Origin: Daucus carota subsp. sativus
Taxonomy: Eukaryota > Streptophyta > Magnoliopsida > Apiales > Apiaceae
Assembly (NCBI RefSeq): GCF_001625215.2
Contig: NC_030385.2
Coordinates: forward strand, 45,285,598-45,349,597
Reading direction: 5' to 3'
Length of the DNA stretch: 64,000 nt
In this document: in pieces, positions 1 to 64,000 of the stretch
How the letters are laid out: each line of letters starts with the position of its first letter
Position numbering within the stretch: position 1 is the first letter of the stretch
Program-made: the position numbers and the translations under genes
Notes under the pieces: generated by a model
The model's database searches: none
What the model was told of the DNA's origin: nothing
The model's input: the letters and a program-made list of their open reading frames with translations, nothing else

Positions 1-3000
1 AGTACCCACACGTAAGAGATGGGGAGGAGCTCGCCCATACAGGGCCTGAAAGGGTGATACCTTGAGAGATGAATGTGGGGACGTATTGTAAGAGAATTCA
101 GCCCAAGGGATCCATTTAGCCCATGTCCTTGGCTGTGAAGATGCGAAGCAGCGTAAGTAAGTTTCCAGACACTTATTAACCACCTCGGATTGTCCATCCG
201 TTTGTGGGTGATACGCTGTACTCCGAGTCAGTGTGGTGCCCTGAAGACGGAACAATTCACGCCAAAATCCGCTGAGAAATATTCGATCTCTGTCTGATAC
301 TATCGAGGTTGGAAACCCGTGCAAACGGATCACTTCTTTGACAAACAGATCGGCCACTGTCACTGCTGAAAAAGGATGCTTCAGCAACAAAAAATGAGCA
401 TACTTTGTGAGCCTGTCAACCACCACTAGCACCGTGTCATACCCTCGAGATGGAGGTAAGCCCTCAATGAAATCCATGGAGATCTGATCCCAGACCTGTG
501 ATGGAATCGGCAAGGGTTGCAACAGCCCGGCCGGACTTCTGTTGGAGCCCTTATTCTGTTGGCAAATCAGACACTGGCGTACATATTCAGACACGTCCTT
601 CCGCATCCCAACCCAAAACCAGTCAGTTGCTAAACGTAAATACGTTTTTACTTCACCTGAATGCCCGCCAACCGGAGAATCGTGGTGTTCTCGGAGCAAC
701 TGGGCAATAAATCCTGACTTCTGTGGTACCACCACCCGCTTTTTATACAACAATCTGCCTTGTACTACTTCAAAATCCAAGTGCTCACGTATTCCCCCTA
801 CTAAGTCTGCCTTCAACTTGCTCAAAAAACTATCTCGATTCACCTCCTGATCTAGCTTCTGCCAGTCCAACACACATGTGGAAAGTAACATGTTCAAGAT
901 GATTTCCCCTGTATTCTTTCTGGACAGTGCATCCGCAACCTTATTTGCGGGGCCTGGTTTATAGTGCACATCAAAATCAAAACCCATAAGTTTACTGATC
1001 CATTTCTGGTAGTTTGCCCCCACTTCCCTTTGCTGCATAATAAAACGGAGACTTTGCTGGTCCGTATGAATGATAAAATGGCGCCCCATTAAGTAATGTT
1101 TCCATCTCTGTACAGCTAAACAGATTGCAATTAATTCTTTTTCATACACACACTTGGATCGTGCCTGGACTCCCAAGAGTTTGCTAAAAAATGCAACCGG
1201 CTTCCCTTGTTGTAACAACACAGCACCTATGCCATATCCCGAAGCATCAGTTTCCAATGTAAAAGGTACGGTGAAGTCAGGCATCGACAACACCGGAGCG
1301 GAACTCATGGCTTGTTTCAGCAGGTTAAATGCAGTTGTGGCATCCTGAGACCATCCAAATTGGTCCTTTTTTAACTGCTCAGTCAATGGCTGCGCAATTT
1401 GTGCATAATGAGCCACAAATTTTCTGTAGTATCCGGTGAGTCCCAAGAACCCACGCAACTCCCGAAGATTTTGCGGGACTGGCCAATCAAGCATCGCTTG
1501 GATCTTACTGCGGTCTGCAGCTACCCTTCCGGCAGATATAACATGTCCCAAGTAAGCAATTTCAGCCCTTCCAAACTCACACTTTTTTAAATTTGCTACC
1601 AGTTGCTGTTCAATCAGTGTGTCTAGGACTGATGCCACGTGCCCCCGGTGCTCCTCCTCATTCCGACTGTATATCAAAATGTCATCAAAAAAAACTAAAA
1701 CAAACTTGCGGAGGAAAGGCTGGAAAACCACATTCATGAGGGACTGAAATGTAGAGGGCCCATTCATTAATCCGAAGGGCATAACCAGAAACTCATAATG
1801 CCCTTCGTGTGTTCGGAATGCAGTCTTATGCACATCCTCTGCCCGCATTCGAATCTGATGGTAGCCTGCTTTGAGATCCAATTTGCTGAATAGTTTCGCC
1901 CCATGTAACTCATCAAGCAGCTCTTCGATTACTGGAATAGGGTACTTGTCCGGCACGGTTTCTTTATTTAAAGCTCGGTAATCCACACAAAACCTCCACG
2001 AGCCGTCTTTCTTTTTCACCAACAAAACCGGGCTGGAGAAAGGACTAACAGATGGTTGAATAATTTTCGCTGCTAACATTTCTCGAACCAACTTCTCAAT
2101 CTCATCTTTTTGTGAATGCGGGTACCGGTACGGGCGTACACTAACCGGGTTACTGCCTTGTTTCAACACAATAGCATGGTCATGGCTGCGTTGGGGAGGT
2201 AATCCTTCCACTTCCTGGAAAGCTTGGCCTCGGCTATTCACCACTTCTGCCAAGAATGGTGGCACTGCTTTGCTTGGGTGGACTTCTGTAACCTTCTGAT
2301 CAGCCTCTAATTTCGTTAATTCCACCAGAATTCCTCCTCCTGTTTTTCTAACTGTTCGCAACATCGCTTTAAGAGATATTCGGGAGCAGTCTAAGGTGGC
2401 ATCTCCCTGTATTGTTACTGATCGCTGCCCCACCTTGAATTTCATTAGCTGAGACTTCCAATTTGTAGTTACAGCCCCAAACTTTTCTAACCACTGAACC
2501 CCCAATATGACATCTGAATTCCCTAATTCAAATGGCAAGAAATCTTCCACGACATCCACACTTTCCAACTGCAACAAAATGCCACGACACTCACCCGTAC
2601 CCCGTACTTCTTCCCCATTCCCCAGTGCTACGCCGAATCCCTTGGTTTCATCTACGGGCAGCCCCAATTTCTGTATTGTTGCTCGAGACAAGAAATTGTG
2701 GGTTGCCCCGGGATCGATCATCACAATCACCTCCTGTCCTACAATTTTTCCTTTTTTTCCTTTCACTTTCATAGTCTTAGGAGATGTCAAACCCACCACA
2801 GAATTCAACGATACAGCTGAGTTGATCAGACTCGGCTCCTCCTCCCCCGGCCCTGGTTCTTCAATCAGTGGTTCTTCCTCGTCCTCCTGTGTTAACAATA
2901 CATTCAACTCCCGCTTCTTACACCGATGTCCGGCCATCCATTTATCATCACACCTAAAGCAAAGACCCCGTTCCCGCTTGTACTGCAACTCTTTATCAGA

Positions 3001-4170
3001 CAACCGTCGCACTTCCCCAACTGGTTTGGCGGTTGGTAACACACCCTTATTAGGTGTCACACCAGAGTTCACAGAGTTTGACTGGGAACCAATACTGGGG
3101 GAAGAAGACCCCGATCCAGAAGTAGAACCCCATGAGACAGATTTAGACCCATTAAACCCCCCCCCCCAATTACTAGTTGGAGGGTTAGCAGTTGAAAATG
3201 AAAACTGACTATATGAATTGGAACGATGAGTACGAGCCAGGGACTTACCTTCGTCCGCCTGTAGCCCTCGAATTCTATTCTTCTCCTCTATTTTGAGTGC
3301 AAGGTCCATGGCCTGTTCCAGATTATAAAGGCCCATTACCCGAACCTCTGCCCTGATTTCTTCCTTTAACCCATTCACAAAGTGCCCCAACAAGATGTTC
3401 TCTGGTATGTTCTCGAGAGGTGCAGCCATTTCAATAAAAGTGCGGCGAAACTCTGCAACTGTGCCGGTTTGTTTGACAGCCAACCACTGTTCACATAAGG
3501 ACCCCGAATGCAGTGGACGGAATTGTTGAAGGATCAAACGGCGCAGTTCACTCCAGTGACGAATCGGCCGTCTACTATTTTCCCACTGGTACCATAACAA
3601 CGCATCGCCATCAAAACCCACCACCGCTGCTTCCAGTTTCTCTGCATCACCGAGGCGATAAAAAGCAAAATATCGCTCTGCGCGAAGGATCCACCCATCT
3701 GGGTTGCTACCATCAAAAACTGGAAGGTCCAGTTTCCTGTATTTCCAATTACTCCCTGGATTAGTGCCACCCCCCCAATCCCGGTGATCCTCCGGTATCT
3801 CATCATCTTTGTTTCGGTTGGAGCTACCAGCAAAACCCACTCCAGACCCACCGAAACTACCTCCAACAGCTCCCCGGCGCAGTGCTGCGACAGTAGCTCT
3901 CATTTCCGCTTGAAACTCATCCTGTTTCTTCGTGACGTCTGAAATGAGGGTCTCATTGTTTTCGCGGGCCCGATCTATACGGATCTGCAGCTTTTGAGTG
4001 ACCTGGTCCAAGCTGGATGTGATTTGAGAGATTAGGGTTTTTTGCAAATCGGCGGCAACTAGATTCACAGCACCTGTAATGTCCTCTGACATGGTACGAC
4101 GGAGTTCTGTGATCGTTTCTTCCATTTGGTCCAACCGTTGATTGTTTCTTGTTTCGGGCGGCGGCACCAT
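1..4170 (-). mobile_element. Ty3/Gypsy retrotransposon gag-pol, open frame cut by left window edge
   Basis: Reverse-strand polyprotein starting at the ATG at 4168-4170, 12 bases past the primer-binding site. Landmarks all lie in one frame: a CCHC zinc knuckle (CFRCDDKW..GHRC) near 2920-2965; an aspartic protease motif (MIDPGATHNFL) near 2690-2721; reverse transcriptase with FDDILIY near 1665-1685; RNase H; integrase zinc finger (H..H..CLIC) near 560-670; and an integrase core with MDF, SDRD and a downstream E. Translation is still open at base 1, so at least 1390 codons are uninterrupted where I checked. Gag and pol share a frame, as in many plant Ty3 elements. The integrase C-terminus, any chromodomain and the 3' LTR lie outside. 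The long open frame suggests recent insertion; this is inference, because the second LTR cannot be compared. Confidence 0.93.
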
Positions 4171-4181
4171 GATCGTAGAAT

Positions 4182-4193
4182 GCTCTGATACCA
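4182..4193 (-). other. Retrotransposon primer-binding site (initiator Met-tRNA)
   Basis: On the minus strand this reads TGGTATCAGAGC, the usual plant primer-binding site complementary to the 3' end of initiator methionine tRNA. It is separated from the LTR end by three bases (AAT in element orientation) and lies just upstream of the gag ATG. Confidence 0.9.
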
Positions 4194-4196
4194 ATT

Positions 4197-4508
4197 TGTA
4201 ATGGACTAGATAACTTTTACTCACTTGTTACTGAAAATCAACACTACAACGTACTTAGCAGCACTTAAACAGAAATACAAACCCAGACTTTCGAGTAGCT
4301 GGAACTCCAAATCCTCAGAGAGGTTTACTTAACACATAATCGATAACCCTAATTCTCCCTGCCATTCCCCCTTATCGCTGCCCTTTCTTGCTGCATTTAC
4401 CTTTCTGCCCTTGTGTCTTTCGGGCCTTCTCCTGTGCGCTTTGGGCCTCTTCTAGTAAACGTTATTAATGGTTTGGGCTTCTGTGTGGGCCTCTCTTGAT
4501 CCATTGCA
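4197..4508 (-). repeat. 5' LTR of the Ty3/Gypsy element
   Basis: The segment begins TGTAATGG and ends CCATTGCA on the plus strand, an imperfect 8-bp terminal inverted repeat with TG..CA ends. The inner boundary is fixed by the adjacent primer-binding site. The outer boundary is inferred from the inverted repeat alone, because the 3' LTR and target duplication are outside the window. Length would be about 312 bp. Confidence 0.65.
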
Positions 4509-6321
4509 TATTGCTTCTGTAAATTCTTATGGCGGACTGACGTTGTTTAAGAGAGTGGCTATTGCTTCATTATGACTTTCCATACCTATGCTTATCTGGT
4601 GTGTCTCTATTTTAGTCCAGGTGATTTATAAAATCCTAAAAACTGGATAACAAGAATATATTACTCTTGCACGTTCTATTTTCACGGAACTATATGACAA
4701 AGCAAATTTGCTTTGGGGAGGTTTTAATTTCAATTGATTACTTTATGGACTCTGTCAGACCTTTAATTGTTATCTTGCGGTCTCAATTATTTGTGGTTCT
4801 GCGCAGTTAATCTATTCAATAAGCTATCTGTTTGAAATTTGAATTTATTCAGCCATGTTCCTTGAATACAATTTTGAAAAGCATAAGACCTAATACTATT
4901 TTTGCTTATCTGTTAGTTCTTAAAGTATCATTTCTTTAGTTTATGTTTATTTTCTGAACGGGAATGAGTATGTTTATTTTCTGAACGGGAATGAGTATCT
5001 TTGTTTGTTCCTTGGCTTGGTAGAATTTTTTGGCATTACTTTGTCCAACGAGGCAACTAAAGCAGTAGCACTTCATTCATTAGGGAAAAATTGATGCATA
5101 TAAAAACAGAGGGAAAACATTCGAGAGTTCATACATACATACATACAAGTTTATGTACATGAAGTAAATATTTTTAGAAAAAAACAACAAATGTAGCTCT
5201 AAATTCAATTCTCATATTTATCATAATCCATTTATTATAATTTCATGTCATAAATCTATCTGGCCATGATAAAAATATCTAATCTAGATCAATGGCTGGA
5301 AATGCACTCTGGTCTGTCAGGGAACTTGACTGGGTTGGTGGTTTGCTAGGTGAATCTTAGATGGACTTCATGCTGCATTATCTTCCAATTAGCGTATTTT
5401 AATACAAAAAGATTACAGTGAAATCATGTTAATTTTTTGATCGTCAGTGTGTAGAAACAATTTGGTAGTGATATTTGTATATGGCTACAGATCAACAGTG
5501 AAACCTAATTATGCTCTTTGGTCAGTGTTAAATTTTAATTGATCACCATTCACTCTTAGTCAGCCAGGAAAAAATTCCTGCAGTGAGGCACTTCATTGTT
5601 TTGCAACACCAGGAAAGTAATCCTTCCCCATCCCCTTTTCTGTAGACAGCATCTTATGAAGTATTTTGTAAATCGTAATGGATTCGAAGTCAAGTCATAG
5701 ACAGCTAAAACACTTTTACCCATGATAATGAAAATTAGCTTTTTCGCTTTATATTCTTAAATACTTCTAAAGATAGTGTCCAAATAAAGCCAGGAGTGCT
5801 CTTCACCATTTAATTTAATTTAAAATATAAGATATGTACATGCAATATGCATGCTGTCCATGCCTTTTACGTGTACTCGTTCTATATTTATATATCATTA
5901 TACACGTTCTGCTCGATTAATTCAAACAGTTATGTATATATATCTGTCAACTATATGTGGATTTCTTTTGCATCTCATTATATATGTTCACAAGCGTTGC
6001 CTAGAAGTTTGGTGTAAGTGCTTTTATAATATTAATACAGCAACCTAATTTTTAGTTAATGACGAGATTGTCTATGTATTACAAGGGCCCTAAAAGGCTA
6101 AGACTTACAAGTTGATTTGTGAAGATGCTGCTGCTATATATGAACTTCAATAAATCCCTCTACTATGTATTAGCATCTTTCCCTGTCTTTTACAATTTTG
6201 CATAGGAGTTGCTAATACTGACAAGATTTTACTAATGTATTAGCATCTTTCCTTATGCTGTTACTAATATTTTACATACAAATATGCTGTAATTTTTATC
6301 TGGTTATTATTTGTTTACTAG
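4509..6321. other. AT-rich non-coding stretch, probable intron or 5' flank of PPR gene
   Basis: No coding exon was recognised. It holds an exact 27-bp tandem duplication (4944-4970 and 4971-4997) and a short CATA repeat near 5131-5150. It ends in an AG splice acceptor at 6320-6321, so at least its right part is intron. The upstream PPR exons may lie beyond the retrotransposon. Confidence 0.5.
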
Positions 6322-7401
6322 GTTGCAGAGCTTATACTGAACGAAGAATCTTTTCAAACAAACATTCGAGATTACTCAAAGCTTATTGACAATCATGCAA
6401 AAGAGAATAGATTAGAAGACGCAGAGAGAATTCTGAAGAAAATGAATGAAGCTGGAATCATACCAGATATATTGACGTTAAGTATTATGGTTCACATGTA
6501 CAGCAAAGCAGGCAACCTTGATAGAACAAAAGAGGCATTTGATAGCTTAAGGAGCCAAGGTTTTATCCCTGATGTGAATGTCTATTATGCCTATATCAGG
6601 GCCTGTGTAAATGCTGGGAAGCCGAAATTGGCGGAGTCGCTTGTAACTGAGATGGAGACCAGGGATATTAAACCCACTGAGGAAATATATATGGCCTTGC
6701 TTCGGTCATTTGTTCAGACTTGTGATATTATCGGAACACAGAGGATTGCTACTACTATGCAGTTTGCAGGTTTCCAGCCGACCAAGGAGTTTTGTCGGTT
6801 GCTTGTTGAGGCTTATGGGCAAACTGGGGATCCAGATCAAGCAAGGCACCAGTTTGACCATATGCTAAGTATGGGTCACAAGGCAGATGACAAGTGTACA
6901 GCTAGCATGATTGCAGCGTATGAGACTAAAAATTTATTGGACAAGGCCTTGGATCTTTTGCTGCAGCTTGAGAAGGATGGCTTTGAGCCTGGTGTGGCTA
7001 CTTACAGTGTCCTGGTCGACTGGTTTGGCCAATTACAGCTGATTGAGGAGGCCGAGGAATTGTTGGGTAAGATTACTGAGCTAGGTGAGGCTCCTCCTCT
7101 AAAGCTTCACATAAGCCTTTGTGATATGTACTTGAAGGCCGGGGTTGAAAAGAAGGCTCTTCAAGCCTTAGGAGTTCTAGAGAGTAAGAAGGAGCAGCTG
7201 AGTCATGAAGAGTTTGAGAGGGTTATCAGATCACTGATAAATGGTGGATTTGCCCAAGATGCTAAAAGGGTACAAGGATTGATGGAAACCAGGGGTTTTG
7301 CTGCTACAGATCAACTTAAAGTGCACCTAATGGCGATTGAGACTTTAAACAATACCAAGAGACCAACTTGGTCCAAACCAATGTCACAGGTAAAACGCTA
7401 A
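6322..7401 (+). CDS. P-class pentatricopeptide repeat protein, 3' exon only
   Basis: The open frame enters directly from an acceptor (TTACTAG, then GTTGCAGAG) and runs 359 codons to a TAA. Tandem 35-residue helical-hairpin repeats are visible with the typical x-Y-x-x-L-I and G-x-x-P-D/P-x-x-x-Y signatures (GIIPDILTLS, GFIPDVNVYY, DIKPTEEIYM, GFQPTKEFCR, GFEPGVATYS), about eight units. There is no E/DYW tail, so it is P-class. Such proteins bind organellar RNA in mitochondria or plastids and affect its stability, splicing or translation. The N-terminal part with any transit peptide is not in the window; the first in-frame ATG (6442) is internal to a repeat and is not the start. Either earlier exons lie left of the retrotransposon or the gene is 5'-truncated. 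Confidence 0.85.
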   Translation, partial: VAELILNEESFQTNIRDYSKLIDNHAKENRLEDAERILKKMNEAGIIPDILTLSIMVHMYSKAGNLDRTKEAFDSLRSQGFIPDVNVYYAYIRACVNAGKPKLAESLVTEMETRDIKPTEEIYMALLRSFVQTCDIIGTQRIATTMQFAGFQPTKEFCRLLVEAYGQTGDPDQARHQFDHMLSMGHKADDKCTASMIAAYETKNLLDKALDLLLQLEKDGFEPGVATYSVLVDWFGQLQLIEEAEELLGKITELGEAPPLKLHISLCDMYLKAGVEKKALQALGVLESKKEQLSHEEFERVIRSLINGGFAQDAKRVQGLMETRGFAATDQLKVHLMAIETLNNTKRPTWSKPMSQVKR

Positions 7402-8084
7402 ATGGAGTTAGATTTAGCTCTCCATATGTTAGTATGCAGAGTAAACTTTAGAATGGTTCACGGTTATTCTGATGTAATGTAATGCATTTCCCCTGTTTTG
7501 CAAACAGCTAATGAATCCGTAGTTGTAAACCATAGCTGTAACTAGAAAGTGACCTTCCTAGGATGGAAGTTTACTTCGTATTTCAAAATAATGTAAAACA
7601 TGGTCATTATTTTTACCCTTTTTGCAGTAAGCTGTTGCGTCTCATTTGTTTGGTTCATAGGGTTTGATACACAGTGGATGCATTCATGAGTGCAATCTTT
7701 TGCTTGTCCCAAATATAATTTTGTACTTTTCTTGAGAATACTTAAATTTTGCTTGGGGTTTACCTCTTTGGTGAGAATTTTTATCAGGCAGAGTTACGTG
7801 TTTTACGGAGTTAAACCAAGGCAGAATAACCTGAAACGTGAAAAGGTAAGAAGGAGATTCTGGACATCAGGGAGATGATCAACAAAGGAATTTGTGCCTC
7901 TCAAAGAAGAGTGCAAAGAAATAAAAAGATATACAAAGATTGATGTGTCAAGCTAGGTATCCAATTCATTCATATTTATCATCCATTCTGTCTAACGTGG
8001 TTTACATCAACATCACCAGATTCACTCTAATTTGGTTCTATACAACATCAACAAACCCTTCCTGTCATCACTCTAACCAAAGAA
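7402..8084. other. PPR 3' flank and upstream region of the proline-rich gene
   Basis: AT-rich sequence with no recognised exon. It holds the PPR 3' UTR and, further right, the likely 5' UTR/promoter of the gene starting at 8085. No convincing repeat was seen. Confidence 0.5.
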
Positions 8085-10385
8085 ATGGGGGAACAAAGGC
8101 CAATGTTCCGTTTCCGTCTCCCATGGATGATGTCTGCACCAGCCCCTCCTCCGGCTGTAACTCCGAGCCCTCCCCGAGCTGTAGCCCCTTCAACTACATC
8201 TCAACCTCAAACCAGAGTCGAGCCTAATGTAAACCCCACGACGCCTGCTAGAAGACCATTTAGGCTTTCGGGTATGGCCCCGGCACCACCACCACCTCCT
8301 CCCATTCAACCTATTGTTGAAAGCCAAAGCCGAAGTGAGCCTATTACGATCACTTCTACCCCCCAAACTTTGCCTCAGGCGTCGCCAATATGGTCTCCAA
8401 AAATATCCGCAAGACAAGATCCTCGTCCCTTGGCTGAAGTACCACCAGAAACCAAATCTCAGTCTGAAAATTCTTTTCAGGCAGCATTACCACCTCCACT
8501 GTCACCTCAACTCAGTGTCGTATCTCGCCCCCCATCTCCACGGCAATTGCCTTCTCAGCTCCCATCACCAAAATCCAGCCCTCAGCCCTCGTCACCAGGG
8601 CCTATATCTTCTAAATCAAGAGATGCCTCTCGACCCTCATCACCAGTTCATGCCCAACAGCCTCATTCTCCACGACAGTTTCAGTCTTCTGGCCGGAAAT
8701 CTCCAGTCACCTCCTCTCCGTCTCTCACAGCCCCAATTGTACAACAAACAGAAGGAACAGCAACTAAAAGCCCTCCCCGTGCTGAATCCCCAAACATTGA
8801 GCCTAATATCAACCCTACTACGCCTGTTCGAAGACCATTTAGGCTTCCGGGTATAGCCCCAGCACAACCACCTCCTTCCATTCAACCTACTGTTCAACGC
8901 GAAAGCCAAACTGAGCCCCTTGCCGTTCCTTCTGGGCCAGCATTTCCACTGCAGGCGCCACCACTGTGGTCTCCAAAGACATCTGCAGTGGTAGATTCAG
9001 ACCCTATTCCCCAACCTGAAGTATCAGTAGAAACCAAGTCCCAGTCCCAGGATCCTTCTAAACCAGCATTACCATCTGAAACTCATTCCCAAACTACATC
9101 TCAACACCCATCACCATCATCATCACCGACATCAGCTCAGCCTGGTGCCACTCCTCAGCTCCCATCTCAACTGAGTGCCACTCCCCAGCCCCCATCACCA
9201 TGGCGAATACTTTCTAAAGAACGAGACACGTCTCAGCTCCCATCATCAAAATCCAGCCCTCAGCCCTCATCACCAAACCGCCAGCAATTCCAAAAATCAT
9301 CACAAGCTGAAACAGTCCAACAGCCTCGATCTCCATCACAGCTGGACTTTCTGCCTCCGAAAAAAACATCTCCAATCACCTCCTCTCCATCCCTCACAGC
9401 AACTGATGCACAACAAACAGAAAGAACAACAAGGCTCCCTTCTCCACCAATGATGTCGACTCACTTGAAGAGCCCACAGCCTTCTGCCACTTCCGATAAG
9501 CCTCTGTCACCAGTATCCGTAAAACCACATGTAGCTGTCTCTCCACCACAATCACCAGAGGATCAATCCAAGACAAAACTTACATCCACTGTAACCTTCA
9601 AATCCCCAACAAAGGTTGCAAAGTCTCCAAAAGGAGACATAGAAATGGTCGAAAACACTTCTTTGGTGGCACAAGAACCCAAGGAGAGGCCAAAGACTGT
9701 GCATTTTCCTGGGGCATCAGGGTTATCACCGAATAGCAAAGAGAAGCTAAAGGTTTCATCTCAGACGGAACAGAAGCAGCTGAAGGATCAGCATATGGTT
9801 TCTGGAAAGGAGGCGAAAATCCCCAAAGCCACCAGCTTCGAAGAAAAACAAACTTATACCATGCCTTCACAACAAACAGACATCAAAAGCACTGTCAGTG
9901 AGTCTCGTAAAAAGCCTGTGATATCAAATAAAGATCAAATTCCCTTCCAGAATTCGCTCAGAAACGACATTTCTATGTTTGCTCAAAAGATGGCTATGGC
10001 ACATACAGAGAATTCCAAGGTTGAACAGCTAGCAAGCGTCGTGGCCTTGGTAGGAAAAAACAAAGGAGCATCCATGAAACTTGGTTTCGAGTCACCAAAA
10101 GATGAAGGATCGCTCAAAACTGAACCTGTTGACGGTACTAAAGAGAAGGAGAGAAACAAAAGAGCCAAGCGCAAGAGATCAAGCAATGAAAATGATCAAG
10201 AAAACCAAATAACAAAAGCATTTATAAACAACAATGTCCAGGACATCAATAACTCCATTCTGATGAACAGCTTCATTACTGAAAGGAATCCCGGTGTCCA
10301 CGTAACTCTCATTTACGATCCAACAGAGCCCATCTTGCTGTATGATGGTAAAGGGTCATCCGAGGCACGCAAGGACACCATCTGA
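8085..10385 (+). CDS. Proline/serine-rich disordered protein (gp1-like by composition)
   Basis: Single open frame of 766 aa starting MGEQRPMFRFRLPW. Residues 1-520 are dominated by P, S, Q and T with many SP, SSP and PPPP motifs; residues 520-700 are Lys/Glu/Ser-rich with a basic KEKERNKRAKRKR cluster; the tail has a conserved-looking segment (INNSILMNS..RNPGVHVTLIYDP). No signal peptide is visible, so the label hydroxyproline-rich or cell-wall protein given to such sequences is compositional only; the basic cluster would also fit a nuclear protein. A segment is duplicated inside the gene (8220-8415 and 8799-9000). The frame may be broken near its end, since another frame continues to 10525. 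Function unknown. It converges with the tubby-like gene. Confidence 0.75.
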   Translation: MGEQRPMFRFRLPWMMSAPAPPPAVTPSPPRAVAPSTTSQPQTRVEPNVNPTTPARRPFRLSGMAPAPPPPPPIQPIVESQSRSEPITITSTPQTLPQASPIWSPKISARQDPRPLAEVPPETKSQSENSFQAALPPPLSPQLSVVSRPPSPRQLPSQLPSPKSSPQPSSPGPISSKSRDASRPSSPVHAQQPHSPRQFQSSGRKSPVTSSPSLTAPIVQQTEGTATKSPPRAESPNIEPNINPTTPVRRPFRLPGIAPAQPPPSIQPTVQRESQTEPLAVPSGPAFPLQAPPLWSPKTSAVVDSDPIPQPEVSVETKSQSQDPSKPALPSETHSQTTSQHPSPSSSPTSAQPGATPQLPSQLSATPQPPSPWRILSKERDTSQLPSSKSSPQPSSPNRQQFQKSSQAETVQQPRSPSQLDFLPPKKTSPITSSPSLTATDAQQTERTTRLPSPPMMSTHLKSPQPSATSDKPLSPVSVKPHVAVSPPQSPEDQSKTKLTSTVTFKSPTKVAKSPKGDIEMVENTSLVAQEPKERPKTVHFPGASGLSPNSKEKLKVSSQTEQKQLKDQHMVSGKEAKIPKATSFEEKQTYTMPSQQTDIKSTVSESRKKPVISNKDQIPFQNSLRNDISMFAQKMAMAHTENSKVEQLASVVALVGKNKGASMKLGFESPKDEGSLKTEPVDGTKEKERNKRAKRKRSSNENDQENQITKAFINNNVQDINNSILMNSFITERNPGVHVTLIYDPTEPILLYDGKGSSEARKDTI

Positions 10386-10525
10386 AGGAGATACCTAGAG
10401 GCCCCTTCCTGAAACCAAGCGATTCTGATCCAGACCATTGTAAAAAGTTCAGTGTCATAGACATCGACGATAGCTACATTGATGAGAGCAAAAATAACCA
10501 GCCTCTACTGAGTACCAGAGGCTGA
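10379..10525 (+). other. Possible out-of-frame C-terminal extension of the proline-rich protein
   Basis: Directly overlapping the TGA of the upstream frame, a second frame stays open for 48 codons to a TGA at 10523-10525. It encodes a balanced acidic tail (HLKEIPRGPF..DSDPDH..VIDIDDSYIDES) that looks more like protein than UTR. A one-base indel near 10360-10380, a sequencing error or an unseen splice could join it. It may also be 3' UTR. Confidence 0.4.
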
Positions 10526-10844
10526 TGCATAAACAAAGAGTACAAAATAAGGATGCTGCACCATCCACAAAACTGCTTTTTTATTTTATTTTGGAATTGC
10601 GATGCTTCAGATTTGCTAAATATGAATAACAATGTCATGTAATGTAAAGTTTATTCAAGTTTGATGATTACATATAGTACACAGAACAACTAACAAGAAA
10701 TCATAAAGAAATGCAACTGACATTACAAACAATTCCGATTCTATGATCAGATACTTCTGGTTAGATATTATCTCCAGAAATAACATCACATGGTTCTGCA
10801 GAGCTTCGTAGGATCGTATCTACAATCAAGTCCTATAAACATTG

Positions 10845-12400
10845 TTATTCGCAGGCGGGTTTAGTGTCAAAACTGCTTAAGCATATAGCAAAGGCTTGGA
10901 AGGCAGACAGAGGGTAGCGATAATCCATAGTGAAAATGTCCTTCCCAATCTTTCCAAATTGCAGTATCACTTTCTCTTGTTCTGCGGATGGAATGTCTTG
11001 TGATATATCGACAGCTGCCACGAGCTGGAAGTTCTTGACTGATGCAACAGTGACACGACCTTTGAAATTCAGACACCAACACTGTAATTGCTCGTGCCAT
11101 CTAGGAGATTTATTTTTCAAAATTAATGGAGCTCTTGTACCATGAGCCAGTTCTGATATTTCTGAGAGGTCTGTACAGGGACAATATTTTTCATCAGTGC
11201 TATGCCCAAACGTCGATGGAGTAGGAGCAGTCCCGCCTTCCTGGATTGAAGCAAACGGTATGGCATGCATAGTACATTGCATTCTTCTTGGCCCTCTTGT
11301 GCGCAGAACATTAAGCTCGTATTTTATGGTTGCTGGTTTATGATTACCAACTGCTACACTTGGAGAAACCTTCTTTTTACATACTTTCTGACATGAATGG
11401 AGATCAGGTTCTGCTGGAGTTTCACATGGGGGCGGACTATTGTACACCACGAATTTGGTTCCAAGAAAATTAGATCTGTTGCATAAAATTTAATATGTGT
11501 GAGTGCTCACGAATGCGGAGCTTGAGATGAAAGGAGGGAATTACGTTATCAAAGCTCACCTCAACTTCCCAACATAAGCATCACTGGCTTGAGAAAAGTC
11601 ATTAGCAAGCAAGGATATTACAAATTCGGTTTTTGTGGCCTTTCTGATCTTCTTTGCTGTCAGCAACAATTTACTAGCTTCCCCTGCCAGAGCTGTAATT
11701 TAACAGAGAAGTCTTAGCATTGAAAGTGATTCTCAACATTGAAAACTGAGATTAATTGCATATAGAATAAACATGGTCACTGATTCTATCGCCTTTTTAA
11801 TCAATTTCATAAAGATTTATACGTGTTCTGAGTTACAGATTAACTGCTCGTTACCTGGACTAAGCCCAAGAAATAACCGATATGTTGATGTTCCCCTTTC
11901 CCTCTTTATATAGCATTGAAGTGGTGAATCCCTTGGTCCAGGCTTATAAAGGGGGAAAAAATCAACCATGAGAGAGTAAAGATGAGCAAGAACATAATTT
12001 AAAAGCTTTACATGTTAAGTCAGAAAAAAATTTAAAGAGGGCAAAAAACCGAAGCTACCTGCTTCAACGACATGGGGAATGTGAGCAAGCCACATTGTTC
12101 CGGTGTCCTAACAATCTCTTTAGTTGTATCTCTCCATGACTTGCAAACTGCAGCACAACAAACCACATCTCTCCGTGCAGGCCACTTCTCACGGACCTCT
12201 ATTTTGCGTATTATGTCAAGAAGCAACTCAGGAGGTAAATTAGCCCACCTGCTTTGCTGAACCGTTGTTGAGGGACATGGAAACCTTTCAGGGGCTACAT
12301 AAGACCGCCCACGATTAGTCCCACACTTCCGGTCAGCTGGCCTATTCGACGATCTCTCTGAACCCCCTTGACATTTGCCCAGTAAACATCTAAAAGGCAT
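10845..12400 (-). CDS. Tubby-like F-box protein (TULP)
   Basis: Four coding exons on the minus strand: 12400-12059, 11942-11855, 11692-11560 and 11475-10845, giving 397 aa in one frame. Exon 1 carries the F-box (residues about 50-90: [33 protein letters not shown]), which in this family binds SKP1/ASK adaptors of SCF ubiquitin ligases. Exons 2-4 form the tubby barrel ([27 protein letters not shown] to the invariant end [10 protein letters not shown]), which binds PI(4,5)P2 and can tether the protein to membranes. Length fits plant TLPs. The ATG of [10 protein letters not shown] is chosen because an in-frame TTG further upstream lies across a TTTCAG acceptor. A 5' UTR intron from about 12801 to 12424 is likely (ACAAG|GTATGG donor). 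Confidence 0.93.
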
Positions 12401-13330
12401 TTTGCAGAAGAATTCCTCTTCACCTGAAACCAAAATTAAAATGTCTTAAACACCTAGTTCTGACAATTGCATGATTCTATCATAGATAACATTCATGAAT
12501 CATGTATACGAATTTTCATAACAGCACAACAAATTGTTCAATTTTCATAACACAAAATAGAAATTGAATCGCTGAGAATTATTTTGAATAAAAAATCAAA
12601 TACAACAACAAGAAGCACATTCACAAATGAATGAAAAAAGTTAAAATTGTTTTTCATGTATTAATTCTCCCATTTCAACAATAGGCACCCGTGGAACCAG
12701 AGGAGGCTAACCTAAGCTACAATCCTGACTGAACTTCGGAAATCACACACTGACACACACACATAAGAAAAAAAAACGGAAACTCCATTCAGCTCCATAC
12801 CTTGTTGTATTATATTGTAATGAGAAAGTTGAAAGCATTTGCAACTGAGAGAGACTTATTGAGATCCACTAGAGTAGACAAGAGGCAAAGCTTCTGCTCA
12901 TTTCGAGTTTTCGATACTCAAAACCAAGCTGCTAACACAATATCAGATTGGAAAGTGCACCCTGAGTCACTTGGACAAATTCAATGAACTACGACTTTAG
13001 GTTACGTGTAAAAAATCAAAACGACTATTGTTTTGGAACGGAGAGAATACTAGAACCGATATAAATGTATAAAATATCAAGTAAGGATAAGTGTTTGTGT
13101 AATGAATAAGTTTGTTCCAATGTCTTGGACACAACAAAGAGAGTTTAGTGCAGTGTCTCTTCTCCTAACACCTTGTTTTCTTTTGACTAATGCAGAACAC
13201 TAGGTGAACATGCTGGCTGTGTCCACCGCGGCCACCACCGCACCGCGCGACCGGAGAATTTTTCGAGAAAATAAATGGGTGGAATTAAATTAAATTAATT
13301 TTTTTTGGGCAATTTTAACGAGGGGAGTGG
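12401..13330. promoter_or_regulatory. 5' UTR intron and promoter region of the tubby-like gene
   Basis: An acceptor at 12424 and a good donor at about 12801 on the minus strand imply a leader intron. Right of it is AT-rich DNA and a short CG-rich patch near 13220-13255. No protein-coding frame is convincing here. The TSS was not located. Confidence 0.4.
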
Positions 13331-14829
13331 GGTGCAGTGTGAGAAAGAGAGGTGAAAGCTTTATGCATGATCGGGGTGACACGTGGAGGACTGTGAGTGG
13401 GTGGCGCAAAGGCCAAATGGCCAATTCACTGCAGATTGGGGTAACGTTAGATGGACTCAAACCTTTTCTACTCGAGTATGGGTCCCCAGGCATGCAACCG
13501 AAAGTTAGACGCTAATCTTGTGAATTAACAACACACTTTTAAATCAGGATATCCTTCTCATAATTCTCGAACTCGTGAAAATTCCATATAAATATCATGG
13601 TATCGTGGCGGTTTGGTTAGCAGAAGCACGGCTGCTAATGGCTTCTGCTTTTTTAACTATTATCGTGACCGTTTGGTCAACAGAAGCACCAGCTGCTTCT
13701 GGCTTCTGTTTTTTTTATTGTTCATATAGATAAAAACTTCTTCTTTTCTAAACACTTATATATCTTTCACTTCTGCTTCAACTTTTAAATTCAAACAATT
13801 TAAAATTAGAAACAAATAAAAAGATTTAAAATTAAGAGTTAGGAGGATTATATTTTTATCAACTTAAGTTTTTCTTTATAAATAATTTATTAGGGCTTAT
13901 TTTTTAATTATTATTTTAATAACTCTTAAAATTTTTAATAATATAAAATTATTTAAATAAATAATTTAAACTCAACACTTATTATATTAAATCACCCTGA
14001 TAAATAAACAATAGGTCATAATTCAAAATCTACCGGGCTCCTAATCACAAAAAGCTTTTAACTCACTATTTTCATCGTACCTTTGGAATAAGATACATGT
14101 GTTTGATAATTTTTTACAGTTCCACGCAATTATCCGATTGCAAACATTTTACGTTTTTCGTGATTAAAACATTGGATAGAAAAAGACCCGTTGGAGGGTA
14201 ATAAAATCCGATGATTCCTTTTATAATAAATAATCGAATTACAAAGTAACAAATATTAATATGTATAACTTACAATTTCGTATCAATATGAATAGCTTAC
14301 AATTTCAGTCATTAATATGTATAATATCTATTATAGAAAAAGATTACTTACTTAATATTTTTTTTGTAATTTTCTTTTTGCCTTGACACACTCATGTAAC
14401 CATGCTTTTTAACTATTTATAGTCATCAGTATATTTTTTCCAAATGCGTGAGCTATAAGCCTGTTGTGTTATATTATGCAAAATCATGAAACAAGATGCA
14501 TGCTTTTTGGGTTATAATTATTGTCTTACAAGTTACAATGTGCTTTTATATAAGCCTCTTGTCGTTTAATATATTACAATATTCCTTTTCACTCTTTTAC
14601 TTTGACAATGAAACATCTACGTAACATGAAGTAAATTCATACACCATTCATATAACGAGATTTGAATTCAATTAACAAGAATAACAATAATAATATCGGA
14701 ATTAAGAAAAAACATTCTTGTGTTTGTGGATGGCTATACGGTTTAGAGGGGTCCGATTTCTCTTTTGTTTGTGGTTTGTTTTCTGGATCTTAAGTTTGCT
14801 TTTATTTTGTAATTTTAATTTAATTTGCA

Positions 14830-15170
14830 ATTTCAGTTTCGTTGTAGTCTCTCTTTAGTGAGAGTTTTGGTATTTCTTTCCTTTGTTTGTGAGAGTATGG
14901 TGTTTGATTTAGTGATAAGAGTTTTTATGGGATCACAATTATGGTCGATAGCTCAAACCGGACTAGTTCCAACTGAATATGGTGAAACGAGTACATGTAA
15001 ATATATCATCTTCAACAAATGACGTGATTGTATCAAAAAGAATGAGTTAATCAGCTATTGTTTCTATTTTATGGTTAGTTCGACACGACGCTATTGTTTC
15101 TATTTTATGGTTAGTTCGACACGACATTTTTTAGATACCGTATGACTTTTTATTATTGAATTGATACTTA
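14830..15170 (+). repeat. Degraded copy of the 17-kb retroposon family
   Basis: Shares ordered blocks with 17380-17710: a GTGAGAG-rich stretch, GGTCGATAGCTCAAAC, and near the 3' end GAT(A/G)CCGTATG followed by TTATTGAATT. The order is the same in both, so they are copies of one family. An exact 36-bp tandem duplication sits inside. No target duplication found, consistent with age. Confidence 0.6.
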
Positions 15171-16222
15171 CTCAAAGAAAAACAGAAAAAACAATCTTTT
15201 ACTAAGTTTATAAGTTTACCGAAAATAAAATACCAACATTATATTGTGCAAGAAATATATTATTTTAATGAGATGATTATTTAATCAAGGTTCACTGTAC
15301 ATAATTTTAAAATGATTTGAAATTGTTCATCGTGACATAGTTAAACTTCTTTAAATTAATAATATTTAGGAAAAAATTTATTACGTTATCGAGCGTAAAA
15401 ATACATTATCTGTTATCTATGTTATATATTATATTGGGGGCGTAAGAGAATATTATTTTAACGAGGTTATTATTCTTTTGATTATTATTTAATTGGGAGA
15501 TTCCAATGTATATAAATATTTTTAAATTTTAACAGAATAATATAAAATAATCAAACTATAATTATGCAAGCACCTAATATAATGTTGGGCCGTTTTTGTC
15601 ATGTGCAAAGGCTGGCCCTTAGCCGGGCCTGTGTGCTATTTCATGTCCCCGGACCATCTCACACACGCACGTGTGCAACTCTCTCTCCTCGCTAGAAGCT
15701 TTAAATTTTAATTTTTTGTTTGTTTAATGTGTCAATTAATTTTTTGAATTAGAATTAAAAGTATCATGGAACATAGTTAGTATATATCATAATCAAGACA
15801 CTAACTGATGACAGGATATAAGTTGCATTAATTTTAATAATTTAGAGCACTTCCGATAGTGATAGAAAGTTGTGTGTTTAACGATTACCATTCAATGTGC
15901 TAGACAGGAGATATAGATGGGGACTCGCAAATTAGATAAGAAATCGATCAGCATCTTCCTCGACATTGAAATATCTGGTACCAATTCCGGAACAACTTTC
16001 GTTATGTAGGGGACGTTTAAATCACAAGTCTCAGAAAAATTGTAAAGAATGATTTACACTCCAAATAAAATTAGAATTCGCATTCATATCACAAAATTAC
16101 TAATCTAAAATCACTAATGGGTTTGAGTATCTAATTCTTGTTAAACGGACACATTAAATATGAATTAAATGTCTTTATAATTATAATCAATTTAAGTTTC
16201 TACTAATTGTAAAATATATCAA

Positions 16223-16275
16223 AATGCGACCTTTGGTGTTTTTTTTTTTTTTTTACAGAGAATGCGGCCTTTGGT
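16223..16275. repeat. Poly(T) micro-insertion with 15-bp target duplication
   Basis: AATGCGACCTTTGGT (16223-16237) and AATGCGGCCTTTGGT (16261-16275) flank a poly(T) run ending ACAGAG, i.e. CTCTGT plus poly(A) on the minus strand. Confidence 0.85.
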
Positions 16276-16373
16276 TAAAATCATCAAATTATATAAATTT
16301 ATTGGTATACACAATATGACGGATTTAGAATTTTGAAGAAGCCATAGCTTCTAACACTTTTCTAAACAGGTTA

Positions 16374-16700
16374 GGATGTGGCGTTGTTTGGAAGTTAGAT
16401 GTTTGAGCAAAAATTAGAGGTTTGACCACTAGAATCCGCTAATTTTAGTGTTTGGTAATTATCGGATTGAAATAGAGGTTTGGGTCCAAAAAGCTAATTT
16501 TGAAAAAGCTACTTCGAGGAGCGTTTTGGATTAGAGGTTTTGGTTTGTGTCAGAAAAAGCTAATCAATCAGCTATTTACCAAACAGTTTTACGAGAAACA
16601 GCTAATCCAATCCGCTAGTCAAAACATCAAATTCAATCAGCTAGTCAGAACATCTAGTTCAATCCGCTAACCGCTGACCATTAATCCCCAAACAGAACCT
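16374..16700. mobile_element. MITE-like element with TTGTTTGG/CCAAACAG ends
   Basis: The left end carries TTGTTTGG and the right end CCCCAAACAGAACC, an imperfect inverted pair. The interior repeats AATCCGCTA, CAGCTAGTCA and GCTAATC motifs, as in short non-autonomous DNA transposons. No clean target duplication was found, so the superfamily is left open. Confidence 0.45.
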
Positions 16701-17073
16701 GTTTCTTTTTTAAAAAATTTTAAAGGTCAGTCGATACTAGAAGTGAGCTACTTCGTTAACTTTTGAGCTCCGTATGTTTGTCGGAATACCCTGGTCCGAG
16801 CTCTGTATAAGCGGAAGGAGAACTCGCATGTTTGCAACTATGTTGGAAGTGATTAGGAGTGGACTTGGATCCTATGGATGCATAGTTAGGTCATAGGTGG
16901 CATTTGGAAGCAGCTATCTGTTTGCTGTTATTACGTTTCATTTTGGGACATTGAAAGGGACAACTCTCTTATCCTAGATCACACTTCGTTTCTATCTTGC
17001 ATTTTTGGTAACTTGCGATTTAAGGAGTAAAGTGGACGAGGTCTTGATTTAGGCGTGTATTTAACAGGATTTT

Positions 17074-17737
17074 AATAGATTAATGATAATTCAATTTTCT
17101 TTTTCTCTCTTCTCTCCAGCCGCCTCCTATTTTCATCTCCGACGGGGCTTTCCACCGGAAACATCGGTTTCCGGTGGAAAGCCCCAAATCTTTTCGTTTG
17201 ATTGCTAGTTTTTGATTGTTCTTGCTTTTTCATTGAGTTTCTTAATAAATCTCCATATTCGGAGAAAGTTTTCTTAGATCTATATCACCGAAACTTTCGA
17301 TTTTCGTTCTTATTCGCTTCCAGAAGCCTTTTTGGATTTGTGAGTGGATCGATTATCTCCTGAGCGTCGTAGTGCAGATCTAATTGTTTTAGTTTGTTTT
17401 GATTATAGTTTGATTTCTCTCCCTGGTGAGAGTGTGTGATTTTTCTCTCCTTTTGTGAGAGTGGTTTGGATTCATCGATAAAACCTTTCGGGAATTGCAT
17501 TTGTGGTCGATAGCTCAAACGGAGTTTTTGGAAAAGATGGTGAACATAGAGCAAAAATTTATACATGTACCATCGTCAATTTCAACATTGCTTATTTGTC
17601 TCATCTTAGGTATGAAGACAGGCATGTTAATTTTTTCTATGTTTGTTCAACTCGATCATTCTTGTAGATGCCGTATGGCCATTATTTATTGAATTATCTC
17701 CTTTTCTTAAAAAAAAAAATAGATTAATGATAATTCA
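17074..17737 (+). mobile_element. Non-LTR retroposon with poly(A) tail and 20-bp target duplication
   Basis: The exact 20-bp direct repeat aatagattaatgataattca occurs at 17074-17093 and 17718-17737. The intervening 624 bp starts with a CT-rich 5' end and finishes in an 11-base A run (17709-17719). This is the signature of target-primed reverse transcription (LINE or LINE-mobilised non-autonomous element). It has no long open frame, so it is non-autonomous. The perfect target duplication indicates recent insertion. A perfect hairpin lies near its 5' end. Confidence 0.88.
17144..17185. repeat. Perfect 19-bp inverted repeat with 4-base loop
   Basis: The left arm 17144-17162 (ggggctttccaccggaaac) and the right arm 17167-17185 are exact complements around ATCG. 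In the retroposon transcript this would be a very stable hairpin about 50 bases from the 5' end. Confidence 0.95.
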
Positions 17738-17942
17738 TAAATTTTGATTATTGATATCTGGTTTTGATTTAATGTGAATTTCTGATAAAATGTCACAGAA
17801 TTGAGATAAAATTTTGGAATTTAGTTGTAATGTTTTAAAATTTCATAATTATAGTAGGATTTCAGAAAACATCAAATTAACTGAACAATCTCGCATGATC
17901 CATTATTTTATGAATTCAAAATTCATCAGAATTTGAATATCA
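17738..17942. other. AT-rich spacer
   Basis: Short AT-rich sequence between the retroposon and the Helitron. Nothing recognised. Confidence 0.5.
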
Positions 17943-19090
17943 CTAGTTGAGAAACCGCGCGTTGCGGCGGCCTATAAAAATTATATTAATGATTTAATAT
18001 TAATATTTGCAAAATAAAATAATTTTGTGGCTGTCTATAAAAAGTATATTCATGTTTCAAAATTAATATTTGTAGGATAAAATAAATTTATATTATAAAA
18101 ATCTTGATGTAATACCAATACTAATATATAAAATTACAAAATTGTACTATAATTCATGGTGGAAAATGAAAATACTTATACACGTAATTAACAATTTAAA
18201 GCATGACAAATCTTTATTTTATTTATTTTATTTTTTTTGAAAAGTAATCATGTTCTTACATTGTCACCTTCCTCCAATTTTTTTTTTTCCTGTATACAAA
18301 ATAAAATATATAAAAATTAACAACAACATGTCAGATGAACAAAACAAATATTATAAAAGAATAACCAACATACATCACTAATAGTTAATTTATTGATATC
18401 AACCATCAATATCATATGAAGACTATATTCTTTTCCCGTGTTTGGATTTGTCGACTCCAATATAACGGTCTATAACTACCTTTGTTTGCAACAATCTTTA
18501 TTTTTTTAATATTGTATAAACAGCCTTCACTTGGCACCTCGAGTTAGAAATCGAGCAACAGAACTATCACCAGAGAGAAGTAGGGTTGTGGTATTGAGAG
18601 AGAGGAGGTTGTATTTATATGATCCAAAACCCTACCATCTATAGAAGTATTTATAGGTGCAGAGAGACTTGTGTGCTGCTCTTTCCCATAATTGAATAAT
18701 CCGAACAAAATCAGATTAAAACTTTCAAGTTACTATATTCCATAAATAATATGTCTTTCCCATAATTAAATAATTTGAAACAAAATCAGATTAAAATTTT
18801 CAAAATACTATATTCCATAAATAATCTGAAAATATGTATTTCCCATAATTAAATAATTTGAAACAAAATCAGATTAAAATTTTCAAGATACTATATTCCA
18901 TAAATAATCTGAAACAAAATCAGATTCTGAAACTTGCTTCTAATATTCCTGAAACTTAAAAAGGTAGTTTTAATTTTTGATATTTTTCATCCAAAAATTC
19001 CAGAAAATTAGAAAAATAAAACGGAGCGATGTGAGAGGCGCCACCTACACGCCCCACGCTTCTCCTTTATATAAGTATATTGAATATTGA
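17943..19090 (-). mobile_element. Non-autonomous Helitron
   Basis: On the minus strand the element starts TCAATATTCAATATACTT after an A, and ends with a GC-rich near-palindrome (CCGCCGCAACGCGCGG), a short spacer TTTCTCAA and CTAG followed by T. TC start, 3' hairpin, CTRR end and A/T insertion without target duplication are the Helitron hallmarks. Near the 5' end is the AAAGGAGAAGC plus GC-rich segment seen in other plant Helitrons. At 1148 bp with no Rep/helicase it must be mobilised in trans. It contains a threefold tandem repeat. Confidence 0.72.
18681..18922. repeat. Three tandem copies of a 74-84 bp unit
   Basis: Units begin at 18681, 18755 and 18839, each running TTTCCCATAATT..AATCAGATTAAA..CTATATTCCATAAATAAT. 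Copies 2 and 3 are nearly identical; copy 1 is more diverged. They lie inside the Helitron. Confidence 0.9.
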
Positions 19091-20445
19091 TTGTATTTTA
19101 ATGGATCTTAAGTAATTTCAATTGAATACCATTATATTTTTAAATATATTTTAAAATCCTGATTGATCATCATCAGTTTTTATAGGATAATTTGAAATCT
19201 TAATTAAATCCGAGTCAAATACATGTGATTACGCTCAACAAAAATTGAGTTCTTAATATAAAAGAGATCTATCATATCATAATCTTTTTCCATTGTAATT
19301 TATACCGGTCTTCTCAGCGGCATAAAGACAATTCACATAGTTCAAATTACATGTACTTCAACCAATATGAATATTAATTAAAAGAATAATAATAATGTTG
19401 ATAAAAACAAAGTGGAAGAAATCAAAGTAATAAAGACAAGGAGGATAAATTGGGTGGAGATATTGGTTCTTTTGTTTGTCATTTACCAAATCCTATTTTG
19501 TTGCCTCCTTTTGCCTTTAAAGATTCATACATACATCTGTGTGTATAAGAACTGGTCCATACTTTAAAAAGAAAAGAAGCCATCATGTAACAAATACTCC
19601 TACCTGAGTTTCTATATGGATCATTAGTTGTACATACATGATATATATGTGAATACAAAGCAAGGTTTGGTGAAAAAAAAAAGATAAAAATTGACACAAT
19701 TTTATTTTGAAAAAAATGACAATTAAAATGGCAGTTTCTCGATGGTTACAAAAAATCTCAATGCTTAACAATACCAGCTAAAATATATGCCATTGACTAA
19801 ATTTTAATACACAAATTTGTACATCTTTTTCAATAGTTATATAATAAGAAAATCCCAGTATTTAATAATATCAATTGAAATATTCATCACTTACTCCTAC
19901 TTTAGGGCACAATTTTGTACATATGAATCTTAAAAAGAGTTCATCAATGAAACTTAGGTACGAATTTTGTTACTACTTGAATTTTAGAAATTAAAACATC
20001 AATATTGACCGATGAGGAGACTTTTTTTTTTTTTTTTACGAAAGAGGAGTCTGTTCAGTTTAGTGGAAGCTTGTAAAAAAATTTGATTATTGGGTTCATT
20101 TGCTATTGGGCCAATTGTTTCTTGGCTTTGAATAGTTGAGTAAAAAGAATAGAAAGTATTGAAGTTCACTGTGCTCCTAGGAAACTGCCGCCACAAAGAA
20201 GAAGAGTGTTTAATGTTTTGGGCTAAATCTGTATTGACCAGTCCACTTTGTACACCAGGCCCAACCCATCAATGTCCGCTACAAGGATAGCTTTGCTCCT
20301 TTTTATTTGCATGGCAAGACTCCTGACTTTTTAATCTTATTATAAAAACGTTTTTTTTTATGCTTAAAAAAAAATAACGATTTTTTTTTATGATGGTCCG
20401 GGCATACTAAGCACCAAAATTTTTAAATTTGAATGATTTCGACTT
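19091..20445. other. AT-rich intergenic DNA
   Basis: No exon recognised. It contains two poly(T)/poly(A) micro-insertions with flanking direct repeats (20014-20052; 20347-20392) and otherwise unique AT-rich sequence. Confidence 0.5.
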
Positions 20446-20819
20446 GAGCATCTTCAAGAGACTCTTCATTTAGGCTCCTAACTTGAGATTTGAGGAGAGA
20501 GAGGAAAAATGTTGCTCGAAGAGTGGCTCTTAAATCACTAAGAGCCTCTTGTTTCTCTTTCCTCTCTCCTCAAAGTTAGGAGCCACCACATGGCTCCTAA
20601 CTTATTTTTTCACAATAAAAATATCTTTCCCTCCAATTCACCTCTATTTTTCCTTCTCCTTTGTTATAGTGGAGCCCAATATATGAATAAAATATGAAAT
20701 AGAGAAGAGATGTAGAGAGTATTGTTGGAGTTTACACTCTTAACTTTGTCCTAAATTACTAAGAGCCACATTTTTTATATTATATTTAGGAGCCAACAAG
20801 GAGGCTCTTGGAGATGCTC
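20446..20819. mobile_element. PIF/Harbinger-like MITE, 374 bp
   Basis: Terminal inverted repeats GAGCATCTTCAAGAG at left and CTCTTGGAGATGCTC at right, extending imperfectly to about 30 bp. Interior motifs (TGTTGGAGTT, TCCTAAATTACTA, TTATATTATATTTAGG) match the element at 31703-32077, which has nearly the same length. Target duplication is not clean here. Confidence 0.75.
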
Positions 20820-21495
20820 TATTCCTAATAATGGTGGACCGCCTACATTTACAACAACCAAACCAATCAAAACCCTTCAATTTTATAAATGTTAGTGCTT
20901 AGCATATGCACATGAGCACACACTACAAACCCTTATAATAATATTATTATTATGTCATCTCATCTGCACATAAATAATGTAATATTAATTTAATAAATTT
21001 TATAATATTGTAATAAACATGTTAATATTTTTCTGTAAATATTGTATATAAACGCAACGAACTCAGATTTATATATCACTAAAACTAAAATATTATTATG
21101 GCAAAAAAAAACTAAAATATTAATATTTTTAATTGATCGGTATTTAGACTGTTTTAATAATATTTTAATACAATTAAATATATTTAAAAGTTTTAACCGT
21201 TTTTTTTAAGACCTATTTATTTATAGATAGATCTTGACTGATTTGAGTACTAAAGAATTATTTGACGTGGCACCAATTTTTTGTTTCATCCGGGTAATGT
21301 CGATGTCGTAGTCACGGATAACTACTATCTTCATGCTACATAAATCCTGTGGGTTTTAGCAGAATAAAATATGTCACGCCCACAGATAAATCACATACGA
21401 CTTTCATATCATACTCATCAACAAGCTACCACTAGCGAGTATATTTATTATACTCAGCTCCGTCCTCGTAGTGTGATATATTTGGTACCGGCAGT
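20820..21495. other. AT-rich intergenic DNA
   Basis: No gene seen. It holds a poly(A) micro-insertion with a 15-bp exact duplication (21081-21122). A short frame beginning at 21371 has no recognisable homology and is not called. Confidence 0.5.
21081..21122. repeat. Poly(A) micro-insertion with 15-bp target duplication
   Basis: AAAACTAAAATATTA is at 21081-21095 and 21108-21122; the insert is TTATGGCAAAAA. Confidence 0.8.
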
Positions 21496-22073
21496 TAGGG
21501 CTGTACATTCAATCCGCTCAACCGCATCAACCGCAACAACCACCCGCAACCGATCCGTGTATTATGGATAACCGCACAATGTGGACGATCGCGGATGGAT
21601 TTTTTAATAACCATTAATTTGCGGTTTGGTTGCGGATTCATTTTTTTTAAAACCGCAAAAAACCAACCGCAACCGCCAACCGCACATTATATAAATTTAA
21701 ATATTTTTATTATATATGTTTATATATTTACATATAGATATTCACATAAATTAAAAAAAGTTACTAAATTAATGAAATTTGGACTCTTTGAGCAAGGCCC
21801 AGTATAAATTAGTCAATGTGTCCATGATTGTAATTTATTTCATGCTCCAAATGGAAACTTATATCAGAGTGTATGATAGAACTTCTTTGTCTAACTATTT
21901 TAGCGGTTGAACCGCAACTCAAACCGCAACCAACCGCAATTACGTGGGTGGATTTGGTTGGTTTTTTTTAACCAACGGTTTGGTCGCGGTTTGAGATTTT
22001 AGAAAACCGCAAGTTGCGGTTTGATTCGGTTATTACCCTCCAACCGAACCAATCCGAACCGCGTACAGGCCTA
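21496..22073. mobile_element. hAT-type MITE, 578 bp
   Basis: Inverted ends TAGGGCTGTAC and GTACAGGCCTA differ at one base. An 8-bp target duplication CCGGCAGT flanks it (21488-21495 and 22074-22081). The interior is rich in AACCGCAACC/GGTTGCGGTT motifs in both orientations. The 8-bp duplication and TAGGG ends fit the hAT superfamily; no transposase is present. Confidence 0.85.
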
Positions 22074-22077
22074 CCGG

Positions 22078-22449
22078 CAGTGTTCTAAAAATCCCCGATT
22101 TAACCGATAAATCCCCGATTAATCCCCTGCAAGGTCGCCCACCGATTCGATTTTTGAAATCCGATTAATCCTTATATATATTTCATAATCGAAGTATATG
22201 TGATAAATTATTAAAATTAAAATACTATATTACTTTAAATATGAATAATTATAGAGTTTATAAATCTAGTAAATATATTAGTTACTAAATAACTAATATA
22301 ATAATGACTAAATATTAAATAATATTTTAATATTAAAATAAACCCGATTTTAACTCCGATTAATCCTTCCGATTAATCCCCGATTTCCGATTAATCCTTA
22401 AATCAGTAGCTCAACCGATTATGTCCGATTCCCGATTTCTGTAACACTG
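22078..22449. mobile_element. MITE with CAGTGTT ends, host of the hAT insertion
   Basis: Inverted termini CAGTGTTCTAAAAATC at left and GATTTCTGTAACACTG at right. The interior repeats CCGATTAATCC motifs. The left tip is shared with the target duplication of the adjacent hAT MITE, so that element landed at this element's end. Probably also hAT-like; flanking duplications are degraded. Confidence 0.7.
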
Positions 22450-22874
22450 GGTGTCATGTATTTTAATGTTTTTATAAAATATGATTAATAATATATTAAA
22501 ATTACTTTTTTAAATGAAAATTTAGATAAAATCTAACCTAAAATTTTGTTTTGGTAATTTTTTAAAAAAAATTGAAAAATTATATTTTATAAAAATATTT
22601 AAATACGTATCGAATAGCAAAAATTATGAATAAAATTAAACAGGATAAGGAGAGTATATTTTACATCAGTTCCTATCTTATCTTTCACAATTTTCTACAC
22701 TCCACTTTGTAAGTTATCAACATAGAACTATGCAAAAATTCATATAAAAACCTAGCAGATAAGATCAACATTAATACTTAACAGGCCCCGTCCGCTATAT
22801 AAGATATCAAATGTCATATTTTTACAGCAAGACAAACTCGACATCAATATTCATTATTCACATCACATTAGCTT
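22450..22874 (+). promoter_or_regulatory. Upstream region of the 149-aa protein gene, with TATA-like box
   Basis: AT-rich flank. CTATATAAG at about 22796-22804, some 70 bases before the ATG at 22875, is a plausible TATA box with a short leader. No other element is asserted. Confidence 0.5.
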
Positions 22875-24015
22875 ATGGGTTCTCTTATGGCTGGCTGGGA
22901 CTCTAACGTTCCAGATCCCAAAACTGGTTCGTAATATATTTACTTCATTTTCGTAATATTTATCGTATTAATATTTAGTATACAGACTTTTATCACGTTA
23001 AATAAATATATTTTTGCGAAATAATTTCAGTTAAGCATCAGAGGAATCGTTCACTCACGAGGGAAGAAATCGATACTTACTGGAAGTCGAAGAAGCACGA
23101 AGAAGAAGAACATACTCAACTTGTTTCTAAGGTATAAATTTTCGAGTTCCTGGAAATTTATTTTTGAATATTTCGGTTTTAATAATATTGCTCGAGTTTC
23201 GTTAAACTGATTAGTTGTTATCTCGATAGGAAGCGGGAGTTGTAAAAAATTCAAAGAGAAGTTATCAAAGATCAAGCTCTGTTCCGCTCTCAAGAGGCAA
23301 AGAAAGATTGGTGGACATGGAAAGCAAGGATGAAAATGAAGTTAGCTTGCAGAACTTGATACTTAAAAATGGCTGGTAAGTATATACGGTCACTTATCAC
23401 GAATAATTATTTTTATATTACCAATTTTAGTAAGAACATGTTGTCTATTCTTTAAGTTAGAGATTTAAAACTGTTTCTTTTATCTATGTGATAGATAAAT
23501 TGATTTAAAATCAGAAATAAATTAAAAATTGATTTAAAAACTTAGAATAAGAAGTTAGCTAAAGTACTTTTCTCAATTATCTAATCTTTTTAATCTTAAC
23601 AATTAATCATAAATCATAAATAAATTATTTTTTCTTTTATTATTAATAACTCATTAATCAGTCAAATAATCTGAAAACAAATAATTTAAATTTCATATTA
23701 TCATATTAAGTCATATTAAATACTAAGTCATAATTTTAAATTTAAGGTAAAAAATTTTAAATTGCTTAACACCCGAACTCAGATTATAAATTTTTTTCAA
23801 TAGATTGGGAAATTAATTGTCATCTTGAAGTAACTTTTTTTTGGGTGGTGTTTGATGGTTGCAGGTGGAGAAGGAGCAGTTCAGCGTTTTTGAACGAGCC
23901 TCCAGTGATTTCAGAAGAAGGCGAAAATAGACATAACAAGTATGCATCGCAGTTCCACGTGGCGGATATCGATGCCTCCAAGCCTCATCTTGCTCCAAGT
24001 GGCATTAGCACCTGA
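22875..24015 (+). CDS. Plant-specific 149-aa protein of unknown function
   Basis: Four exons: 22875-22926, 23031-23131, 23230-23375 and 23865-24015, all with GT-AG borders and one continuous frame. The N-terminus MGSLMAGWDSNVPDPKTVKH followed by QRNRSLTREEIDTYWKSKK is a recognisable conserved block of small plant proteins without known function. The middle is Ser/Arg-rich (SKRSYQRSSSVPLSR) and exon 4 begins with NGWWRRSSSAFLNEPP. There is no signal peptide or membrane segment; many charged residues suggest a soluble, partly disordered protein. The tail DIDASKPHLAPSGIST is intact. A Stowaway MITE begins 17 bases past the stop codon, so it probably lies in the 3' UTR. Confidence 0.85.
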
Positions 24016-24031
24016 TGATAATAATGTACTA

Positions 24032-24266
24032 CTCCCTCCGTCCCACTAGGTTCTTTACGGTACTTTTTGGCACGCATTTTGAGAACCCTATAAAGTATGA
24101 TTCCATAATGTCTTTTTTTTTGAAAAAAATTCTGAAAAAAAGTTTGATGTTTAAACTTTTATTCAAAAGAAAAAAATTTAAAAAGAAAATTATTAAACTA
24201 TACTTTAAAAGAGCCTCAAAATGCGTGCAAACAGTGAGCGTAAGCTTCCTGTTGGGACGGAGGGAG
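24032..24266. mobile_element. Stowaway (Tc1/mariner) MITE, 235 bp
   Basis: Ends CTCCCTCCGTCCC and GGGACGGAGGGAG, flanked by TA (24030-24031, 24267-24268), with AT-rich arms pairing over most of the element. It accounts for overlapping short frames on both strands here. Confidence 0.93.
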
Positions 24267-24998
24267 TAGTAAACTGCACCCACCCATGCCTGTCCAAAAA
24301 TAATTTGTGTATATATGGGTCACTGGGTGCACTTGTGTCACGTATGACTCTCGAGGGCTGCAGTAAAATATAATGGCAATGTATAGAGGTTCGGCTGAGT
24401 GTAAACGGTAAAATAACGTAATTTAATATGATAAGTTGGAGTTTAAAATATTTGTTTAAATAATTTTAATTTATTAATAATTTATTGATTATTAAAATTA
24501 TAATAATCTAATAAAAGTGATTCATGGATAATTTATAAATTATTATTGATAATTTTTATCAAATTTTTTTTCCAGAAAATTAAGTCAAAAGGACACAGTT
24601 TACTACTACGATACCTACATGGAACTCAACCATCTAAAGTCCTAAAGAAAACTAAGAGGCTTAACAAACCATATGTTTTAGAATCTGCTGTGTAAGGTCA
24701 TAACAGGATCTTTTCCTAAACCGAGCTTTTTTTAACTCTGTTTCAGACAGACAACGTAGAAAGAAAACCAGAAGAGCAAGAAAATTAAGAGGAGCCTCAG
24801 AGGTGAGTTTTTAATTACACATAGCCCTGCTAGAGTACCACGTACCTCGATATCATTATAGCGATCGAGAACGAATCTGTTATGGGAGCTTCGATGCTAG
24901 TCATGTTACTCAGAATTAGAAATTGTTGATTTTCATTTATCATTATTCATGACCAGTGTTGTAGAAAACGAGAATCAAATTTAATCGGTAAAAACATA
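24267..24998. other. Intergenic DNA and leader of the CIP7-like gene
   Basis: AT-rich. Toward the right a purine-rich leader (about 24740-24802) ends at a strong donor (CAGAG|GTGAGT), which fits a non-coding first exon of the CIP7-like gene. No other exon seen. Confidence 0.45.
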
Positions 24999-25298
24999 CT
25001 CCCTCTGTCTCTCTCATTTCTTTACCGTTATTATTTTGGGATGTACTTCTCATTTCTTTACGTTATTATAAATAGTAAGTTTTTCCCTCATTACACCAAC
25101 TATCTTCCCCTACTATATATTTAACAATAAAAACTACTATTACACCCACTACTTTCCTCCACTATCTCAAATCTATTATTAAATATTGATAGGTCCCACC
25201 ACTTTACCCAATTTTCATTTAACTTTACTCATTTTTTATACATTGTTTTGGTCTCCGTGTCCACCTCCAATGTAAACAATTGAGGGGGACGGAAGGAG
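24999..25298. mobile_element. Stowaway MITE, 300 bp, in probable 5' UTR intron
   Basis: Ends CTCCCTCTGTC and GGGGGACGGAAGGAG with TA duplications at 24997-24998 and 25299-25300. It shares internal blocks (TTCTTTAC, GGTCCCACCACTTT) with the element at 45192-45467 in opposite orientation. Confidence 0.9.
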
Positions 25299-26128
25299 TA
25301 ATATAAGATTAATTGAAAAATCAAAGATTTAATCATCGAGCTAAAAGTATGAATTAATCAGTAATTAATCACCGACTTTTAACTATCGCCACGGACGTCC
25401 TAGCCAGGACTTAGCTGTCAGGGATCAGCTTCCGTATATCAAAAACAACCCTTAACAAATGTTGTTAAGTTCTTCACAAATCAAATTTAATTAGTCCGAA
25501 AACCAGAAAGCTATCTGTGAACATACCCGTACCTTAATCAATAATGGCGGTGGGTGGGTGTCTCCTCCTCTCCTATTGAGAGGTGCAGTTGCTACATTCA
25601 TCTGCCTTCATGGCTCCCACGTGAACGCCTTAGTTAGATACTCCACGTTTATGTACACAGTTAAATCTCGATGAATGAATACCTTTATATATATATTTGT
25701 TAAAAATTATGAATTTATTCAAGTCAGATATACACCGTCTTTGTCATGCTGGGATCGAGAAAAATATTAATTTATCGAGAAATAGCAAAATACAGTACTG
25801 ATATCTTCAGATACCAGTACTAGTCCGGATTATATAGAAGATTACATATGAAATTGTGATACTCCTAGTTTAGTTTATAAAAGCATAAGTCCTGTTTCAA
25901 AATTCGGCACTTACCTGATTTTAGAAAAGGACTCGGTATTTGACCTGGGTTGTGCCATCAACTCACTGGGTGAATTGTATACTACACCAAACCAAGGTAA
26001 TTTTTAGTGTCGGCATCTACTTACTAGATTCTAAATCTGGATCTTTCTGTAGAAAGAACAATCTTAAATACATATAGTTGTTCTGGTTCTTCATTAGGCC
26101 ATTGCTGAATTTTTGTATGCATTCAGTT

Positions 26129-29100
26129 ATGAACTCGAGAACTCGTCTTGATTATGCAGTCTTTCGGCTTACCCCTACCAGAACCAGGTTAGCCGCCCAT
26201 GCACCAGCTGCTTCATATTGCATGCTCATATCAATTTTTCTACTCTGATTAACAATTTTGTTATGTTCTGAATATTGGCTACACAAGGTGCGATCTGATC
26301 ATTTTCGGAGGCAATGCAAGCGAAAAATTAGCTTCTGGATTGCTGGAACCATTCGTCTCTCATCTCAGCTTCGCTAAACATCAGATTTCTAGAGGTGGTT
26401 ACTCCATTAGTCTCCAACCTTCTCAAATTTCTCCTTGGTTCACAAAAGCAACTTTAGAAAGGTGACTATTAGCCTCATTTCTATACAACGCATAATGCTA
26501 CATGCATAAAATTGGGTACAAAATTTTGCACAAATTGATATGACAATTGAGGTGGAATGTTTAAATTGGTGCTGTTTATGTGAATACCGGGGCTCATTCC
26601 AATCAAAATGTAACACATGTCATTTTGTGAAATATTTTGTGCATGAAGCATTTTCCAGTACTAACCGGGAAGATCTTTCAAATTTATACTCACTTCTTTG
26701 CGGATCAGGTTTGTGAAATTCGTTGGCACGCCTGAAGTTCTTGAGAGATTCGTTTCGTTAGAGCAAGAGCTTGCTCAGATTAAAACTTCTGCTGTATCAA
26801 ATGAATCTAAAAAGGTATCTTTTTTATTATTGTTGCATATAAACATTACAACATAAGTAATTGTGTCAAAAAATCTGAAAGCTTACAAAAGTTTGTCGAT
26901 GTTTTTTAATATGATTCAGTCTAATGGCGGTTCATATGGAGCTGATAATGCTATGCAAGATGAAAATTCCAAGTAAGATCATCTTTCTGTTTATCCTATT
27001 GCATATGATAGCTATAGTTTCTTCTAGAGCAACTATTTTTCTTGCTGATGACAGGGATCATCTTAAGCATGTTCTGGAATCTCGAAAAGCTGTACTCCAG
27101 AAAGAAGAGGCAATGGCTTATGCACGAGCTTTAGTAGCAGGATTTGAGATGGATCATATCGACGACCTCATCTTTTTTGCTGATGCTTTTGGAGCTTCGC
27201 GTTTAAGGTTGCAATTACCAGTGTTTTAGTTATTTGATTTTGAATTTTCAAGCACAGCCTGTTCACCTAAGTGAATTTGTTCATTTGAGTTTAGATTACA
27301 AGATTACACCAAGGTCAGTGCTAATTTCTTAGCCTTCTGAAGTATGATTACCACTGCCACTTTTCCTACTCAGGGTAGCATGTCTAAACTTCAAGGCATT
27401 ATGCAATAAAAAGAATGGTGATGGCTTGTGGAGGAACGACGTACCAACAAAGGATGATGAATCTAGCCCAGCATTCATGATTAATGCTCAGGAGGGTAGG
27501 CTCTTTACAAGGAAACCGACTGAACCAATTGATGTATCAGCACCAAAATCAACTGCAAGTCATGCTAATGTTGACAATAACCAAGGTAATTGAAAATTTT
27601 CTGAGTCTGTAATCTGATTTCACCTTGTGAGTTGGGACTGCTAAAACAGATGGACCAGTGAAAAAAAGTTATGTTATGTTAGAAAGAGATATTTTGCTCA
27701 TGCTCTTATAAAAAAAAACTAATTCTCCTTATTAGCATTCTGTTTTTTTGCGAAAATGAAGTACAATGAAATGGTTGTCTGCAACAGATGCAAAGTTGCA
27801 AATACTACGGACAGATCAACTTCTGCAGTACATGCACAGTTTTCAGTACCCTGCATTTTCTCATATGCCTCGGTATCCTGGAGATCAGTACCCTGGTATT
27901 CAGGCCTCTAGGTATTATGCAGGACATATGTCTGGGACCCGGGACATTGGAAATGATATCCTGGGTCTTGATGAAGGCCACAATCATAAATATTCTTCTA
28001 GGACAAGAGTAAGGTATTTACGTGGTAAATCATCACGGGCTGCAGAACAAGAGGGTAACTGTGTTACCAGTGATTCCAGTTCTGGGAGTGGTTCTTTAGA
28101 CAAGTATGAGAAGTATGGGAAAAGCTACCCTTCAACTAAGAAAATTCATATGAGAAAATATAGGAAGAAGTCTTTAAGAAAGGTCATTATTAGAAACGTC
28201 AAGTATAGTACATCTACGAATGACAGGGAGGGGGGCACTTCCTTGATTTCATCCGATGAGGATGAATCCATCAACGTAAATTCCCTTAAAGAAAAGGAGC
28301 AGGAAGCTGCTGGATCATCTACGAGACACATTGGATCAAGTCAAAGTCTTGAAAGAACAGAAGGAAGCAAGAGTAATAAACATGTACATGGACAAGATGA
28401 TGTTTCAGCACAAGAAACTGGCAGTGCAGGTTTTAAAGTTTCTGAAGGGGAGAAAAGCAATGTGAACTGGGATACCTTTCAGAATCTTTTGATGAAGCAA
28501 GCAACTTCGAGGTCTAATGTTATGGATCCTCAGTCTCTGCAGAAAAAATATCTTACAACGAAAAGGCCAGGTGAAAAATTGTCATTTGCTTCTAGATTGG
28601 AGCCTCACGAAAGGTTAAAACATGGTGGGAGGGACAAAGTTTCTGAGTATGATACGAAAGCTTGGAATCCTGAGATGGATCATGGAAATAGTAATCTACT
28701 TACTAAAGCCGTTAAAAACCACACCCTTGGTAAGCCAATTAGGTCTGTTGATGCTAACCTGGCATCTCATGGTAAGCAAGCCACAAGACCAGCCAGTGGA
28801 GCTCATGAAAGAAACTACACTAACAAGGAGACAAAATCTAATATGTTAACCTCTTCTTTTAGGAAAAGAATGTCTGAGATTATAACGAGAAGAGAAAACC
28901 CTGGTGGAAGCAGAACTTTTGTTCATAAGAGCAAGCTGGACCAGGTATTCTATGATTATTCACAGATGTTGATTGGTATTTTATAGTTGCATACTTGCAA
29001 GTCAATTTGCTTTTCTGATTCCTCTTTCTTGTTTCCTAATCACAGGAAGAAGAAAAAAGAAGGAGAATGGAAGAATTAGTGACTCGTCGCCAAAACAGAA

Positions 29101-30011
29101 TTGCTGAAAGAAGCTCGAGCAAAGGTATGATCACTTCTAAGTCAACAAAGGAGATTTTACAAGAGAGAAAGAAAACAGGCACTGAGTCCATGATGAAACA
29201 AAAGGTAAATGTCCGAGGTTCCTCTTCTGGTATTGATAAACCGCAAAAACCAATCTTTAGGAGTTCTACCATTGATCGTCTGGCTGCTTCACGGATAACT
29301 CATGAACTCTCTTCTGGCAAACATGGAAGGAACAACACAAAAGGAAGTGATGGTGAGATTTTTCCATCTGATAAGACACCTAGAGTTGGAAATAAAAAAT
29401 TAAGTAATGCCACAAAGAATTCAGAAAAAAATAGAGGCCAAGATGCATCAAGTACTTTATCTTATCCCGCATCTAAAACCCTGGAAAAGAAGGATAGCAT
29501 GACAACATTGCCACAAGACTTCAGTACTTTGGGTAAAACTCAACCTTTTAATAATTTTAGGAAATCTGATAACTCTGCAGAGTTGTGCATTAAATTGTCG
29601 GTCGAGAAGAGTATTAGCATAAGTTCACAAGGCAATGCTTTTGACGAGAATGGAGGCACTGGCACATCAAGAATTGGAAACTTCAAAGTGCTGACTGATA
29701 GCCAATCTGAAAAATCAGATCATATGAAAGGTGACAATAAGATAACACCAAAGGCACTTGATGTTCATGAAAAGAAGAGAGCTTCTAGCAACTTTGGCCA
29801 AGAAAGTTTTGTTGAACCTATAATTCCTCATGAACAGATATATACTACAGGTGAAGCAGAATTTTCAGTGATGGAAACGTCAACCCCCTCATCAGAGATT
29901 TATTCGAGGGCAGAGCCACCTCCCTCTAGAAAGAAATGGGAGACTGCTGAAGATTCTGTCAAGGCTAAACAAGGGTTCAGAAAACTTTTGTTGTTTGGTT
30001 TGACAAGTTGA
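26129..30011 (+). CDS. COP1-interacting protein 7 (CIP7)-like protein
   Basis: Eight coding exons: 26129-26187, 26288-26461, 26709-26814, 26920-26972, 27055-27207, 27374-27585, 27788-28944 and 29046-30011; 959 aa in one frame. The conserved N-terminal domain starts [20 protein letters not shown] and continues with [46 protein letters not shown] and, in exons 5-6, [20 protein letters not shown] and [11 protein letters not shown]. The rest is Ser/Lys-rich and probably disordered, with a helical [23 protein letters not shown] near exon 8's start and a terminal [16 protein letters not shown]. Arabidopsis CIP7 binds COP1 and promotes light-regulated genes in the nucleus; that role here is inferred by family. 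The C-terminus stops soon after KLLLFG, shorter than I recall for relatives. Confidence 0.88.
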
Positions 30012-30243
30012 AACTATCCTTTGAATTTTATGCATACAGTTAATTTGTTATGTGAGCGCCTGAGCCAAATCTTCCATTACTTAAGGACATATTGAAAAGA
30101 GTCTTTATTAATCAACTAAAATGTCATATTCTACTAAATTTCAAGGAAATAACTAAAACCATCTGGCAATGTTTTATGCAAACAGAAAATGCAGCACAAA
30201 CAAAAGGCAGTTTGTTGAATGCGCACACTAATGTCCTCATAAG

Positions 30244-32258
30244 CTAGTAATGTCTCGCGATCAGCCTTTCTATCATGTTTCTGTTTGAATATTTCTGCGC
30301 AGATTTTTTTTTCATATCTGTGAATTTCACAACCAAGTCATCATAGTCAGGAAGCTTTGGGTGGACATGGCTAAAGCTAGGCTTTCGATCACTGGCTTTC
30401 TTTTGAGTTTCAGCTACAATTTCTGATGAACTCTGCCACCCACGGTTTTTGGTAACTGATATATCTTCAGACTCCAATTCATTTCTGAATGTAGCACCTT
30501 GTTGTCTCCTGTTCGTCTTGCTATATCTCGCCCTTTGAGATTCTGGAACAATGTCCTGGCCACTTTTGAATGATATTCGCAAGCAAGCTATGTTCTCTTC
30601 ATTCACTACATCATTCATCAGTTGATGCTTCACATCCTCTGGCACGACGAGTTTTCTGCTTAAATATTGCTTTATTTGAGGATAGACATTGTTTCCAGGT
30701 CCCAATTCAACACAATTCCTTTCAAACCCCTGGCCTAGATGTTTCTTAAACATGTTTCTCATACTATGAAGCTCCGGGACATCACCACATCTTGAAGCAG
30801 CATATATTAAACTCGACACTGCTTCATGAACATCATCTGACAATTCACTGTGCTCAAAATGATATCAATATACAGCCACTTTAAACTAACAATCATTAAT
30901 TGATGAACTCGTTCTTTATTGTAATTACCTGCTACAACTGCTCATCGGATCATAGTTGAGGTAAACGCAGTCACAAAATTGATAAAGTTGGGCATATGCT
31001 GAGACCATAAACTGCTCTTTACATATTCGTTCAACCTGCAGATCATTCATCTGTCAGTGTGGACTTAAACATAAACTAGCGCTAAAATAAATCAAAAATC
31101 TTTTCTTTACATATTCGTTCAACCTGGAGATTATTCATCTGTCAGTGTGGACTTAAACATAAACTAGCACGAAAATAAATTACAAATCTTTTCTTTACCT
31201 ATTCGTTCAACCTGCAGATTATTCATCTGTCAGTGTGGACTTAAACATAAACCAGCACGAAAATAAATTAAAAGTCTTTTCTAGTGAAACATTAACCTTC
31301 GACCATGCCTCTTCGTGTAGGCCAATCCGCAGAAGCTGAGCAACATCAGACCGCCAGATTCTTATATTGGCCTTTCTCCTGCTCATGTTCGCGATCAAAC
31401 TACATTTGGCTTGGTTAATCAAACTTTTCCTGCAGTCATGTTTATTTTCAATGTCATCACAAGCATACCAGAACTCGAATTTATTTCAACTCAGAATACC
31501 ATGAGGCTAAGGAAAAAATTGCTTAGGGGTGCTTAATAAAATTTTTTAGCTCCTTCTGGTTCCGCCACTGCTGGACCTATTGTATCACCAATAGGAGTGA
31601 TTATTATAATAGACATTCGTATCTTTTTGCTAAGGGCGCAAAATAACTGAAAAATAACCAACAAAGTACAATTTTTTTTATTAAGAGTAAAGTATATATT
31701 TAGAGCAAGTCCAAGAGATGCCCTATCTCATGTCCTAAGTTATAATTTAGGGCAATTGATGAAAAAACTTGATCCAACAATGTCCTAGTGATGCCCTATA
31801 TCACTAGGACAACCTCCCCAAGCCCTATTTTTGGGGCACATCTCTCCTTGCCCTATTCTATATTTTATTATAAATTCTCATCAACACTCTCTTTCTCTCT
31901 CTACTTTTATATTATGCTTTAATGATGAAAGAGAGTTTTTAATAATAAAATATTAGGCATATTGTGAGAATAAGGCACATTGTTGGAGTTCAAATTACTA
32001 AAGTATGTCCTAAATTACTAGGACATGATATTTTATATTATATTTGGGGCTTGAACTAGACACTCTTGGACTTGCTCTTAGTTATGTATTTTAGTAGTTG
32101 TTTCTTTCAGGATCCTAGTTCCGCCACTGAAGAAATATCCGGAGAAAAAGGTAAATCAGCGTTCGAAAAAATATTGCAGAATGTTACCGCTGGGCAGCAT
32201 TTTTCCATCTGGAACCTTGTAGCAATGCGCTAGCAAGCTGTGCCAAAGTAAACCCCAT
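30244..32258 (-). CDS. IST1-like protein (regulator of Vps4, ESCRT-III related)
   Basis: Four minus-strand exons: 32258-32188, 31429-31297, 31035-30929 and 30847-30244; 304 aa in one frame. Residues about 25-200 form the IST1 (DUF292) helical domain: KSLINQAKCSLIANMSRRKA..RSDVAQLLRIGLHEEAWSKVERI, YAQLYQFCDCVYLNY, and ELSDDVHEAVSSLIYAASRC. Family members bind ESCRT-III/VPS4 and act in multivesicular-body sorting at endosomes. The C-terminal third is basic and Ser-rich with no motif recognised. Intron 1 contains a PIF/Harbinger-like MITE. The acceptor region of exon 3 is present in three tandem copies; copy 1 is chosen because only it continues in frame into QFMVSAYAQL. It converges with the CIP7-like gene, leaving 232 bp between stops. 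Confidence 0.87.
31017..31280 (-). repeat. Three tandem copies (about 88 bp) over an intron-exon junction
   Basis: The block CTTTAC(A/C)TATTCGTTCAACC followed by ATTCATCTGTCAGTG..ACTTAAACATAAAC occurs at about 31017-31104, 31105-31192 and 31193-31280. On the minus strand each copy carries an AG acceptor followed by GTTGAACGAATA, the first bases of IST1-like exon 3. Confidence 0.92.
31703..32077. mobile_element. PIF/Harbinger-like MITE, 375 bp, inside IST1-like intron 1
   Basis: Ends GAGCAAGTCCAAGAG and CTCTTGGACTTGCTC, with a TTA duplication on both sides (31700-31702, 32078-32080). The 3-bp TTA target duplication is typical of PIF/Harbinger (Tourist-type) elements. Internal motifs are shared with the element at 20446-20819. 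Confidence 0.88.
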
Positions 32259-33028
32259 TGTTGTCTCTGGTCTGTCTAGTAATGTATCAGTGTATCAGCT
32301 TTGTAGTTTTTTGCAGTAAATTGTTACAAGATGAAGGTATTTTATATACAGTAAAAAAAGTCGTGGGTATGGTAATTAATAACAATCGCGGAAAGTTGAA
32401 AATTGACTGAGCATTGCTTTCCTTGTTTATGTTTGTTTAGTCTGTTTAGACACTGCAAGTCTGCAACATTAGTAGTAAGGCAAGTAGTGAGTAAATATCA
32501 GAAAGTTGAAGGGATATATTTTTGGTACAAGAGCGAAGTACAATTTTAATCAATACAATGAATATCTTCTTTATATTTTATTTTTGAAATTCAAATATTT
32601 ATTTATTTAAAAATATATAAACAAAAAAATTTAATGCACATATCAAATTATAATATTAACACGAATAAGTCGTCATCATTTTAAATATGTTTCTTAATAT
32701 AAACTCTTAATCAAATAAAAAAATAATTGTTTGAAATCGTTCGGTTACGCTTAATATGTAAAAATCGACCCGATAATTCAATAAAGGTTTTATCAATAAA
32801 TTTTTTTCTCAATTAAATATACATCACGTAAGTTACCTTTTTAAATTTTACTCTGCGGGATTTGTTTTATTATAAAAGTTTTTTAAATATATTTTTATAT
32901 GTTTATATATGGAAATTGCACGTTCTTTATTCAAAGAAATGTAGTATCCATTTGTTTTAGACTTTTAGTGACATCATCAATAATTTTTCAATTTTAAAAT
33001 ACGCACATATTTCAATAGGAAGAAATAT

Positions 33029-33062
33029 AGTCTCCATTTTTTTTTTAAACCAGTCTCCATTT
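33029..33062. repeat. Poly(T) micro-insertion with 11-bp target duplication
   Basis: AGTCTCCATTT is at 33029-33039 and 33052-33062; the insert is a T run plus AAACC, i.e. GGTTT plus poly(A) on the minus strand. Confidence 0.7.
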
Positions 33063-33189
33063 GATTCAGATCATAAATAATTTTTAAATTTTAAAATATG
33101 CACTTCAATGGGACAAAGTCGGCCCAAAGCAGAAAAAAGTTCTCCTGAACAATGCAAAATCAGCCTAGCAACCAAAATAAAGAAAAATA

Positions 33190-33408
33190 CTCTCTGTTTT
33201 GATATATAGGTGGCTTGATATTTTAGCACGTATTTGTAAGTGCTTTGACCGTAGAGTTAAAATTATTATTTATAAATTTTTTTTAATAAAAATGTAAAAT
33301 TAATATTACAATTTATAAAAGAAAATTTTAAAAATAACAGTTTTAATTAAGCGGTCAAAAGACATAGAAGTGTGTGCCAAAAAGTCAAGCGGTCTATATT
33401 AAAAGGAG
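33190..33408. mobile_element. Decayed Stowaway MITE
   Basis: Ends CTCTCTGTTTTGATATATAGG and its partner CTATATTAAAAGGAG, with TA at both flanks (33188-33189, 33409-33410). It shares the GTG(T/C)GCCAAAAAGTCAA-type block with the element at 35680-35914. Confidence 0.75.
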
Positions 33409-33842
33409 TAAGTAAAACGTGAAAGGGGTCGAAAAGGCAAACTGCTCCGCGACTTTCCAAAAATCCACATAATGCAAAAATCTAAACCCCGAAAATCAAG
33501 AAATCTCTTCAAAAAAATAGGACCGAATCAGATTCGCAGTACGAGGTTGCGTAAAGTGCAGGCATAACTCGTTAGTACGTGGCACATAGGCCAGAAGCCC
33601 AGAATGTAAAAATCTTGACTTACACGACTGATATTAAATTGTAAGGAGAAATATATCCATCATTACACGATCCATATCGCTATCCATCGTCCGTTTTTAA
33701 CTTTAATTGTTCTTCTGTCTCGATCGACCTATTTTCGGTGTAGATAAATATCGGTATATTTATTTATCGTTCTGCATTAAATATTTCAACTCTTCTTTAT
33801 TTTTCTGAGCGTGCTGATTGTTGAAGCTTCTGCATTGAAGTG

Positions 33843-35475
33843 ATGGCGTCTAAATTGGTTTCGATAATCGTCTTCGTTTTCGATGTTATTGCTTTTGGCT
33901 TGGCTGTGGCTGCTGAACAACGGAGAAGCACTGTATGTTTTCGCTAGTTTTATCTCCTTGTCTGTTTTGTTTGGTTATAATATATGTGACGGAACAAGGA
34001 TTTTGAAATAGTCGGGATTCGGAGATATGGTTAATTCTTGAAGATCAATCCGAGCTTTAAATAAATTTTGTACTAAATTTTAATTAAGAGCCGAGATATC
34101 AAAATTCTATCGAATTTGAAGTTGAGAGGGGTCCTTGTGTAGGATATGTTTGTTTGGAAGCACCAGTGTTCAGTGGTTGAACAGGGCTAGGGTTAGTTTA
34201 GTAGCTCACAATACAAATTTCCTGGGATAATGGTCCACAATAATCGATTATAAACAACAATCGATTATAAGCAACATACGTTCAGAATGGTAGAATGAGT
34301 GATTTTTCCGCCAGAAAAAAACCGTTGATAGTATGTTGCATCATACGTATGTCAGGGATCCGGACCCAATTTTTTGATTCTCTGGTGTTTGTATTTATAA
34401 TTTTAAAATTATGATCATTATACAGTTTCATTGTGGAATTATGTAATTGTTCCCTCACTTACTAAAATCTTGATCGAAATTTATCAATGAACTAAATTCT
34501 AAGGAATGTTCTTGTTCATTGAGTAAGTTAAGAATGCTATGCACTAGAAATTATGAGTTAATAAACTAACAATCCGCTTATTCCCATTATACACATAACT
34601 ACTGAGGTTGGATTTGGTCTGCAGACTGCAATTGTAGTGTTATTGAGGATGAATGTATACTTGTAACTTCGAAGTAACAATGCTGATGCTCATGTTCCTT
34701 ATTTGTTTAAAATTTTGATAATATTCCCGGTATAATGTTATATGCATATTTTAGCCTGAAATTCAGATCGCCTGTTTATTAGTCCTGAAATAGTGTTGGA
34801 CCCGAAATCCTTTCTGGTAATGAGTATATGCTTGTTAGTGTCAGATGTCTAGGAGAAGATAATAATCTTCTTCCTCTGCAGGCCACGACAACACAGGATT
34901 CAGAACAGAACTACAATTACTGTGTCTATGACTCGGACATTTCAACTGGATTCGGTGTTGGTGCTTTCTTGTTCCTCATGGCCAGTCAAGCTATCATAAT
35001 GGTGGCAAGCCGTTGTTTCTGTTTTGGAAAGGCTTCAAGGACTGGAGGCTCCCGGTCTTTTGCACTTCTACTTTTCATATTATGCTGGTATGATTCAAAT
35101 TCTTTCTTCAACACTATCAATTCATCAAGCTGCTTCTCGTCTTCAATATTTGGACTATTGCCAATTAATCTGTTACACCGACTTATTTGAAAATATTCTA
35201 TGTCGGACTTAATTAGGGTGACCTTTATCATTGCCGAGGCATGCTTGTTAGCTGGTTCAGTGAGAAACGCCTATCACACCAAGTATGTCACAATTTTCAG
35301 CCAAAACCCTCCTTCTTGCCAGACTGTACGAAAGGGTGTCTTTGCAGCAGGTGCAGCGTTCACTTTCTTCACTTGCATACTATCTCAGTTCTACTACATT
35401 TATTATTCCAGTTCGCGAGAAGCTTTTGCACCATACGGCGGAGAAGCTGGTGTGGGACTTGGAACCTTCAAGTGA
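33843..35475 (+). CDS. DUF1218 four-helix membrane protein
   Basis: Three exons: 33843-33932, 34882-35087 and 35217-35475; 184 aa. Exon 1 encodes a hydrophobic N-terminus (MASKLVSIIVFVFDVIAFGL) that is a signal anchor or first membrane helix. Exon 2 has GVGAFLFLMASQAIIMVASRC followed by SRSFALLLFILCW; exon 3 has VTFIIAEACLLAGSVRNAYH and GVFAAGAAFTFFTCILSQFYYIYY. Four membrane helices and the conserved Cys/Ala pattern match the plant DUF1218 family, some members of which affect lignin or organ symmetry. The specific role here is unknown. A large first intron (about 950 bp) has no recognised insertion. Confidence 0.9.
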
Positions 35476-35679
35476 GGCATGTCAGTATGCCACTGCTAAA
35501 AGCCTTATTCTAGGAATTCTTTATTTGAACTGAAGATATATATAGTTAAAAATAGTTTCAAGCTTTTGTTCAAGTACAATAGTATCCAGATGCATATAAT
35601 CTTGTTATTATTTTTCAGCACAACAGTCAGCACCATAAATCAGAAAGATTCAGTTCATAAAAACATGGTTTAGTAAGTA

Positions 35680-35914
35680 CCCCCTGTCTTTTGAAATACA
35701 GGCGGTTTGACTTTTTGGCACACATTTCTAAGTCTTTTAACCGTTTAGATAAAATTGTTATTTTTAAAATCTTCTTTCTCCGAATTATAATATCAATCAT
35801 ATATTTTTATTCAAAAAAATAAAATTTCAAAAATAATAATTTTAACTATACAGTCAAAGGACTTCAAAATGTGTGCCAAAAAGTCAAACGACTTATATTT
35901 TAAAACAGAGGGAG
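35680..35914. mobile_element. Stowaway MITE, 235 bp
   Basis: Ends CCCCCTGTCTTTTGAAATAC and the partner TATTTTAAAACAGAGGGAG, flanked by TA at 35678-35679 and 35915-35916. The subterminal GACTTTTTGGCACACATTT pairs with AAATGTGTGCCAAAAAGTC at the right. Confidence 0.9.
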
Positions 35915-36376
35915 TAGCAAGTCAAATAATAATAGTAGTAGCAATGAACGAACACGATTGGATTGTCCGAGTGCGGGTCTATCCTCAGTTGTCTAGCACA
36001 TCCGGGTTCGATCAATGCATAATCAATTTAATTTTGAATTTTTTTCCTGTAATTGGAAAATTAAGAATAAAATATTTATTTATAATAAAAAAATTAAAGG
36101 TAAATTACAAAAATGAACTGACAACACATTTTACATTACGAGTCCAAAATAAACGTACTCATCTAATTCGGGATATAAGGATCCTTTATAAATAACTGGT
36201 ACAAAAAAGAATAACAAAATTAGATTACTAAAAATTTATCTCAAACTAACTTCTAATTATAAGTCTTTATTATAAAAAAATATAATTCACTTTAAAATCC
36301 AACACAGATTTTAACTCGTGACTTAAAAGCGGTGCCAAACAAGCTCAAAAAAGTTGTACCCGATTACACATATACC

Positions 36377-36498
36377 AGCCCACATCTTAACGGGCCCAAA
36401 ACCTGACGCTGTTTCTCTAACCCATTACTACACACGCCCACCCTCACCGTCCCCTCTGTTCTCTTGCTCTAAACCCTAGCATCTCTCTTAAACCCTAA
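36377..36498 (+). promoter_or_regulatory. BRX1 promoter with site II and telo-box motifs
   Basis: AGCCCA (36377-36382) and GGGCCCA (36392-36398) are site II-type TGGGCY elements. AAACCCTAG (36471-36479) and AAACCCTAA (36490-36498) are telo-boxes. This pair of motifs is common upstream of plant ribosomal-protein and ribosome-biogenesis genes and lies within 170 bases of the BRX1 ATG. Confidence 0.75.
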
Positions 36499-36545
36499 AC
36501 GCCAATCTCTCTCTCGATCTCTCCCAATCTCTCCAATTCACAAAG

Positions 36546-39500
36546 ATGAAGAAAATTGGAAAGAAGAGAAAGCACGCAGAGACAATCCCAGAGCCAAAAA
36601 AAGAGCTCGTCGCTGAAGAAAGGCCCAAAAGAACACTTCTTGGTTGGAAAGACAAGCCTGTCGTTAACAATGAAAATGAAGCCACTTTCAAAAACAAGGA
36701 GAAGGTCCTCATTACTTGTACTCGTCGCATCAATTATAGGTACCCCTTTCTGTTATTACCCTTGGAACGGAAAAAATTATTAATTTATCGAGCTTAAAAA
36801 TATATTGTTTTTGAGATTTTTTAATTTATCGTGGGGTTGTTGTGATTGTGATGATTAGGTATAGGCAATTGATGTTGAATGTGGTATCACTATTGCCTCA
36901 TTGTAAGAAAGATAGCAAAGTTGAATCGAAGTCGACTAAAGGAGCTACTTTGAATGAGCTTGTTGAGCTCAAAAGCTGCTCTTCTTGTCTATTTTTTGAG
37001 GTCAGTGTTCAAAGATTGTTTCCTTTTGCTGTGTGTAGTTACTGGTTAAGCGATGGGAGGGGTGTTAATTTTAACATGATGGAGGCAAAATCACAAAAAC
37101 CAAGAATGACATGGGCACTGTGTTGTTAAACTTAATATAATCGGAAATGTTTTGTTATCAAAGTTTTACTCCTTTAAGCATATTTTGTTCCTTAATATAG
37201 CTTGAAAGAAATGAATCTGTGATGTTTATAAATATGAATACGGACCGAAACCTGAGATTGTGACTCCTAACTAGAGGGTACCCGGCCGGAACTGGTTTTG
37301 AAGATTTTCTTATGCAGTTATGCTTACAGTGTTATACTTGTGTTCACTTTCTTGATTCTCAGTGTCGGAAACACAAGGATCTTTATCTATGGATGACAAA
37401 GTCTCCCAGTGGTCCATCTATCAAGTTCTTGGTTAATGCAGGTAAAAAAGAAAATTTACCCTAGACTGAATTTGTAACTCTTTTACTGTTCTCGAGAGGG
37501 GGGGGGGGTTCAGTTTGATGCTTTTATATATGTATCTATTACCTGAATATATTGATGATATTCTCTGCTTTTCTTAAGTTCAAACTATGGAAGAATTTAA
37601 GCTTACTGGAAATCATCTTAATGGGTCACGTCCCCTTTTGTCCTTCACAACAAATTTTGAGAAAGACGCGCACTGGAAACTCATAAAAGAAATGATCACA
37701 CAGGTACCATGTAGTCTGTTTCTATAGACAATTAAGTTAGTTCTTTCTGTTGGGGTACAATAATTAATTCATTCTGTGTGCCAACTTGTTTTTACTTTTT
37801 ACATATCGGTGAATGGATGACCCGTCAAATTTAAAGAATGGGTGAGAGTCTGGTCTTCCCTAAAATTAATATATGCAAGGAGGTTTTAGTAATTTCTTAG
37901 TTTGTAATGTAGTAATCCACATTGTATGATGGCTCAGGATCCCTTTTCGTCTTAGATTGTTTGGATTTTTTCAAAACTGTATGTACATTTGTATCTGTGC
38001 ACATACTGATATATTGTATATATGAACTATGATGTCAAAATATTAGGATCTTGCTATCATTTTTCATTTTTCTTGTAGTTTGGAGGCCAAACTGATTGTT
38101 CATATTTCATACACACTATACGAAAGACAAATGTTAAGGCATATATAGTAATACAACTTTTAGGCAGTTTATGGTGCTGCAAAGTTTAGATAGTATGTCA
38201 ATTATAGCATATATCGTTGTCAGCATTTCTATTTATTATATAAAAATGTTTGTTTTGCATTTTCCCAACTTACTGTCAATGTTGTACATTATGGATTGCT
38301 TAAAGGTAGCCACATTTAAGCTGTGGAATTGTGTGCTTTTAAAGATATTAAATAAATAAAACTTTTTGTTATGACATAACATTTCTTGTACGCATAAAAG
38401 TTTGATAGTAAAACTGGATGACTAAATTTGAAATTTTTGTTTCTCCTTTTCTATATTCAGATATTTGGAACTCCCAAGGATCACAGGAAATCCAAGCCAT
38501 ACTATGACCATGTATTTGTCTTCTCAATTGTTGATGGACACGTATGGTTCCGGAATTATCAGGTTGGCATTAAAGAAAATGTGGTGTTATCTGATACAAT
38601 AATAAACCAGAGATGGTTTTTTTTTTACGTGATTAAAAATTGTTAGCCATGACTGTATCTCTAGTTGACAAGTTAGTAGACTCACTTTTTGAATGCTAGA
38701 GGTATTACCTTCCTAGTCCCATACTATGACCATGTATTTGTACTCTCATATTTTTACATCCCTCCCCCATACAATCCTTCTCTACCAGCTTTAGTTTTGT
38801 TCACAATTTAGTAATCCCATTCTTTCAAACCAATCGGAGCTTAAGTGTGCATGTTTCTGAGCAAGTAATTATCAGTTACAAATGTTCTTCATGCTACAAA
38901 GTTAGTTATCAACTGTTATCTAGTATTATTTGTTTATTATGCGGTTCAGTTACATATATGTTCTCTTTATATATGAACCAGATTTCCTGCCCTCATACTG
39001 GAGCAGATAAAATAGACCGAGGAGGGCTAGATAAATTGACCCTTATTGAGGTATGCTGCACACTTCATCAGTAAACACAGTAAGGGTCTTGTAATTCATT
39101 ATCACATTTTATTAATACGTGAACAGGTTGGTCCAAGATTTTGCTTAAATCCAATCAAGATATTTGGTGGAAGTTTTGGAGGCCCAACACTGTACGAGAA
39201 TCCATTATATATTTCTCCAAACCAGGTCAGAATACATTGTTTTATAAGTTTCACAAATAATTTGATTTTCTAAGTTTTGAAAGGGATTGTGAACCTGATT
39301 TTTTCATTACATTAGTCTTATTAATGTGTGTGTGTTTTTCACTGAAGATAGCTTAACGCATGATTATATGACTAAAAATAGAGAAGAATGTGTTTCCACT
39401 TTCCATATGATTTGTTTTTCCTTGTTGCTTCATTTATTTAAAGTACTGCATCATAGTTCCACTTTCAATTTTGTCCGACTCATCTGCATTATATTCTTCA

Positions 39501-39638
39501 TCTCAGATTCGTGCGTTAGAGAAAAAGAAAAAGTCAGGAAAGTTTGCACAGAAAGTTAAAGCTAAGACAAGGAGGAGGATGCATGAGATGTCGAATCCAT
39601 TGGAGCAAGATGAATTTGCGGACATGTGGAAGGCTTGA
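36546..39638 (+). CDS. BRX1: Ribosome biogenesis protein BRX1 homolog
   Basis: Eight exons: 36546-36739, 36859-37000, 37363-37441, 37579-37703, 38461-38562, 38982-39050, 39127-39225 and 39507-39638; 313 aa in one frame, close to the length I recall for Arabidopsis homologs. After a Lys-rich N-terminus the Brix domain is complete: VLITCTRRINYRYRQLMLNV, LLPHCKKDSKVESK, ELKSCSSCLFFE, WMTKSPSGPSIKFLV, LLSFTTNFEKD, IFGTPKDHRKSKPYYDHVF, DGHVWFRNYQI, VGPRFCLNPIKIFGGSFGGP, then a basic tail. BRX1 acts in the nucleolus in 60S pre-ribosome assembly. The promoter carries telo-box and site II motifs, fitting co-regulation with ribosome genes. Confidence 0.96.
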
Positions 39639-40424
39639 GGTTGTGCTGGAGCGAAGATACAGTTTTAGCACCTCAAAGTTTCAAGTTCTCCTGATCATTG
39701 GACCTCTATGTAATCGGAATTTTGACTAGTGTTGTTTCCATCCTTTTTTTTTTCCTTTATTGTATTTACTATATATGTTGATGCATAAGTATTGAATTTA
39801 ATATTGGCTAATGCGTGAATCGCTGTACCCGGTGACTTTGTGCAATACTATCAGGTGACTGCACAATTCTGTTGCTTCGTACCCCTTCAACCTCGAAAGT
39901 GTTCATTGTAACACGATATGGGCAAGATAAATTCCCAGTAATGTTAATGTTTCTACGTAGAACAGTATATATAATTATGCATACCCCCATGACCCTGTGA
40001 TAATACCGCGGCTCGATCGACTCGTTAAGATCGGCTCAAAAATGGATTATTTAGCTAAATGAGCCGGATTGACTCGACTTGTAAAATTAAACGAGTCAAC
40101 TTTGGTCAGAGGTTTTGGTTTATACAAGCTGATTGACCCGACTCGATTATTTTTGGTCGAATTGCGCCTGATTCGAAATTACAGACCTATTTGCGTTGAA
40201 ATTACAGACCTATTTGCGTGGGAGAATTAGAGTTTTCAGTTCTCTCAAGTTAGCTTATGAATTTGGATTTCACTATAGCGCGTTTTTAATAAATTGTATC
40301 TTGTATCTAAACTTCGATTATTCAAACTACCATATTATTGCAAATCTGTGGTACAGATCACTCCTTTACAAAAGTACCAAAGATGAAAGCACAAGTGAAA
40401 CAACCAACTGAAAGCAAGAATCCA
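39639..40424. other. Short intergenic stretch between convergent genes
   Basis: BRX1 3' UTR and the DUF3700 gene 3' flank. Nothing else recognised. Confidence 0.5.
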
Positions 40425-41545
40425 TCAGCACTGAGTACTCCATTCAGTCCAGTTGGTCTGGCTTCCGACGCGAGGAATGCTGTTAACCCTAGAGTATACA
40501 TCCAGCTTGAAGTTGGAACCGCAAACCACCCCTTCACTGTCAACCCTCGGCATTGCCCTCATCTTGTGCATCGGGTGCTCGAAATTCATCAGCCCTCCCT
40601 CGCTGTGGAACATACACCCTTTCGGAAATGGAGCAAATGATTTTGCACACCCTGCTTTTATAACCTCCAGATCATCAGAGATCACAACTGAGCCATCAGC
40701 AGCAATTCCCCAATACAGCTTAACCCCGCCATCCGATCCCTGTCATTGCAAGATCATACAAAATTTCAATTACTTGATACACAACATTTCTACTAGATAT
40801 CTGCCTGTTTAGTGCTACCGTGATCTTACCAGTGCAGTAAAAACTTTTCCGGCTTTGCTGTCGTAGACAACAAAGGCAAAACTCCCTTCCAGGTCCTTTA
40901 GAACCTGATCAGCCGGGTATGGACCGCGGTCACGAAGCGTCCTGTAAGCTTCTATCACAAACATGGCCTCATTGGCTCCCTTGGCCAATCCATATTGCTT
41001 AATTTGGGAATAGAGGTTGTTCAAGCTTCCCAGAAAAAGACAATATATATCATCAAACCCGCAGAACAACCTGCAAATAGACAAACATAAATTTGATAAG
41101 TTTAGTTTATTTTGATTGACTTCTGCTTCTTAATAACGATCGACCCGTTATATATAAAAACTACACCAATCAAAATTGAGCCAACTAATATTTCTGACAA
41201 CAATTAAATCTTGATTAAATAATAATTTTATAAAGTAATTTTTTTTCCTTGGATAGTGTAATTTTACTCCCGATAACATAATAAACTCGGAAAAAGTAAT
41301 ATTTTTTCCTGGTCCCGAGAATATTACCTCTGATGGCGGAGGCCGGAAGGCTGATCAGGTTTAACATAAGCCAGAACAGCAGACTGAGCAAAACTCATGG
41401 AGAAAGTGTTTTCAGGATGAGCCGACAGAAACTCCTGGAGAGTCTCCTCAGGGAGCCTCGGTTGTTCAGAGCCTGTCTTGTGAGAAGCAGGGCTGTTCAG
41501 CTCCTCAGGGGGGTTAGCAAAGGCCTTGTGAAATATAGCCAACAT
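40425..41545 (-). CDS. DUF3700 protein with YGL and LRDR motifs (aluminium-induced/TSJT1-like)
   Basis: Three minus-strand exons: 41545-41328, 41070-40830 and 40739-40425; 257 aa. The two family motifs are visible: KQYGLAKG and YRTLRDRGPYP. Other conserved parts are SFAQSAVLAYV, FCGFDDIYCLFLGSLNNL, LEGSFAFVVYD, and WGIAADGSVVISDDLEVIK. The fold resembles class II glutamine amidotransferase (Ntn hydrolase) domains, but no catalytic N-terminal Cys is evident after MLAIFHK, so enzymatic activity is not claimed. Relatives are induced by aluminium, wounding or sugar starvation. Exon joins keep phase throughout. Confidence 0.93.
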
Positions 41546-42031
41546 GCTGAATCACTGAATTCCACTAAAATTTATCGAAAAAGATTGTATTTGTATGTTG
41601 TGTAACACCAAATGAATGTAGGGATTAAGAAAGAAGGGTGTGCTTATTTATATTGAAGTGGAATGGGGTGTGGGCCCTGGAGTTTGAATAGTAGGATGGG
41701 CAGTTTTATCATTTGTTGGGAGCAATGCATATACATCCATATAATGATGACAATTATAGGATAAGGATTCTTTCGTACTTTTATAATTTTGTCTTCATGT
41801 CTTAATATTCTGGATCTGTGTCTCAACAGCTTACGTGGGAGTTGGTCTTCGATAATGTAACATATCTCAAAAAATTTCATCAATTTTTTTTAAATAAACT
41901 AATACATGATATTTTATCATGATTGATTTTAGTTGGGTATTTTATGTGTATAAAAAATCTCATTATTATTAATTATGGATGGAACCAATCACATATTCAT
42001 AATAGGGGAATTATCTTGTATATTGTTTTTT
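41546..42031. promoter_or_regulatory. Upstream region of the DUF3700 gene
   Basis: Probable promoter and leader. It is AT-rich and has no exon or repeat I can name. Confidence 0.35.
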
Positions 42032-42220
42032 CAATCTTATTTTCAAAAATACTACCTTATCCAATCTTATTTTCAAATCTCTAAAATATTTTCAAAAATA
42101 CTACCTTTTTGAAAATATTTTTCAAAAATACGGTGGTTGCATATGCAACCATATATGCAACTACAAATCCTGATTTTCAGTTTCAGTTTTCAAATGTCAT
42201 TTTCGACCTCATCTTTGGAG

Positions 42221-42287
<67 letters not shown>

Positions 42288-42860
42288 TTGAAAACTGGAA
42301 CTCGAAATTAGGAATTCAGTTGCATATGGTTGTATTCAGTTGCATATGGTTGCATTCAGTTGATTCTATTGCAATCTAATGGCCCCGCCAGGGGCGCACA
42401 CCATACATCCGTTGCAACTTACAGTTTTCAGTTGCATTTAGTTGTATATGAGGTTGCATTTAGTTGCCTATGAGGTTGCATTCAGTTGATTCTATTGCAA
42501 TCTAATGGCCCCGCCAGGGGCACCCATACTTCAGTTGGAACTTACAGTTTTCAGTTGCATTTAGTTGCATATGAGGTTGCATTTAGTTGCATATGAGGTT
42601 GCATTCAGTTGATTCTATTGCAATCTAATGGCCCCGCCAGGGGCACCCATACTTCAGTTGGAACTTACAGTTTTCAGTTGCATTTAGTTGCATATGATGT
42701 TGCATATGAGGTTGCGTGCAACCTCATATGCAACGGAAAACTGTAAGTTGCAACTGATGTATGGGTGCCCCTGGCGGGGCCATTGGATTACAATAGAATC
42801 AACTGAATACAACCTCATATGCAACCATATATGCAACTGAATTCCTGATTTCAAGTTTCA

Positions 42861-42924
<64 letters not shown>

Positions 42925-43092
42925 TCCAATGATGAGGTCGAAAATGACATTTGAAAACTGGAACTTAAAATCAGGATTTGTAGTTGCATATATGGTTGCA
43001 TATGCAACCACAGTATTTTTGAAAATATTTTAGAGAAGGTAGTATCATTGAAAATAAGATTGGATAAGGTAGTATTTTTGGAAATAAGATTG
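42032..43092. mobile_element. Foldback element, about 1.06 kb, with (TA)n in each arm
   Basis: The two ends are near-exact complements: the left half starts CAATCTTATTTTCAAAAATA, and the right half ends with the partner. Symmetric landmarks recur inverted: GTTGCATATGCAACCA, AATGACATTTGAAAACTGG, a (TA)n run in each arm (42224-42284 and 42863-42920), and GGCCCCGCCAGGGGC-type boxes. The dyad centre is at 42716/42717. The left arm is longer because a 123-126 bp unit occurs three times there and once in the right arm. No transposase. Superfamily not assigned. Confidence 0.88.
42362..42715. repeat. Three tandem 123-126 bp units in the left foldback arm
   Basis: Units start at 42362, 42488 and 42611 with GATTCTATTGCAATCTAATG followed by GGCCCCGCCAGGGGC. 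Units 2 and 3 are nearly identical; unit 1 differs more. Each also contains short GTTGCATATGAG repeats. Confidence 0.9.
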
Positions 43093-45191
43093 AAATCGTG
43101 GTTATGAATAAAAAAAGCCCTTGATAATATGTTTTAAAAAAAAAATATCTTGTTATCTAGGATTTTCCACATATGATTGATGTGAAATAATAATAATAAA
43201 AAAAAGTATTTGGAATCTCATAAATTTACTAATTATGAATATGATGTTGATAATTATGTTGGCCTTATATTTTTTATCTCAATATATTAAAAAATAATAT
43301 AAATTTAATCTCAGCAAAAATATAAAATCTTATAGCAAATAAAAAATTAAAATTTGTGGGTATCGAAAATTATTTTACTCCTAATAACCGGAAATTTAGG
43401 TCAATGTTATAAAAAAAGAATCACATTTAATTTATGAAAAACAGAAAAAATATTAATCAAAAATTAATCAAATCGATTGGCGATTAATCAAATAATTAAT
43501 TAAATAATCAAAAATTTAACCAATTCAATAAATTATAAAATCAAAATTAATTATTAATTAATCTCAATTAATCCTCAACTTTTAAATTAAAATGATTTCG
43601 GTATGACCCCAGGGAGAAGGCGACAAAAAACACGAGTCCAGTAGTCACAACTCACACCTAAAACCAGCAACGGTAGGAAAACAAGAGCCCATTGAAATGC
43701 AGAGGAGAATAGACAATCTATACAAACTGTGGTCAAGCCCACAGATAAGCAGAGAAACAACCGACCCAAACCGGCCCTATTTTCGGCCGAACCAAACCGA
43801 AAATTTTAAACCGTTTTTTAATTGGGTTGAATCGGCTCCAACCCGATTTTAATGGGTTGGGCATGGTTTTAGATTTTATTTGGCCAACCCAACCCAACCC
43901 GAGCGTATATTTTAATAAAAATACATTATATATATATAATATATATCTAACAAAATTGTATATATATAAAATATAGCTACTCTATTGAAATTATAACATT
44001 GGTGTGATAAAATTGAATTATAACATTGGTATCTTTCCTCGAGTTTCTTTTAAAATATCTTCCTTGCACATTTGTCATTCGTCTACTTGCCTTTGAGAGT
44101 TCGATAGTGAAGCTACTATTCTTTAAAAGTCCGAACTTGTTTTAATACTCTATAATTTATAGGTTGTGTAGCAATTTTAAAACTACGTTTAGTACTTAGT
44201 AACCCGTCAAACCGACCCAAACCAACCCAACCCGAAGTATGACAAATTGGGTTGGGTTATAAATTAATTTTAATGGGTTGGCTTCGAAAATTAGCAAACC
44301 GAATTTAATGGATTGGGTCGATAAAAAACCTAAACCGGGCCAACCCGACCCGCGTACACCCCTACCGTGCACAATCCTTCGTCTTGTCTCAAATTATTAC
44401 CATATCCCTATTGCTTTTTCTTTTATCGATTAAGTCTTGATAAATGAATAATTTAAGGTGAAAATTATATATATCGTACAGTTTCAACTAATTTATTAAA
44501 AAAAATATCAACTTTGTCATGTAAATTCGACAATATCAGTAATCTTCAAAAATATTTGATTGAGAAGTTTAACTATCTTGATGATGTAAAAGTTGTGAAA
44601 GCTGATAATGAAAGTGGGCAACTAATTCAAATATTTTTAGAAACATATATTTAATTGAAATGATTGTATTATTTTTTATTTTTAACCGTTGTCGAAATCG
44701 AAGAGAATTACCAAAGTTCTAAGATTAGGCCAAATCAACCATTTTCGTTAACCATTTCTCATTTTTAAATATTAATAAATTTATCTTAAATTTAAGCCTC
44801 TATATAAATTAAATTATTGATCAACTCTGTTTGTATGATTTCCTTCGGAAAAAAACTCTGTTTGTGTGAATTTATTTTGACCTCCTATAAATTCTTAAAT
44901 TAATAAATTTATTTACTTTTATGTCTTGATAATACAAGACTTGAATTAAATATGTATCATTTTTATATCATGTATTTGGTTGACTAGTGGAATAAATGTC
45001 GGTAATTTAAAATTTTGTAAACAATTAATATTAATTATTTTGAAAAATTATTTAACTAATATTGCAATATAGTTTGGAGTTGTTGATTTAGTTTTGTATT
45101 GAAATATATATATATATAGATGAAATAAAAAAATTGATTTCTCATATTCATGCAAGAAACTCACTTCTCGTCTAGGTATGAAAAACTCGTA
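43093..45191. other. AT-rich intergenic DNA with hAT-like remnants
   Basis: No gene. From about 43758 to 44360 there are many AACCCAACCCGA/GGGTTGGGTT motifs in both orientations ending GTACACCCCTAC, as in hAT-like MITEs; the left terminus was not found. A micro-insertion with a 16-bp duplication lies at 44823-44869. Confidence 0.45.
44823..44869. repeat. Poly(A) micro-insertion with 16-bp target duplication
   Basis: AACTCTGTTTGTATGA (44823-44838) and AACTCTGTTTGTGTGA (44854-44869) differ at one base; the insert is TTTCCTTCGGAAAAA. Confidence 0.85.
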
Positions 45192-45467
45192 CTCCCTCTA
45201 TCCCCTTCAGTTGTTTACATTGAATTTAGGCACGGAGGTTAAGAAATATGTATAAAATAATAGAAAAGAGAAAGAAAAGTGAGTGATGTGGTGGGATCCA
45301 TTGATAATATATAAAAGAGAGATAGTAGAGTAAAAGTAGTGTGAAAAGGAATAAAAATTGGGAAAGTGGTGGGACCCATTAACTATTTTAGGAAAGTTTT
45401 GTAATGTAAAGAAATGAGTGGGAGTCTAAAAGAGGAAATTGTAAAGAATTTAGAGGGACAGAAGGAG
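45192..45467. mobile_element. Stowaway MITE, 276 bp
   Basis: Ends CTCCCTCTATCCCCTTCAG and GAGGGACAGAAGGAG with TA on both sides (45190-45191, 45468-45469). The interior GTGGTGGGACCCATT and GTAAAGAAATGAG blocks match, inverted, the element at 24999-25298. Confidence 0.9.
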
Positions 45468-45572
45468 TATTTTATAAATTTGAAAATAAGTTTTTCTTGA
45501 TCAAACACTATATATATAAGTTTAAAATGAAGAAAATTCATATTTTATATATGTGAAGAGCACCAAACGATC

Positions 45573-45575
<3 letters not shown>

Positions 45576-45650
<75 letters not shown>

Positions 45651-46344
45651 TTACTCCAATAGAAACCTCCTTAGTCTAGAAACTAAAAACCAAGCTGAAA
45701 TATCACTAAATCCTAAAGCAAATACCACTAAATTCTTAACAACCCCATCTCCACCTCCATCTTCACCAACCCCGCCTTCATCTTCACCAACCCCACCTCC
45801 ACATCCGCCACTGCCACCACCTCCGTCTCACCTCCTCTATAACCACCACCACCTCTATATATGCCGCCCGCCCCCTCCATCTCCACCTCCATTATTTCTC
45901 TAACAACACAATCTCCACCTCCATCTTCACCAACCCCATCTTGGTCGCTGCTTCAACCTTCTTCAGCCCCGTTCATACTTCTTTCTCCACCTCGGCTCAA
46001 CTTCAAAACGCGGCGGAGCCGCCACTATTCCGGCAACGCTCCAACTCCTACTTCAAGCCACCCACACCTTCGCTACAATCATCCTTCCTCCATCTCCACC
46101 TTCACCTCCACCATCTCCACCACCGTCACCACCATCTAAATCGAAAACGTGAACAGATTTGGAGATTAGAGCAATTTTCGGAACATATATGGATATTATA
46201 GGCTGTTTCTGCAAGTTTTCACTAATTCTTGCAACACAGATCACTAAATCCCAAAGAAAATATCACTAAATTGTACTGTGAATATCACTAACTTGTATTG
46301 GTTTCTAGTTTTTATTTTAAAAGTGGTTTCTATTTGATCATGAG

Positions 46345-46381
<37 letters not shown>
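45576..46381. mobile_element. (TA)n-flanked element
   Basis: A unit of about 700 bp (45648-46346) lies between two (TA)n arrays (45576-45647 and 46347-46381). Its ends are inverted: AATAGAAACCTCC..CTAGAAACTAAAAACC at left, and the complement of AATAGAAACCACTTTT..CTAGAAACC at right. This matches the type of MITE that inserts into (TA)n microsatellites (Micron-like). The interior is a CCACCTCCATCTCC-rich low-complexity block that yields short false frames. Confidence 0.6.
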
Positions 46382-46384
<3 letters not shown>

Positions 46385-46741
46385 GGTACTGGTTGGCGTT
46401 ATTGTTGCTGACAATAACATCAGTTTTTTGCTGAAAAGCGGATGAAAAATTGTTTGGTATATCTAAAAGCTGATTTTCCGTACCGCATTTTTTAGCTAAA
46501 AATCTGTTTTCAGGAAAGCAGTTTCTCCCATGTTTTTGAAAAAAGTTGTTTTTCAGCTTTTGCACGAATCTGTTACAGATTTCCTATTAAACCTCACCAA
46601 AAACATCATATTTTATATTATAACTCAAAATAAGCAAATATCAAAAAAAATTACCAAACAGTTATTGAAACCTGCAACATTTTTTTTACCAGCACTTATT
46701 TTAACAACATATCAATTTTTAATACCACTTCCAAATAGACC
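46385..46741. mobile_element. Tourist-like MITE, about 357 bp
   Basis: The left end GGTACTGGTTGG and right end CCAAATAGACC are an imperfect inverted pair, with TTA next to both ends (46381-46383 and 46742-46744). It abuts the (TA)n array of the previous element. Confidence 0.55.
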
Positions 46742-49455
46742 TTAAATTCTGAAACCAATTTTGATCGAGGCTTCACATCTAGGTCGTTGATGTTTTGTTA
46801 GGAAAAGTGCTGCAAAAAAGGGTGTTAACTTTTTAATAATTTTTTTAATATTTATGTATTTTGAGTTACAAGATAAAAGATATTTTTTTTTAAAATTAGA
46901 TTTGATCATGAAAATTTTGAAACTTCCATAAAAACGAAAAAATAGCTCATGAATGAAAAGGTAAAAGTTATTTTTTTTCTAAAAACAGAGAAGAAAATTA
47001 TTATTTGAAAAAAAAGTATTTTATATTTACCAAACAAGTTTTCATCAGTATTTTAATTATTTTTAACAACAATGACAATCGGACTTGCAATACCAAACCG
47101 AGCGCAAGGCTTCTTCGACTAACACAAGGGACCGCACGCATCTTATTCGCGTACACCTTTTGTTGCCGCAGTGAGTTCAAGTGGCTGTTTGATTATACCT
47201 GAATTATAACTCGATGAAAGTAACATGTCAAGAGCAAATGGATATTCACATACAGCTTGTGGCACACCTGGCCTTGGGGCCTTGCAAGACGAGATCCTTC
47301 CATGCGTCACAACTCTGATGTTGAAAGCCCAACCCATTCTATTATCAACACTCGAAATTGCACTTTCCACTGGTTTACAACTGATTATCATTGGTTTTCT
47401 ACAGCTTTAACATGTGCATTCATTAAATGCCCGTGGAGCTGCACTAGACAGCTCTATTAAGTGAAGAAAACGCAAGTTTAACGTCTGCTTATCTGCTGCT
47501 CTGCGTGGAAATGAATTATGACGAGATGGTTAGGTTCCAGTTTTCATGTCTGCTGGTCAAGTGTGACTCGCAGCCACTTATCGTCGAAAACGAAATAGTC
47601 GAGAATAAAAAATAATTATTAATTATATGGATTCGGTCTGAGGTTCAAATCAATACAGGTTTTTAACTAAAAGTCGAAACAATGCGAATGATTAGATGTA
47701 TATGAATCTTAAAGTATTTTAATAGAATCTCCATTCATATAAAAATTTTAGCTAAAAATTATTAATATATATTATAAACAATTTTTTAGAGGTTGTATAA
47801 AAAAATTCAAATCTAATATTATATTTCTCTTGTCTATAAATATAACTAATATCAGGAAATTAACCATATTTATCGAAACTTTTTTTTTTTTGCTAAATTA
47901 TTTTTATCTCAGCCTTTGCAAAACTTGTAAAGAATTTATAAGAAGACCTTATATCATTTATTTATGATGATTTAAAATATTAATAATATATTATTTTTTT
48001 ATAATAAAATAATATATTATTTTTAAATATAACCGACCAATATAATTAATATCATCGAATGTGATGGTTTACTTATTATGCAACAAACCCTACTCTAAGC
48101 GTACCGTATGGAAAGACTTCCGTTCTCAATTAACGAATCATACATGGTTACATTAAATATTGTGGATCTTGAATTAGTACTAGTAGTGTAGTACATACAC
48201 GCACGGCCGGAAGATATGGATGCGAGAACATGGATCCGATCGGTAGCGGTAACACGATGTATTTACAAATTTAAAAATATTCGAAACACATTCTGTACGA
48301 GTACGCCGTACAAGAAATATAAGATGTTTAGGAGAAAATTGTAATCAGCAAGCCTTCTTATCAAGTGGACTTTTAATCGCACTACGTCGGTGCAGCCATG
48401 AGTGTTATCAGATGTTCATGTAGCGAGATTGACTATGTGTTATCACATGACGACTTATTCTGTTTCCACAATCCTCGCACGGAGACCAGGCTTATCAAAC
48501 TTTATTTATTTCCATGTATCGGTACGACTCTATTCGATCTCGACTCGAGTTATAAATTAATTCGTACTCAAAATATAAGTTGATTTGAATTATATCGACT
48601 TATATATTGATATTTTATTTTTGTGTTAGACTTAGACCTAATGTAGGATTTAAGGTCGATAATTAATGAGATTTTTGATAAATTTTTCTGTCAATTGTCG
48701 TGATCGGGTTTCGATTATTAATAAAGGATACGGGGAGTGAATGGGACATGGCATGCGAAGGTGGGATGCCACGTTAGTGTGTGTATAAAAAAATAGTAGT
48801 TGTCCAAGCAGCAACAAAGCCAGATGAAGGGAAGAAGCTGAGAGATCTCCACTCCAGGCGGAATTTTGCTGTATATTATTAACAACTACTATTCTGCACA
48901 ATAATCTGTACACACACATTTGTTTATTACACACTCATTTGTTTAAGCACACACAAAAGATGGTCTATCATATGTACTTAACTAGTAGTACTAAATAATA
49001 TACTCACTGTAATAGCTCTGGAACCTGCCCAGAAACCCCTGCTTGTCTTTGTTCTTACAGTGTTTAAATATTGTGAAGGGGATCTAGAGGGAATCCACCC
49101 TGTTTCATTCTTTCGATTTCGATAAAAGTGGGAAAATTAGGCTATGGATTGTTGGTGCATATGAAGTATTTGTGTTTTGTGTTTAGTTGTGAGGGTTGGT
49201 GTTTAGGTGAGGAACTGAGGTGGAGAAGTCGATTTTGAAGCAATGCTGATGTGAAGTCGAAAAAACGCAATTTATGAGTGTTGGAATTGGGGTATCAGAA
49301 ATGTTTCTGAGGCAATTGATTTTTGGAAGAAGTATCTGTCTGTAGGACTAATTGAGAGGCTTGATTTGAGATAGGTTTTGAATGAAGAGGAACTGAGAGT
49401 CGAAAGGATTGCAGAGTTTTTGGTTTAGGTTGGTTTAGGCGAAAGTTTGTTTAGA
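46742..49455. other. Intergenic DNA upstream of MLO
   Basis: AT-rich, no exon recognised. 47090-47460 is more GC-balanced than its surroundings and has an 82-aa minus-strand frame of unknown meaning. The MLO leader probably begins near 49100-49400. No MITE was recognised between 47.5 and 49.0 kb. Confidence 0.4.
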
Positions 49456-52400
49456 ATGGTGGAACAAGACGACGAGGAGTCGAGGTCTTTGGCCTTAACA
49501 CCTACATGGTCTGTTGCTACTGTGTTGACCGTCTTTGTTGCTGTTTCATTGCTTGTGGAACGCTCCATTTACCGCTTATGTAATGTAAGTTTGTTCTCTC
49601 GTTCTTTTGGTTGCTGCCTTTGGCGATAATCCAGTCATCTTTAAAGAATTATAGTTGTGCTTTATTGCTTTTGACAATGTTTATGTTTCTTGGTGATTTT
49701 ACTCTACTGTTTATGCCTTCCACTGCTTCAATTGTCACTTAAACTATGTTCTATAGTATATGCTTGATATCATTCTAAATCGACAGTCAATATATGATTT
49801 TGCACTGTAAATTTAGAGGTGTAATCTGGTTTAGAAGTTTCAACAACTTACACTTGCCCTTCACATTTGCATTGTACAACAACTTGCATTGGTTTAGAGG
49901 TTTTTTTTTACCAACCATCTGTTTTTTGAATATTCAGTGGCTCCGGAAAACCAATCGGAAGCCTTTGCTTGCAGCTGTGGAGAAAATGAAAGAAGGTACT
50001 TGATCAGTTTTTGAACAAAAATCTGAAGCATGTAATTCTTTTCTCAACTTGGATTTCTTCTCTGCAGAGTTGATGCTGCTTGGGTTCATATCTCTTCTTC
50101 TTACAGCTACCTCGAGTATCATAGCCAATATATGTATCTCATCAAAGTTCTACAACAGTGCATTTGCTCCGTGCACCAGGTCTGCAGTTGATGAGGACAA
50201 TGAGAATAATGCTTCCCATGAACGCAAACTTTTGACAGCTTTTGGTTTTCCTCATTTATCGAGGAGAGTTTTGAATACTCTTAATGAAAATACCTGCAAG
50301 CAGGCACATGACTCCTCTTATGTTTTTCTTTCCTCTCGTTTTTCAAATCTATTCTAAAATCATGTACATACTTGTATCGGTCTAATCTTTGAAAATGATT
50401 TTGTTATACAGGACTATGAGCCGTTTGTATCATATGAAGGACTTGAGCAACTACACAGGTTCATATTTGTTATGGCAATTACGCATATATCTTATAGTTG
50501 CTTAACGATGCTGCTGGCAGTTGTAAAGGTTAGACTACAGAATTCATTATGCGTACCAAAGTTGTAATGTTGCATATGTTTTCATTTTTTAACTTTTCTG
50601 GTGGATGAGTGAATACCTCGGTTCTGAAAAAATTGTGTGACTTTCCAATAAGTTGGTGCTCTGTTTTCTCGTCCTACAAATTAGTAAAGTGCTGAATAAA
50701 GATATCTATTGTCTTGTAGGTGTTTATATACATTGTTTACTGGTAATATTCACAACTATATGTTAGATGGTCAGATCCTCACAGTTCGAAGTAGGTTCAG
50801 TTAGATAATGACTTGTTAAATGATATGGATTGCTGTAAGATTTTGTTCCCTTGCCAAACAACAGAGAGTATTCAATGTAAGAACATATGGCCTATAGTAG
50901 CATGCTTGTCCCTGACATATGACCTTTTATGTTCTGCAAAATGTAGAACATGTGGTAATTTGGCCTTAATCGGGATGTTTATGGAAACCTGTTCAATTAT
51001 GATTTACGTATGTAGTCATTGTTTACTAAACCGTCTTGGTTGATTCAGCTGTAAACAATTCTAGATTTTTTTAAAAAATTTGGAAACAGATGGTAATTTG
51101 GCCTTAATCGTGCAAAATCAAAACACAAAGAAATTCATTGTTCAGCATGTTTTTTGTACTGTCAGATCCACAGTTGGAGGGCATGGGAGGATGAAGCTGT
51201 AAGAGACCGGAACAATATGTTACATGGTGAGTTTTTCTTCGCTAGGGTTCAGCACTATGCTGTGTTCGAATCTAAGTTATCTAGAAGTGAACGTGATAAC
51301 AATTATCAGATTTAATTTATCAAGTTTCATGCAATTAAACATTACTAGAATACTACTAAAATCAGATATTTACAAAGTTGAAGGTTCTTTTGCTCATTTT
51401 AATATAAAATATTGCTATTTATCTAAAGTGTGTGATTTTAACCATGATGGCCCATTTAGGTTTCATTTGAATCACGGGATTCCAATCCAGTTAGTGAGAA
51501 TAAGAATCTCATTCCCATTCCCATCCAAGCGGTCACTTATTAGTTGTTTGACTGCTTATACAAGCTCTATTCAATAGATACTTTTCATCTTGATGCTCAA
51601 AGTGATAGCTGCAGCACTAGCAGCATATGCTGTTAATTGACTCTGTGCCTCTTATTAATGTCTTTTGTACTTCCACAATGCTTGTGTCACGAGGAAAAAA
51701 GCTTAACAACAAACTTGCTTCTTCTATTACAGAGATTGCAAGAGAGAAGACAATGCAAAGACAATCATCCCTTGTCAAATTTCATGCATCGCGTCCTTTG
51801 GTCAATAATGGTTTTTTCGTTTGGGTGGTAAGTCGCCTACCATATCTTCGTCCTAACTTGTAAATACTGAGAATTTGTCTATTAGCATACAAAGTATCTG
51901 TGAGATTGCAGAGTTTCTTTTAAAATAATATATAAGTGCTGATAAGTCATAAATGTTAAGCACATGGTGAAAGAAATAGAAAGATAGCGTGAGAGGAAAG
52001 ACCAAAAACTTAAGCATGAGAACTAATAACAAAATCGATGCAAATTTGCGTCTGGACTCGGTGAGGTTTGTTCGTGAACAAATACAAATCTTATTTGTTT
52101 AATAAAACGTATTTTTACAGAAAAATGATTGCATTTTCTAAATATTAATAAATTCCTCAAATCTGCAGATATGTTTTTTCCGGCAATTTGGGAGTTCAGT
52201 TGTCGGTGCAGATTATCTGACACTTCGTAAAGGTTTCATTGCGGTAAGGAATTCGAGCAATGGTAGAAGATGTGTTCCCTGTACTCCATATCTTATTCAT
52301 AATGAACTGCTTGGTCACTTTTTTCAAAGTTTCATTTGTACATCATACTCCCTCTTTCCAGCATGAATGAAAGGATTATTTGGGATACCCTGATATATAT

Positions 52401-54443
52401 TAAAGCATAGGGGATGTTACAATCGAAATCTAGATTCCTTCTAGCATTAAGCGATATGCAATAGTTTCTCAAATAGAAGTTCTAAATACCTTCTATCAGC
52501 AATCAGAAAGTAGGCTTAATATGCTTAAATATCGGGTTCAAATATGATGTTATCACCTTGCTTGTTGTAAAAGGTTATGAAGGCACCTGTTTACACATTT
52601 TCTTTATTCTTATTCATGGCAGAACCACAACCTCACATCAAAATATGATTTTCACAGCTACATGGTTCGTTCAATGGAAGAAGAGTTCCAGAGGATAGTT
52701 GGTGTGAGGTAAGAAACAAACTCTACCAAAAAAACTCATCATGTTCCACAGTGCTTTAAACCACCAAAGTGGATGTTGCCATGAAATTGGATTAATTGTA
52801 TGATCGTGTTTGTATATTGTACCTTTTGGTTTTGTCAAAAATCAGCTACTAAAATGTTGCTGATCATAGTTTACAATTATTTGCAGTGCCCCGCTCTGGG
52901 GATTTGTTGTGGCCTTTATGCTGTTTAATATCAAAGGTACGGCTAATCCTTCTCAAATCAAGTATTAAGAAGGAAAATTGTTTTTCAAGCTTTTTGGAAC
53001 TTTGTTAATGAACATTATGTGTACGTATCTTGGCTCTTTCTGTGACTTGTTATATATTTGGCGATGCATGCTGAGTACTTGATATGTCACTTGCAGGGTC
53101 TAATCTCTATTTCTGGATAGCTATAATTCCTGTGACTGTAAGTTATTCTTGTACGTTAAATTCACACCATCGAAGCAAATATCTGATACACTTACTGTTC
53201 TTAATTATATTGCTTTATGTTCGGCATGCAGCTGGTTCTACTCGTGGGCACGAAATTACAACATGTTATAGCAACGTTGGCACTGGAGAGCGCTGGAATA
53301 ACTGGACTCATCACTGGAGCAAAATTAAAACCTCGAGATGAACTCTTTTGGTTCAAGAAGCCTCAGCTTTTGTTGACCTTGATCCATTTTATACTTTTTC
53401 AGGTTTGCCATCCTCGTCATTATGCTTGTTTTGAAATGTGTAGTAACAATCTGTTGGTTATTCCATTCCAGAAAGTATTTAAACAATAAACTCTGATTTT
53501 AATGCTGTTCAACTTTTCTGCAGAATGCATTTGAGCTGGCTTCCTTCTTCTGGTTCTGGGTAATTCTTGTTTTTTTCAACCGCTTCATTCTCATAATATA
53601 ATTTCATAAGAGTAGAATTGCTATTTTTTGGACTTATTTGACTGACATTAATAATTAAGTACTTGATTTTACCCGTTATGTTCATTGCAGTGGCAATTCG
53701 GGTACAATTCTTGCTTCATTAAGAATCATATGCTCGTGTATCTGCGGCTAACATTGGGGTACATATTAATTCTAATGCATTTTCATTCATATGTATTTCA
53801 TTGCCTCCTGCATCATCGTTTTTTATTCTTCTTTCTACTAGATTCGCGGGACAATTTCTCTGCAGCTACAGCACCTTGCCGCTATATGCACTGGTCACTC
53901 AGGTACGTTCTCTTTTCTACAGCTACAGCACCTTGCCGCTATAAACCTGGATTGAATTGCATCAATCTGTCAGTTCCTGTACACAAATTCCAGGAAAGTT
54001 TATGCTTCTCTGTTATATTGTTTTAACAGATGGGAACAAACTACAAAGCAGCTCTAATTCCACAGAGGATACGGGAAACAATCCATGGGTGGGGGAAGGC
54101 TGCTAGGAAGAGGAGAAGGCACAAGTTTTTCGCTGATGATTCAACTATTCACACAGACACGAGCACAGTATTGTCAGTCGAAGAATATCAGGATCATGTG
54201 TTTGATAGTCCTCATGGCGGTCCACATTCAGGAACTGAAATCGAGTTACAGCCCCCTACTTACATTACAACTGGCCAATCACCGACTGCTAATGAAAACT
54301 CAAGTCGCGTTGGTACTCCTCTTCTCCGCCCATCTGGTTCCATTCCTTCCCCTCCTATACCTAATTCTCCGCCAGGGGTCATAGAAAGATCTTCTTCAAT
54401 GTCAAGCAGAAGAATGAAGAAAGACAGTGATGAATACAGGTGA
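49456..54443 (+). CDS. MLO: MLO family seven-transmembrane protein
   Basis: Fifteen exons: 49456-49584, 49938-49995, 50068-50303, 50412-50528, 51166-51226, 51733-51827, 52169-52243, 52623-52708, 52887-52936, 53097-53137, 53232-53402, 53524-53559, 53691-53758, 53842-53902 and 54030-54443; 565 aa. Hallmarks: [78 protein letters not shown], a C-terminal amphipathic Trp-containing calmodulin-binding segment ([19 protein letters not shown]), then a Ser/Pro tail. Seven helices are expected in the plasma membrane, N-terminus outside. Sequence and long extracellular loop suggest clade I (MLO4/11-type, linked to root growth) rather than the powdery-mildew clades, by memory of the family. Intron 3 has a GC donor or a six-residue alternative. 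Confidence 0.95.
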
Positions 54444-55804
54444 TGAGAGGAAAAAAGGGAAAACAAATTGTAAATGATATCGGAGTCCTAGTATACACAC
54501 AACACAGGTAGGTTATGACTGTATCATTGCAGATAAACCCCGATTTATTGCTGTAATCTATGAATGTAATGTACTAACACTGTTTAATCAGATCTCTAGT
54601 TTCTTCCTCAAATCACCACGTCCTTGAGATTTCTCGAAAGCAATTTACAATCTACAAACTTTAATATGTTTGTTACCAGAAATTGCAATAACTAAAAGCC
54701 CTTGCAATTGGCAGTGGGTCTTGCATCAACTTGGTGAAGCAATAATGAACGAAGTAAAGTAACTTTGAAAATTTAACAAAAAATTGTCATCAAAATTCAA
54801 ACCTCCTCCTTCACAAAACGTGCCATATTGCACAGGAATATATATAAGAATCTCGTATAAACTACTAAATATAAACTAAAACACATTAACGGACCCTAGT
54901 TGGGTCTTGACAAGACCTAGATGAGGCCTAGTGGATAGGATGGGCCTAGTGGGAAGGAAGTGAGGTCAAGTATCGGCTCTTAAGCTTGAATAGAGCCTCT
55001 CCGAGACCAGTCTTAAGCCTTAGGTTTTAGATGACCTGAAATGAATTGAATGGTCGAAGGCCCCTAGATGGATGATGTCATCTATAACTCGAGGTGGATT
55101 GAGTTAGTCAAGGGCGGACCCTATAACTCGAGGTGGATTGAGTGGGTCGGGGGTGGTAATGTCATATAGGACTCGTCTATCTTGATTCTTGCATTAAGAA
55201 TAAATTGCTGTGTTCCTGTATATACACACGAAGTTAAGTGAACCACCACCACCTTGTCTGTTGTCTGTTCTTCTAGAAGGCTACTTGCCTTCAGCATCCA
55301 TTCCGACAACTTTAGCTCGGTGAGAAACTCGAGTACCTCCACTTGAAGGGCTATTTGCCTTCAGCATCCACTTTAACGACTTTGGCTCCTAAAAAAAATT
55401 AAAGATTTTCATGCATATAAAATGGCCAAGACGGAGATCCATTGTTGTCCTCTGATCAAAGAACATTTGCGCCCATGGGCCTGGCTTATAGAAAAATAAG
55501 CACTCCACATACTCTACCATAGTATCAGTGCTACAATTCCACTTGTATAAACAAAATTAAGCAGAATGTGATGAGACTTATAGCATAAACCAACAATGGG
55601 CTACATCAATAATGTGAAAACCAACTTTCCTGTTTATTTCATTACTGTGTCTGATATGCATCCATCATAACTTTGTATCATTCAGATGTGAAAACTAACC
55701 GAGCAAATCAGAAACTACAACCAAAAAGGCAAGTAACGCTAGCTAAAATCAGGAAAGGGTCACAAAATACATATTAAAATAATGTTCCGCCTTTGCACTC
55801 TCAA
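54444..55804. other. Intergenic DNA with short direct repeats
   Basis: MLO 3' flank, then a GC-balanced stretch (54890-55400) containing CTATAACTCGAGGTGGATTG twice (55082, 55121) and a GCCTTCAGCATCCA-centred 44-bp block twice (55276, 55345). This may be an LTR or other repeat remnant; no ends were found. No gene called. Confidence 0.45.
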
Positions 55805-56123
55805 TCATACATTTTCACTGGCACCAGAACCTGACTCCATACTTGCCTTCATAGCTTCAGCCATCATTTTTTCTCTATTCTGTGTTTGCCTTTCCACAGC
55901 AACCATATAAAACCCTATACAATATTTCACAGAAAACAGTAAACTGACAAGTCACAAGATCAAGCTCTGTCCATATTGATTCATAAAACATAAATACGAT
56001 ATCAACATATCATAAACGGAGCCATATATCAAAAAAGAAAGTCATTATACCAACTGCAGTTCCGATTGCACACAGCCATAGAGCCCTTGATGACCATTTA
56101 TCCGTGATAGCTCCTCTCCCCAT
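55805..56123 (-). CDS. HIPM: 60-aa single-pass membrane protein, HIPM-like
   Basis: Two coding exons on the minus strand: 56123-56051 and 55914-55805; 60 aa, starting MGRGAITDKWSSRALWLCAI. One membrane helix (about residues 12-30, ALWLCAIGTAVGFYMVAV) is followed by a charged, probably helical ERQTQNREKMMAEAMKASME tail. Length, single helix and position near a CTL1 gene match the apple HrpN-interacting protein HIPM and its Arabidopsis relative (At3g15395 by memory), a small plasma-membrane-associated protein reported to bind harpin HrpN and limit growth. The family match is from memory, so the name is tentative. A 5' UTR exon near 56820 is implied by a CAG|GTATCTTC donor. Confidence 0.72.
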
Positions 56124-57885
56124 TCCTCACTGCCACCAACAACAAGTTCAAAAGCATTACAGCAAGTCAAATATTACAGCACCAAAAATAAAATTTATCA
56201 ATAGCACGATGCTATAGCTTGAACTATATATAGAACAAAATGTAAACCGAGCTACATTTCAGCACTTTTTGTTGTTAAAATACAGGCTATAGGCTATAGC
56301 AATAATTCCGTCTATTTTAGCACAACCATTATACTTGCTCTTACACTGAAGATCAAACAAAACCGAGACACATAGCTTCCCTAAACAATATATAAACCGA
56401 GCTATATTTTAGCACTTTGTTGTAAAATTATGGGTTGTAGAAAACTCCATCTATTTTAGCACAACCATTGCACTTGCTCTTACGGGTCGGAACTAGCTTC
56501 CCTAAACACCGCCAATTAAGGAAACTGGAACACGACACACGAGCTAAAAATGTAAACTAACTGTGGGGACATTACACATAATTACTTCCAACAAACACAA
56601 TCCATTCTAACAGAACACACCGGAGCAGTCTAGTTTACGAGTTTTCGCGAAACAGGCATACTCTAAACAGGCTAAAAAAACGAATGCAACTTGATGGGCA
56701 GCCTTAGAATTGTTAGATTCACGTGTTTCATAGCCCTAATTTAAACTTGTAAAGAAACCCTAATTGAAATCGAAGATTAACAATTTGTGAATCGAAGAAA
56801 TTAAAAGAAGATACCTGCTGTTCTTGAGATTGATCACTGATTCACAGCTACAATTGAAGCAACCTGAGATTTTTGCAGTTCAATCTGGGACCAAATTATG
56901 GAACTTCGTAATCATTCGTTTTTACTGTTTTTTCAGTTTGAATATATGAACTTTTTAAATAAAATAAACAAAACTTAAATAAATAAACAAAACTTAAAAG
57001 TTTTTGCAAGGCAACAAAATCGAAGAGCACCATTTTCACGAAAATTATTAGAGAAATTCAAATCTCCAGAAAACAATAGTTGAACCTCAATTAAATAATA
57101 ATTAATAAATTAATATTTTATTAACAAAAATATATATTTTTGTTCTTGATAAAGTAATAAATTTGATAAATTAATATCTTCTATGAATCCCAACATTATT
57201 ACTTTTATTAGATTTAAGTGTAATTGTTTAAGATAATATTATCTGATAAAATATTTATTAAATTAAAATTAAAATTATAAGTAATCATAATATTAGTTAA
57301 ATTAAACTTGTATATTATATATAGATAGATTATTATAAAAAAAAATCAGATTATTATTATAAGAAAATTCTTTCTGAAAAAATATACTTTTCAGAAAATT
57401 CTGACTATTATTATAAAATGTAGTTGGGAGGATAAATTTTCATTATTATAAGTAGGTTAATTTGTATTTCTAAAATGAATCAGATAGAATTGCAAATTAA
57501 TTTGTATAGAATAGAAAGTTGTCTTTCTTTCTTCTTTTAAGCTTCCATAGTAGCTTTTTTAACTGCAGCATGCTACTGGTGAGGGTTTTTTTCATGAAGT
57601 TACCAAGCACAGAAGCAAGCACACAAGCAAGCACTAGTCTTTGTAGGTTTGCCTCTGCAAATCTCTCTTCATAATGTCAGAGTGAACAATAAACTAGATA
57701 GCTATCTAAGATATAGCCATTGCCCGGGGAAAATTGTATATATACAGTAGGCGAGTAGCGAAATTTCAGATAGTTAAACAGCCGGCAAAATGTCAGTAGA
57801 GAACGGAATCATACACTAAACCATAACACGCTAAACTACTCCGATAAAGGAAATGAGTTTGCTAGTGAAGTATTTTCAAAGAACA
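56124..57885. other. HIPM-like leader intron and intergenic DNA
   Basis: 56124-56815 is the probable 5' UTR intron, holding two diverged copies of a block ending ACAACCATT..ACTTGCTCTTA. From 56950 on is AT-rich intergenic DNA, then the 3' flank of CTL1. No further exon seen. Confidence 0.5.
56229..56490. repeat. Two direct copies of a MITE-end-like block
   Basis: Copies at about 56229-56344 and 56378-56490 share GTAAACCGAGCTA, TTTTAGCACAACCATT and ACTTGCTCTTA. The last block resembles the terminal repeat of the PIF/Harbinger-like MITEs here (TAAGAGCAAGT), but no matching opposite ends were seen. Confidence 0.6.
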
Positions 57886-60800
57886 TCATTGTGTTAGTCT
57901 TTGCACCTCGTTTTGGTCATTCAAGGTTTCCATTAAAAGGGGAGATGCAAATTGGGCAGTCCCTTGATGCTCTTCAGAATCCTGGCAGAATGAGAGGATG
58001 ATTGTATCTATTGACATCTCGACAACTGCAAAGAATAGGGTAGCAACGACGTAGCCCAGAACCCAGCATGCCTGCAGAAATGTATTAAAATAATTAAATG
58101 AAAATTCATGAGGAGGTTATCATATGCCAAAATATTAAGCTGCGTGATATAAAAATTGATAGCACATTCCCATTGTTAAGAGCACATCCAAGTAATATCT
58201 CATTCCTTAATTATTGGCCAGCTAGGGAGTTTGTTAGATATATTAATAGGGAATAGACGAAACTTACCAGCACAGGAAATAGAGGCGAAGAGATTTTATT
58301 GTGGGCGGACCTATATCTGTGAGACTCCAACATGAGGAAAGCAAAAAGCACGCTTGAAAGGCTCACACATAACTTGCCCAAGAAAAGGATAACATCTCCA
58401 ATAATGTTCACTTTACCGATCCGAAGAATGTTACTGATAATTAACTCTGTAGACATCTCAGAAGCTCTGAAGAAACCTTCACCTGTGATAGCAATCTGCA
58501 GAGAGACGACACTTTCAAATACGTAGACTAGAAAACAAGACTAAAGTCATAAAGAACAAGAGTCCTTGTTCTGCACCAAAGAAGTGATTAGTACTGAACG
58601 GAACCAAGGCATGAAGTAACTATGGTTTTATTGCTCACGCACCGACTTCATAATAGAAAATAGGGAAGAATTTGAAGAATGAGAAGAATGCCTAGAAACT
58701 TACCATAATATATGCATTGCGGTTCACTGATTTAATGGTCCATCCAATACATCTCAAGCAACTATTTGAAGAATGGTATGCCACTTTTCCAATCCAACTT
58801 TCAGGCATAATATCCGCAACTTTCAGTCTTCGACGTATTGCCTCGAGTATAAATCTAGTAGATTCAACAAACTTCACGATTAGAGAACCGATAGCAACAG
58901 ATCCAATGCTATACCGAGCAAGCCGCTTCATTGAGGAAAACACTGGAAGAAATGGAACCTTAGGCTGGAAATGCAAAGTTGGAAAAGCTTCAATTAGCTC
59001 TATAGATTGCGGACATGTTTAAGTTTCAATTCTAAAGGATATAAAAACTCAGTGTTTCTCATAAACAGAGTGTCAACCAGATTACGTCGGTAGTATAAAT
59101 ATAAGATTGCATGTAGATGTAGTGAACACTGAACAGGTATTTACATTCTAAAAACAAGAATTTCAGAGATAAAGAGAATGATCCTGGAACCAGTGATAAG
59201 AAACCCATCAGTATAGGTTTACCAGATAACTCCTATTAAGTTTGCAGTTTGCTGATGTAAATCAATTAAGTAATATATAATGAAAACTGTTTTGAATTGA
59301 ACAGAGCGTCCACAAACTAAAACCTCTACATTTTATATGATTACGAACCAATACAAGTTAAACACCGAATCTTATGCCAAACAAAAAAAATGAGTCATTG
59401 TGCTCTATGTGCAGTCAAATTCACACATGACATACTAGACGACTGACACTCACCGCAGTTTCACCTCGGGCTCCACGAGCCCAATAGTATGAAGCAACAG
59501 AACCGGCGATTACGGTGGAGGAGCATGCAACAAAGAATTGTGTAGCCCAATAGCACCCAAACAAGTGGAAAAGGATTGCAGCTCCGATGTGAGATGTATA
59601 GTGTATGCTATAGCCACAACAACTGTTACAGCTGACCCGTTTCGTTTTGAGGTCATACGCACAGCAGTTGGCATTGCAATCATTCTGAACAACCTGACCA
59701 GAACTGAAAAGATGGAGCGCAGCTGACAGCCAAATCATGTAGAAAACTGCTAGGATGGCATATGGAATGAGTGGAAAAATAATAAGTGCACGGACTTCTC
59801 CTATGACCTTTGCAGCAACCTGCAATTTAAAAAATATCAGATAATTTGATGCAATCAAGATAAAGGAATAAAGAAGGAACAAGTAGAAAAAAGTCTCAGA
59901 TTTATATTAATTTATTTTAGTCAATTATAAAGCACAAGCCATAAGATTAGAGATTCAGATGGCGATTCACTTGGAACTTCAAGTATACCTCAGGCTAGTA
60001 ACTTTAACTTTTTTACTGACAAGCTCTGATTACATTTCATAGCATTTAGAATACAAACACTAGATAATAGCTCAAAACCATATAGTTGCGAAGTCAAATT
60101 TCTTAGTCCTTGTTTAGGTGTGAGTAAATTGTTATAATTAGAGATGAAAAGGTTCAGCTTCTTGTTTGGCAGAGAGGAAAGAAGTAGGGAAATTCAGGCC
60201 AGGTAATTTCTCTGTATTGATGTTTTAGAGTATTGATAGCAACCCAAAGGCTAGAGAATTAGAGGCAACTTTAAGGAGTATTTTAATATCATTGATTCTG
60301 ACAATTGAACTTCGGATAACCTTTGTCTCCAGAAAAAAGTAATATGTACTGTAGAATTTGTAGTACCAGAAGGACTCTTGAGTCTTGACTTCAATACCCC
60401 TAGGCCCTACCCACCTCGCCCAAATCCTAAACCAACTATCAATTATAATTTTATCCAAATATATTTAATCAAGTTTATGCAGGTCAGTTCAGCACCTATT
60501 TTCCACCAGCTCGACTGACTACCACCATCTAAATCTGTCAAACATGCATGTCAGCGAATGTTACTGAGCAGCTATCTAGAAGAACTAATCAACAACTTAG
60601 TACTATGGGCTACTTCTCGTAACAGAAACGCGGAACACATATTTTAAAAGATCATTAATTAGTAATTAGATTGACAAGCCCTCTAAAATTTGCACTTGCC
60701 TTTAAGACAGATGTTGCCATTAAGATACGTCGAATGATGGCTATAGAGGAAAGAATGGCAACAATCATCACCGCAGTCATAAAAACAGCAGCAACACGAA

Positions 60801-63745
60801 TATGATTCAACTCCTGAAGAATGTAACACTTGAGAAACAGAAAAATATCCAAAGCTTTTAACATCAAAGACTTAGTATCCCAAACCCACCCTTGCAGAGA
60901 CAGTGTAGTAGGGATCACGCTCACCAATGATTGGAGAGATTGCACTATTTCCGATCCATCCAGCTGATAATAATATGAAAAAAAAATTGCATCATAAGTA
61001 TTTTATAATATCTAGTTCCTTCACTTGGTATATTTGTACCAGGAATAGGTATACAGGCAAATAGAGGATCACAAAGTATATCTGCTAGTAGAAACAAAAG
61101 ATTATCATAAAAAACACAAGTTAAATTGAAAACAAATGCCATTAAAGGAAAACTCAATAGCAGTCTCTTATCAAATGTAATTTTATAGGAAGAGAGATAA
61201 ATGAACTAGGGAGTAAGCGTTCATCAATAATTAGGTTTTATGCTACCATCATATAACCCGCAAAAACAATTACATGTATTTGGTATATGTATGAAGGTCT
61301 TATTCATAAAATTTTTATTTCACTGAGATTACTGAAGAGGTGAATTTTAATAAACTAAGCAAACAGCAGATTAGCAAAAGCACAGACAAAGACTTCTTAA
61401 GAGTAAAATATAATATGATCTTGCAACCTGACGCAAAAGTAATGCTTATATAAAGATGAAAATTGACAATAACAAACATTTCAAACATGCCATAAATAGA
61501 GTTAATTGACTTTGCAGCTTTAATGATCCCATGAGGCATGAGCTTTTGCCATCCCTAGTCTTGGTCCTAGAATAAGTTCAAGTATTAATTCATGTTCTAA
61601 CCTCAATCACTATTCTTACACCAACTTAGAAACCCAATCAGCAGTTATTTTTCTGAATCAGCGCCATAAAACATAGATACGGGATTAGTAGGGCACACCT
61701 TTCAAGTAGTAGAACATTGTGACTGATATTATAAGAACATTGAAGAGGATGACAGTTATCCATGGCATTCCAGCAACAAAATGTCGGATCAGCAAAAGCC
61801 ATATCACGGACAGAAACAAGGGTACAATTCCACCACAAACAATCAAAACAGGCCAAGCTTTCCCAACATCAGCTACATATCTCTAAATATTAACAATGGA
61901 AATAAGTATAAACTTAGAAATTCACAAACAACAATACATCACAATTATGATATTCCATATTACAAACACACATCATTACTTCTACAGATGAGCAGGGTTC
62001 CTGCAGAGGTTCAATAACTCTAAAACAAAATGAATAAATTAAGATCAAAGATTATTGACCTTCAAGACTGATGAATGCGAGTTGATAGACCTGTGAATGG
62101 ATTTATCTATTAGAATGTCCTCAACAATGCTCACTCCACCCATCTCCCTCCAATGCCGCAAAGAGGCATTTGATGCACGCGCAATAAGCTGGCAGCTCCA
62201 ATAGACTACATCATGGGGGAAAAGGAAAAAGTAGCTGTTAATTGCAGCAAATATGTTACTGAGCTGGATAGAAGAATTTACACTGTGCAATAGCTGTGAG
62301 TACCATAGACAGTCATATTTGCACAACCAAGTGCACAAGATGTCTCTTTACTTACCATTTACACTTGGAAACACGATGGGGTAGCAAGGACCTTGAAGCT
62401 GAAGAGAACTATTTCTTAGTTGCGGGGTTAAATCGGCAAAATAGTCGTAATTTCTATCAATCCAGTCATCTATTGAGAGATGAATCTCGCCATCAGGATA
62501 ATCACATACCCAACCTAGAGAATCCTCTGATGGGTTTGGGCAATCCAACAAACACACACTTCTAGCATTGCCAAGCTTGAATTGACTATTCTTCAAACCG
62601 CTTTGGTAAACCTGGTTGGGATTTAGCCAGTAATGAAGTTCCAGTTCACGAAGGTTACGATGTGCATGTCTGTCACCACATACATTGCCCTCATAGTCCA
62701 AGCCAAAATTAAGCCTGTGAAACCAAATTTTGGTCATGACAATAACCAAATAAGGGAAACAAAACAAAACAACTAATGACTGACCCAAGCAGGAAGGAAG
62801 TAAGATTTGGATATACATAACAAGAGTGCTGTGAGATATAGTAGTCTGCGTAAGGAAGTTCCAAATTAATATTCATTTTGCTTTACTTGCAGTTTGTATA
62901 AACTACTTCAAGGAATTAAAACATGTGTTTAGTCCTTTTGTTTGCTAAATGAACCATGGTCATAACTAAGATGCTAAATTTACACTACGGAAAACACATT
63001 ATTAGTAATTAATGATGTATGATAGATAGACCCTAAATATGGGAAGCCGACATTGTTGCATCACACTATTAGCTGACCAATACTTGGGTCTCATAAAGCA
63101 AGACAACTGATAACAAGAAATTATGCCAGATTGCCAGCCACCAGTTTACACTACACATGGACCATTGGTATTACGGTCTGCTAAACCGTAAAACCTCAGC
63201 TTCTGTGGACAATTGCTTTGCTTGATTAGTTTCGTCCTACTCATTTAATAGTTATTTCAAAGTTATTTTATTTAGCAAAAACCCTGAGAACCTCCCAACT
63301 TGATGAACCTATAACCTAATTAAAACCTATTTTCACATAACAAAGCTAAAATAAAACAAAAAGCAAAATAGAAAACTTTCTGAAAAAGACCCTTAATCTT
63401 CCTCAACAATATAGATCAAACCAACAGATCAAAAAAACATTTTTTTTTTAGAAAAAAAACTAAAGTTGGGCATAAAATCTGCAAAAGCAAAGCAAGCATT
63501 GGGCAGTGTGAACATTATATTTCTTCAAAATAAAAAGATAACACAAGCAAGTACCTCAAAGGGTTTCCTTGGTTAAAAGCAAAGCTAGAGTTAACAATCA
63601 TAGCAACCCAGAAAGCAATGAAGAAGACAAGAAACACTACATCTCTGCACCTCCTGTTGTGCTTGATGATGCCATTATTATCACCACTCATTTCAGTTGA
63701 AGCTGGGTGTGTTGTGCCTACAACAGCTCCCAATGGCCCTCTCAT
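57886..63745 (-). CDS. CTL1: Choline transporter-like protein (CTL1/CHER1-type, SLC44 family)
   Basis: Ten exons: 63745-63555, 62714-62356, 62205-62060, 61882-61699, 60963-60890, 60813-60700, 59819-59454, 58964-58704, 58495-58268 and 58071-57886; 702 aa, close to the length I recall for Arabidopsis CHER1. The N-terminus has HNRRCRDVVFLVFFIAFWVA (first helix), then a long extracellular loop with NVCGD, LDCPNPSEDS and DDWIDRNYDYF; the CTL domain follows with IRRILMATSVLK, YAILAVFYMIWLSAALHLFS, HLFGCYWATQFFVA, and WTIKSVNRNAYIM. About ten membrane helices. The Arabidopsis protein localises to trans-Golgi/plasma membrane and cell plate and is needed for choline/lipid homeostasis, sieve plates and plasmodesmata. 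Exon 6 ends at a GC donor (AAAG|GCAAGT). Confidence 0.95.
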
Positions 63746-63750
63746 ATTAC

Positions 63751-63771
63751 TGTGTGTGTGTGTGTGTGTGT
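63751..63771. repeat. (TG)n microsatellite in CTL1 5' UTR
   Basis: About ten uninterrupted TG units directly before the CTL1 start codon region. Length variation would alter the leader next to the initiation site. Confidence 0.95.
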
Positions 63772-63899
63772 AATGGGTTGCTGAAACTGCAGAGTTTAGG
63801 GAGGAGAGTGGGAGATGAAAAGGGCTTGCGCGGAAAAAGCGGTGGAAAGAGTGTGTAAAAGAGGAGAATAAGACGATGGGGGCAGCAGTGAACTTGAAC

Positions 63900-63947
63900 A
63901 ACGATTGAGAAATTATTTTCTCAAAAAAAAAACGATTGAGAAATTAT
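63900..63947. repeat. Poly(A) micro-insertion with 17-bp target duplication
   Basis: AACGATTGAGAAATTAT occurs at 63900-63916 and 63931-63947, exactly. Between them are 14 bases: TTTCTC and eight A. Confidence 0.9.
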
Positions 63948-64000
63948 AGTAAATAATTTTAGTGGGATATTATTAGCGACAAAAAAAATAAAGATTGACG

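Follow-up and report, generated by a model that had tools for sequence, protein, structure and literature searches.

Short poly(A)-bearing insertions between target duplications in the carrot genome, probably left by LINE-type target-primed reverse transcription

The 64,000-nucleotide stretch of carrot DNA analyzed here (the window) holds very short inserts, each made up of a few mixed bases (the stub) and a run of A and framed by two copies of a direct repeat, and the question is how such inserts arise. The first-pass annotation had listed seven sites and read them as target-primed reverse transcription (TPRT) in which almost only the tail of an RNA was copied. Repeats and inserts were re-read in the window, and five of the seven sites held up:

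16223..16275, minus strand: putative tail-only scar; repeats 16223–16237 and 16261–16275 (15 bp, one mismatch) around a 23-bp insert (16238–16260), on the minus strand CTCTGT-A16-C.
21081..21122, plus strand: putative tail-only scar; repeats 21081–21095 and 21108–21122 (15 bp, exact) around a 12-bp insert, TTATGGC-A5.
33029..33062, minus strand: putative tail-only scar; repeats 33029–33039 and 33052–33062 (11 bp, exact) around a 12-bp insert, on the minus strand GGTTT-A7; run-centred score 11.
44823..44865, plus strand: putative tail-only scar; repeats 44823–44834 and 44854–44865 (12 bp, exact) around a 19-bp insert, ATGATTTCCTTCGG-A5.
63900..63947, plus strand: putative tail-only scar; repeats 63900–63916 and 63931–63947 (17 bp, exact) around a 14-bp insert, TTTCTC-A8.

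The two sites that had been listed as weaker were not retained. At 20014..20052 (minus strand), a weak 9-bp repeat with one mismatch surrounds minus-strand TTTCGT and an A-run of 15–16 (best score 6), and at 20347 (20348..20392) most of the repeat consists of a T-run and the score is that of a mirrored layout, i.e., with the A-run against the upstream rather than the downstream copy of the repeat.

This mirrored layout was used as the control in a run-centred test of 268 A/T runs of at least 7, taken from the window and from 180 kb of carrot DNA elsewhere. The latter lies outside the window in which the hypothesis was formed and was analyzed with the same script. Strict matches were close direct repeats with a score of at least 12. 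If only the tail was retroposed, the A-run should lie directly against the downstream repeat, as it did in 11 strict matches against 0 mirrored ones; shuffled sequences gave a mean of 0.025 (maximum 1 in 40). After one duplicate and two artefacts were dropped, 8 of the 11 were left. One match counted in this test, L012:4101, has extra bases past the tail and is not among the accepted scars. Exact repeats of at least 12 with inserts of 5–30 bp gave the same picture (8 in the expected layout, 0 mirrored), and with inserts of 31–300 bp the counts were 2 and 8. The asymmetry was weaker with looser repeats: 15 expected vs 2 mirrored at score 11, 17 vs 7 at score 10, 20 vs 9 at score 9, and 14 vs 9 and 9 vs 4 in a loose scan of 9–30 bp inserts in which run remnants of 3 were counted. 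The position of the A-run against the downstream repeat is thus supported as fitting LINE-type TPRT insertion, less strongly so in the looser scans.

The first-pass annotation had named shuffled sequence as the yardstick, and the scars lie far above it. The window scan found 7 inserts with the A-run in the predicted place vs 0.18 expected (98 shuffles) and 1 mirrored vs 0.12; the 180-kb scan found 11 vs 0.53 (60 shuffles) and 3 mirrored vs 0.62. With one duplicate per side and the false match L017 removed, the latter counts became 9 vs 2 mirrored (p 0.033). Spaced direct repeats of all kinds also exceed shuffles 6–7-fold (50 vs 8.2 in the window, 165 vs 23.7 in the 180 kb), so it is the side of the A-run, not the repeat-spacer-repeat layout alone, that is special.

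Two of the seven window matches were not accepted: 13798, which is weak, and 16395, the end of a repeat family whose copies begin at approximately its first repeat. L017:3175 (its layout recurs in another copy of a repeat), L013:4061 (plain tandem duplication), 47994 (low complexity), and L008:932 (inverted duplicate of L008:3188) were also rejected, and L007:8634, L010:5617, and L018:9418 were left out as weak. The window and the 180 kb together hold 11 accepted scars. The density in this sample is put at roughly 1 per 30 kb. Their stubs are 4–14 nt long, so little beyond the tail was inserted; inserts measure 9–23 bp and duplications 11–17 bp overall, and one A-run, at L005, has 18 A.

Three scars within the 180 kb sit in repeated DNA, and fetched paralogs without the insert exist for each. 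The insert of L005:62 is missing from 7 of 7 paralogs, 4 of which retain the 16-bp target either intact or with a single mismatch. For L018:9215 it is missing from 5 of 5, and for L002:5585 from 1 of 5, the other 4 having it. The expectation that the repeat would be single at an empty site was therefore borne out in paralogs of these three scars. No empty site turned up for any of the five window scars: a genome search with 16101–16400 found only the 16223 scar itself (1 candidate), and there was no paralog of 21081, 33029, 44823, or 63900 among the 40 candidates scored out of 758. L013:2378, a stretch paralogous to the region near 63900, ceases to match at the repeat.

Other origins of this layout have to be weighed against TPRT. 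Some automated matches (L017:3175, L013:4061, 16395) are indeed look-alikes, i.e., tandem repeats of ancestral origin or the termini of other elements. As an account of the scars, this is very improbable: shuffles give only 0.025, three scars have paralogs without the insert, and the paralogs of L005 and L018 already argue against it. Double-strand break repair, in which fill-in of a staggered break yields a tandem duplication whose copies are separated by filler (Vaughn and Bennetzen's patch-mediated class), is a more serious candidate that we nevertheless consider unlikely. It is in keeping with the excess of spaced direct repeats, most of which have no A-run, and with the small duplications at breaks reported for humans and plants (PMC8355091, as far as that source was consulted). 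The stub at 63900, TTTCTCAA, is moreover the reverse complement of TTGAGAAA within its own repeat (p 0.029 alone, among 12 tests), and this insert could be a snap-back copy. Taken as a set, however, the 12 stubs (L017, later rejected, included) are not copied from the 100-bp flanks (Fisher p 0.72), as tail-only retroposition predicts for foreign stubs. Filler also gives no reason for A on the downstream side only (11 vs 0), and the run of 18 A at L005 argues against it as well.

An end-joining polymerase that added an untemplated T-run to a staggered break after fill-in would, by our reasoning, produce the observed polarity, since T added to the 3′ end yields it and A yields the opposite. This explanation is hardly credible: it requires nearly pure T runs of 7–18 together with a mixed-base stub, and it leaves unexplained the tendency of the repeats to begin with A. 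Read in tail orientation, 9 of the 11 accepted scars have repeats with A as the first base; among other spaced repeats the fraction is 0.397 (p 0.006). The first-pass annotation had suggested looking for a TTTTAA-like nick site; the full TTTT/AA motif was not seen among the repeats of these 11 scars.

The window contains a longer insertion, which is probably the one that had been called full-length:

17074..17737, plus strand: longer retroposon insertion; 20-bp exact duplications 17074–17093 and 17718–17737 around a 614-bp body (17094–17707) with an A tail.

Besides this copy, the family has at least 39 further copies (91–97% in the copies scored), and the ends of 10 were read. Truncation was assessed in the 40 best of 563 candidates retrieved by their last 130 bp. 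Of these, 35 begin no later than position 70 (31 judged by eye from a comparison of lists, 4 computed) and 5 are cut at 151–416. Extrapolated to the last 30 bp by our own arithmetic, this would account for just a few tail-only copies, and truncation of this family was rejected as the sole source of the scars. RVT_1 reverse-transcriptase domains lie in long frames (e.g., 1,201, 1,198, and 1,197 aa) among the 150 candidates scored out of 3,607. At all four reverse-transcriptase loci read, the first A-run of at least 6 past the stop is A13–A17, preceded by C. Judged by their layout, these genes look like LINEs, and the carrot genome thus appears to contain LINE-like machinery.

The first-pass annotation had taken the differing stubs as a sign of several source RNAs or of template switching. 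Several source RNAs fit better than one, and one common source for all stubs is not supported. The L002 stub, CTCCTTTTC-A8, resembles the 3′ ends of the 614-bp family, not exactly: T4-C directly before the tail was found in 0 of 13 family copies with a visible end (window, L021, L022, and ten more). Allowing no more than one mismatch, the L006 stub followed by A5 was matched at 31 places and the reversed pattern at 8. The five window stubs did not match the 3′ ends of the four LINE loci read, and none was traced to a source; Rfam and tRNA scans gave 0 matches. C precedes the tail in 7 of 13 cases (p 0.066) and in 6 of the 11 accepted scars (p 0.082), neither being significant.

The scars are therefore best read, with a probability of about 0.78, as TPRT insertions in which a LINE-type enzyme ceases copying no more than about 15 nt beyond the tail, much as had been proposed from the layout; the polarity (11 vs 0), the three empty sites, and the stubs that are foreign as a set agree with this. 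A LINE-type endonuclease/reverse transcriptase would nick one DNA strand, and the 3′ end of that strand would prime on an RNA's poly(A) tail. Reverse transcription would end past the tail after 4–14 more bases, and a second cut 11–17 bp from the first, followed by repair, would produce the flanking duplication. Layout, polarity, empty sites of three scars elsewhere, LINE-like reverse-transcriptase genes, and an A-tailed retroposon family with target duplications were observed; from these we infer the acting enzyme, its source RNAs (mixed LINE, retroposon, and mRNA 3′ ends), and an early stop as against later trimming.

The scars share the A tail, target duplication, and polarity of 5′-truncated LINE, retroposon, and processed-pseudogene insertions. 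They differ in length: human L1 inserts run to hundreds of bp or more (medians of 394 bp somatic and 1,240 bp germline in the consulted part of PMC12016303), whereas the carrot inserts do not exceed 30 bp. A count of stubs of 31–100 nt gave 0, and exact repeats of at least 12 with inserts of 31–120 bp occurred once in the expected layout vs 7 times mirrored. The earlier statement that no named element class exists was too strong, because a human review (Hancks and Kazazian 2016, PMC4859970, consulted in part) lists “pA” insertions, 4 of 124 in its disease list (table rows 121–124). These are likewise poly(A) without a recognizable element and are ascribed to L1. The human examples measure 35–130 bp, and three of the four lie at deletions without target duplication; the carrot scars have inserts of 9–23 bp and duplications of 11–17 bp. 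Plant patch-mediated tandem duplications (Vaughn and Bennetzen 2014, as cited in other papers) also combine a short duplication with possible filler, and for them we would expect no A-run polarity, unlike in the carrot scars with the run on the downstream side. In the literature listings and opening lines of abstracts consulted, part of them on break repair or carrot elements, nothing on tail-only insertions in plants was noticed. Longer poly(A)-only insertions are familiar; the very short, seemingly common carrot form, with its duplications intact, may be new.

If the density holds, retroposition in carrot is undercounted, because ordinary repeat annotation cannot recognize inserts as short as 10–25 bp. 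The scars may also be an origin of A/T mononucleotide tracts: at score 11, 5 of 35 runs of at least 10 and 3 of 9 runs of at least 12 lie inside scars. As a tentative extension, which we regard as somewhat doubtful, TPRT by carrot LINEs could have an abortive first phase, in which most events end no more than about 15 nt past the tail while the others run for hundreds of bases; tail-only scars (of the order of 10,000 per genome) would then outnumber longer insertions and be a main birthplace of long A/T tracts. At the density seen here, the scars would serve as precise presence/absence markers and would provide a sequence-based measure of the progress that plant LINE enzymes make in their initial steps.

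The first-pass annotation had described tail-only scars, in which a direct repeat is followed by a short stub of non-A bases and an A-run (or the complement) and then by the repeat again. The five main sites of the window had this layout, with repeats of 11–17 bp and inserts of 12–23 bp. When read in the A orientation, the A-run adjoined the downstream repeat at all five (the position of target-primed reverse transcription, TPRT), with one intervening base (C) at 16223. The two weaker sites also proposed (20014 and 20347) were not upheld in the run-centred scan described below. Outside the window, 18 carrot stretches (L002–L019) were scanned with a fixed definition, and 6 of 11 A-run hits were kept, giving, with the five of the window, 11 accepted scars:

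Accepted tail-only scars (position in the window or in the named 10-kb stretch)
16223, window
21081, window
33029, window
44823, window
63900, window
L002:5585, outside the window
L005:62, outside the window
L006:2862, outside the window
L008:3188, outside the window
L010:6711, outside the window
L018:9215, outside the window

Under the fixed definition, repeats had a net length of 10 bp or more and no more than one mismatch, spacers spanned 6–30 bp, and A-runs counted from a length of 5; repeats of low complexity were excluded. In the window, 50 spaced repeats were counted, compared with 8.2 in local dinucleotide shuffles (n = 98). The A-run was in TPRT position in 7 cases vs 0.18 in the shuffles, and in the mirrored position, against the upstream repeat, in 1 vs 0.12. 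The second sample (18 × 10 kb, hand-picked positions, two of them adjoining the window) was analyzed with the identical script and 60 shuffles, and yielded 165 spaced repeats vs 23.7, with 11 vs 0.53 in TPRT position and 3 vs 0.62 mirrored. An exact 23-bp direct repeat with a 16-bp spacer containing no A-run was seen at 55082–55143, and a 21-bp tandem duplication (L008:3153–3194) overlapped the start of the L008 scar.

Polarity was counted over 244 kb using exact repeats no shorter than 12 bp. The ratio of TPRT to mirrored positions was 8 to 0 for inserts of 5–30 bp, 2 to 8 for 31–300 bp, and 7 to 6 for 301–1500 bp. In the run-centred test, 268 A/T runs of at least 7 were used as starting points, excluding runs close to stretch ends. 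At score 12, 11 TPRT and no mirrored hits were obtained (shuffles 0.025, maximum 1 in 40). Three of the 11 were dropped: one of two L008 hits, an inverted duplicate of the other; 47994, of low complexity; and L013, a plain tandem duplication. The strict polarity was then 8 vs 0 (p 0.004). Against this polarity, lower thresholds gave 15 vs 2, 17 vs 7, and 20 vs 9 (p 0.001, 0.03, and 0.03), and for 9–30 bp inserts the counts were 14 vs 9 and 9 vs 4 in a looser scan that included 3-base run remnants. Untemplated addition of A would place the run on the opposite side, so the polarity speaks against it; taken alone, the polarity is compatible with addition of T.

To look for empty sites, the two flanks were joined around a single copy of the repeat and used as queries against the carrot genome, and the best 40 candidates were scored per search. 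Seven non-window sites were searched together (best 40 of 1,998 candidates). Among these, 12 genome places matched the joined L005:62 site at 97–99% with the insert absent; insert and second repeat were missing in 7/7 fetched copies, the 16-bp target having at most one mismatch in four and being different in three. Six joined-site matches at 90–94% without insert were scored for L018:9215, and insert and second repeat were missing in 5/5 fetched copies, one with a target mismatch. L002:5585 lies within a repeat; its insert was common to several copies and missing, together with the second repeat, in one of five fetched, a copy that may have lost DNA between the repeats. The one additional copy of L010:6711 was likewise filled, and L006, L008, and L017 matched only their own places among the scored 40. 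The same was true of 21081, 33029, 44823, and 63900 among the best 40 of 758 candidates, most of the scored places being taken up by the repeat at 16395, and the genome search with 16223 gave a single candidate, 16223 itself. Insertion is thus demonstrated for scars of the same kind outside the window, not for the window scars.

With regard to the suggested nick motif, repeats began with A in tail orientation in 9/11 accepted scars vs 0.397 in other spaced repeats (p 0.006), and the full TTTT/AA motif was not seen. The base preceding the repeat was left uncounted, as it is constrained by repeat bounding. To assess local templates, 12 stubs (including L017, later rejected) were each examined for their longest copy within 100 bp, and this was compared with 2,000 random places. 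The overall Fisher p was 0.72; individually, p was 0.029 for 63900, whose stub may be a snap-back product, and 0.056 for L002.

The window also holds a 614-bp retroposon body (17094–17707), flanked by 20-bp duplications, with an A tail. It belongs to a family with at least 39 further copies at 91–97% (best of 667 first-look candidates). In seven of ten copies read, the tail was preceded by CTCC-T(7-10)-C, and the other three differed; the end was CTCCTTTTCTTC in family loci L021 and L022, and CTCCTTTTCTT in the window copy. The L002 stub, CTCCTTTTC-A8, resembles these ends; as it equals none of them, it no more than suggests a link to the family. The genome contains long frames with reverse-transcriptase domains (150 scored of 3,607 candidates). 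Downstream of the stop in four of these frames, TTTAGC, TTTAGC, GTTATC, and TTTAGC preceded the first A-run of at least 6, and no window stub matched these four 3' ends. Allowing up to one mismatch, the L006 stub plus A5 was matched at 31 places, 2 of them exactly, and the reversed pattern at 8. Scored family copies were mostly full length, several starting near AAAACCCTAG. In the window copy, a 42-bp stretch (17144–17185) matched its own reverse complement at 90%, and no long open frame was found. Diverged relatives (71–78%, short stretches) were located at 14813–15162 and L008:3897–4900; the latter has a 14-bp duplication and TTATC before the A-run, a feature shared with one of the four LINE 3' ends.

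Other features of the window were:

1–4227, minus strand, uninterrupted 1,409-aa frame running off the window start, by eye resembling a Ty3/gypsy polyprotein
33192–35916, several diverged inverted/direct copies of one sequence (33.2–33.4 and 35.7–35.9 kb), MITE-like by eye
42119–43025, large inverted repeat with 163-nt arms at 97%, enclosing AT microsatellites as well as a 123-bp tandem repeat

In a human review, 'pA' insertions made up 4 of 124, three of the four at deletions and without duplication (PMC4859970). Searches of an open-access library turned up no report of tail-only insertions in plants; as most subscription journals lie outside it, this is weak evidence of absence. The stub-length spectrum was compiled from runs of at least 7 and exact repeats of at least 12. 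TPRT (mirrored) counts were 9 (0) at 0–30 nt, a class including the dropped L013 and 47994, then 0 (0) at 31–100, 1 (0) at 101–300, 3 (1) at 301–700, 2 (3) at 701–1500, and 0 (1) at 1501–3000 nt. For the 614-bp family, searched via its last 130 bp, 35/40 best copies began by position 70 and 5/40 were truncated at 151–416. As the counts peak at 0–30 nt, tail-only scars seem commoner than longer insertions in this sample, the numbers being small. The density in the non-random sample was 8 strict scars per 244 kb, or one per 30 kb; extrapolated from it to 441 Mb, this would correspond to ~14,500 scars (Poisson 95% about 6,200–28,500).
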